In this document: positions 1 through 64,000 of the stretch, one piece after another
How positions within the stretch are numbered: position 1 is the stretch's first letter
Layout: every line of letters begins with the position of its first letter
Source: Beroe forskalii
Taxonomy: Eukaryota; Ctenophora; Nuda; Beroida; Beroidae
Assembly: GCA_011033025.1 (NCBI GenBank)
Contig: WFMF01000281.1
Location: forward strand, 165,213 to 229,212
DNA: 64,000 nt
Direction: 5' to 3'
The notes under the pieces: generated by a model
Seen by the model: the letters and a program-made list of their open reading frames with translations, nothing else
What the model was told of the DNA's origin: nothing
Databases searched by the model: none
Position numbers and translations under genes: made by a program

Positions 1-125
1 GAGAAGAGCCTGCAGTGGACATATCTGCAACAGAGCGAGCCATCAGTCCGTGACTGCTATGGGGTGGGAATTTCTAATAACCTGATCAGCCGGATCAAGT
101 TTGATTTTAAAGCCCTTGTGGGTGC

Positions 126-173
126 TACACATAGGGTTTGTGTCGTATCGACACCCCTGGTTAGGGGAAGTGA
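126..173. repeat. Short block shared with position 34429
   Basis: About 38 bases here (a GTGTCG..CGACAC hairpin followed by CCCCTGGTTAGGGG) recur almost unchanged at 34432-34468. Both copies contain two small hairpins in the same order. The shared block suggests the end of a mobile element or a small structured repeat; no flanking duplication was recognised. Confidence 0.5.
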
Positions 174-235
174 ACGAAAAATACACATTTTTAAAAAGTT
201 TACTTGAGGTTTCTATGGAACGAAACTTCAATCCA

Positions 236-480
236 CAAATTAGTTTTCTGTAAACCATAAATAAACGTTCCACATACGTTTATTTATGGTTTTGTAGAAA
301 ACGTTATATATAAACCAAAAATAAACGTATCAGAAACGTTTAATTTTGGTTTTGGTGTAAACGTTTCTACAGATCCGTCTATTAAACGTATCAAAAACGT
401 TTAGAAATAACGTTAGACGAAAACCAAAATTAAACCAAAGAAAAACGTTTTTCATTGGTTTATTTTTGGTTTGGTTTCTT
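236..480. repeat. Cluster of AAACGTTT hairpins
   Basis: Successive imperfect palindromes are built on AACCAAAAATAAACGT and its complement. One pairs 252-268 with 276-292 (17-base arms, 7-base loop) and the next pairs 312-328 with 334-352. Further AAACGTTT motifs follow to about 480. No coding potential is visible. It is probably a decayed miniature inverted-repeat element or a tandem set of them. Confidence 0.6.
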
Positions 481-1238
481 TGTGCCGGCTGGGTAATGGG
501 GAGTTGGGGACAAAAATTCAAGACAGAAAAGTGGGTGCAAATGTATGGGCGCAAAAATATTTCCACGATGGCATAAAATTAAAAACAAAAGAAATAAAAT
601 TTTAAAAAACGCCGCGAAAAAGTGATTTCTTTCAAAACCTGTTTTTAAACTTTAAAGATTTGAAATGGCAAATGGGTATTTGAGCGCCATTTTCTTTGCA
701 ACACGACCCTCCAAATTTCCGAAAGATTTCGATGATCTAGAGCGCAAAATCAAATGAACCGCAATTGGGCGCGCGCGCGATTAAGCACAAATCGGCGCAA
801 ATTTTTGCGCTCTTATAGACCCCTGAAAATTGCTGGTTGCAAACTGAAACATGAGCAATTGTGCGCGCGCAATTGAGCACAATAATCGGCGCAAATATTT
901 GCGCTCTTATAGACCCCTGAAAATTGCTGGTTGCAAACATGAGCACAAAATTTTGCACTCAGTTGCACTTGCAGTTTGCACCCAGCATCGTTCATTTGCG
1001 CCAAACTTGCGCTCAGAGCCAAATATGGGCGCAAAATCAAATGTGTGCAACTGCAAATAATCAGCGCAAATAATGCTCAGTTTTTTATAATTATACTTTG
1101 TGGCCGCAAAAATATTTGCGCTCTTAGTCATTTGCAATTGCGCTCAGTTCTGCTGAGACTGAGAGCGAGCACAAAACATGACTTCATGGGTGAGGGTACC
1201 GGTTTTGTTATTTCCGACGTTGCCTGGCTAGTGTCCCA

Positions 1239-1314
1239 TTTGTCGGACGTTGTCTGACCCGCTGACGCAATTGCGGCACTGAATTCTCTCGAGGGTCTGT
1301 CAACGGCCGACAAG
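1239..1314. repeat. 76-bp mini-foldback, copy 1
   Basis: TTGTCGGACGTTGTCTGACC at the left end pairs with the complement of GGGTCTGTCAACGGCCGAC at the right end (22-base arms 1239-1260 and 1293-1314). The centre reads GCTGACGC..GATT/ATTCTCTCGAGG. Related copies lie at 62906-62963 and 63378-63467. Confidence 0.6.
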
Positions 1315-2065
1315 TGTCCCTTCATTAGCTATGACGTCACCCGGAAAAATTTAATTAAGCGCATCTAAGAAAAGGTGAGTGCGACCGTAATTGAAGTGAA
1401 TTTGAAATTTGCTGTCATTCACAAAGAGCGCAATTGATTTACTATGAGTGCAAAATTTGCCCACTCGCAGCAAATGGGCGAAATAAATTAAGCGCTCAAT
1501 TTCACCGGGCGTAATTGAACACTCAATTTTCCCGAGCGCAATTGTGCGCCAATGACTATCAGTATCAGCGATGCTGGGCACAAACAAACGCAAAAAATTG
1601 AGCCCCGTTGTTTTCAACATCAAGGTTTCAGGTACTGGCAAATAGTGGATTTATGAGCGGTGATTGAGCGCAAATAAGCGCTTAATTAATAATAATATTT
1701 TGCATACTCATAGCAATCAATTTTGCGCTCATATTCGCAATTGTCTTCTAACTCAAACTGTGCAGTGTGCACAACAGTTTCGGACGGAAAATGCTGCACA
1801 ATCAACAATACACTTACACTTACAGTTTCGAACGAAAAGTGCTGCGCGCAAATTTTGACCATTTCACCCAGTCATATAACTATTTGTGAAAATCCTATTG
1901 ATACCAAAATTTGCATGGATGCAGTTCATCATCAATATCATGGCGTAAGACAGAGCGTCTGTGAAAATTTGGTCGGTCTCCCATGTAAACGGGAGCCTTC
2001 AAGTTCAATATCTATGACAATGACGTCACTCAGAAAATATAATTAGGCGCATCTGCGGCGCTTTG

Positions 2066-2190
2066 AAGGTTAGGGTCGGGTAACCGCCAACCGGTAAGGG
2101 TCGGGATTAGGGTCAGGATTTGTTTAGGTTTAGGGTAAGGATTAAGGTTAGGGTTTTGCCTTTGATTAGGGCCATATTTAGGTTTAGGAT
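2066..2190. repeat. Degenerate TTAGGG-like stretch
   Basis: About 120 bases of irregular GGTTAGGG, GGATTAGGG and GGTTTAGGG words. They resemble a decayed interstitial telomere-type repeat; the phase is too irregular to claim a real telomere seed. Confidence 0.4.
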
Positions 2191-3560
2191 ACGGAAAAAT
2201 TGACGTTTAGATCTGTGACGTCACTCAGCCCCGTTTAGTTTACATGGGGGAGACATTCCGAAAATTTGAAGCATTTTATCCAAAAATAAGCAAAGATATT
2301 ACAAAATAAAGTCAGATTGAGATATGTCAGTTTTGGTCCGGAACTGACATATATCTTTGTCTTTTTTGGATGAAAATTCTTCACTTTCAAATTTTCACAG
2401 ACGCTGTCTCGCGCCATAAACATGTATCCATGCAAATTTTGTTATCGATTGGATTTGGATTTGGACATTCACATGAATTAAAATTGAAATGGTCAAAATT
2501 TGCGCGCAGCACTTCCGGTCCGAAACTGATCTTATTCTTATATATTGAGCATATTGATATATTGTGCTGGCAAATGGGAACTTTAGCGCAAGGCTTAACT
2601 GGGCCCAAATTTGCGCTCAGTCACCGCTCATAGTCATTTGCGCCCAAAAGAGCTAATTTGTGTTCAATTGCGCTCAAAATAAGATAGATTTGCGTCCCAA
2701 AAAGGCTGGGCGCAAATGGGCGCAATATTTTGCGCTCAGAGTGCAAAATTGCCCTCCAAAAGATTCTTATTTTTGCGCTTAATTGCGCCCATGCACTCGA
2801 CAAAACTTAGCCGTATAAGCGCTCATTTGCGCTCAGTTCAGATAATTTTTTCTAAAAATGCGCCCAGCATTAAAGGCTTTGAAATTGAAGGGCGCAAATG
2901 AGCACAAGTGAGTGCAAATGAGCACAAGCGAGCGCAAATGAGCACAAATGTGTGCAAGTGAGCACAAATGGGTGCAAATGAACGCTAATGAGCGCAAAAA
3001 TGATAAATCAAGCTCAAAAATCATGTTTTGCCGTTGTGCTCAGCAGAACTGAGCTCAAAATTGAAAATTTGCGCTTAGCAGAACTGAGCTCAAAATTGAA
3101 AATTTGCGCTAAGCAGAACTGAGCGCCAATATTTTTGCGCCCAAATAAACTGGGCGCTCATTTGTGCCCGTAAGCGCTCATTTGCGCCCAGTTTTCTTCC
3201 TTTGAATTTTGCGCCCATTTGCGCTCTGAGCGCAAAATAGGCACAAATGGGCGCAATTAAGCGAAATTCGGAAACGGGCGCAAAATTTTGCGCTCATTTG
3301 CGCCCAACCTTTTTGGGGGGTCTAGAGCGCAAATAAGCGCAAATATTTGCGCCCAATTAAGCCTCGCGCTAAAGTACCCATTTGCCATTGTGCTCAGTAA
3401 ACTTAAACAACGCAAATGGGTACATATGAGCGCAAAATTTTGTGCTCAGCCTAATTTGTAATTCGGGGTCTAAAGCGCAAATGGGTTCAAAATTTTTGCT
3501 CAATGGCGCTCAGAGTCAGATAAGCTTTACGCCCATTTGCCAGCAGAGGTCCATATTTTC

Positions 3561-4304
3561 TAACAGGAAGCTACCTCAACTTCAAGGACTGCAAGGACTC
3601 TTTTTTCAACCGCAACAAACGAAAAACAGTCATGGAAATGAAAATAAGTTATGATAACAGTACATAAATAATCAATTCAATTCCAAGAACATTGAAATTT
3701 ATACATTTATCTCCTTAAAGTTAACACTAGTAAGTTGAATCATATCACATAAACAAAACTTGATCATCAAAAATTATACCAATAGTAATAATAATACCAA
3801 TAAAATAATAGTAGCAATATCTATGAAAATTAATATAAATTGTTGTCAAAATGAACTCTAATTTTATGAAAGGAAAGTTTAATGTAATTGTAGCTGAGCC
3901 CAGGGAATCTGATGTTAAAACAACGTTAAGGAAAATGCAACAGGTCAGGGGAAATAAATTAGTCTGAAATGGGTAAGGTTTAATCATGTTCCATAAAAAG
4001 TAAAAATCCTTTCCCAAGCTTTTAAAATTTTGACATTTAACCTTGTCAAAATAAAAATAGTGTCAGGAATAAAATTTCCGTCGTCCAATCCTATAATTAG
4101 TCAAAATCACATTCATACTGAATACTTAAATACTCCCAAAATATGAAAATATGACATATGCAACTGGTTTCAGATATCAAATAAGATAGAAATATACAAA
4201 ATAATAGTAAGAATAAATAAGAAAGTTTAAAATAGTCATAATATAAAAGAATGTATATTAACCCGTATGTATGAAAACTGTGACCCCCTTCAAAAACAAG
4301 TGTA
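3561..4304. other. AT-rich stretch, no gene seen
   Basis: No supported coding exon, RNA gene or repeat. It lies just 3' of the in-frame stop of the minus-strand zinc-finger gene and could include its 3' UTR. Confidence 0.5.
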
Positions 4305-4702
4305 TCAAAGAAAATGTGACCCCATCCAATAACAAAGAAGATGCACTTCGTATAAGGTTAATATAATAAACATGGTAATGTATAAATACCCCGATCCTAA
4401 GAAACCGGTAAAAAGGCTGATTGTCTGGAGGCAGTGTTTAGTCAGGGAGGGGGCTGCCCCGGCGGGGGCGGAGAGCACTGCACCGCGCGCAGGGTAGGGC
4501 CGGAAGAAGGGTGCGCGGCGCGCAGGCCGGGTGGGAGTGGGCCGCGTGACCAGGGAGTGGGGGTTGAGCCTGTGCTGGTAGGTGGGGTAGGTGAAGGAGG
4601 GCGGGTAGAGGGAGAAGGGGAGGGGCACCCCCGACTCTTTGGGCGGGTTGGAGTGGCTCTGTAGGTGCACTTTTAACTTGCTGCTCTCTGTGTACGTCTT
4701 GT
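4305..4702 (-). CDS. C2H2 zinc-finger protein, exon F (last visible; end of finger 5 and C-terminus)
   Basis: The acceptor CTTCAG ends at 4703. With the single base carried over from exon E the frame reads YKTYTESSKLKVHLQSH, which completes a fifth C2H2 finger (the two histidines are spaced H-x3-H). A 115-residue tail follows, rich in Pro, Ser, Ala, Tyr and Arg, and stops in frame at 4305. The last ~35 residues become hydrophobic and AT-coded, so an additional donor before the stop cannot be excluded. Confidence 0.65.
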
Positions 4703-4955
4703 CTGAAGGGGAGGAATGAGTTAGTGAGTTCTACCAAGCACAGTGCTATTAGTAATACCATCATATCTCATATCCTACAATTCGAAACATTGCCCAGACC
4801 CTCATAAGTCTAAAACATACCCTCCTCTTTTAACTTTTTAAATGGGAGGCTGAATTCTACCGGCCCTAGCACAGTACTATTAACATCATATCTCATGACC
4901 TACAATTGGAAACATTGCCCTGAAGTTACCCCCTCCTAAAGGTGTTAAAACTTAC

Positions 4956-5075
4956 AGCAAATGTGGCAGGCGAAGGGTCGGTCTCCAGAGTGGGTTCTCT
5001 CATGTTTCTTGAGAGAACTCGAGTCCAGGAACCTCTTAGTGCAACCAGCGATGGAGCAAGCGTAGGGCTTCTCAC
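4956..5075 (-). CDS. C2H2 zinc-finger protein, exon E (finger 4 and start of finger 5)
   Basis: 120 nt, phase 1 to phase 1. It opens with the TGEKPY linker split across the junction, then [19 protein letters not shown], a C-x4-C finger of the GLI/ZIC spacing type, the linker THSGDRPF, and CHIC of finger 5. The acceptor is CACTGTCCAG and the donor TGCT|GTAAGT. The phase match on both sides and the continuous finger pattern make this exon secure. Confidence 0.8.
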
Positions 5076-5294
5076 CTGGACAGTGATAAGTGAAGTGATT
5101 TCAAACACAAGGAAATATTTACAGATTAAACAGTAAACGCGATTTTAAATATAGATTAGTTTTAAATACAAATTAGTGCATTGAGCACTATTAAAGTTTC
5201 TCTCCCGATACACATCTCACGATAAACAATTTATTCGGCATACAATTCCCGGGCGAAGTTAAACACAAGGAAATATCTGGCAAGTTGCCCGCAC

Positions 5295-5516
5295 CTGTGT
5301 GAGTTCTCTCGTGCACCTTCAGGTAGTCGCTGCGACTGAAGCTCTTGGAGCAGTGCGGGCACTTGTTGTTCCGAGCCCCACTGTGCACGAGCTGGTGGCG
5401 TTGCAGGTTGCTCGTGTGGGCGAAGGTAAGGTCGCACCGCTCACACTTGTACGGCTTTTCTTTGGTGTGGGTGCGCGCGTGCGTGGCCAGGTTGCCGATG
5501 TTGCTGAACTGCTTAC
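5295..5516 (-). CDS. C2H2 zinc-finger protein, exon D (fingers 1-3)
   Basis: 222 nt, phase 1 in and out. It finishes finger 1 (KQFSNIGNLATHARTH), then finger 2 (CERCDLTFAHTSNLQRH) and finger 3 (CPHCSKSFSRSDYLKVH), joined by linkers THTKEKPYK and VHSGARNNK, and ends at HTG of the next linker. The acceptor is GCTTCAG and the donor ACAG|GTGCGG. Zinc is bound by the two Cys and two His of each finger. Open frames on the opposite strand are shadows. Confidence 0.85.
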
Positions 5517-6059
5517 CTGAAGCGGGAAAAGGTCATTTTGTGGTGTATTTGCTAAATTCTTTGAATGGATAATCGTTGAAAATATTTCATAATGATTTAT
5601 TGTATATTGCTGTGATTTTTGCTCATGCGTCAATAGGAGGATCTGTTGAAAGAACGAGCAAATTGCACAGAAAAGCAAATTACAACATTGCACTGTAATT
5701 TGCGCGTTCTTTCGATCGCTCCATGTGCAAACAAACGCTCGTTAGTGTAGGTATTGCTTTTAGTACTTTAGTAGTGAAGGGTCCTACTGAGCATTGTTTC
5801 TATTAGTTGCTGATGATTCATATTTCCAATTATTTCCAATTATAACGGCGACCACCAGGCTCGGGCAGGAGATTGGGCCACTGCCAGAGGGGTAGCCACT
5901 GGCACCCAGCCAAACAAGCAGGCTGGGGCTGGTGCCAGTGAAAATATTCGAACCGTTGGCGGTTCTTCAGGGTTAGAGCGTGTAATTACTGGAGGCTGTT
6001 GCTGGTTCTAGGATCATTGGTAATCTGGAAATGTTCCTGATAATGAGACTCTGAGAAGT

Positions 6060-6370
6060 GGCACTCAGCCAAGTCACGTGACCAGGTAATTGCTGCCGCC
6101 GACAGCGCTCGGTTCAGGAGCCAATGACCGCAATCTTTATTCTCCATGCGGCACGTGACCACTGGGCCGTCACGTGGGTGTGTTTTGCAGGTCACAATGT
6201 CCGCTGAGGGACCCCTGCGCTGCCAATTGCAGGCTCCGCGCTCCCATTATCCCTCCGGCTCACAAAGCAATAGCTCGCAGTGCACGTGTGCTGCGTCACG
6301 TGACCTGCTTGCTGAGCGCTCATTGGCTCCCGCGCGCTGCCCTGAGGTGCGATTGGCTGGAGCAGGGAGT
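6060..6370. promoter_or_regulatory. E-box (CACGTG) and CCAAT cluster 1
   Basis: Five CACGTG palindromes (6075, 6152, 6171, 6283, 6297), most within TCACGTGAC or GCACGTG, together with ATTGGCT (inverted CCAAT) motifs near 6323 and 6352. It sits in the intron between exons C and D of the zinc-finger gene. The composition matches bHLH-ZIP and NF-Y type sites. It could be an intronic promoter or enhancer, or a dispersed repeat, because two similar patches exist nearby. The remainder of 5521-7122 shows nothing else recognisable. Confidence 0.4.
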
Positions 6371-7122
6371 GTAATTATGTTTGATCCCAATATTATTGTG
6401 AGAGGTATTCAGTAAACGAGGCGGTGTAATTAAAGCAGGGAGTTGCCCTGAGGGCTGCGGGGTTCCTTCGCAGCATCCTGTATGCGGGGGACGGGGAGTG
6501 GGGGGAGGAAGGAGTGGGAAAGGGGCGGTTCCTCATCAGCAAGTGCCAAATAAGTGGGTGGACCTGGATTCTGATGAAACGAATTTACCCCTTAATAGTT
6601 TTTGTCCATGAAGCAATCGAAATTTTTCTGATTTATGCAAGTCATACCATCGCTTAGCCAAGTTTACAAGCAAATTACCGAAAAATATAGAAAAAGAGTA
6701 CAAAAAATTACCATTTCTGAGTAAATTTTGCGCTACGGTATATGTGAAATCAAATGTTCAAAACCGCTTGAACTGGGGTCTTTTTTAAGTGTGCTTGCTC
6801 CATACCCCCCCCCTCTTCCCGCCCCCGCCGCTTATTAGGTACTGCAGAGTGGTCATGATAGAATCATTGAATCTTTATATTTCCAACAGGGTTTTGAGAT
6901 TGCCATTTAAGATGAAGCGTAATGAATCAAAAGGGGCTCCCAACATCGCTCCGATAGGAATGAAGTTATTCGTGCGTCAAGGCTGTGAGTGGAGTTTAAA
7001 AGGCGGCCGTAATTACAAAATGCTAAAATAGCTTTCCCTTTGCACCGGTAGAGATTCTTGATGCGAAATCCCAGTTAATCCACCACACACTCCAATATCC
7101 CCATTTATCTGACATCACTTAC

Positions 7123-7503
7123 CACAGTATTCGCAGACGTAGGGTCGAGTGGGCTCAGGTTTTGACTTTGTAGGAGCGGGTTTCAGGAGTGGGGTCTGTG
7201 AGGGGAGCTGTTTGGCAGGGTCTGATGGGATGGAGCTGGTGGGGATGGAAGGAATCACCGTAGAAGGGATTACTGAGGAGGGGATTCCTGTGGAGGGGGC
7301 TGCTGTGGAAGAGGGTGGCGAGTGGTTAAGAGACGAGTGGTTTGTAGAAGAGACGGGGTCTGTGGGAGGGGAGAGTTGAGACGATGTCTCACTAGACAGC
7401 ACGGGGGTTTGGCTGAGAGCCAGCAACACGCTAGGAATGAACGTGCCCTCGTGACTGTACTCTTTTATGTCGAAGTTCTTGCGGTTCCGGAGCAGTGAAA
7501 TAG
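7123..7503 (-). CDS. C2H2 zinc-finger protein, exon C (linker region and start of finger 1)
   Basis: 381 nt. The acceptor ATTTCAG and the donor TGTG|GTAAGT fit the neighbouring exons. The protein starts AISLLRNRKNFDIKEYSHEG, continues through a Ser/Thr/Pro-rich stretch of about 80 residues that is probably disordered, and ends in TRPYVCEYCG, which is the first half of finger 1; exon D supplies the other half. A low-complexity segment before a finger array is usual for transcription factors. Confidence 0.8.
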
Positions 7504-7960
7504 CTGAAATGAGGCTTAGTTAGTAAAGAGAAGTTTAACTTAGTTACTTTAGTAAAAAGAGACTTTGTTGATAATTGATCTCAAGTTTCTTATAGCGATC
7601 TAGGGAAACAATCATTCGAGCTATTACTTTAAAGCTCATGACTATTGACTGAGGATGATTTAACGAGAGATGCACATTACGAACGCATGATCTGTGGCAT
7701 TCTTTCCATGTTGTAACGATCAGTGACAATGATTGACAGAAAATAGGCAAAAACTTTCCTCATCGGATAATGCTAAGTTTTTAATTAAATAATATTTTAT
7801 TAATGGTACTATTTGATTAGGTAAGTTAAATTGATCGCTTTCCCCAAAGTGGGCAATACGCATTAACATTGTCGAGTGGGACAAGCTTTCTGACCCTCAG
7901 GCCGGGGCTTCTAATGCACTTTTGCAAACAATGGCCCACACTTGTAACTAGAGGTGACAT

Positions 7961-8100
7961 TTTCTAATGTGTGTCACGTGATCCGGTGATTGGCGGTGAT
8001 TGGTTACCAGGGATACCAGGTACTTCCATGAGACGTTTGATTGGCTGGCTATCACGTGACCTATCACGTGAGAGGTGCCCCTGGGAGGCACGTGGGGTGC
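7961..8100. promoter_or_regulatory. E-box and CCAAT cluster 2
   Basis: Four CACGTG sites (7975, 8053, 8065, 8089) and four GATTGG words within 140 bases, in the intron between exons B and C, about 250 bases from the start of the 21-bp array. The composition is the same as at 6060-6370 and 13800-14020. Confidence 0.4.
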
Positions 8101-8344
8101 ACTGGAGTTCTGAGAGTTACACAGACTGAGGGTGCTAATTGTGCCTAACTCGCTCAGTGGACAAAGCAGAGGAAGCCGCTAACTTATTGTTACTAGCATC
8201 ATATACAAGGTCACTGTACCGCAACATCCAAAACATGGAAAACAGCGCACAAAATAATGGAAAAGTGAGAAAAGTGAGAATGCTGGAAAACAGGAAAACA
8301 TTGTGTAACAGTAAGAACATTTCACAACTGTGTACATTACAGTG

Positions 8345-10037
8345 AGAACAGTGAACACAGCAGTGAGAATAGTGCACAAACAGTGAGAACAGTACCCTGC
8401 AAAACAGTGAGAACAGTGCACAAAACTGTGCGAAAAGTGCACATAACAGTGAGAAATGTGCACATGACAGTGAGAACAGTGCACAAAACAGTGAGAACAG
8501 TGCACATATTAGTGAGAAAAGTGCACATAAGAGTGAGAACAGTGCACATAGCAGTGAGAACAGTGAGAACAGTGAGAACAGTGAGAACAGTGCACATAAC
8601 AGTGAGAACAGTGCACAGAACAGTGAGAACAGTCTCATAACAGTGAAAACAGTGCACATAGCAGTGAGAACAGTGCACATAACAGTGAGAACAGTGCACA
8701 TAACAGTGAGAACAGTGCATATAACAGTGAGAACAGTGCACAATACAGTGAGAACAGTGCACATATTAGTGAGAAAAGTGCACATAAGAGTGAGAAAAGT
8801 GCACATAGCAGTGAGAACAGTGAGAAATGTGCACATGACAGTGAGAACAGTGCACAAAACAGTGAGAACAGTGCACATATTAGTGAGAAAAGTGCACATA
8901 AGAGTGAGAACAGTGCACATAGCAGTGAGAACAGTGAGAACAGTGAGAACAGTGAGAACAGTGCACATAACAGTGAGAACAGTGCACAGAACAGTGAGAA
9001 CAGTCTCATAACAGTGAAAACAGTGCACATAGCAGTGAGAACAGTGCACATAACAGTGAGAACAGTGTACATAACAGTGAGAACAGTGCATATAACAGTG
9101 AGAACAGTGCACAAAACAGTGAGAACAGTGCACATATTAGTGAGAAAAGTGCACATAAGAGTGAGAAATGTGCACATGACAGTGAGAACAGTGCACAAAA
9201 CAGTGAGAACAGTGCACATATTAGTGAGAAAAGTGCACATAAGAGTGAGAACAGTGCACATAGCAGTGAGAACAGTGAGAACAGTGAGAACAGTGAGAAC
9301 AGTGCACATAACAGTGAGAACAGTGCACAGAACAGTGCACAGAACAGTGAGAACAGTCTCATAACAGTGAAAACAGTGCACATAGCAGTGAGAACAGTGC
9401 ACATAACAGTGAGAACAGTGCACATAACAGTGAGAACAGTGCATATAACAGTGAGAACAGTGCACAAAACAGTGAGAACAGTGCACATATTAGTGAGAAA
9501 AGTGCACATAAGAGTGAGAACAGTGAGAAATGTGCACATGACAGTGAGAACAGTGCACAAAACAGTGAGAACAGTGCACATATTAGTGAGAAAAGTGCAC
9601 ATAAGAGTGAGAACAGTGCACATAGCAGTGAGAACAGTGAGAACAGTGAGAACAGTGAGAACAGTGAGAACAGTGCACATAACAGTGAGAACAGTGCACA
9701 GAACAGTGAGAACAGTCTCATAACAGTGAAAACAGTGCACATAGCAGTGAGAACAGTGCACATAACAGTGAGAACAGTGCACATAACAGTGAGAACAGTG
9801 CATATAACAGTGAGAACAGTGCACAAAACAGTGAGAACAGTGCACATATTAGTGAGAAAAGTGCACATAAGAGTGAGAACAGTGCACATAGCAGTGAAAA
9901 CAGTGAGAACAGTGAGAACAGTGAGAACAGTGCACATAACAGTGAGAACAGTGCACAGAACAGTGAGAACAGTCTCATAACAGTGAAAACAGTGCACATA
10001 GCAGTGAGAACAGTGCACACAACAGTGAGAACAGTAC
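8345..10037. repeat. 21-bp minisatellite with higher-order period, abutting a donor
   Basis: The basic unit is CAGTGAGAACAGTGCACATA plus one base. Variants recur in blocks: the variant containing CTCATAACAGTGAAAACAG lies near 8636, 9007, 9360, 9719 and 9976, giving higher-order periods of about 371, 353, 359 and 257 bases. On the minus strand the array begins at the donor of exon B (GTGCAAG|GTACTGTTCTCAC), and the unit reads GTGCACTGTTCTCAC, so the unit looks like a copy of that junction. Long open frames on both strands arise because 21 is a multiple of three. Confidence 0.85.
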
Positions 10038-10208
10038 CTTGCACGACATCTTCAGGGCTGTCCAGGAGCTGGGAGCATTCCTCTTCCTCAGAAACCCTCC
10101 TCTCCTCCTTGACACACGTCACCTGGCCCCTGCCGTCAGAGAGACGCCGCTTCTTGTTGCCATGGTAATCTGACTCGTCAGACCCGGGGGACGGAACCAC
10201 CAGACTAT
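10038..10208 (-). CDS. C2H2 zinc-finger protein, exon B (acidic/basic region)
   Basis: 171 nt, phase 1 to phase 1. It encodes DSLVVPSPGSDESDYHGNKK, then RRLSDGRGQ and an acidic stretch (EERRVSEEEE) ending PEDVVQ. KKRRLSDGR could serve as a nuclear-localisation signal (inference). The acceptor is CATTCCAG and the donor GTGCAAG|GTACTG. The downstream intron begins directly with a minisatellite whose unit resembles this junction. The phase matches exon C, giving VVQAISLL across the splice. Confidence 0.7.
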
Positions 10209-11574
10209 CTGGAATGGGGATGGAATGAGTAAAGAGCAGTGAAAAAACAAGAAGTGGACAGGAGTAGTGGTGAGTTGATAGAAGCAGTGGTGAGTTGACA
10301 GAAGACCTAGTGTCTAGGCGAGTGCAGTGTGTAGAATTGAACTTCACGAAGTAATGTAAGCTGACCCCCCTCCCCCTGGAAGTAGGAATGCAACCTACCT
10401 CTTTGGGGGTCACTTTAACCTTGGAGTACACTATCGGGTGTGAGGTTCCTAAGAAATGTAACCTCACACCTGATAATAATCCCCTGGTGTGAGTGTAATG
10501 CTCACAAAGGCGCGCGCGGCTCACTGGCGCCGGCCAGGCGCCACTGTTCCCCACGACAATGCCTCTAATAAAAAGTGTTTCTTTGTGCACGGGTTACCAT
10601 TGTAAGATTGTAAGCCGGGATTTGAATTTGCCGCGCAGCACTCGCGATCTCATGCGGCCTCTGCAGAGTTACTTCAGGAAGGAGTTTTCTATGAGGTGAC
10701 ATGGGGGCTCTCAGTGAGTGTTTACACTTTACACTGCCAAAGTAATGGGCGCATAATCACACGATTGGGGCACTTTCCCCGAGCTTATTAGTAAACTAGA
10801 CTGTCGAAAAGGGTGATCAGCTCTGTTAAGCGCTCAATTATTTCATTAAAACCTTCTCTCAGCCTGCTTACCCTGTAAATTTAACATATTAAGCCTGAAC
10901 AGTTGATGAGATGGTCACAAAAACTTCGTAATTTCGTTGAAAACTACTTAGCACTCTTACTTGTGATTTTGATAATGATAAACATTTAATGATTTGAGCG
11001 GAATAAATGGCTGACAGAGCTTAAGAGTTTATAACATCGGAAGAAAAATTAGTCAAATCAATGCTTTTCACAAAATTAACTGGCGATATGCAGGTAACGG
11101 GCAGTTAAATTGGCACATTTGCAGATGACATTCCCCAAGTTGATATAGCATCGTCAACACACGCAAGAATGGACAAATACCAAATCGAAAACATTAAACA
11201 TTAGTACAAAGTAACTTGTCCGATATCCACGAGTCTAGATTGAGTGTATTAACTTTAATAGACAGCTAGAAGTTGTCGGTTTAAGAAGGTTTACGTGAGA
11301 CTGAGCTGACAGTGGTTCAATGTTCAAGCAGTTACTTTAGGCGCTGCGCCCCAGCAGCTATTATAGTACTGCTCGCTACCTTAAAGGATAAATTTACATG
11401 GGACAATAATTCTGGGGATCGAAATTTTGGGGTACGGAATTTGGGGATATTTTTTGGAATATAACACATGTTAACGTATGATGATGGCGTCATATTGAAA
11501 TGAAGTGGGGAACGGAAATATGAGGATTTTTCGAAGAATCCCCACATTTCGTTCCTTGTATGTTTCGTATTTAC
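10209..11574 (-). other. Intron between exons A and B; one inverted repeat
   Basis: No coding exon seen. Positions 10433-10474 form an inverted repeat (GGTGTGAGGTT and its complement around a short loop). Nothing else is recognisable. Confidence 0.4.
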
Positions 11575-11681
11575 CTCTGTTGATCGGGATGTACTGCGGA
11601 CTGGGGATGGAGGACTGCTGGGAAATGTGGACCAGCTGCACTCTGGGCCGGTTGGGGGACTCCTTCGTCTTGGAGGCTGGG
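11575..11681 (-). CDS. C2H2 zinc-finger protein, exon A (most upstream exon recognised)
   Basis: The donor is AGAG|GTAAAT, phase 1, matching exon B (INR then DSLVVPS). The frame reads SPASKTKESPNRPRVQLVHI followed by SQQSSIPSPQYIPINR. The 5' edge is uncertain: the acceptor could be CCCTCCAG at 11682, or the frame could start at the ATG at 11711-11713. Together exons A-F encode about 465 residues with five C2H2 fingers. I do not recognise the orthologue; fingers 4-5 resemble GLI/ZIC types in spacing only. Role: presumably a sequence-specific nuclear DNA-binding regulator. Confidence 0.55.
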
Positions 11682-11714
11682 CTGGAGGGGGGCGTGTGCA
11701 GGAAAGATAACATC

Positions 11715-12695
11715 CTCAGTTAGAGTGGGTTAGAGAGGGGTGGGTTAGAGAGGGGTGGGTTAGAGAGGGGTGGGTTAGAGAGGGTGGGTTAGAGAGGGGT
11801 GGGTTAGAGAGGGGTGGGTTAGAGAGGGGTGGGTTAGAGAGGGGTGGGTTAGATAGGGGTGGGTTAGAGAGGGGTAGATAAGAGAGGGGTGGGTTAGAGA
11901 GGGTGGATAAGAGAGGGTGGATAAGAGAGGGTGGGTTAGAGAGGGATGGGTTAGAGAGTGGTGGGTTAGAAAGGGGTGGGTTAGAGAGGGGTGGGTTAGA
12001 GAGGTGTTGGTTAGAAAGGGAGGGTTAGAGAGGATGGGGTTAGAGAGGGGTGGGTTAGAAAGGGGTGTGTTAGAGAGGGGTGGTTAGAGAGGGGTGGGTT
12101 AGAGAGGGGTGGGTTAGAGAGGGGTGGGTTAGAGAGGGGTGGATAAGAGAGGGATGGGTTAGAAAGGGATGGGTTAGAAAGGGAGGGTTAGAGAGGAGTT
12201 GGTTAGAGAGGGTGGGTTAGAGAGGGGTGGGTTAGAGAGGGATGGGTTAGAAAGGAGTGGGTTTGAAAGGAGTGGGTTTGAAAGGAGTGGGTTAGAAAGG
12301 AGTGGGTTTGAAAGGAGTGGGTTTGAAAGGAGTGGGTTTGAAAGGAGTGGGTTTGAAAGGAGTGGGTTTGAAAGGAGTGGGTTAGAAAGGAGTGGGTTAG
12401 AGAGGGGTAGGTTAGAGAGGGGTGGGTTAGAAAGGGAGGGTAAGAGAGGGGTGGGTTAGAGAGGGATGGGTTAGAAAGGGGTGGGTTAGAAAGGGGTGGG
12501 TTAGAGAGGGGTGGGTTAGAGAGGGTGGGTTAGAGATGAGTGGATTAGAGAGGAATTGGTTAGAGAGGGTGGGTTAGAGAGGGGCAAAGTGGGTTAGAGA
12601 GGGGCGAAGTGGGTAAGAGACGGGCGAAGTGGGTAAGAGATGGGCGGGATGGGTTAGAGGGGTTCCGAGTGGGTTATAGGGTAGTGAGGTGGGGT
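11715..12695. repeat. 15-bp minisatellite (GGGTTAGAGAGGGGT)
   Basis: About 65 diverged units, with a TTTGAAAGGAGTGGG sub-variant at 12255-12375. On the minus strand each unit reads CTCTCTAACCC, a pyrimidine run with a branch-point-like CTAAC. The array lies only 30-35 bases upstream of zinc-finger exon A, where a polypyrimidine/branch region would be expected. Confidence 0.8.
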
Positions 12696-12699
12696 GAGT

Positions 12700-13795
12700 G
12701 GGTTTGATCTGTTGTTTGGGCTTCTATAGGTTTGAGATAGTTTCGAGTGGTTTTATTGAAGTGAAGGTGGGTTGGAGTGAATGCGGCTTGAAATTGTTAG
12801 AAAAAAATTGTAGAAATGGGAATGCTTTGGGCGGGGGACGGACAATTCATCTCAAGACACTTTATCTCGTAATTTTTCAACTCCAAGCAAATGAAAGGTT
12901 TATAGGCTCAGAGTCAGTGTTAAGGTCCGGATTAGGGTCAGGAAAAGGAGATGAAGTGTCCTGAGATCGGATGTCCTGCACCCCTTTGGGCGTTAGGTGG
13001 GGGGATGGAAACTGTAAAATGCTGTTGACTTCAAGGCATTACTACTACATGCAGGTAAAATATTACTGTTGCGGGTAGAAGTAGGGGTGAAGCCTGGTCA
13101 GGGTCTTATTACGTTGCTGGCACATGGCGAACAATCTAACACTAGAATATGTGCTCGTGTATAATCACTAGGGCAAGTCAAGAATTCTGGAATATAACGC
13201 CAGCAATTGACTGTCAGCTTAATTACTCTCTCCAATCCATGAGCATGCGTCGCTAAATAAGCAAACTTTGACATGGAGCAAGGAAGACGCAGATTCAGAG
13301 CAATTATTTGATTCTTATGGCGAATTGTTCCTGAATTATAGCGTACTACGAGAGACTGTAGGGTTGCCAAGTTATCAATCTATCAGGGCATCAAGGTGAC
13401 AATATTACAATCAGGCATAAACCTTATTAAGCGGGTATACAAATCAAATGGTGTGTTAATCTAATAAGTCCAAACACACAACTCTGTGCTTATCTGGAAT
13501 CATGGAGATAAAGCTTAGTGATAATTTCTCATTTAAAGCCACCACTATACATCACTGGATACTTTATTAATGGTTTTAATGTGTTACTAAAGTGTTAAGT
13601 GAGCATGACAACACGGCAGGAATTAGCGATTAATCCTCAAATAACGAAGCAACAGCACTAGATACGAGTTTAGATCAGTGTGCAGGTAAAGCTGATCTGG
13701 GCAAGAAAGCAAGAAACTCGCGCCTCCAAATAGGGGGTGCAGCTGTGCAAATGACGGTAGAGTAGCAAACGCAACGCAATAACTGCTAAGTGACC
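12700..13795. other. No gene recognised
   Basis: Ordinary-composition DNA upstream of the zinc-finger exons. It has no supported exon, RNA gene or tandem repeat. Confidence 0.35.
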
Positions 13796-13799
13796 TACA

Positions 13800-14020
13800 G
13801 GGCGCGCACTGCGCGCCTCAGGGCCCACGTGCCACGAATGGCGGGCTCTGATTGGCTCTCACAACTGCACTATTAGTCACGTGACCTAGCTGCTCGCTGA
13901 TTGGTGGAAACCCTGCCCTTGGAGCACCGCTCTGGGGACAGGTGCAGGAGACTCACTATTGAGGGCTGACAAATGACCGAGAATAATCATCCCTGACACG
14001 TGACCTGACACGTGACCAAA
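13800..14020. promoter_or_regulatory. E-box and CCAAT cluster 3
   Basis: CACGTG at 13826, 13878, 13997 and 14009, and ATTGG motifs at about 13852 and 13900, within a locally GC-rich patch. It is similar in make-up to the two clusters inside the zinc-finger introns. As it lies upstream of exon A on the minus strand it is a candidate promoter-proximal region for that gene. Confidence 0.4.
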
Positions 14021-14649
14021 TGAGTGCCCCTTCTCGCATCCAACTCCAGATAATCGATCTCTAAATACTTATTTAAATTAACGCGAGGTCGATACAAGGT
14101 ACGTTGTGAATGCAGGTAATAAAGGACCGGGAGAACTGCTGACCAAACAACGGATTATTATTGGGATATTAAAACAATTGGGGCACTGCCCCATTATTTT
14201 ATGGCTTGTTGCCAGCAGCTGAAGATTATAGCTGCCCCCGGACATATCACAATAGTATTACTGAATATTGAGCTAATTGCCCGCGGGTCCAGCAAGTTTA
14301 GTGTCAACCTGGAATCATTGGAATAAGAGCTGCATTATTTTGGTACGGTATGGAAATACTCAGGACAAAAACACGAAACCATAGGCTCATAGGGTTTAAA
14401 GAATTAGCCAATAAGTCATGTGGTCATTTTAAAGCAGGCAACCCTTGAAAGCTTGAAAGGAAACCTTAATCCACTGCAGGAATTAAGAATGTCTTACTCA
14501 ATTGTGCGCAAGTGTTAAATCAATAGAGAAACATGGAAGAAGAAAGCGGATGAAACTGGCGAGGTGAGGCGCTGCTTTTTAACTTTTCAAGTTCCTCCCA
14601 GTCTGATGAGCATCTCATCAGAAGGTCAGCATGTGATCGGCACCCCTCA

Positions 14650-14760
14650 TGAGTACCACTCAGACTGCCTGGTGACGTTGTCAAGTGCTTCCATGACAAC
14701 GTTATCACAAGTTACCATGGCAACGTGTTATGTTACCCTAGCAACGTCATTACGGGGAGC
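14650..14760. promoter_or_regulatory. Tandem RFX X-box motifs
   Basis: GTTACCATGGCAAC (14711-14724) and GTTACCCTAGCAAC (14732-14745) both fit the X-box consensus GTNRCC-N(0-3)-RGYAAC and lie 21 bases apart. Half sites CGTTGTC and GACAACG precede them (14677-14702). X-boxes bind RFX factors, often at ciliary genes. Which gene they would serve here is not clear. The rest of 14021-15240 shows no gene. Confidence 0.45.
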
Positions 14761-15279
14761 CACTCTGCCCATCAGAAGGAGGAATGCAGAGGATGGGATG
14801 CTTGCTGGAGAGTCAAGTATCTTAACTCATTAGTAATGAATGAGGAGTCAAGTATCTGTACTCAATTAGCTCACATAAGTTAAAGTATCATCACGGCATG
14901 TCGGCACGAGGTAAAAGAGTGAAAATAAGGAACTTGCTGCATCTACCATGCTAATTCAGTGACGAGCAGTTGGATTAGACTTCAATATGCTTGCAGCTGT
15001 GTCGGCAATTGTATCAACCGATCAGTTAACTGTAATTGACTTTGTTCAAATTTACAATCAATACTCAAGTACCTAAGAGTAATCAATTTTACATCAGACT
15101 CATTAACCACAACCATGCCTCTTCCAGCCCCTTCTCTACCAATGACGGCAGCTGCCTCCCCCTCACCTTCAAAGAACCCCTCACTCCTTCCCAAAAGAAT
15201 CCTGCGCCTCCCATTCCAATCTCTATGAAAAGTCCATTCCATCCCTTCCATTCCAACTAAATCCCAAACTCCCTTTCAA

Positions 15280-17222
15280 TCCCTGCTCAATTCCAATCTT
15301 TGCTCCATTCCAATCTTTGCTCCATTCCAATCCCTGCTCCATTCCAATCCCAGCTCCATTCCAATCCCTGCTCCATTCCAATCCCTGCTCCATTCCAATC
15401 CCTGCTCCATTCCAATCCCTGCTCCATTCCAATCCCTGCTCCATTCCAATCCCAGCTCCATTCCAATCCCTGCTCCATTCCAATCCCTGCTCCATTCCAA
15501 TCCCTGCTCCATTCCAATCCCTGCTCCATTCCAATCCATTCCAATCCCCATTCCAATCCCTGCTCCATTCCAATCCCTGCTCCATTCCAATCCTGCTCCA
15601 TTCCAATCCCTGCTCCATTCCAATCCCTGCTCCATTCCAATCCCTGCTCCATTCCAATCCCTGCTCCTCCAATCCCTGCTCCATTCCAATCCCTGCTCCA
15701 TTCCATCCCAATCCCTGCTCCATTCCAATCCCTGCTCCATTCCAATCCCTGCTCCATTCCAATCCCTGCTCCATTCCAATCCCTGCTCCATTCCAATCCC
15801 TGCTCCATTCCAATCCCTGCTCCATTCCAATCCCTGCTCCATTCCAATCCCTGCTCCATTCCAATCCCTGCTCCATTCCAATCCCTGCTCCATTCCAATC
15901 CCTGCTCCATTCCAATCCCTGCTCCATTCCAATCCCAGCTCCATTCCAATCCCTGTTCCATTCCAATCCCAGCTCCATTCCAATCCCTGCTCCATTCCAA
16001 TCCCTGCTCCATTCCAATCCTAGCTCCATTCCAATCCCTGCTCCATTCCAATCCCTGCTCCATTCCAATCCCTGCTCCATTCCAATCCCTGCTCCATTCT
16101 AATCCCTGCTCCATTCCAATCCCTGCTCCATCCCAATCCCTGCTCCATTCCAATCCCTGCTCCATCCCGATCCCAGCTCCATTCCAATCTCTGCTCCATT
16201 CTAATCCCTGCTCCATTCCAATCCCTGTTCCATTCCAATCCCTGCTCCATTCCAATCCCTGCTCCATTCCAATCCCAGCTCCATTCCAATCCCTGCTCCA
16301 TTCCAATCCCTGCTCCATTCCAATCCCTGCTCCATTCCAATCCTAGCTCCATTCCAATCCCTGCTCCATTCCAATCCCTGCTCCATTTCAATCCCTGCTC
16401 CATTCCAATCCCTAGCTCCATTCAATCCCATCCCTGCTCCCATTCCAATCCTGCTCCATTCCAATCCCTGCTCCATTCCAATCCCACTCCATTCCAATCC
16501 CTGCTCCATTCCAATCCCCTGCTCCATTCCAATCCCTGCTCCATTCCAATCCCATTCCAAATCCCTGCTCCATTCCAATCCAATCCCTGCTCCATTCCAA
16601 TCCCCTGCTCCATCCCAATCCCTGCTCCATTCCAATCCATTCCAATCCCTGCTCCATTCCAATCCCCTGCTCCATTCCAATCCCTGCTCCATTCCAATCC
16701 CAGCTCCACATTCCAATCCCTGCTCCATTCCAATCCCAGCCCATTCCAATCCCTGCTCCATTCCAATCCCTGCATTCCAATCCCTGCTCCATTCCAATCC
16801 CTGCTCCATTCCATTCCAATCCCTGCTCCATTCCAATCCCTGCTCCATTCCAATCCCTGCTCCATTCCAATCCCTGCTCCATTCCAATCCCTGCTCCATT
16901 CCAATCCCAATCCCAGCTCCATTCCAATCCCTGCTCCATTCCAATCCCTGCTCCATTCCAATCCCTGCTCCATTCCAATCCCTGCTCCATTCCAATCCCT
17001 GCTCCATTCCAATCCCTGCTCCATTCCAATCCCTGCTCCATTCCAATCCCTGCTCCATTCCAATCCCTGCTCCATTCCAATCCCTGCTCCATTCCAATCC
17101 CTGCTCCATTCCAATCCCTGCTCCATTCCAATCCCTGCTCCATTCCAATCCCTGCTCCATTCCAATCCCTGCTCCATTCCAATCCCTGCTCCATTCCAAT
17201 CCCTGCTCCATTCCAATACCTG
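15280..17222. repeat. 17-bp minisatellite (CCATTCCAATCCCTGCT)
   Basis: About 113 units, nearly perfect at both ends. The stretch 16420-16830 is much more disordered, with many one- to few-base losses and gains. Long open frames in all six frames (for example MEQGLEWSRDW) are repeat translations. At the plus-strand end the last unit becomes CCAATACCTGCAG, which looks like a pyrimidine-rich acceptor before CACACACAGATTCTG, so this array may also be seeded from a splice site. Confidence 0.85.
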
Positions 17223-17942
17223 CAGCACACACAGATTCTGAAGTTTGCGATTCATGAGTAAATGTAATTGTCGGCTGGACAGTTGGTTGATTCTACATTC
17301 TTATAACTTGGGAACTCTCCCGACCTTTCAAAATTCCAAAGAACGCTTTGATAGACAAATTGCTAAATATGGAAACATTGTTTTCAACACTCACCAATGC
17401 CGAAATAGTATTGATTTAGGCAAGGTAACTTCTGAAGCTGCACTGAAGTATTTGACATGTGATTGTTCAGTCTGAATCTTTACAAAGTCACAAACCCTAC
17501 CTTTTGAGGCGTGTGCATGCTTTGGATTTGCAGAAACACGACCAATTGCTACCTGTATTTGAGGCATGGTACCAGGTTCCAAATACCTTCCTGACAATTC
17601 AAATAAATTACATCCATCACACATCATGATATCAGAAGACCTATTAAACCTAATGAGATGTATGTTCTAGGATTTCTCTAACTCCAGGCCGTTGACTTGC
17701 CTCCTCCTTTTAATGAATGTCAGTAACAAGAACTCGCTAATCTAGACACACCACCCACACCAGCTGACAGATGACAGTATGAGCTATATTTAAACCCATG
17801 AGCTACTTGACAACATTCCCAGCTGTGATTTAACGTCTTTCAACTGAGCACTTGTTACCATATCCCACAACTAACGAGACATATCCGCAAAGAGCAACAT
17901 AAGTAGCAAATTACAAAGCAAGCGGCAATTAGAATAATTACC

Positions 17943-18080
17943 AGGGTTTGAGCAGCAGTTTGAGGAGCTAGTTGCCCAGTTTGAGCAGCACTCGGAGGGG
18001 GACCGGGAGCACGCGTCCTGACACCCTCAGGGCCCTTCTCCGACCCTCCAGCAGGCGGGACCAGCACTGTAGCTGCCGAC
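17943..18080. other. GC-rich candidate exon or promoter, strand unresolved
   Basis: Plus strand: after ATTACCAG the frame reads FEQQFEELVAQFEQHSEG and stops at about 18030. Minus strand: a Pro/Ala/Gln frame (APGPPPSAAQTGQLAPQTAA) ends at a possible donor CTG|GTAATT, with inverted CCAAT boxes just upstream (18080-18120). Either could be real; the minus reading would suit an upstream exon of the zinc-finger gene. The rest of 17223-19038 shows nothing else apart from the palindrome at 18285. Confidence 0.25.
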
Positions 18081-18284
18081 CAATCAGAGAGCTCTCAGCC
18101 ACCCTCCTGCGCCAATCAGCAACGGGTATTTCAATATTTGAATATGGAGCGTGTGTGTCAATTATACTAATTGGGCGGAGGGATGAGTTAATTAAGAGCG
18201 CGTGCCGGACACAGCATTGTTATGCTGGACACACAAACACACACACATGGGTAATGGGTATATGAATTTATGAAGACCTGGCAA

Positions 18285-18425
18285 TCAGCGCCAATCCACC
18301 GCCGATCAGCGCTGATTGGCGATTGATCAGCGCCAACGACCACCGATGAGATTTTTCCGTTGCTGATCAATCGCCGATCAGCGATGACCGGCGGTGGATC
18401 GACGCTTATCAGCGCTTATTGGCGC
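18285..18425. repeat. Palindrome-rich GCCGATCAGCGC element, copy 1
   Basis: Repeated GATCAGCGC and its complement on both strands. The outer parts are inverted (GCGCCAATCCACCGCCGATC near 18289 against its approximate complement near 18390-18410). A second copy of the same family lies at 21610-21785. Confidence 0.5.
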
Positions 18426-19038
18426 CTACTGCAAAGTGCTGATACTCTTTTATGCCAGATTTCACATACCCATGTTTTTGACTAATTGACAGCAGCTATT
18501 CTCACTTGACACACGCCTTTCCGCTAAGTCAAATATTCATTATTTCATTATTTATGCAATTACTAAGTCATGCTTGAAAACACCCTCTCAGCTACTAGAT
18601 CACTTCCTCTTACCTCACGTCTTGACACGCCTTGTCACATGGTCCCGTCTTCCCGCATCCTGTGCCTAGTGTAATTGTATTGAGTCAATGTCGTCTGCAC
18701 GATACGGCACTTTTTAAGTTTTTAGAAATATCTTTTAATATTTTGCAATTTTAGATTTATGTACTAACTTTGTAATTAAGTTTCAAAGCCCTTAGTGGTG
18801 CCCCTCCGGGGTTTTCAATCAATCAATCATTCAATCAGGGCATTTCAATCAATCCTGAGACAAGACCACGAACCTCTGTTCAGTTTTTGCAGCTGTCTTT
18901 CGACGTGGTCCATTCCTGTGGAGTTTCGAAAATTGACGTTTTAGCATAAGCGATGGTTTTGTCCGTTAAGCAACAATTCTTATTACTATTTAAACTACTA
19001 TTATTAAACCCATTTTGTCGCCCTCTGATTAATTCACG

Positions 19039-19131
19039 ATGTCGATTCAAAGACACTTGAGACACTTGCCTAATCAGACCATTTTGGTCGAAAACCTCGC
19101 CCTTCGGCGTGAGGGCAGGATAGATCCCTCG
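19039..19131 (+). CDS. Candidate first coding exon, possibly of the coiled-coil gene
   Basis: ATG at 19039 opens 31 codons (MSIQRHLRHLPNQTILVENL, then ALRREGRIDPS) that end exactly at the consensus donor TCG|GTAAGTATCC, phase 0. A 13-bp array made of that donor follows at once. The next phase-compatible exon I can offer is 27277-27390, also phase 0. A minus-strand open frame of similar length covers the same bases, but it has no matching splice signals and runs into the repeat. The assignment to the coiled-coil gene is inference. Confidence 0.35.
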
Positions 19132-20729
19132 GTAAGTATCCTCGGTAAGTATCCTCGGTAAATATCCTCGGTTAGTATCCTCGGTAAGTATCCTCGGTAA
19201 GTATCCTCGGTAAGTATCCTCGGTAAGTGTCCTCGGTAAGTATCCTCTGTAAGTATCCTCGGTAAGTATCCTCGGTAAGTATCCTTGGTAAGTATCCACA
19301 GTAAGTATCCTCGGTAAGTGTCCTCAGTAAGTATCCTCGGTAAGTGTCCTCGGTAAGTATCCTCTGTAAGTATCCTCGGTAAGTATCCTCGGTAAGTATC
19401 CCGGGTAAGTATCCTTGGTAAGTATGCTGGGTAAGTATGTTCAGTAAGTATCCTCGGTAAGTATCCTTGGTAAGTATCCTCGATGAGTATCCTCGGTTAG
19501 TATCCTCGGTAAGTATCCTCGATGAGTATCCTCGGTTAGTATCCTCGGTAAGTATCCTTGGTAAGTATCCTCAGTAAGTATCCTCTGTAAGTATCCTCGG
19601 TAAGTATCCTCGGTTAGTATCCTCGGTAAGTATCCTCGGTTAGTATCCTCGGTTAGTATCCTCGGTAAGTATCCTTGGTAAGTATGCTGGGTAAGTATCC
19701 TAGGTAAGTATCCTCAATAAGTATCCTCGGTAAGTATCCTTGGTAAGTATCCTCAGTAAGTATCCTCGGTAAGTATCCTCGGTAAGTATCCTCGGTAAGT
19801 ATCCTCGGTTAGTATCCTCGGTAAGTATCCTTGGTAAGTATCCTTGGTAAGTATCCTAGGTAAGTATCCTCGGTAAGTATCCTCAGTAAGTATCCTCGGT
19901 AAGTATCCTCGGTAAATATCCTCGGTAAGTACCCTTGGTAAGTATCCTCGGTAAGTAACATCGGTAAGTATCCTTGGTAAGTATCCTCAGTAAGTATCCT
20001 CGGTAAGTATCCTCAGTAAGTATCCTCGGTAAGTATCCTCAGTAAGTATCCTAGGTAAGTATCCTCAGTAAGTATCCTCGGTAAGTTTCCTCGGTAAGTA
20101 TCCTCAGTAAGTATCCTCGGTAAGTATCCTCGGTAAGTATCCTCGGTAAGTATCCTCAGTAAGTATCCTCGGTAAGAATCCTCGGTTAGTATCCTAGGTA
20201 AGTATCCTTGGTAAGTATCCTCGGTAAGTATCCCCGATAAGTATCCTCGGTAAGTATCCTCAGTAAGTATCCTCGGTCAGTATCCTTGGTAAGTATCCTC
20301 AGTTAGTATCCTCGGTAGGTATCCTCGGTAAGTATCCTCGGTAAGTATCTCAGTAAGTACCCTCGGTAAGTATCCTCGGTAAGTATCCTCGGTAAGTATC
20401 CTCGGTAAGTATCCTCCGTTAGTATCCTCGGTTAGTATCCTCGGTAATTATTCTCAGTTAGTATCCTCGGTTAGTATCCTCGGTCAGTATTCTCTGTAAG
20501 TATCCTCGGTAGGTATCCTCGGTAAGTATCCTCGGTAAGTATCCTCGGTAAGTATCCTCAGTAAGTATCCTCGGTAAGTATCCTCGGTTAGTATCCTTGG
20601 TAAGTATCCTCGGTAAGTATCCTCGGTAAGTATCCTCGGTAAGTATCCTCGGTAAGTATCCTCGGTAAGTATCCTCAGTAAGTATCCTCGGTAAGTATCC
20701 TCGGTAAGTATCCTCGGTAAGTATCCTCA
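19132..20729. repeat. 13-bp minisatellite (GTAAGTATCCTCG)
   Basis: About 120 units. Each contains TCGGTAAGTAT, a strong 5' splice site, and the array begins exactly at the donor of the candidate exon 19039-19131, whose last bases (CCCTCG) are part of the unit. Common variants are GGTTAGT, CAGTAAGT and TTGGTAAGT. As 13 is not a multiple of three, use of internal donors would shift frame. Confidence 0.9.
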
Positions 20730-23030
20730 ACTTGCAATTCCACTTATGCTGTCATTATAATCACAACAGGAATTGTGCCTGCCGGCACTATTCTTGTTTA
20801 TTCGTTATTGCCGTATGCAGGCACTTAATTTCCATTGTTTCTAAACTTTGTGCACATTTCATCCCAACGCTTCAAAATATCACACGTTTGCATGGTCTGA
20901 AAGTCTGGTCTACGTAAGAATGTATTCGTCTCAGAATGTCAAATTCTTTGGAAGCGATTCGCATGAAGTATAAAGCTGCGACCTACACCACCACACATTC
21001 CTAAAAGAGCATAACTGCAGGGTCTCCTTCTCCGCGTTTTGAATTCCTCGCATTTCTGTGATCACTCTGTAGGTGGACCATAATAAGCTCGACTATTTGA
21101 CTACCCAAACAGCTGCTAGATGTTCAGACTGCGCAGGTGTATTGACACTTTAGGAGTTATTTCATCGCCTTCCAGCGCAAACAACAAAATCCAACCCTTA
21201 TTTTTACAGAGCGTATTATCATTAGTTATACTCCGTGTTCAGCTTTGTCGCTGAAGCTAAACACACATACACACACAGGAATTGTGTTTTGTGCTCTTTG
21301 ATCTCACATTTTTCTTATCCCGTACCCATCTTACTCATCCTCGCTGTTGTGAAATAATTCCCTTTGATTATTTATACTTAGAGATGTTCGAATTAAGTTC
21401 AACATCGTATTTACTCATGGAATAATTCTGAACTTCCAACTCAGTATCAAATTCAAACCAACATTTCCAAGGTGGAGCCTCCGAGGGTCCAAAGCCAACA
21501 TTTGAACCAATGGAGATAAAGTTGGACCTTAAAAATCGAATTTTCTCGACGAACTGATCATTTTATTTGTCATTTTGTTAAAATCGGATGAAAAATGGGC
21601 ATAAAGACATCTTGCCATCGGCGCCGACCCACCACCGATAAGCGCTGAATCTATAATCACGGCGCTGATCGGCAGTCGTCGGCGCTGATCAGCGCCGATC
21701 AGCGCTGATCGGCGGGGATCGGTGCTGATCAGCGCCGATCAGTGCTTATCGGTGGTGGTCGTCGCTGACCAGCGCCGATTGAAAATGCAAGGTGTTGATA
21801 TGCCTGAAAAAGGTCAAAAAATTGCGAATCACGCGCGCACCAAAGTGGCAGATGAGTTATTTTGAATTTTACTCTACATTCTTTCTTATTGGATACGGGG
21901 TTTGAATTTGAACGTCCTTGAGGTCTGACAGCTTTGTTCAACTGTGAAAATAGCGGGTCAGGTGAATCCTTCCCAGAAATGTTTGGCATGAAAAGCATTT
22001 CAATGAAGTCTGCCAAAAATTTAAAAATAAAAGTTATTCGGTTTAAAACAGAAATTCACTGGATGATAGCCTAACCTTACTTAATTTTTAAACTCGCAAT
22101 GTTTTTGTGACATTTTGCATTTCGATTAGTAACTTTCATTCAAAGTATCGTTAGTAAATTGAACGCAAGTCTGAACTATTTCATTCACTATAACCTTTTA
22201 AAGTTTTTAAAACTCCAGTTTCAAATAACATTCCTGGAAGCTGTTGTCATCCTTGAAAACTAACAGGGCAGCAGTTTCGTTAGAATGTTACAGGTAAGGA
22301 TTCCCATACCGGCGTCCTGTTAATCACTGGCTAGACTTGGGTTACTGGTTCATTGATACTTAGAAAGCTTATTAATTCCTGCTGTCATTAAAATATCGGA
22401 TATGCCTTTTCCCGTCATGATTTTTAATTTGTGAGCTGCCTTTTTAGCTATATAAGTCCTTCATGCTTGAGAAGCAGTGTTTCAGGTAATGAGAATTGTA
22501 TGGTTTACGTAATGTGCTCGTGATTATTTCCACCTATTTCAGTTAGTGTATTTCCTTTTCGTTGATGGCAATAACCCTGCAGCACTCCCACCTGTGATTT
22601 ATTAGCCGGAATATGTGATAGACTTCAAACCGCTCAATTTCAATCTAAGTCTGAAGGCTAGTTCGTATTGACGTGGGAGTTTTGCGATGAGTGTGTGATG
22701 TAACTCCAACATAAAATGTAGTACGTCTCTAATTTCGATTACAGTCAAGCATTTTTTGCATTTCGAGCATAAAAATAAAAATACAGTGTCTAAAAGTCTA
22801 AAACTAAAGTATGCCAAAAGCTATGCAACTGTTCTTCATTTGAATGCGTGAGATCCTATAATTCTCTCACAGAAAACTTCTTTTTTGTAAATTATCATTA
22901 ACGACTATTTTCATAGTTGCTATTGCTTAGGAAGCGCTTGTTAATCTACCTTCTGCCTACGCTGTCATCGAATTCACCCAATTAGCGTAATGTGATGGCA
23001 ATGTTTCTCAAGGCTACAGGGGAACGTTGA
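20730..23030. other. Gene-free stretch, except for one palindromic repeat
   Basis: AT-rich sequence without supported exons, RNA genes or tandem arrays, apart from the palindromic element at 21610-21785. If the plus-strand gene model is right this is part of a large intron. Confidence 0.35.
21610..21785. repeat. Palindrome-rich GCCGATCAGCGC element, copy 2
   Basis: GGCGCTGATC and GATCAGCGCC alternate, so the segment is largely self-complementary (for example CTGATCAGCGCCGATCAG near 21690). It is the same family as 18285-18425, and both copies begin with a GCGCC.ACCCACC-like edge. Confidence 0.5.
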
Positions 23031-23039
23031 TACTAAAAG

Positions 23040-23315
23040 GTCCGAACGACCTGAAACCACCCAACCCACCCAAAACCATCCGACCCACCCGAAACCACCC
23101 AACCCACCCGAAACCACCCCGAAACAATCCAATAGGACTCCAAAATTCGTTGTCAGACGTTGTCTGACCCCCTTCAGCGGACAGCGTCTTACAAAAAATT
23201 CACATTTCGCCTTAGGTCGTAGAATACAACCCTACCCTCGCTCACGTGGCGCAACGTTCCACTTTAATTGGACGTCAGAATGTCAGATGAAAGGGTGGTT
23301 TCGGGTGGTTCCACA
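23040..23315. repeat. CCACCC repeat with inverted counterpart
   Basis: Several CGAAACCACCCAACCCAC units at 23050-23130 face GGGTGGTTTCGGGTGGTT at 23292-23310. The pair encloses a GTTGTCTGACCC motif like that of the mini-foldbacks at 1239 and 63378. It is probably a small inverted-repeat element. Confidence 0.4.
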
Positions 23316-23696
23316 TTCATTCCTCTCCGAAATTTAAATTTTGATACTCTTTCGATTTTGTGTTAACTGTAACTAAGCTGTGTTTTCATGGAAAACGTAG
23401 GTTAAGTAAACAATAATGTAGGTAAACTAAACAGAGGTAAAATTTAATTTCAATACGTTGAAAACAAAACGTCGCCACGTTTTACTTAAAATGTTAAAAC
23501 TCCGTTTGTTAATTTTGTGCGATTGACACAATGTCAGAAATAGAAAACACCAAACATGAGTGAAATATATCAGAATGTAATGTGAGGTACATTTACAACG
23601 TACCCCGTCATCTCGAATGTGTGAGAATGCACATCGCCCATTGGAGGATTACTTTGCGAACAGCCAATCAGAAGCAAGTATCAAGGCGCGCACGGC

Positions 23697-25110
23697 TACT
23701 TTCTAACTTCTCCTAACGTCCTCTAACTTTCTTTAATTTATTCTAACGCATTCTACAAGTAGAAAGGAGTTAAAATGAGTTAGAAGAAGTTAAAAAGTTA
23801 GAAGGAGCTTGAAAAGTTAGAAGAAGTTAAAAGAGGATAGAAGTTGAAATAAGTTAGAAGTTAAAAGAAGTTAGAAGAAGTCAGAAGAAGATCGACGGAG
23901 TAAGAATGAGTTAGAAGAATTTAGAAGAAGTTAGAAGAAGATAGAAGAAGATAGAAGAAGTTAGAAGAGGTTAAAAAGTTAGAAGTAAGAAGTTAGAAGA
24001 AGTTAGAAAAAAGTTAGACGAAGTTAGAAGTACGTTAGAAGAAGTTAGAAGAAGTTAGAAGTAAGAAGTTAGAAGAAGTTAGAAAAAAGTTAGACGAAGT
24101 TAGAAGTACGTTAGAAGAAGTTAGAAGAAGTTAGCTGAAGTAAAAAGTTAGAAGAAGTTAGAAGAAATCAAGAAGAAGTCATAAAGAAGTTAGAAGAAGT
24201 TAGAAGAAGTTAGAAGAAGTTGGAAGACGTTAGAAGGAGTTAGAGGAAGTTAGAAGAAGTTAGAAGAAGTTAGAAGAAGTTAGAAGAAGTTAGAAGAAGT
24301 TAGAAGAAGTTAGAAGAAGTTAGAAGAAGTTAGAAGAAGTTAGAAGAAGTTAGAAGAAGTTAGAAGAAGTTAGAAGAAGTTAGAAGAAGTTAGAAGAAGT
24401 TAGAAGAAGTTAGAATAGTTAGAAGAAGTTAGAAGAAGTTAGAAGAAATCAAGAAGAAGTCATAAAGAAGTTAGAAGAAGTTAGAAGAAGTTAGAAGAAG
24501 TTGGAAGACGTTAGAAGGAGTTAGAGGAAGTTAGAAGAAGTTAGAAGAAGTTAGAAGAAGTTAGAAGAAGTTAGAAGAAGTTAGAAGAAGTTAGAAGTTA
24601 GAAGAAGTTAGAAGAAGTTAGAAGAAGTTAGAAGAAGTTAGAAGAAGTTAGAAGAAGTTAGAAGAAGTTAGAAGAAGTTAGAAGAAGTTAGAAGAAGTTA
24701 GAAGAAGTTAGAAGAAGTTAGAAGAAGTTAGAAGAAGTTAGAAGAAGTTAGAAGAAGTTAGAAGAAGTTAGAAGAAGTTAGAAGAAATTACAAGAAATTA
24801 CAAGAAGTTACAAGAAGTTACAAGAAGTTACAAGAAGTTACAAGAAGTTACAAGAAGTTACAAGAAGTTAGAAGTTGGAAAAAGTAAGAAAAAGTTAGAA
24901 AAAGTTAGAAAAAGTTAGAAAAAGTTAGAAAAAGTTAGAAGTAAGAAATTAGAAGAAGTTAGGAAAATTAGAAGAAGTTAGAGGAAGTTAGAAGAAGTTA
25001 GAAGAAGTTAGAAGACGTTAGAGGGAGTTAAAGGAAGTTAGAAGAAGTTAGAAATTCTTTAAACTTCTAACTACTCCTAATTTCTAACTACTTAGGAGTA
25101 GTTAGAATTC
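23697..25110. repeat. 10-bp purine-rich array (GTTAGAAGAA) with inverted flanks
   Basis: From 23757 to 25052 the plus strand is mostly repeated GTTAGAAGAA with sub-arrays of TTACAAGAAG and GTTAGAAAAA. A larger block (about 24170-24260) recurs near 24440-24540. Immediately outside, the strand polarity flips: TTCTAACTTCTCCTAAC at 23700-23720 and CTTCTAACTACTCC at 25065-25110, so the ends could pair with the array. No coding potential. Confidence 0.8.
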
Positions 25111-25825
25111 TAACTACTCCTCACGTAGGGGCTGTGATTTCACAGCACTATCCCCCTACTCCCCTAGACTGCAGTATCCCTGAGTAAATGTGACGTAGGC
25201 AAAGGAAGTGTTGATTAGAACAGCCTTTCATAGTAAGGCTTCTCCCTGACTCGTATTGACTACTGCACATACATCGTGTTTCCTTTTACCTCGTTACTTT
25301 AGTGTTGCCATATACCTCTTAGGAGTGAGCATTGCTGTGAATCGCTCTGAAAACCCATCATCTTAGTCTATCTTCCAGACTCAGCGAGAGTTTGGATTTG
25401 TAGGTTCTCCTAATCTCTCTTAACCGCTTCATGTGTCATTGCTTTCGGCAACCTATGCTGCTCCCTCTGAGACATTGGTTTGCTACAGGCGCTGCCAACC
25501 TCACAGCTTTTTGACTTTTCACATTCCTTTGCAAATGTGACTTGTGAAACATTCCTTGTTCCTTGTAAAGTTTTACACAACAACTCCGTGAGCGTATTCT
25601 TCAGTGTTACTGGAGGCATGATTTCATCCCTCCCTCAATAGCCGACTTGTTGATAGCTTTGCCCAGCAGCTTTGCTATGATAAATTATTGTTAAAACCTA
25701 CGTTCGCTCACCATTTGTTAGCTGTTTTGACCCTTTTCCTTTCGAGGGAGGTGCTAGTTTTTGCTATACCGTGTAGTGTGTTTCACTGTGTGTGTGTTTC
25801 AGTGTGTTTGAGAATCTTATGCTTA
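25111..25825. other. No secure gene; weak small exon at its right edge
   Basis: A possible 32-nt exon at 25803-25834 lies between GTGTTTCAG and CAAG|GTACCA; its right edge is the seed of the following array. No other support was seen. A 69-residue minus-strand open frame at 25410-25619 has no recognisable domain. Confidence 0.2.
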
Positions 25826-26395
25826 CTTTGCAAGGTACCATGGTTACTTTGCATGGTAACCATGGTTACTTTGCATAGTACCATATTAACTTTGCATGGT
25901 ACCATGATTACTTTGCATGGTACCATGGTTACTTTGCATGGTACCATGGTTACTTTGCATGGTACCATGGTTACTTTGCATGGTACCATGGTTACTTTGC
26001 ATGGTGTCATGGTTACTTTGCATGGTACCATGGTTACTTTGCATGGTACCATGGTTACTTTGCATGGTACCATGGTTACTTTGCATGGTACCATAGTTAC
26101 TTTGCATGGTATCATGGTTACTTTGCATGGTATCCAGGTACAATGGTTACTTTGCATGGTACCATGGTTGCTTCGCATGGTACCATGGTACTTTGCATGG
26201 TACCATGGTTACTTTGCATGGTACCATGGTTACTTTGCATGGTACCATGGTACTTTGCATGGTACCATGGTTACTTTGCATGGTACCATGTTAACTTTGC
26301 ATGGTACCATGGTAACTTTGCATGGTACCATGGTAACTTTGCATGGTACCATGGTAACTTTGCATGGTACCATGGTAACTTTGCATGGTACTGCG
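25826..26395. repeat. 21-bp minisatellite around TTTGCATG|GTACCATGG
   Basis: About 27 units that alternate ACTTTGCATGGTACCATGG with a few spacer bases. The first unit reads CTTTGCAAG|GTACC, like an exon end plus donor. Open frames run on both strands because the unit is seven codons. The array decays into ACTGCGTATAATACC variants to 26500. Confidence 0.85.
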
Positions 26396-26565
26396 TATAA
26401 TACCATGGTGATATCATTGTTACTGCGTATGATACCAGGGTGACACCATTGTTACTGCGTATAATACCATGTTGACACTATGGTAACTGCGTATGGCTTC
26501 AATGCAGTGCGCATGGTACAGTACTCAATGATTTTACAATTTCAACTAAACTTGCACGAGTTTAG

Positions 26566-27239
26566 ATCTGACACCATGGTATCTGGTATGAGTGACACCA
26601 TGGTATCTGGTATGAGTTTAGAACTGACACCATGGTATCTGGTATGAGTTTATAACTGACACCATGGTATCTGGTATGAGTGACACCATGGTATCTGGTA
26701 TGAGTTTAGAATTGACACCATGGTATCTGGTATGAGTGACACCATGGTATCTGGTATGAGCAACACCATGGTATCTGGTATGAGTGACACCATGGTATCT
26801 GGTATGAGTGACACCATGGTATCTGGTATGAGTGACACCATGGTATCTGGTATGAGCAACACCATGGTATCTGGTATGAGTGACACCATGGTATCTGGTA
26901 TGAGTGACACCATGGTATCTGGTATGAGTGACACCATGGTATCTGGTATGAGTGACACCATGGTATCTGGTATGAGTGACACCATGGTATCTGATATGAG
27001 TAACACCATGGTATCTGGTATGAGTAACACCATGGTATCTGGGATGAGCAACACCATGGTATCTGGTATGAGTGACACCATGGTATCTGGTATGAGTGAC
27101 ACCATGGTATCTGGTATGAGTGACACCATGGTATCTGGTATGAGTAACACCATGGTATCTGGTATGAGCAACACCATGGTATCTGGTATGAGTGACACCA
27201 TGGTATCTGATATGAGTAACACCATGGTATCTGGTATGA
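26566..27239. repeat. 24-bp minisatellite (ACACCATGGTATCTGGTATG core)
   Basis: About 28 units, with AGTG/AGCA/AGTA differences at the end of each. All frames stay open (8 codons per unit), which explains the long MVSGMSDT-type frames on both strands. The array ends about 35 bases before the acceptor of exon 27277-27390. Confidence 0.85.
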
Positions 27240-27276
27240 CACCCCGTTGAGGCATGACTATTGGTAACCACTGCAG

Positions 27277-27390
27277 CGCTACTCTCTGATGGAAGGAGGG
27301 AGGTGCAAGATAAAAGCCGCCAAAGCGGCGGCAGGCCAGCCAGGTGGCAGGCGCTTCAGCAGGATTTCCCAGGCCCCTAACGCCGCTATG
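27277..27390 (+). CDS. Coiled-coil protein, upstream exon
   Basis: 114 nt, phase 0 on both sides: the acceptor CCACTGCAG, then RYSLMEGGRCKIKAAKAAAG, QPGGRRFSRISQAPNAAM, and the donor CTATG|GTAAGTGAG. The ATG at 27289 could be the true start instead of an upstream exon. The basic, alanine-rich sequence has no recognised domain. The last 18-20 bases and the donor are the unit of the 2.9-kb array that follows. The next exon in phase is 30622-30718. Confidence 0.45.
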
Positions 27391-30255
27391 GTAAGTGAGT
27401 TAGTGACCTTGGCCCCTAACGCCGCTATGGTAAGTGAGTTAGTGACCCTGGCCCCTAACACCGCTATGGTAAGTGAGTTAGTGACCTTGGCCCCTAACGC
27501 CGCTATGGTAAGTGAGTTAGCGACCCTGGCCCCTAACGCAGCTATGGTTAGTGAGTTAGTGACCCTGGCCCCTAACGCCGCTATGGTTAGTAAGCTAGTA
27601 ATGACCCCGGCCCCTAACGCCGCTATGGTTAGTAAGCTAGTAATGACCCTGGCCCCTAACGCCGCTATGGTAAGTGAGTTAGTGACCCTGGCCCCCTAAC
27701 GCCGCTATGGTAAGTGAGTTAGTGACCCTGGCCCCTAACGCCGCTATGGTAAGTGAGTTAGTGACCCTGGCCCCTAACGCCGCTATGGTTAGTGAGTTAG
27801 TAATGACCCTGGCCCCCTAACGCCGCTATGGTTAGTGAGTTAGTGACCCTGGCCCCTAACGCCGCTATGGTAAGTGAGTTAGCGACCCTGGCCCCTAACG
27901 CCGCTATGGTTAGTGAGTTAGTGACCCTGGCCCCTAACGCCGCTATGGTAAGTGAGTTAGTGACCCTGGCCCCTAACGCCGCTATGGTAAGCTAGTAATG
28001 ACCCTGGCCCCTAACGCCGCTATGGTAAGTGAGTTAGTGACCCTGGCCCCTAACGCCGCTATGGTAAGTGAGTTAGTGACCCTGGCCCCTAACGCCGCTA
28101 TGGTAAGTGAGTTAGTGACCCTGGCCCCTAACGCCGCTATGGTAAGTGAGTTAGTGACCCTGGCCCCTAACGCCGCTATGGTTAGTGAGTTAGTGACCCT
28201 GGCCCCTAACGCCGCTATGGTTAGTGAGTTAGTGACCCTGGCCCCTAACACCGCTATGGTAAGTGAGTTAGTGACCCTGGCCCCTAACGCCGCTATGGTT
28301 AGTAAGCTAGTAATGACCCTGGCCCCTAACGCCGCTATGGTAAGTGAGTTAGTGACCCTGGCCCCTAACGCCGCTATGGTAAGTGAGTTAGTGACCCTGG
28401 CCCCTAACGCCGCTATGGTTAGTGAGTTAGTGACCCTGGCCCCTAACGCCGCTATGGTTGGTGAGTTAGTGACCCTGGCCCCTAACGCCGCTATGGTTAG
28501 TGAGTTGGTAATGACCCTGGCCCCTAACGCCGCTATGGTTAGTGAGTTAGTGACCCTGGCCCCCAACGCCGCTATGGTTAGTGAGTTAGTGACCCTGGCC
28601 CCTAACGCCGCTATGGTAAGTGAGTTAGTGACCCTGGCCCCTAACGCCGCTATGGTAAGTGAGTTAGTGACCCTGGCCCCCTAACGCCGCTATGGTTAGT
28701 GAGTTAGTGACCCTGGCCCCTAACGCCGCTATGGTTAGTGAGTTAGTGACCCTGGCCCCTAACGCCGCTATGGTAAGCTAGTAATGACCCTGGCCCCTAA
28801 CGCCGCTATGGTTAGTGAGTTAGTGACCCTGGCCCCTAACGCCGCTATGGTTAGTGTGTTAGTGACCCTGGCCCCTAACGCCGCTATGGTTAGTGAGTTA
28901 GTGACCCAGGCCCCTAACGCCGCTATGGTAAGCTAGTAATGACCCTGGCCCCCTAACGCCGCCATGGTAAGCTAGTAATGACCCTGGCCCCCTAACGCCG
29001 CTATGGTAAGTGAGTTAGTGACCCTGGCCCCTAACGCCGCTATGGTTAGTGAGTTAGTGACCCTGGCCCCTAACGCCGCTATGGTAAGTGAGTTAGCGAC
29101 CCTGGCCCCTAACGCCGCTATGGTAAGTGAGTTGGTAATGACCCTGGCCCCTAACGCCGCTATGGTGAGTTAGTGACCCTGGCCCCCTAACGCCGCTATG
29201 GTTAGTGAGTTAGTGACCCTGGCCCCTAACGCCGCTATGGTAAGTGAGTTAGTGACCCTGGCCCCTAACGCCGCTATGGTAAGTGAGTTAGTAATGACCC
29301 TGGCCCCTAACGCCGCTATGGTTAGTGAGTTAGTGACCCTGGCCCCTAACGCCGCTATGGTTAGTGAGTTAGTGACCCTGGCCCTAACGCCGCTATGGTG
29401 GGTGAGTTAGTGACCCTGGCCCCTAACGCCGCTATGGTAAGTGAGTTAGTGACCCTGGCCCCTAACGCCGCTATGGTTAGTAAGCTAGTAATGACCTTGG
29501 CCCCTAACCCCGCTATGGTTAGTAAGCTAGTAATGACACAGGCCCCTAACGCCGCTATGGTAAGTGAGTTAGTGACCCTGGCCCCTAACGCCTGGCCCCT
29601 AACGCCGCTATGGTAAGTAATGACCCTGGCCCCCTAACGCCGCTATGGTTAGTGAGTTAGTGACCCTGGCCCCTAACGCCGCTATGGTTAGTGAGTTAGT
29701 GACCCTGGCCCCTAACGCCGCTATGGTAAGTGAGTTAGTGACCCTGGCCCCTAACGCCGCTATGGTTAGTGAGTTAGTGACCCTGGCCCCCTAACGCCGC
29801 TATGGTAAGTGAGTTAGTGACCCTGGCCCCTAACGCCGCTATGGTTAGTGAGTTAGTGACCCTGGCCCCCTAACGCCGCTATGGTTAGTGAGTTAGTGAC
29901 CCTGGCCCCTAACGCCGCTATGGTAAGTGAGTTAGTGACACAGGCCCCTAACGCCGCTATGGTAAGTGAGTTAGTGACCCTGGCCCCCTAACGCCGCTAT
30001 GGTAAGTGAGTTAGTGACCCTGGCCCCCTAACGCCGCTATGGTAAGCTAGTAATGACCCTGGCCCCTAACGCCGCTATGGTAAGTGAGTTAGTGACCCTG
30101 GCCCCCTAACACCGCTATGGTTAGTGAGTTAGTGGCCCTGGCCCCCTAACGCCGTTATGGTAAGCTAGTAATGACCCTGGCCCCTAACGCCGCTATGGTT
30201 AGTGAGTTAGTGACCCTGGCCCCTAACGCCGCTATGGTTAGTGAGTTAGTGACCC
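27391..30255. repeat. 36-bp minisatellite made of an exon end plus its donor
   Basis: About 80 units. Each holds GCCCCTAACGCCGCTATG, the 3' end of exon 27277-27390, followed by GTAAGTGAG or GTTAGTGAG and TTAGTGACCCTG. Variants include TAAGCTAGTAATGACC, which is a shorter unit, and an extra C. The unit is twelve codons, so a SELVTLAPNAAMV frame stays open for up to 228 codons in both directions. It fills almost the whole intron between 27390 and 30622. Confidence 0.95.
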
Positions 30256-30621
30256 ATATCTACCTGATCAGTACACCCGGTGACTGCCACTCACGAGCAT
30301 GTCATAAAGTGGACGGCCTACTGCCTGTCAGAGTGCCAGAGTGTCAGAAGGCCTCGCTGACGGAGCTCATTTTCACTGCCAACCAGCCAACATGAATTAC
30401 TCATACTATATACCACTATTATTTTATATCATTAGTTTTACTTTTATGTTATATTACCTATATAAATATTTTGACATCATTTGACATAAAATAGTAAAAT
30501 GTAACGGCATTACTAAGTTATATCCTGTATTTACATCGTAAGTCAACACCTTGTGTTAACTTGGTCGTCATCAGCTGAATTAGCAACCACGTCACTCCTA
30601 CCCACGTCACTCCTACCTCAG
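30256..30621 (+). other. Remainder of the intron after the 36-bp array
   Basis: A possible acceptor at about 30270 (ACCTGATCAG) is followed by 40 open codons ending at 30395, which I cannot assign. Then AT-rich DNA leads to the acceptor of the next exon, where ACGTCACTCCTACC occurs twice in tandem just before CTCAG. Confidence 0.3.
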
Positions 30622-30718
30622 GCAATGCACGCTGCTGACAACGACGACTTTGTCACAATCGCAAGGCACAAACTCTTGCGGAGGAAAAGCTTAAAAGTCA
30701 TCGTACCTCCGGAAGTGG
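30622..30718 (+). CDS. Coiled-coil protein, exon (AMHAADNDDFV...)
   Basis: 97 nt, phase 0 to phase 1. It encodes AMHAADNDDFVTIARHKLL followed by RRKSLKVIVPPEV. The acceptor is CCTACCTCAG and the donor GAAGTGG|GTGAGTTG. It joins the next exon (V from G|TA, then KSIYEIRREAL) without breaking frame. No known domain is recognised. Confidence 0.6.
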
Positions 30719-30860
30719 GTGAGTTGATCCACCTCAGAAGTAGGTGAGTTAGTCCACCTCAGAAGTAGGTGAGTTAGTCCACCTCAGAAGTAGGTGAGTT
30801 AGTCCACCTCAGAAGTAGGTGAGTTAGTCCACCTCAGAAGTAGGTGAGTTGATCCACCAA
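30719..30860. repeat. 25-bp donor-type array at the 5' end of an intron
   Basis: Between five and six units. Each combines CCACCTCAGAAGTAG with GTGAGTTAGT; compare the real junction CCTCCGGAAGTGG|GTGAGTTGAT. The unit therefore spans the exon/intron boundary and every copy recreates a donor. Confidence 0.85.
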
Positions 30861-31272
30861 ACCCCCCTCAGTAAGCCCCCCCCCCCCCGCTCAGTTAGTT
30901 CTTCCACCCCTCAGTAAGCCCACATCATACGAACCCACTGCCTCAGTAACCCTCCATCTAATCCTCCTCTCTCCATGAGCCCCCTTCAGTAACCCCATTC
31001 AATAAGCCCCCCTCTCAGTAATCCCCCATGCCTAAGTAAGCCCCCTCAGAAACCCCCTTCAATTAGCCCCCTAATATAAATCCTGCCCCTCAGTAAACTC
31101 CCTCATCTAAATCCCCCCTCATCTAATCCTCCTCCCCTCAGTAAGCCCCCCTCGCTCAGTAAGCCCCCCTCGCTCAGTAAGCCCCCCTCAGTAAGCCCCA
31201 CCCTCACCCCTCAGTAAACCCCCTCTCAGTAAGCCCCCCTCAGTAACCCCCTAATCCAATCCTCCCCCTCAG
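30861..31272. repeat. Acceptor-type array at the 3' end of the same intron
   Basis: About 25 irregular units of CCCCCTCAGTAAGCCCC. The real acceptor at the end is CCCCCTCAG|TAAAGAG, so the unit includes the pyrimidine tract, the AG and the first exon bases. A 14-base C run lies at about 30877. Confidence 0.8.
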
Positions 31273-31483
31273 TAAAGAGTATCTACGAGATCCGGAGGGA
31301 GGCGCTGGAGCACGTGGCTCAGCGCAGCGCTCAGGAGCTGGAGAAGGAGAGGAAGGAGCGGGAGGAGGAGCTGGCGGAGCTGAGGAGGAAACTCATGTTC
31401 CAGGACTGGGACAAGGCGCGCCAGAAGAGGGAGGACATTGAGAGGCTGCTCAGAGAGGAGGAGGAGAGGCTCGCTGCAGTCAA
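31273..31483 (+). CDS. Coiled-coil protein, exon (KSIYEIRREALEH...)
   Basis: 211 nt, phase 1 to phase 2. It encodes KSIYEIRREALEHVAQRSAQ, ELEKERKEREEELAELRRKL, MFQDWDKARQKREDIERLL and REEEERLAAVK. It is strongly charged and helical with heptad character, consistent with a coiled coil or single alpha-helix. The donor is GTCAA|GTGAGC. The minus-strand Leu/Pro frame here is a shadow. Confidence 0.8.
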
Positions 31484-31600
31484 GTGAGCAGCTGCTAGTA
31501 CTCACAACTCATTGTAGTTCACTAGTTCACATCAAGTGAGCAGCAAGTTCACAAGTTCACAATTCTTAGTACTCATTGAAGTTCTCATCAAGTGAGCAGC
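31484..31600. repeat. Incipient donor repeats
   Basis: TCAAGTGAGCAGC at the real donor (31480-31492) recurs at about 31533 and 31578, with CACAAGTTCACA fillers. Three diverged copies look like the earliest stage of the larger arrays. Confidence 0.55.
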
Positions 31601-31713
31601 TAGTTTACAACACTTATCATCAGATGTACAACTAGCTATTTACTACTTTACTATTGACATTATGCTGCTTACATTTGAACTTGTAGTTTGAAATAACCTC
31701 CTGAATTCCGCAG

Positions 31714-32074
31714 GGATGAAGAGGAGCGGAGGAGGAAGGAGCAAGTAAAGAGGGAGCGGGAAGCGAAGGAGGAGGCAGAGCGACTGCGGAGGGAGCAGGA
31801 GGAGAAGGAGAGACTAGAGAGGGAGGAGGCGGAGAGGCTCAGGAAGGAGCAGGAGGAAAGGGAGAGGTTAGAGAGGGAGGCGGAGGAGGAGAGGGAGAGG
31901 TTGGAGCGGGAGGCGGAGAAGGAGAGGAGGAGAATTGAGCGGGAAGCTGCCGAGAGAAGGGCTCTCCTAGAGAAGCAGCGGAGAGAGGCTGACGAGGAAA
32001 TGAAGAGGAAGAGGAGGGAGGATTATCAGAGAAAACTAGATGCGGTCATCAACGCTACCTCACAAAAGGACAGG
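31714..32074 (+). CDS. Coiled-coil protein, exon (Glu/Arg/Lys-rich rod)
   Basis: 361 nt, phase 2 to phase 0. It reads DEEERRRKEQVKREREAKEE and continues as about 85 residues of alternating E/R/K with leucine (ERLRREQEEKERLERE), then RRALLEKQRREADEEMKRKR and REDYQRKLDAVINATSQKDR. This suggests a long single alpha-helix or coiled coil, as in many cytoskeletal and ciliary proteins. Such sequences are low in complexity, so family assignment is unsafe. The acceptor is ATTCCGCAG and the donor GACAGG|GTAACT. Confidence 0.8.
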
Positions 32075-32273
32075 GTAACTACTTTACAAGAACATTCAAC
32101 ATCGTGCCTGCATGTCATATATACTGCACTACTACCGTCTTTCATCTGACCAAGATGCAACATCTTATCTTGAAATGCCTACCCTCCTGTGACATTAGCC
32201 TTTGCTTGCCGATTAGTATGAGTGTATCTTTGTCCCTGGATAGGTGATAACTGATTGCACCCGCTCCCCCCAG

Positions 32274-32375
32274 GAAAACGCACTGAGAGAGGTTGGCAAG
32301 CTGACCATCAACGACTTCAACAATCAGGAGGAGTGGGAAAAACACCAGAGGGAAGTGGGCCGGCTCAACATACTG
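32274..32375 (+). CDS. Coiled-coil protein, exon (ENALREVGKLTINDF...)
   Basis: 102 nt, phase 0 both sides: ENALREVGKLTINDFNNQ, EEWEKHQREVGRLNIL. The acceptor is CTCCCCCCAG and the donor ACATACTG|GTTAGA, a weak donor that is the seed of the 31-bp array. The next exon that fits in phase is 59849-59983, beyond 27 kb of other sequence. Confidence 0.75.
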
Positions 32376-33197
32376 GTTAGAATTTAGATAGCACTCTGGT
32401 GCACTGGTTAGAATTTAGATAGCACACTGGTATACTGGTTAGAATTTAGATAGCACACTGGTTTACTGGTTAGAATTAAGATAGCACACTGGTATACTGG
32501 TTAGAATTTAGATAGCACACTGGTTTACTGGTTAGAATTTAGATAGCACTCTGGTGCACTGGTTAGAATTTAGATAGCACACTGGTGTACTGGTTAGAAT
32601 TTAGATAGCACACTAGTACTGGTTAGAATTTAGATAGCACTCTGGTGCACTGGTTAGAATTTAGATAGCACACTGGTATACTGGTTAGAATTTAGATAGC
32701 ACACTGGTTTACTGGTTAGAATTTAGGTAGCACACTGGTATACTGGTTAGAATTTAGATAGCACACTGGTGTACTGGTTAGAATTTAGATAGCACACTGG
32801 TGTACTGGTTAGAATTTAGATAGCACTCTGTTATACTGGTTAGAATTTAGATAGCACACTGGTTTACTGGTTAGAATTTAGATAGCACACTGGTATACTG
32901 GTTAGAATTTAGATAGCACACTGGTGCACTGGTTAGAATTTAGATAGCACACTGGTGTACTGGTTAGAATTTAGATAGCACACTGGTGTACTGGTTAGAA
33001 TTTAGATAGCACTCTGGTATACTGGTTAGAATTTAGATAGCACACTAGTACTGGTTAGAATTTAGATAGCACACTAGTGTACTGGTTAGAATTTAGATAG
33101 CACACTAGTGTACTGGTTAGAATTTAGATAGCACACTGGTGTACTGGTTAGAATTTAGATAGCACACTGGTGTACTGGTTAAATTTAGATAGCACGA
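32376..33197. repeat. 31-bp donor-type array, first block
   Basis: About 27 units of GTTAGAATTTAGATAGCAC followed by ACTGGTGTACTG. The unit contains the real junction ATACTG|GTTAGAATTTAG. Sub-variants differ at GTATACTG, GTGCACTG and TTTACTG. The array stops abruptly at 33197 and an array of the same unit occupies 56869-59600. Confidence 0.9.
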
Positions 33198-34428
33198 GTG
33201 ATCCTGTTTTAGTCGGAGTTCGGACAGACGGCAGGTTCAGAATTTGATCCATTTCTTTCTATGATCTAATTTGAGGATGGCGCTTATGATTCACTTAAGT
33301 AAAGCACACAATGGTTTAGTAATTGAAAACATTTTAGATTTAGCTGTGAATTGATCGAATTCATTGAACAACGATGCTCTGTTCCATGTGTAACAGCAGC
33401 ATTTTGTGACTCCGTGGATTTGCCCCACTGGTCACACAAAATTTTACTTGAATGGAGGGCGCCGAGCAGCTTATGTTGGACTAATTCCACAACCATGCAT
33501 CAAATCTGGCAGTACCAGAGACGCAGGATCGAAACCAGGCCACACCCACTGGTGCTTCATTGAGACTTGATCCAATCGGGCAAGCAGGCACCCCATCCTC
33601 TGTGGAACCTCAACACACTTGCCTTGTTCAATATCGCGTTGGCACTGCCTGTCCTCCAGAGTCTCATCGCCACTTCCCCTTTGCAGCCTTAAAACTTCAT
33701 CCCACCGAAACTCCGGCCACCATCCACTTCTTATCATATTCCATAGGTAATCATGGCATTAATGCCATTCAGAGCAAATGCTAAGAATTTTGCATTTAAT
33801 GGCAATCTTCTCATCAAGTGATTATGCAGAAATATTAGCAATGAATCACCGTTACTACTAATCAATTAGGCTTGATGGGCCATGGTCGGGATTATCAAGA
33901 GTAATTTGACTTTATATATGCGATGACAAAAGGTGTCCTGATGACTTTTTGTAAATTTTTACCTCTTGTATCTCAAATGATTGCTTTAGCTGTTCAGTCT
34001 CTGGGTAATTTGAAATACATCCATATAATATAACGGGCGTTATGTTCTGTATTTCATTTGTTTTGAATCTCAGAGCCTGTTCTAGCTTCTTGTGAGTATA
34101 AGAGACAGCTAAGAACCTGCAAATTAAATTTCTATTATCGTCTCATAATCATGAAGCTTTTAGTTTCTATCGATATGATTTATACGGAGCCACTGCTGTG
34201 AGCTGTACAACTGTAGAATTTTCTGATTCATTACTTTGGTATTGCAGAGTGTAGTTTTCAATTTGTAAATCATCTGTATCAATCAGAATAGAAATTTCCA
34301 TGTCTGCACAACTACAATGAGAATTTTCAGTGAATACGCGTATTTTCTCAAAATCTAGTTTTCCGATCTGTTTGGTTAATTTGCGGCGCGGCGTAACGCC
34401 GCGCACGTACTCAAGAAAGCTTGGTCAG
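33198..34428. other. No gene recognised
   Basis: Unremarkable sequence between the array and the LINE flank. A GGTTTCGATCC word on the minus strand at about 33530 resembles a tRNA B box, but no A box or tRNA fold was found. GCGCGGCGTAACGCCGCGC (34385-34403) forms a strong hairpin. Confidence 0.35.
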
Positions 34429-34891
34429 AAATAGGGGTGTCGTTTCGCGACACCCCTGGTTAGGGGAATTATTGCTCCTGCACCCAGTTTCACTGTTATT
34501 CCATATTACAGCACGGGCGGACTGCACTGGCGGATTGCTATACATTTATATACACGGCCGTGTTGTTTTCGCGCGTGCTGTATACGTATAACCATCACTG
34601 ATGGAGTTACGAAACCAGAGATGGAGTTATATAAACACGCGCGAAAGTCTCTCTCTAAAAACTCCATCAGTAGATTTCAAAAGTCCATCAGTAGATTTCG
34701 AAAGTCCATCTCTAGATTTATATTCGGATTCTGACACGCTGAGTTACCGAATGTTACATAACTTAATTAAACATGATTACACTGTTTATTGACCCTGTTT
34801 ATTTACCCTTTTTATTTACCCTGTTTATTTACCATGTTTATTTACCCTGTTTAGTGTTTATTAGTATTTATTAGTATTTAGTGTTTATTAG
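34429..34891. repeat. 5' flank of the LINE: shared hairpin block and TTTATTTACCCTG repeats
   Basis: 34432-34468 matches 132-169. From 34785 to 34860 TTTATTTACC(C/A)TG is repeated about five times, and a remnant of the same repeat follows the LINE at 39594-39620, so the LINE inserted into this repeat. TAAAAACTCCATCAGTAGA words repeat at 34656-34710. Confidence 0.55.
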
Positions 34892-35900
34892 TATTATTAG
34901 AGATCCCCAGAGGAATTCTTCTCACTCTTCAAATGATAGTCTTGATTGTTCTCTATATTCAGACATAACAGCACCCCCAACACCATCTCCTCTGTTGCAT
35001 AGCATACCAAAACAGAGGCAGATATCTATGCATAGCTCCTCATTCAATAAAGTGGCAGGAAAACCAATTGCAGCCAAGCCAGCCCCAGAAAAGTATACCT
35101 TAGATCCTAGCAAGAGAGCTTCTAATCTTTGTGATGCACAGAAAACAATTGCCATTGATAACATTGTGTCATATGATCAGTTTGTAAAGAAGTCCCAAGA
35201 CACCAAAAAAGAATTCAACAGACACTTCAATAAGGTCAAAATAGTTCACTGTAAAAGAACCAGGCATGGGAGTCTGTTGATTGAATTAGAAACCCCTGCA
35301 ATTGCAGAAGATATAGTCAAAAAATGGAAGCCAGAATTTTTCTCAATTGATGAGGGTAAACAAAACAAAACACAAGCTACAGTTCTCAAAAACAAAAACA
35401 TCCGGGGTATCATGAGGGATGTTGATTTAGATTTGTCAGATGATTTCATGAAATCTGAAATAGAGCAACAGTTCAACTGGAGTAATAAGGTCACTGTTAG
35501 AAGATTTGTGGATAACACAAAGAACAAAAGGCCCACAGTTATGGTCACATTTGCTTGTGAGGAAGACAGGATGCTTGCAATGGAAAAAGGTGTATTCCTT
35601 GTTAATAGTCACTATGAAGTAGATGTTTTCAAGCCAAAAATTTCTGTTACTCAGTGTTTCAATTGCCATGGGTTTGACCATACCAAGATTTGGTGTCCAA
35701 AGAAAGGTAAGGTATGCCCTGTATGTTCACAGGCTCATGATCTTTCTGACTGCCTCATCGCCTCTGCAGGTGAAACTTCCCAATACAAATGTCCTAATTG
35801 CACTGGGAACAGATGTCACTCTGCCCTAGATCATGAGAATTGTCCTAAGTATCAAGAAAAGCTTGCACAGATTATGCAGATGGCTCAACATGAACTCTGA
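34892..35900 (+). CDS. LINE ORF1, nucleic-acid-binding protein with CCHC knuckles (N-terminus missing)
   Basis: About 335 residues are open. The N-terminal third is Ser-rich and basic. The middle contains an RRM-like region (GSLLIELETPAIAEDIVKKW; RPTVMVTFACEEDRMLA). Three Cys/His clusters follow: CFNCHGFDHTKIWC, CPVCSQAHDLSDC and CPNCTGNRCH. ORF1 proteins of this group bind element RNA. The stop overlaps the ORF2 start (ATGAACTCTGA, 35890-35900), typical of termination-reinitiation coupling. The first internal ATG is at about 35029. Confidence 0.8.
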
Positions 35901-38538
35901 AACAACCCATATTCCTATGTGTCAAATTAATATCAATGGTGTATCGAGACATGTAGAGACAACATTGGACCACTTCTGTGACAAAAGAGACATCAAAATC
36001 TTAGCCCTTCAAGAGATAAAACAAAAGGAAGCTTTGCCTGCAAACATCATCACTGGAATGACAACATTTTCTGCTGGCTTAAATAGCCTAGGAGTTTCAC
36101 TGTCAGTATGCAATTCCCTTCAACCTCAGCATATCCCTCATCTTGAAAATGCTGAGATCAATATTGTCTATGCTTCAGTTATGATCGGAACAAAGGCTGT
36201 CTTACTGGCATCAGCATACTGTAATCCTGACACTTCATCCACACTTGGACTGACTAAACTTCTTGCCAATATCAAGGATGCTTGGGCATATTGTAAGAAG
36301 TCAAAAATTGTGGGGATGATTGTATTTGGTGACTTCAATGCAAGAAGTACCATGTGGGCAGACTCTCTTGATAACCCCAGGGGTAAAGTTCTGAAAGAGT
36401 TTGTAGCTAAAGAAAGTTGTGAATTGTCAGCACCAGATAGAAATACCTTTGTTACTCTTAATGGTGGCAGTGTGATTGATCTTTGCCTTGCTTTTGGTGA
36501 TGTAATCAAGAATATTTGTCAGCCATGGATTGATGATGTTGATGTCCATGAACTATTCACAGGTGCCCCTCAGAGAGGACATCTCCCTGTACTCAGACAT
36601 TTCTCATTTAAGAATAATTCTAAATCACAGGGGAAATCTGAGGCCCAGTTGGCTTTTAATTATAACTCAGCCAACTGGCCACATTGGTCTGCATATGTGA
36701 ATGCTACTCTGAATGATTACACAACCAAAAATCCTAGCCAACTCCCAGAAGAAATGTATCAATTCTTCCTCAAAACAGTAAAAGAAGCATCAGAAATGTT
36801 TATTCCTCATAAGAGGATTTGTAAGCATTCTAAGCCTTATTGGAGTGACAATCTCACAGTACTTTCAAATGATTTGAGAAAAGCACAGGCAGATTTCCAA
36901 ACTAAATCAACTCCAATGTATAAGAAGATCTATGACTCAGCGAAGGAAGCATTCAAAAAAGCAGTCACCAAAGAGAAAAATAACTGGGTTCATGAACAAC
37001 TGGAAGGTTTGAATACTAAAGATTCAATCTTATTCTGGAAACGCTACAGAAGATACTTTTTATCTGAAGATGAAAATTTCATTGGTAGTTTATCATATGA
37101 AGAAACTGATACTGTTGTCAATTCAGATAAAGAAAAGGAGAACATTCTATATGAAACTTTCTTCTCAGGCAAGCATCTTGATCAACAGCAATTTGATGAT
37201 ACTCACTTTTCAAAAATCAAAGAGGAAGTAGAGCACATCAAGAGAGCTAATTTTCTAGAAACCTCATATGTCAGTTGCCCAAACAATGATCCAGGGTATA
37301 TAAATGATAAGATTTCACTATCTGAGGTTCAGCAATCCATCAAAGCCCAAAATAGCTGTCACAAATCAAAAGATGGGGATAATATACACCCTAAAATGCT
37401 TAAAAGCCTTGGTAATAGTGGTCTTAGTTTCCTTACTGACCTCTACAATAAGTGTTATGATTTGGGTAAATGGCCTTGGTCTGAATCCTTGGTTACTTTC
37501 ATCAAGAAATCAAATAAGACTTCTTATATACTTCCAAGTTCTTATAGACCTTTGACCATTTCTCCATATATTGGAAAAATATTTGAAAGGATATTGGAGA
37601 GACGCATACGCACCTTTTGTAACATGGAAGATTCCATTGACGAAGCTCAGGAAGGTTTCATGCCTAATAGGAATACTTCTCGATATTTGTTCAAAATGAT
37701 TTCATCCCTTGAGGAGGTCAAACGCCAAAAAATGGAGGCTTTTATTTTGTTCCTGGATTTTGAAAAAGCTTTTGATAGTGTCTCCATTCCCTGTTTGATT
37801 AACAAACTTTATAAACTTGGAATCAGAGGTACAGTTTTAAGGTTGCTCTACTCAATGTTAACTCATAGGAAGATTCGTCTAAAGATAAACTCATATGTTG
37901 GTGTTCCTAGACTCTGTAAGCTTTTTGGTCTACCACAAGGAGCAGTTTTATCACCTCTTTTATTCATCATCTATATCTCTGACCTCCTAACAACAGGAAA
38001 CTTGCCTGATGACATCAAAGGGTCAACCAACTGTTTCAAGTATGCAGACGATGGCAGTGTGTTTGTTGTAGCTAAGACCATTGCAGATTGTGCTTTACTG
38101 ATGCAAAAGGTTTGTGACTATATCAACCAATGGTGTACAAAATGGAGATTGATAGTTAATTGTAATGAAAATAAAACAGAAATAATTGCTCTGAAGACTC
38201 AGGCTGTAAAGAAAGCTGATGAACTGGGTAATATCTTGCCAACCATCAAAATGGGAGAGAAATCACTGAGTTATGTCCGAAAAAGCAAAGTTCTGGGAGT
38301 AACCATTGATGAAAACCTTTCTTTTGCAAATCATTCTAACTTGACCCTAAGGAACTGTTGGTATGCATGGAATAAAATTTCATGTAATACATCAAGAAAA
38401 AGAGGGTTGAACTCAGTTTGTCTTCAGCTCCTTTTCAAAACTGTTGTCTTGACAAAGATCCTTTATGCTGCTCCTATTTGGCTTCAAAAACAAGTGGACA
38501 AATTCAAAGACCTTCTGCTAGAGCATTACTCAAAATAA
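35890..38538 (+). CDS. LINE ORF2, endonuclease/reverse transcriptase (main part)
   Basis: The start ATG at 35890 overlaps the ORF1 stop; an upstream in-frame ATG at 35833 is less likely. N-terminal exonuclease-endonuclease-phosphatase domain: LALQEIKQ, FGDFNARSTMW (36328) and RGHLPV. Reverse transcriptase: YRPLTISPYIGKIFERIL, motif A FLDFEKAFDS (37750), motif B LPQGAVLSPLLFIIYISDL and the catalytic YADD at 38041-38052. The catalytic aspartates are present. The frame ends at 38538, but homologous sequence continues in another frame from about 38508. Confidence 0.9.
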   Translation: MNSETTHIPMCQININGVSRHVETTLDHFCDKRDIKILALQEIKQKEALPANIITGMTTFSAGLNSLGVSLSVCNSLQPQHIPHLENAEINIVYASVMIGTKAVLLASAYCNPDTSSTLGLTKLLANIKDAWAYCKKSKIVGMIVFGDFNARSTMWADSLDNPRGKVLKEFVAKESCELSAPDRNTFVTLNGGSVIDLCLAFGDVIKNICQPWIDDVDVHELFTGAPQRGHLPVLRHFSFKNNSKSQGKSEAQLAFNYNSANWPHWSAYVNATLNDYTTKNPSQLPEEMYQFFLKTVKEASEMFIPHKRICKHSKPYWSDNLTVLSNDLRKAQADFQTKSTPMYKKIYDSAKEAFKKAVTKEKNNWVHEQLEGLNTKDSILFWKRYRRYFLSEDENFIGSLSYEETDTVVNSDKEKENILYETFFSGKHLDQQQFDDTHFSKIKEEVEHIKRANFLETSYVSCPNNDPGYINDKISLSEVQQSIKAQNSCHKSKDGDNIHPKMLKSLGNSGLSFLTDLYNKCYDLGKWPWSESLVTFIKKSNKTSYILPSSYRPLTISPYIGKIFERILERRIRTFCNMEDSIDEAQEGFMPNRNTSRYLFKMISSLEEVKRQKMEAFILFLDFEKAFDSVSIPCLINKLYKLGIRGTVLRLLYSMLTHRKIRLKINSYVGVPRLCKLFGLPQGAVLSPLLFIIYISDLLTTGNLPDDIKGSTNCFKYADDGSVFVVAKTIADCALLMQKVCDYINQWCTKWRLIVNCNENKTEIIALKTQAVKKADELGNILPTIKMGEKSLSYVRKSKVLGVTIDENLSFANHSNLTLRNCWYAWNKISCNTSRKRGLNSVCLQLLFKTVVLTKILYAAPIWLQKQVDKFKDLLLEHYSK

Positions 38539-39404
38539 CTGGATCCCAATTTCATTTCTCAAATGTGCTTGGGGAGATAATCACTGGAATCCCTCCTCTT
38601 GACATCTTAGCACAAGAAATATCCAATAAGTTTATATTGAAAGCTCTAGCACAAAATGATTCAGTCACTGCTCTTTTGTATCAAATAGAGTCATATCCTA
38701 AGAGTCACTATTATTATCAAATAACAGATGTCAAGAAATACATTCAATGGCTGATGTATAGTAGACAACATTCAAATAATCCACAAAGATCATTCATTGT
38801 CCCTAAATCTACCCATAATATGCCACTTATCAATATTCCAGTAAATGCTCTGTACTATAATGAAGAAGAAATTTTCAATTACAGATGTTATATATGGGAC
38901 ACTCATGTTAAAGGAGATATGAACCTGATAGTAAAGAAAGACCCCTATTCACTAGAACCTCATACTGAGGTTGTTGATAAAGCAAAAGACATTGTTTCTA
39001 TGTTCAATCACTTGAAGTATCCAATCCTGTCTCGAAGTTGTTCAAGATACTTCACAACCAACATCCTTGATTTCATTCATGGACATTGTTTACAGTTTCA
39101 GGACTTTTCATTCTCAGTACTTAAGTACAACAAATCAATTCACATCCCTATTTGCTTAGAATATGGGACTCTTCCTGACTTATTATTCCACAAACTTTTT
39201 GAGTGTACATCTTATGACCATAATGTAACAGAATTGAGATCACAACTGATTGATTTACAGTCCTGGGGACTAAACTTTTACTTGAAACTGATTTTCAGTG
39301 ATAATAGAGAAATTAAGAATTGTTTTAATTCACTTGTACAGCTTATATGTGATCAATCGTCATTTGATGATAATTTCCTTTGTATTGAAGAAAGCAATTC
39401 TTGA
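38508..39404 (+). pseudogene. LINE ORF2 C-terminal region, in a different frame
   Basis: It begins RPSARALLKITGSQFHFSNV and continues with ITGIPPLDILAQEI, the conserved post-RT segment of Jockey-like ORF2, then about 260 residues to a stop at 39404. It is offset from the RT frame, so a small insertion or deletion lies near 38490-38510. That could be a real mutation or a base-calling error. No RNase H motif is seen. Confidence 0.75.
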
Positions 39405-40462
39405 ATATTGAAAGGGTTAGCATAACAGTTTTATCATTAGCAGTCGTTTTTAACTTTATTTTACCAATACTAGGGTATTGGTGCTTTGTGCTAGTTTCAG
39501 TATCTGGTTTCGAGTTCTTTTATGGTAACTTATGATTTAGTACATTGGGCTCACATATAGGAGCATATTAGATCTATTAATTAATTAATTAGTGTTTATT
39601 TACCTTTATTTACCCTGTTTTACCTGACCCGTTTACTGTATTTAGCAAATGTATACATGCACAAAAACGAACACCAAATACCAATCAACACAACACATTG
39701 TAATTACTGTGTACATTTGCAAACCGTTATATGTTAGACAAGTATGTCACGTGACGTCTGCTCGTAACACAGGTATAGAATGGAATGTGGCTGCTATACA
39801 TTTTTGAGAGTAATTGCAATTGCAAATGTCGATGTACACTGTCTATGTGGCGTACCTAGTTCTTTCGTTCTCAATTTTGATATTGTACACTTTGTTTGGT
39901 CAGTCCTTCAGTGCAACGGTGGAGCAATGTTGATTTTTGAGCCGGGGAATTTTCCCTCGAAAATTAGCACTAATTGAATCATGGTAATTTAATTATAGCA
40001 GTCCAACAACATTTTTGATCCCAAAAGACGAACAGTAACGTAGTTGTATGAAACATTAGCTTCCCACTCCCAGTCCCAAGGTTGTTTGTTTTCCTAAAGC
40101 AATCAGGTCGGACCAATATCGACATGTTCTCATGTTGCAGCATATCAAAAATGATAGGCATATGGAAGTGACATCATAATATTGTGTTATTGCACTGAAT
40201 TACCGATTGGTAAAACCGCCTATCAAATGAAAAAGTCGTGTACACTTACACTTACAATAACCACACTGAATCTAGTTTGTATCGGTTAATGATGGTCATA
40301 ATCCTATTTGGCCAAGGTAAAGTAGCCTTGAAATAACAAAAGCAAATTTTTACACAATTATAGATTGGCCAGAAAGTGTAACTTGAAAAGTAAGGCTCAA
40401 AGCTGGACACAATTTGCGATTTTATACCTATAGGTAAGAAGGTTGAAAATTTTGTCAAATTT

Positions 40463-40535
40463 GAGCCGGGGAAAAAGGATACTTTTCCCCGGCTCCATGA
40501 ATAAAGCCGGGGAAAAAACCCCCTGTCCCCGGCTC
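40463..40535. repeat. Two adjacent GAGCCGGGGAAAA hairpins
   Basis: GAGCCGGGGAAAA pairs with TTTTCCCCGGCTC across six bases (40463-40495). A second stem, AGCCGGGGA with TCCCCGGCT, follows to 40535. A related half motif lies at 39940. On either strand the stems could terminate or structure a transcript. Confidence 0.5.
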
Positions 40536-40924
40536 CTGCTCCACCCATGCTTCAGTGTTCACATTCCGATGTATTGGTCTGTGCTGATGATTTACACATT
40601 ACCTATCAATCATGTTGTAATTGTACGATTTTAATTCAAATGTGAATGGATTCTTGAGAATGTGAGAAAGTGTGTGTACTGTGTATTGAATATTCACTTC
40701 GTGATTGTATCTTTTCGATTTGTTTGTACTGTTGATTTTGCAAAGGTTTATGGAAATGAACGTTTTGATGGAATCTATGTTCTTATGCTGATTGCTGCCT
40801 CTTCAAAAAACCTTCAAAATACTTAAGTCAATGCACAAATATGAAGCATAATATAAATAATTCATAAGGTGTCCTGCTAGGGTCTAAATCTGTCCAAATT
40901 AAACTTACTTCGAATCGGCCGTGT

Positions 40925-41104
40925 ATATACTATATAACCACGTGACAAGAGAGAGAGACTTTGATCTTCATATAGCACTCACTGGCGCTCGTACTATATG
41001 AGCAATTAGACACTCACTGCGTTCGCGCCTAATTGTAATTCACCACGCTGCGCGTGGCGAATTGCAAAACTCTCTCTCTAGTCGCGTGGTTATATAGTCT
41101 ATAT
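40925..41104. repeat. 180-bp inverted-repeat element
   Basis: The arms (ATATACTATATAACCACGTG, then ACAAGAGAGAGAG; 40925-40957) pair with 41070-41104, with few mismatches. The interior has further inverted words (CAATTAGACACTCACTGCG against CGCCTAATTG). This is a MITE-like structure without coding capacity; parts resemble 34560-34660. Confidence 0.55.
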
Positions 41105-42270
41105 CCCTGTGTGGCTCGCGCGGCGCGGCGTGTCCTCAGAGAAGCGGTGCAGCGTGTCCTCAAGGGAAGCGCAAGGGCGCTGCATACACACCTATCTTGG
41201 GCTTAGGAAACTGGCCGAGCTTGCTAAACACGTATACCCCTGTTATCGTCGCGCGGCGTAGGGAAGCACGCGTACACTTCCTAAGCATGTTTCTCTCTGT
41301 GGGGCTATAGCGTGGGTAAAATGCTGATCAGAGAACCTCATTGCTGCAATGCTGCAGTGACATTGCTGCAGTGACAAGGGAAGACTAATGATTCACAGTT
41401 TAGTCTCGACCCTAATACAGTATTAATTCTATGTTTGTCATGTACTCATACACCTTTATAGATTTGGATTTATTGCTTTCTCAGACAATACTTTTTGACT
41501 CTCCTGTGTGTTTTTAGTGGAAGCTAATGTTTTGATATAATGAAAGGAAGCGTGATGGTTTAATACCATAAATTATTCTATCTTCTATGTCTTTCTATAT
41601 TGACAATTTTAGAATTCATATTTGTTTCATCTTGTCAGCCCCCTATTTTCAATGAATTTTCAAATCCATAGCATAGTGCCCTTGTTTTGATCCCCTGTTA
41701 TTGGATTCTGCAGAGTATGACGCTTTCCTTCAACTTTCCAACTTCTGTAATATACGAGTGGCAAATTTCAATTCCTAAATCTTTAGTTCTGTTTGAAGTG
41801 ATTGATCATTTCAGTGAAACACAAAAATTCTCAAATATGAAATCAAACCCATACACTTTGCACCGCTATTCAACTGTCAGTTTCGAGATAAAATATCTTT
41901 TCTTCAGGAACTCCACAAAGTGTGACCAACACAGCTCAGTTAGTTAATTTAATATGTGTTGTGTTGTAAGTTTAAAACTTTAGTTCTGAGTATTCAATTT
42001 GTGCTTTTTTCTCGAAGTTGGAACATTGCTCTCGCAACATTTCTTAAGGAAATTCCGAATAAAAGAATGGGTTAAAGTGGTAACTTGTGGAAAGCAGTTA
42101 ACAAGTGGTTATCATTAACAATTATTCCTGATAGACTTTGACTCATGAATATAGTTTATTGATAATTCTCGTAATTGGAAATTTGTACTTAAATCAGGGA
42201 AAAATTAAGCTATGTAAGCAACATAAATTCTACTTTACTTTCATCTGTAGCTCAATCAATTAACTCAGGC

Positions 42271-42425
42271 AGGTGTCGCCACCTCGAGAAATGAGAATTC
42301 TTCTGAAATTTCCGATCGCGCGGCGCCATGTAAGTAGGTGAATATACTGTTAAATCAGTATCACACACGTACAAATTGTGGTTTTGTGGAAATTTCAGAC
42401 GCCGATCTCAGAGGTGGCGACACCT
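42271..42425. repeat. 155-bp MITE-like element
   Basis: Perfect 15-base ends, AGGTGTCGCCACCTC (42271-42285) and its complement (42411-42425). Each end is itself palindromic, and CTGAAATTTCC/GGAAATTTCAG form a second inverted pair inside. No clear flanking duplication. Confidence 0.6.
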
Positions 42426-42945
42426 CAGTAACAATGGTACCCATATGATCAAAATCAATAATAATTTTCAATCATAAAGCTATCATAACCAAGCCAAGAC
42501 AGAAAATCACAGTCCAAGCTCTCATTTAGGCCAATTTACGAAAATGAAACATCTCTTGTCATCCCATCTGGGATAAGATTAAACAAAATGTCCAAAATTG
42601 GCAGTTCGCAATCACAAGGGGATTTGCCCTGAGATCCTCTTACTGACACCAGTACACTCTTCAGTAGTGTAAATGACAGTTTTGTTCAGATTGTGCTGAT
42701 CACATCACTATATCCCTCATTTGTTTTCTCTGTTTGTTGATACTGTATTGTAATAGTATTGTAGTGTATATTTCACTAGGTTCCAATGGGGATTATTAGA
42801 AGGTTGAATTGCACAACTAACTTAGTAGTGAAATAACAATCTTATTGGTAAATTAATAATAAGAATAGATGAAAAGTTAAACAGTATAAAAACCTGAATC
42901 TGATAAACTAACTTAGTACATGTTGGTCATGATAAAACTTTCATA

Positions 42946-44222
42946 ATATTATTCTTGCTTACTGATTTTTAAAATGGTTTTATGGTTTTTATGTTTTTTG
43001 TATATTTAGAAGTAATTAATTGATTAATTAATTATGGTATTTTAGATTAGGTTTTAATTTAGACTTTTCGCTAGTATGATGTACCTTGGGCTCACAAATA
43101 AGAGCTATTAGATGAATTAATTGATTAATTCACTAGTGGTTGTGGGTTTGTAATGTACAACAGATCATTCCATACTATTAACTAACACCCTTCACTATGT
43201 TTGACACCATGCATCAATTACAGTTGAAACCTGTGTGAAGCATCACTGTTGCTGCAACCATGTTGGCAATCCCAGTGTGCTCCTGGCACACTGGACCCGT
43301 TGGGAAGGCACAGGACTCATTCCTAATGTCCACAGTAACTGGGACCACCCATGTTGGGGTGTCTGTCTGGATCTCTTGTAGATCCATCCCTTTTTAGTAG
43401 TAGTAGTAGAGGCATCACTGACCTCAGTCTAACATACCACTGCTACAAGTCTTATAGCTCTTACACAAGTCATACACACTTTCAGCTGTCAGATGGTTTC
43501 TCTCACTATTCTGGTGTTTCACTCTACCAGTATGATGTGTCTGTCCTGTCTACATATCCTTGACACCAAAATGGTGTATCTTTGATGCAAGTCTGCAATA
43601 TCTCTGACACAACTCTAACCTAACATCAGTCTGATGTATCAGTAATCACTGAAGGCATGCAAGTCTCATTGCCTGATGCCTCTGACATCAGTCTGATGTA
43701 CCACTGATTCTACAATAATATGACATGTTCTAGCTGGCTGATATTTTTCCCCCAGCACAACCAGAGAATTTTATAATTAGAAGCAGTATATATTTTATTC
43801 AATATCTCAATATGATGTAAAACATGCAAAATTGAATTGAAATTTGTAATTTCAGTCATTAGATTACTCAATTATTTAGGAGGTAGAAAGTTTTGCACTA
43901 CAGTAATTTTTTGTCAAGTTGTCTTGCCATTTTATGATTTTTTCAGAGGTGTTTTTGATTGGTGACTACTGAACATGGCTTTCTGTACCCATAAATCTTG
44001 CCCTAGCCTTCAAATCAACATCAATTATAGCCATATTTGTTGCAGTACAGTATACTTAAATTGATAATAATTCAGGTCATGGCTAGAATGTTGGCATCAT
44101 GCTGATTTGTTCAGTAAGATTGCTGCTGAGTAGAAGTTAACAATAACTGTGAATGATGTTAGCATGGTAACCATCATTCCTGATGTCAAGGTAAAATTCA
44201 GAGTATCATTCACTTCATATCT
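42946..44222. repeat. 1.28-kb dispersed repeat, copy 1 (uninterrupted)
   Basis: It begins at about ATATTATTCTTGCTTACTG and ends near GTATCATTCAC. It contains CTTGGGCTCACAAATAAGAG at 43086, also found in the LINE 3' UTR at 39546, so the left 200 bases derive from a LINE-type 3' end. The remainder is non-coding, with many TCTGATGTATC/TGACACC words. Copy 2 (44669-44867 plus 48277-49340) is roughly 95 percent identical by eye. Confidence 0.8.
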
Positions 44223-44483
44223 TAATAATAAAGTAAATTCACACGTGAATAATGTTTGTCTGTGCGGGCGCACACCATTAAATTTGAGCTTGCCAAGTAA
44301 ATATCAAGAGAAACAAAGGCAAAAGGGAGAAATGAGGCGCCGTTGCTATGGAAACCAATTTTCGCACGTGCAGATGATAATCAGTTCTTTGAGAGTGCTT
44401 TCTATTACACTACTACTGTCAAATGTTGTGCTGCAGTTTTTGAACATTTGACATTCTTTTTACTTCAAATTCAAGATCTCAAG
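44223..44483 (+). promoter_or_regulatory. Candidate promoter region with an X-box
   Basis: Unique sequence between the two repeat copies. GTTGCTATGGAAAC at 44342-44355 fits the RFX X-box, CCAAT follows at 44356, and GCACGTGC lies at 44365. The ATG of the candidate first PPP2R3 exon is about 130 bases downstream. Confidence 0.3.
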
Positions 44484-44549
44484 ATGGACATAACTCGAAT
44501 AAAGGAGGATAATCCAGATAGATGGTTTTCAAAAAGAACTGCGGTAGAG
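44484..44549 (+). CDS. Candidate first coding exon of the PPP2R3-like gene
   Basis: ATG followed by MDITRIKEDNPDRWFSKRTA and VE, ending phase 0 at GTAGAG|GTCGGC. It would splice to 50731 (VKVNELIIQWL), which also needs phase 0. The donor is unusual, but the exon at 50731 also ends at AG|GTCGGC. Length and content are too small for family proof. Confidence 0.3.
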
Positions 44550-44668
44550 GTCGGCCGGTAATCAATGCTCGGTCGGCGTAAATGTAGTTTTTAAATTAGC
44601 CGTAAAGATCAATTTAAGGTTTGCAAAAGTTCTATTTAACCGAGTCGGATAAATTAGCAGATTGGCGA

Positions 44669-44867
44669 AGATATTATTCTTGCTTACTGATTTTTAAAAT
44701 GGTTTTATGGTTTTTGTATATTTAGAAGTAATTAATTAATTAATTAATTATGGTATTTTAGATTAGGTTTTAATTTAGACTTTTTGCTAGTATGATGTAC
44801 CTTGGGCTCACAAATAAGAGCTATTAGATGAATTAATCGATTAATTCACTAGTGGTTGTGGGTTTGT
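44669..44867. repeat. 1.28-kb dispersed repeat, copy 2, left part
   Basis: Matches 42946-43151 and is broken at TTTGT by the foldback element. It resumes at 48277. Confidence 0.8.
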
Positions 44868-56364: not shown

Positions 56365-56868
56365 GAACTAGTGGATAAATCGACTGTCACAAGTCACTCA
56401 CCTCCCTAGCTCATGACAACACAGTCCAAGTCAGATGGATAAAAGCCCACATCGGACACGGGGGAAACGAGAAAGCAGACCAGCTTGCCAAGGCTGGCAC
56501 CAAAGATGGTAACCCCGTCACCAGCCTTGTCCCCATTTCATTCATCAAACACTTAATCAATGCCAAGGTAACCAACCTCAGCCACGACAGGTGGATCACC
56601 AACAAACATGCTCACACTGACATGATCATAGGTAACCATCAGAAGAAGGTTTTTCACACTTAACAACAACACTGGCAACCGTATCCGGTACCGAACTGCT
56701 ATCTCCATTATTACAGGACACATAGGACTGAACAAACACTTGCACAGAATAACACGCGCTGACACACCAAACTGCCCTTACTGCACTGACACAGAGGAAA
56801 CAGTTGTACACTTCATTGGACAATGCCCTGCATTTATGAGAATCAGAGGCAACACACTCAGGACATAC
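56365..56868 (+). pseudogene. 3' fragment of an RNase H-bearing LINE
   Basis: HDNTVQVRWIKAHIGHGGNE followed by KADQLAKAGTK matches the RNase H C-terminal motif (WI.AH.GH.GNE.AD.LAK). Downstream, CPYCTDTEETVVHFIGQCPA is the Cys/His tail seen after RNase H in I/Jockey-group LINEs; between them the frame is interrupted at about 56660. The fragment ends abruptly where the 31-bp array begins. Confidence 0.7.
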
Positions 56869-59600
56869 TAAGATTTAGATAGCACACTGGTGCTGGTTAA
56901 ATTTAGATAGCACACTGGTGTACTGGTTAGAATTTAGATAGGACACTGGTTATTGATAGCTGGTTAGAATTTAGATAGCACACTGGTGTTGCCCAATTGA
57001 GATTTAGATAGCACACTGAAGTTATTGCTGGTTAAATTTAGATAGCACACTTTTACTGGTATACTGGTTAAATTTAGATAGCACTGGTGTACTGGTTAGA
57101 ATTTAGATAACACACTGGTGTACTAGTTAGAATTTAGATAACACACTAATACTGGTTAGAATTTAGATAGCACACTGGTGTACTGGTTAAATTTAGATAA
57201 CACACTAGTGCTGGTTTAGAATTTAGATAGCACACTGGTGTACTGGTTAGAATTTAGATAGGACACTGGTGTACTGGTTAGAATTTAGATAGCACACTGG
57301 TGTACTGGTTAGAATTTAGATAGCACTCTGGTGTACTGGTTAGAATTTAGATAGCACACTGGTGTACTGGTTAGAATTTAGATAGCACACTGGTTGACTG
57401 GTTAGAATTTAGATAGCACACTGGTATACTGGTTAGAATTTAGATAGCACACTGGTATACTGGTTAGAATTTAGATAGCACACTGGTGCACTGGTTAGAA
57501 TTTAGATAGCACACTGGTGTACTGGTTAGAATTTAGATAGCACACTAGTGTACTGGTTAGAATTTAGATAGCACTCTGGTGTGCTGGTTAGAATTTAGAT
57601 AGCACACTAGTGTACTGGTTAGAATTTAGATAGCACACTGGTGCACTGGTTAGAATTTAGATAGCACACTGGTATACTGGTTAGAATTTAGATAGCACAC
57701 TGTACTGGTTAAATTTAGATAGCACACTGGTGTACTGGTTAGAATTTAGATAGCACACTAGTGTACTGGTTAGAATTTAGATAGCACACTGGTGTACTGG
57801 TTAGAATTTAGATAGCACACTGGTATACTGGTTAGAATTTAGATAGCACACTGGTGTACTGGTTAGAATTTAGATAGCACACTGGTATACTGGTTAGAAT
57901 TTAGATAGCACACTGGAGTACTGGTTAGAATTTAGATAGCACACTGGTATACCGGTTAGAATTTAGATAGCACACTGGTGTACTGGTTAGAATTTAGATA
58001 GCACTCTGGTGTACTGGTTAGAATTTAGATAGCACACTGGTGTACTGGTTAGAATTTAGATAGCACTCTGGTATACTGGTTAGAATTTAGATAGCACACT
58101 GGTGCACTGGTTAGAATTTAGATAGCACTCTGGTGTACTGGTTAGAATTTAGATAGCACTCTGGTGTACTGGTTAGAATTTAGATAGCACTCTGGTTTAC
58201 TGGTTAGAATTTAGATAGCACACTGGTATACTGGTTAGAATTTAGATAGCACACTGGTGCACTGGTTGGAATTAGAATTTAGCACTGGTGTGCTGGTTAG
58301 AATTTAGATAGCACACTAGTGTACTGGTTAGAATTTAGATTGCACTCTGGTGTACTGGTTAGAATTTAGATAGCACACTAGTGTAATGGTTAGAATTTAG
58401 ATAGCACACTGGTATACTGGTTAGAATTTAGATAGCACTCTGGTATACTGGTTAGAATTTAGATAGCACACTGGTTTACTGGTTAGAATTTAGATAGCAC
58501 ACTGGTGTACTGGTTAGAATTTAGATAGCACACTGGTTGACTGGTTAGAATTTAGATAGCACTCTGGTATACTGGTTAGAATTTAGATAGCACACTAGTG
58601 TACTGGTTAGAATTTAGATAGGACACTGGTTTCCTGGTTAGAATTTAGATAGGACACTGGTATACTGGTTAGAATTTAGATAGCACACTGTTATACTGGT
58701 TAGAATTTAGATAGCACACTGGTGTACTGGTTAGAATTTAGATAGCACACTGGAGTACTGGTTAGAATTTAGATAGCACACTGGTGCACTGGTTAGAATT
58801 TAGATAGCACACTGGAGTACTGGTTAGAATTTAGATAGCACACTAGTGTACTGGTTAGAATTTAGATAGGACACTAGTGTACTGGTTAGAATTTAGATAG
58901 CACACTGGTTTACTGGTTAAAATTTAGACAGCACACTGGTGTACTGGTTAGAATTTAGGTAGCACACTGGTATACTGGTTAGAATTTAGATAGCACACTG
59001 GTGTACTGGTTAGAATTTAGATAGCACTCTGGTGTACTGGTTAGAATTTAGATAGCACACTGGTATACTGGTTAGAATTTAGATAGCACACTGGTGTACT
59101 GGTTAGAATTTAGATAGCACACTGGTATACTGGTTAGAATTTAGATAGCACACTGTTGTACTGGTTAGAATTTAGATAGCACACTGGTATACTGGTTAGA
59201 ATTTAGATAGCACACTGGTGTACTGGTTAGAATTTAGATAGCACTCTGGTATACTGGTTAGAATTTAGATAGCACACTGGTGTACCGGTTAGAATTTAGA
59301 TAGCACACTGGTGTACTGGTTAGAATTAAGATAGCACTCTGGTGTACTGGTTAGAATTTAGATAGCACACTGGTATACTGGTTAGAATTTAGATAGCACA
59401 CTGGTATACTGGTTAGAATTTAGATAGCACACTAGTGTACTGGTTAGAATTTAGATAGCACACTGGTTTCCTGGTTAGAATTTAGATAGCACAATAGTAC
59501 TGGTTAGAATTTAGATAGCACACTAGTGTACTGGTTAGAATTTAGATAGCACACTGGTGTACTGGTTAGAATTTAGATAGCACACTGGTGTGTAATACTG
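56869..59600. repeat. 31-bp donor-type array, second block
   Basis: About 88 units of GTTAGAATTTAGATAGCAC plus ACTGGTGTACTG, the same unit as 32376-33197. The first 370 bases are ragged (partial units, small losses), and the rest is regular. It precedes exon 59849. Confidence 0.9.
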
Positions 59601-59848
59601 TTTTGATTGATTTTATTTTTAGATAGCACACTGGTTAGAATTACTCAAGATATTGGTTTAAGTTTAAATAGCATAGAATTGAGATAGCATGGAATTGAAT
59701 TCTGGTTATATAAAATAGAAAACTTGTAAGATAGATCATATTATTTTTCCATAAATCTGTGATAAGACATTTTGTATCTTTTTGAGTGCATTGTGTTTGC
59801 AGTAATCAAGCTTTTGATTTGCAATTCCATTTAATGATTAATTCCCAG

Positions 59849-59983
59849 GAGATCGCTGGAAACTTCAAGAAGAAGGGCAGGAAGTTCAGAAAGCAGCGAC
59901 ACAAGACGCAAACCATCCACTTGGCTAATGCTAAAGCTATCATTTCAAAGTTTGCTAGCGAGCCACAACCACAGCAGGAGGAG
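59849..59983 (+). CDS. Coiled-coil protein, basic exon (EIAGNFKKKGRKF...)
   Basis: 135 nt, phase 0 both sides. EIAGNFKKKGRKFRKQRHKT, then QTIHLANAKAIISKFASEPQ and PQQEE. It is highly basic in the first half. The acceptor is TTAATTCCCAG and the donor GAGGAG|GTAATT. It continues in phase from exon 32274-32375, and both sides of the intervening intron carry the same repeat, which supports the linkage. No domain recognised. Confidence 0.65.
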
Positions 59984-60051
59984 GTAATTGAAACAGTGAC
60001 AAACAGTTACATAGAGCAGCTGATTTGAAAGTTCATCCGACCTTCAGTTTT

Positions 60052-62103
60052 TATGTGAAAAACTCCACTCCTTATTCCCCAGTCCCAACTCCCACTTCCT
60101 ACTCCCCAGTCCTCACTCCCACTCCCAGTCCTCACTCCCACTCCCACTCCCCAGTCCTCACTCCCACTCCCACTCCCCAGTCCTCACTCCCACTTCCCAC
60201 TCCCCAGTCCCAACTCCCATTCCCCAGTCCTCACTCCCACTTCCCACTCTCCAATCCTCATTCCCACTCTACTCCCCAGTCCTCACTCCCACTCCCACTC
60301 CCCAGTCCTCACTCCCACTCCCACTCCCCAGTCCTCACTCCCACTCCCCAGTCCCAACTCCCATTCCCCAGTCCTCACTCCCGCTTCCCACTCTCCAGTC
60401 CTCACTTCCCACTCCCCAGTCCTCATTCCCACTTCCCACTCTCCAGTCCTCACTCCCACTCCCCAGTCCCCATTTCCCACTCCCCATTCCTCACTCCCAC
60501 TTCCCACTCCCCAGTCCTCACTCCCACTCCCAGTCCTCAGTCCTCACTCCCACTTCCCACTCCTTAGTCCTCACTCCCACTTCCCACTCCCCAGTCCTCA
60601 CTCCCACTCCCAGTCCTCACTCCCACTCCCACTCCCCAGTCCTCACTCCAACTCCCCACTCCCCAGTCCTCACTCCCCACTTCCCAGTCCCCAGTCCTCA
60701 CTCCCCACTTCCCACTCTCCAGTCCTCACTCCCACTTCCCACTTCCCAGTCCTCATTCCCACTCCCCAGTCCTCAATCCCACTTCCCACTCTCCAGTCCT
60801 CACTCCCACTCCCACTCCCCAGTCCTCACTCCCACTCCAACTCCCACTCCCCAGTCCTCACTCCCACTCCCCAGTCCCAACTCCCATTCCCCAGTACTCA
60901 CTCCCACTTCCCACTCTCCAGTCCTCACTCCCACTCTCCAGTCCTCACTCCCACTTCCCACTCTGCAGTCCTCACTCCCCACTTCCCACTCCCCAGTCCT
61001 CACTCCCACTCCTCAGTCCTCACTCCCATTCCCCACTCCCCAGTCCTCAATCCCCACTTCCCAGTCCCCACTTCCCACTCCCCAGTCCTCATTCCCACTT
61101 CCCACTCTCCAGTCCTCACTCCCACTTCCCACTCTCCAGTCCTCACTCCCACTTCCACTCCACTCCTCACTCCCAGTCCCAAGTCCCCAGTCCTCACTCC
61201 CACTCCCACTCCCACTCCCCAGTCCTCATTCCCACTTCCCACTCCTCAGTCCTCACTCCCACTTCCCACTCCCGATTCCTCACTCCCACTTACCACTCCC
61301 CAGTCCTCACTCCCACTCCCCAGTCCTCACTCCCACTTCCCACTCTGCAGTCCTCACTCCCCACTTCCCACTCCCCAGTCCTCACTCCCACTCCTCAGTC
61401 CTCACTCCCATTCCCCACTCCCCAGTCCTCAATCCCCACTTCCCAGTCCCCACTTCCCACTCCCCAGTCCTCATTCCCACTTCCCACTCTCCAGTCCTCA
61501 CTCCCACTTCCCACTCTCCAGTCCTCACTCCCACTTCCACTCCACTCCTCACTCCCAGTCCCCAGTCCCCAGTCCTCACTCCCACTCCCACTCCCACTCC
61601 CCAGTCCTCATTCCCACTTCCCACTCCTCAGTCCTCACTCCCACTTCCCACTCCCGATTCCTCACTCCCACTTACCACTCCCCAGTCCTCACTCCCACTC
61701 CCCAGTCCTCATTCCCACTTCCCAGTCCCCAGTACTCATTCCCACTTCCCACTCCCCAGTCCAAACTCCCATTCCCCACTCCCGAGTCCTCACTCCCACT
61801 TCCCACTCCCGATTCCTCACTCCCACTCCCCACTCCCACGCCCACTCCCCAGTCCTCACTCCCATTCCCCACTCCCAAGTCCTCAATCCCCACTTCCCAG
61901 TCCCCAGTCCTCACTCCCACTTCCCACTCCCCAGTCCTCACTTCCCAGTCCCCAGTCCCAACTCCCATTCCCCACTCCCCAGTCCTCATTCCCACTTCCC
62001 AGTCCCCAGTCCTCACTCCAACTCCCGAGTCTTCACTCCCACTTCCCACTCCCCTGTCTTCACTCCCACTTCCCACTCCCGATTCCTCACTCCCACTCCC
62101 CAG
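60052..62103. repeat. Pyrimidine-rich acceptor-type array
   Basis: Degenerate units of CACTCCCCAGTCCTCACTCC with CCACTTCC insertions. The block 60960-61310 recurs nearly exactly at 61330-61690. The array ends at the acceptor CCACTCCCCAG|TCTCCACAAG of exon 62104, so each unit holds a pyrimidine tract, CAG and the first exon bases. Long Gly/Glu/Val frames on the minus strand are repeat translations. Confidence 0.9.
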
Positions 62104-62215
62104 TCTCCACAAGTCATCGGATTTGTGAAGCCGAGAGCCGTTGATCTGTCAGACATGAAGCCCGAGGTGTACAACATTGAGGACGAGATCAATAAGAGCA
62201 ATAACGAAGGAAAAG
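62104..62215 (+). CDS. Coiled-coil protein, exon (SPQVIGFVKPRAV...)
   Basis: 112 nt, phase 0 to phase 1. SPQVIGFVKPRAVDLSDMKP and EVYNIEDEINKSNNEGK. The acceptor AG lies within the array and the donor is AAAAG|GTACGT. It follows exon 59849-59983 in phase. The gene continues beyond what I can identify. Summed over 27277-62215 the model is about 377 residues, ignoring unseen exons. Confidence 0.6.
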
Positions 62216-62905
62216 GTACGTCGAAACGTGTATATGTTCCTTACCCAAATTGATATTGAATATTTCACCAAATATTCCATTTGATCGAATATTTCATTAT
62301 CCGCTGATATTCAATAACAATTTCAGAGGTGTCAGCAGTCAACTAAAGCATGTGTGAAGATGAATCTAACAGTCGAAAGTGATCAACCGCCTTGAGAGCA
62401 AAGTATTGGAACTTCATTTGAATTTAAGAGCTGATCAAGAGGGAGCCTAAACTTGGAGAACACAAGGGAGATGGCCAGCGTGGCCAGGACATGTTCCAAC
62501 CATTTGAGGGTGATTTGAGTCCAAATGCCCAACATTGCAAGATTGAATATTATGTCAGGCCTCGGAGCAAAAATAGAATCAAAAAAATCGAAATCCAAAA
62601 CAAAGGAGATATTGAAACTTAGCTTTTGATTCCATTCGATGAGCTGATTATTTTAGTTTATTTGTCTATTTGTTTGCGAAAATCGGATGATCATGAAAGC
62701 ATGAAAAATGACCGATTTATGGCTTTGGCGTGCGCTGAAGTACTAGTAGCAGTTGGCCTATGTGGACCAAAAGGTGCCCATTATATATGTTTATCATTAT
62801 GGGTACATTTTTAGAGATATGCACTTTAAACTTGTTATTCCCATCATTTTAGATTGATATTGAGGGGGTAAACCGATTTTGAAATGAATTGTATTCAATT
62901 TCAGT
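62216..62905. other. No gene recognised
   Basis: AT-rich, probably intronic. A minus-strand 71-residue frame at 62383-62598 has no recognisable domain or splice context. Confidence 0.35.
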
Positions 62906-62963
62906 ATTGTCGGCTGTTGACAGACGCGGCTGGCGTCTTCGGGTCAGACAACGTCCGACAATT
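62906..62963. repeat. Mini-foldback, copy 2
   Basis: ATTGTCGGCTGTTGACAGAC pairs with GTCAGACAACGTCCGACAAT across 17 bases. Same end sequence as 1239-1314. Confidence 0.6.
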
Positions 62964-63129
62964 CCAACACAACATGGCTATTAGTATTTGATTACTATTA
63001 GCCCATTCTCAAATACCCGAAAAATTGTCATATCTCAAATTCTCAAAACACGATGTGTCTTACGCTCAAAGGATTATTAGAGTGACTACGATCAATATTC
63101 TTGTATAAATCGTTTTGCTTCAAATTTCC

Positions 63130-63260
63130 GAAGAAAATTAAAAAATGAGCCCGATTTAACGCACATGAGCGCATTTGAGCGCAAATATAAGAAGTTTTTC
63201 CCAAATTGATGCGCTTTGAAGTTTGAGCCGTGAGCGCAATTGCAATTGCAAATAGGCGCA
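63130..63260. repeat. GCGCAAAT-type repeat, second locality
   Basis: GAGCGCATTTGAGCGCAAAT and AATAGGCGCAAACG words like those of 700-3560. Confidence 0.5.
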
Positions 63261-63377
63261 AACGTGGACACCACTGTCCACTTAGTTTTAACTTGGGCAC
63301 CCGTGTCCCACTTTAAAAAAAAACTTATAGTTTGGCCCTGGCTCGTATATTAATTTCAAATCAACCTCTGGCAAATG

Positions 63378-63467
63378 ATTTGTCGTACGATGTTTGACCC
63401 GCTGACGCCAGCCGCGTCGATGAGAATCGGCGCTGATTCTCGAGAGGGTCTGTCAACGTCAGACAAG
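63378..63467. repeat. Mini-foldback, copy 3
   Basis: ATTTGTCGTACGATGTTTGA..CCC faces GGGTCTGTCAACGTCAGAC. The interior shares GCTGACGC and GATTCTCGAGAGGG with copy 1. Confidence 0.6.
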
Positions 63468-63509
63468 CAAATAATATTTTGGCGAAAGTTTCATACAGGG
63501 TAGCGCATA

Positions 63510-63905
63510 TCACCAATGCACAATGGCGCCAATGGTGCCACTAAATGGCACCAATGGATCTCCATTGGTACCAATGGCGATTGCTGAAATGGCACCAATG
63601 GTGTACCCTATCTCCATTGGTACCAATGGTGATCACCATTGGTACCATTGGCGATCGCCATTGGATGGCTGGATGCCAATGGTACCATTTAAATGGTGCC
63701 AATGGTACCATTTAGAAGCGATACTAAAGTCAAGATCACCATAAGAGGGTAGAAGCACCAATGGTGCCATTTTATTATTTAGCAGTAAATTATTGACGCC
63801 AATGGCACCATTTGTGCCATTATGTCAATGGCGATATTAAATGGCACCAATGGTGCCATTGGCGCCACGGTATTAATGGCCATTGGCACCACTGGTAGTA
63901 ATGGT
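63510..63905. repeat. ATGGCACCAATGGTGCCAT palindromic repeat field
   Basis: CACCAATGG, GGTACCAATGG and GGTGCCATT recur every 10-25 bases on both strands, so the whole field is rich in short palindromes. No coding sequence. Confidence 0.65.
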
Positions 63906-64000
63906 GCCATTTAAGGCCTGGCCCCTTTAAATAAAAGGACCCAAAGGGCCTTTGGCACCCTTGGCCCAAAAATTTTTGGCCCCCCAATTTAAAACCCAAA
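63906..64000. other. Probable low-quality sequence end
   Basis: The last 95 bases are dominated by doubled or stretched homopolymers (CCCTTT, AAATAAAAGG, CCCAAAAATTTTTGGCCCCC), unlike all preceding sequence. This looks like unpolished read or contig end and should not be interpreted biologically. Confidence 0.5.

Follow-up and report, generated by a model that had tools for sequence, protein, structure and literature searches.

The window, that is the whole 64-kb stretch of Beroe forskalii DNA analysed here, holds two genes backed by homology, a coiled-coil gene on the plus strand and a C2H2 zinc-finger gene on the minus strand, together with tandem arrays located by TRF, the main set of which comprises 16 arrays with at least 4 copies and at least 100 bp (Table 1). 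When joined, exons 2-7 of the coiled-coil gene match LOC134817636 of Bolinopsis microptera (53% identity, 97% cover) and also align to ACHWQZ_G006899 of Mnemiopsis; exon 1 was compared with the same two sequences by eye. A query with one wrong residue at the join of exons B and C gave no convincing PDB match and no Pfam family for the coiled-coil protein. The zinc-finger gene is contiguous with the homolog P0090 (53% identity, 100% cover) and, save for exon 2, with Mnemiopsis ACHWQZ_G006905, and more 3' exons are likely to lie beyond 5295.

Table 1. Genes, exons, arrays and insert in the 64-kb window
Feature	Position	Strand	Remarks
C2H2 zinc-finger gene	5295..11713	-	phase-consistent GT-AG exons, Pfam C2H2, homolog contiguity
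Zinc-finger gene, coding exons	11713-11575, 10208-10038, 7503-7123, 5516-5295	-	
Array, ~80 x 21 bp	8326..10035	-	starts 2 bp past donor 10037
Array, ~58 copies of minus-strand unit CCCTCTCTAACCCAC plus 4.6 of a 20-mer	11725..12659	-	TRF
Array, 123 x 13 bp, unit CCTCGGTAAGTAT	19127..20728	+	donor consensus, exon unsupported
Coiled-coil gene	27289..62215	+	seven exons, protein contiguity with ctenophore relatives
Coiled-coil gene, exons 1-4	27289-27390, 30622-30718, 31273-31483, 31714-32074	+	
Coiled-coil gene, exons 5-7	32274-32375, 59849-59983, 62104-62215	+	
Donor array, 73 x 39 bp	27368..30255	+	starts 23 bp within exon 1, donor 27391
Donor array, 5.9 x 25 bp	30712..30858	+	starts 7 bp within exon 2, donor 30719
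Degenerate acceptor array, 14 CAGTAA copies	30859..31275	+	last copy, at 31270, is the real acceptor 31272
Three degenerate copies of donor segment TCAAGTGAGCAGC	31480, 31532, 31588 (31480..31600)	+	donor 31484
Donor array, 27 x 31 bp	32371..33195	+	starts 5 bp within exon 5, donor 32376
Insert in the 31-bp array	33196..56872		23.7 kb; LINE ORFs, 5' part of a PPP2R3 gene
31-bp array continued, 88 copies	56873..59591	+	beyond the 23.7-kb insert
Acceptor array, ~76 x 27 bp	60065..62110	+	runs ~7 bp into exon 7, acceptor 62103

The initial annotation had set arrays on eight named splice junctions. TRF found arrays at these places and seven of the eight junctions are supported by frame and by contiguity with homologous proteins, but for 19132 exon support is absent: no ORF of at least 100 codons able to serve as exon was found upstream of the array, and its role as an exon donor is thus unsupported. 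Matching phase together with homologous ctenophore proteins backs 27391, 30719, 31272, 31484, 32376, and 62103, and the minus-strand donor 10037 is backed by phase and by P0090, its exon being missing from the Mnemiopsis homolog. Support for 31484 comes mainly from phase, the alignment of the coiled coil being loose at this point, and TRF calls no array at this donor but leaves just the three degenerate copies. Arrays occur on both sides of introns as had been claimed, since the acceptors 31272 and 62103 adjoin arrays as well. The exon at 62103 is longer than that of the relatives by three residues (SPQ), and the same acceptor is present in a second copy of the gene on contig C691.

For the arrays at 30719, 32376, 27391, and 62103 TRF gives unit sizes of 25, 31, 39, and 27 bp, respectively. 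That the unit contains the splice site holds for 27391, 30719, and 32376, where exon bases are repeated, but not for 10037, where the donor is absent from the 21-bp unit. The units at the first three donors hold 23, 7, and 5 exon bases, respectively, which argues that these arrays grew from the junction. The corresponding exon-intron segments recur with few mismatches at 61, 5, and 21+65 intronic places, and exon bases common to the relatives reappear in the intronic units. Allowing at most one mismatch, 23 exonic bases were recognised in 40 of the 56 anchored inner copies of the array starting at 27368, 19 in a further 15 and 17 in one, and GGT[A/T]AG is present at 70 places within this array. 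The intron 30719-31272 consists almost entirely of the donor array followed by the acceptor array, and the two stretches of 31-bp units form one repeat inside a single 27.5-kb intron. The insert between them also holds a Penelope-like fragment, recognised by eye with a Pfam match absent, and an RNase H-like LINE tail, likewise seen by eye, that reaches ~56870. A 15-mer in 2.1 copies, missing from the initial annotation, ends 4 bp ahead of acceptor 30621.

In the zinc-finger gene the motif GCA[A/G]GGTACTG is confined to the junction (10042) and the vicinity of the far end of the array (8400). The array at 11725-12659, which had not been listed before, stops ~10 bp short of the AG at 11715, which closely precedes the conserved start codon, and the CCCTCTCTAACCCAC unit of this array holds a branch-point-like CTAAC; the AG is a putative acceptor. 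Both at 10037 and at 11715 the arrays abut the junction and the junction itself is not repeated.

The proximity of arrays to splice sites was assessed by rotation. With the 16 arrays and the two homology-backed genes, an array edge lies within 25 bp of 6 of the 20 splice sites (rotation mean 0.50, P=0.00015). When 7 exon ends of PPP2R3, positioned roughly and by eye, were added, 6 of 27 sites were near an edge (rotation mean 0.70, P=0.00035), and with a looser set (25 arrays, minimum 2.5 copies) the count was 6 of 20 (rotation mean 0.79, P=0.00095), all three P values being optimistic because the window was chosen for its visible arrays. Within the 64 kb, 10 of the 16 larger arrays, among them those at 15269, 23778, 25819, and 26569, lie with both edges away from any known junction.

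On C691 the copy of the coiled-coil gene bears arrays at corresponding sites. Its 31-bp array is a single short one of 3.8 copies as compared with 26.8+87.7 (~115) in the window, the 62103 array has 21.2 repeats vs. 76.2, and the 30719 array 5.8 vs. 5.9; degenerate donor-segment copies of the 31484 type are present too. Exons D-F of the two copies are identical at 142/144, 254/270, and 182/192 positions, flanks counted, and the 23.7-kb insert is absent from the corresponding place in C691. Because exons B and C carry frame-breaking indels and exon A is unrecognisable, this copy may represent either an allele of poor sequence quality or a duplicate in decay. An allelic relation of C691 to the whole window was considered and rejected, as colinearity is lost upstream of ~30.7 kb.

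According to the initial annotation, extra functional splice sites would make such duplications nearly neutral. At 30719 and 32376 the open reading frame is kept solely by the exon-proximal donor, whereas at 27391, with its 39-bp unit, the frame stays open through the first 8 donor copies, so that 8 of 70 donors are usable in frame. The claim as worded is therefore unsupported, since inner donors break the frame at two of these junctions and several are usable only at the third. For inner copies, conservation of splice-site columns as compared with the rest of the unit was 0.923/0.960, 0.995/0.946, 0.975/0.939, and 0.925/0.981 in four of the five arrays, the remaining one being of the acceptor type. 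In these four, no consistent signal of selection on inner splice sites was detected, which fits an absence of selection on inner copies.

Beyond the window, 11 unselected 10-kb stretches were sampled. At L030:2797-2970 a 25-bp unit takes in the last 13 bp of an exon that matches Laminin_G_3 (3.1e-15), and at L031:7205-8893 an array stops ~16 bp short of an acceptor. The view that the process recurs in this genome thus gains one clear case with a Pfam-backed exon and one acceptor-adjacent case, but genome-wide donor-pattern counts conflict and donor content at 7 bits shows no excess in these stretches. Units were scored with a donor matrix of typical human frequencies against 200 dinucleotide shuffles. 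At 9.5 bits a donor was found in 3 of 24 array units in the window (shuffle mean 0.62, reached in 2/200), 4 of 40 in the unselected stretches (0.93, 1/200) and 1 of 36 in C691 (0.52, 82/200), so that very strong donors are over-represented in units of the unselected stretches. At 7 bits the window had 5 of 24 vs. a shuffle mean of 2.98 (31/200), and there was no excess in the unselected stretches (4/40 vs. 4.19, 132/200) or in C691 (2/36 vs. 3.35, 177/200); in the 60 kb of C691 a donor excess was absent at every threshold tried. Support from the matrix is weak because, of the four hits in unselected stretches, two have a dispersed unit in common and one (L031) in fact lies on the acceptor side. 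Genome-wide, GGTAAGT donor triplets numbered 1706 vs. 486 in the reversed control, whereas GGTGAGT triplets (2781) were fewer than in the control (5112); in a first trial, AGGT at a fixed period of 14 was found 733 times vs. 387 in the control. A few huge arrays dominate the places of donor triplets among those listed. As a separate observation, in 9,000 bases the mitochondrial contig C1134 (13,339 bp) has 17.5% GC and a COX1 with four in-frame TGA codons, read with code 4, and ARAGORN found no tRNA in these 9,000 bases. A lancelet as the source of the DNA was considered and rejected, since these features agree with the mitogenome published for Beroe forskalii (mean GC 17.3%, conserved tRNAs absent, code 4) and the named hits of the coiled-coil gene come from ctenophores.

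A similar organisation has been described in lancelets. According to PMC3087553 and PMC3902484, the 'mirages' of Branchiostoma (Adh3, TnC, globin, and PGBD5) are minisatellite-like tandem duplications of exon-intron boundaries on donor and acceptor sides, with units of ~10-160 bp, many copies of which keep splice signals, and they differ in length between haplotypes, BflGb6 having 6 and 3 units. For lancelets mRNA splicing is described as undisturbed by the repeats, and somatic instability is reported for Adh3. As in lancelets, units in the window span the exon-intron boundary at 27391, 30719, and 32376, though not at 10037, both 5' and 3' boundaries of the coiled-coil gene are affected, and units of tens of bp often keep GT or AG. 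Unlike in lancelets, the host belongs to the ctenophores rather than the chordates, arrays run to 70-115 copies and extend over kilobases, and a donor and an acceptor array together fill nearly all of one coiled-coil intron.

The comparison of units with their exons supports the view that some arrays arose from tandem duplication of junction-spanning segments. We consider it probable, at roughly 0.8, that the arrays are junction-seeded minisatellites of the lancelet type, which would grow nearly neutrally with the exon-proximal site still in use. A short segment of exon end and intron start at a donor, or of intron end and exon start at an acceptor, would undergo tandem duplication through slippage or unequal exchange, with the extra copy landing within the intron. 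The outermost, exon-proximal splice site would stay intact and the mRNA could remain unchanged, so that gain, loss, and homogenisation of copies in the array might be almost neutral and the intron might swell to kilobases.

A passive barrier, in which minisatellites originate at any intronic position and expand up to an exon whose selection halts them, is a rather unlikely explanation. Such a barrier fits 10037, where 2 bp of intron precede the array and the unit lacks the donor, as well as 11725-12659 and the L031 array, but it does not predict the 23, 7, 5, and 13 exon bases held by the units at 27391, 30719, 32376, and L030. Errors of assembly in array lengths or in the split array are very improbable: assemblies do fail at places such as the insert within an array and the C691 copy with its many indels, yet junction arrays with the same units stand on this separate contig and exons are open on both sides in the window.

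Introner elements are dispersed copies of one sequence, and they resemble the present arrays in tying repetitive DNA to splice sites. That mobile or dispersed repeats, introner-like or borne by transposons, landed at the splice sites is nevertheless extremely unlikely. Although L030:1295 and L032:827 have the TGACGTCATTATCA unit in common and 7 of the 11 stretches sampled contain its motif, junction units are unrelated to one another, each matching its own exon. The 31-bp unit, the one searched, was confined to the coiled-coil gene, its 64 matches falling on C338 (62) and C691 (2) in a search that skips very common words.

Junction-seeded growth is also related to the Rogers model of intron gain by tandem duplication of AGGT segments, with potato RdRp and ATP2A1 as cases and 24-bp repeats of fission yeast as cited in PMC4974935. 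In both, extra GT or AG sites come from tandem duplication at splice signals or in their vicinity; here existing introns are enlarged, and none is shown as new. Junction-seeded repeats are already known from lancelets and, as judged from genomic sequence, are here extended to a distant animal phylum; no ctenophore report of junction-spanning minisatellites was found in the literature searched. A more speculative suggestion, which we hold only tentatively, is that junction-seeded growth might be a pervasive and fast engine of intron enlargement in this ctenophore genome, perhaps in the phylum, independent of the lancelet case, with introns built wholly from their own splice sites, and that arrays of the 27391 type might feed repeat-bearing isoforms. 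Should comb jellies and lancelets share this process, splice junctions would be general hot spots of tandem duplication, and a long-debated route of intron growth and gain would become testable by counting. Introns that vary so strongly and hold dozens of rival splice sites would also provide a natural experiment on splice-site choice by the spliceosome.

The initial annotation had proposed that arrays in the window are seeded at eight splice sites, and analysis with TRF located array edges close to six of these, at 23 bp (27391), 7 bp (30719), 5 bp (32376), and 2 bp (10037) from donors and at 6 bp (62103) and 21 bp (31272) from acceptors. At 19132 an array is present without a supported exon and at 31484 there are three decayed copies only, which in both cases counts against seeding. 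Six of 20 splice sites lie at most 25 bp from an array edge when a strict set of 16 merged arrays (at least 4 copies and at least 100 bp) is used, compared with a mean of 0.50 under rotation, where six were reached in 0.015% of 20,000 rotations, although these figures flatter the junction claim because the window was picked for its arrays. The same test gave a mean of 0.79 and 0.095% with a looser set of 25 arrays, and 0.70 and 0.035% when the strict set was used with seven PPP2R3 exon ends added, whose positions are rough, were placed by eye, and have no array nearby. In the strict set, 6 of the 16 arrays have an edge near a splice site and the other 10 have none.

Gene models were built by joining exons with concordant GT-AG sites and phase, followed by a check against homologs. 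The named matches of the plus-strand coiled-coil gene are ctenophore proteins (Bolinopsis microptera LOC134817636 and Mnemiopsis ACHWQZ_G006899), and from exon 2 onward the joined protein is contiguous with its relatives at PPEV/VK (30719-31272), KDR/ENAL (32075-32273), and NIL/EIAGNF (32376-59848). Exon 1 was outside the aligned query and was compared with Mnemiopsis by eye only; MEGGRCKIKAAK...SRISQAPNAAM resembles MSGRDKIRAAK...SRLAESANAEL ahead of the same ALAAANNDDF-type continuation, and this supports donor 27391. The exon after acceptor 62103 has three residues (SPQ) more than its relatives in a variable stretch, from which no inference was drawn. In the case of the minus-strand C2H2 zinc-finger gene, the top match P0090 was followed by Mnemiopsis ACHWQZ_G006905, and most other matches listed span about a quarter to half of the query. 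Donor 10037 is fixed because DSPEDVVQ/AISLL is contiguous in P0090 (DNPEDVVQALSLL). Each of the two Mnemiopsis genes is on a contig of length 21,511,028, and their gene numbers suggest that the homologs of both window genes lie close together in Mnemiopsis as well. Directly ahead of the probable 5' UTR/leader acceptor of the zinc-finger gene, positions 11725-12659 hold a tandem array in which a unit containing a branch-point-like CTAAC is repeated about 60 times.

Exons of the plus-strand coiled-coil gene
Feature	Coordinates	Strand	Basis
Exon 1	27289-27390	+	GT-AG, phase, homologs (by eye)
Exon 2	30622-30718	+	GT-AG, phase, homologs
Exon 3	31273-31483	+	GT-AG, phase, homologs (donor 31484 mainly phase)
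Exon 4	31714-32074	+	GT-AG, phase, homologs
Exon 5	32274-32375	+	GT-AG, phase, homologs
Exon 6	59849-59983	+	GT-AG, phase, homologs
Exon 7	62104-62215	+	GT-AG, phase, homologs

The array units contain exon bases. At 27391 a 29-mer made up of 23 exonic and 6 intronic bases recurs 61 times with at most 3 mismatches; with at most 1 mismatch, a 7+6-mer at 30719 recurs 5 times and a 6+6-mer at 32376 recurs 21 times in the first array block and 65 times in the second. As the exon ends at these three donors code for residues similar or common to relatives, each array was most likely copied from a pre-existing exon. The array at 10037 has a unit that lacks the donor except at the array's two ends (10042 and 8400), which counts against seeding there. 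The intron 30719-31272 is made up of two arrays, the donor array and, after it, a degenerate acceptor array in which CAGTAA occurs 14 times and the final occurrence is the real site. Tandem duplication of a junction would place the duplicate inside the intron and leave intact the exon-proximal splice site, presumably the one used; slippage or unequal exchange may be the engine, and array growth would be nearly neutral. The frame is kept open by 1 of 26 donors at 32376 (first block only counted), 1 of 6 at 30719, and the first 8 of 70 at 27391, where each copy adds about 13 residues. Across the four array blocks that were scored, splice-site columns of inner copies showed no consistently better conservation than the rest of the unit, so that these copies appear to be unselected and homogenised.

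Another contig of the assembly, C691 (L024 and neighbouring stretches), carries a second copy of the plus-strand gene, which covers it from about 30.7 kb of the window onwards. Splice sites of exons D, E, and F are identical in both copies, and the coding differences read by eye (1, 1, and 4, respectively) are all synonymous. The 31-bp array has 3.8 copies on C691 and 26.8+87.7 in the window, the acceptor array 21.2 versus 76.2, and the 30719 array 5.8 versus 5.9. In the C691 copy, exons B and C carry several frame-breaking indels and no exon A was recognisable, so this copy may be either a duplicate or a poorly sequenced allele. On C691 the 31-bp array is unsplit and the next exon follows within a few hundred bases, whereas in the window a 23.7-kb insert (33196-56872) divides this minisatellite. 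The insert contains LINE ORFs, a Penelope-like fragment and an RNase H-like LINE tail (both by eye), and, on the same strand as the host, 5' exons of a PPP2R3 (PP2A B'') gene, of which no exons were recognised in the window beyond about 54.3 kb. It may be a real insertion, a nested gene, or a misassembly; hundreds of nested genes are reported for Hormiphora (PMC8527503). A 1.07-kb direct repeat with 96% identity (43149-44220 and 48277-49342) encloses two inverted repeats, 307 and 156 bp long, between its arms, and dense near-palindromic CCATTGGTACCAATGG-type arrays occur at 63500-63930 and in the C691 stretch, with many on C691.

The assembly has 1134 contigs and 216 Mb, with the window at positions 165213-229212 of contig C338, and may contain both haplotypes, because the estimate for Beroe ovata in PMC11184263 is 94.3 Mb (GC 41.97%). 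Contig C1134 (13,339 bp) carries COX1 within a strongly derived mitochondrial genome. The Beroe forskalii mitogenome is about 13.3 kb long. In the 9,000 bases of C1134 examined, GC was 17.5% and ARAGORN found no tRNA, in keeping with the mean GC of 17.3% and the lack of conserved tRNAs given for this mitogenome in PMC6991124. An apparently identical ORF start at 4311 and 7546 of a C1134 stretch (L042) would reflect duplication or assembly overlap.

The suggestion that junction-spanning duplication recurs in this genome is partly supported, by one clear further locus, and genome-wide pattern counts conflict. Eleven unselected 10-kb stretches (L030-L040), chosen by contig number and fixed position only (15 were sought and 4 contigs were too short), yielded 40 arrays (at least 2.5 copies, period 8-200). 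The first 13 bp of array L030:2797-2970 overlap the end of a long exon matching Laminin_G_3 (3.1e-15, Pfam), and the 25-bp unit of this array consists of the exon end plus GTAAGTTAATGT. Another array, L031:7205-8893, ends about 16 bp ahead of the end of ctgtctccctgcag and a candidate open exon. Arrays at L032:827 and L030:1295, which share a dispersed TGACGTCATTATCA unit, adjoin possible exons, that at L032:827 having no Pfam match. The motif TGACGTCATTATCA is present in 7 of the 11 stretches (L030, L032, L033, L034, L036, L038, and L039), at times as 35-bp tandem arrays, and represents a dispersed repeat family. Strong donors occurred in the units of 4 of the 40 arrays at 9.5 bits (shuffle mean 0.93, genomic mean 0.34) and again of 4 at 7 bits (4.19 and 2.10), where there was no clear excess, both counts being subject to the dispersed unit shared by L030:1295 and L032:827 and to the acceptor-side position of the L031 array. 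Genome-wide, three consecutive GGTAAGT were found in 1706 places versus 486 for the reversed pattern, three consecutive GGTGAGT in 2781 versus 5112, and AGGT x3 at period 14 in 733 versus 387. As these counts point in different directions and are influenced by a small number of large arrays, no genome-wide enrichment is claimed.

In lancelets, tandem repeats across exon-intron boundaries, termed mirages, are described for Adh3, TnC, globin, and PGBD5 genes (PMC3087553 and PMC3902484). Their unit length is 10-72 bp in Adh3 but roughly 150-160 bp in globins; both exon sides are affected and splicing is reportedly undisturbed. Titles and abstract openings of the papers listed for ctenophore minisatellites or tandem repeats and introns gave no such report, nor did the consulted parts of the ctenophore genome papers PMC11184263 and PMC8527503. 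The phenomenon itself is thus known, and as far as these literature searches reach its occurrence in ctenophores is new: the window arrays are the same kind of repeat as the lancelet mirages, but they are far longer and belong to a new phylum.
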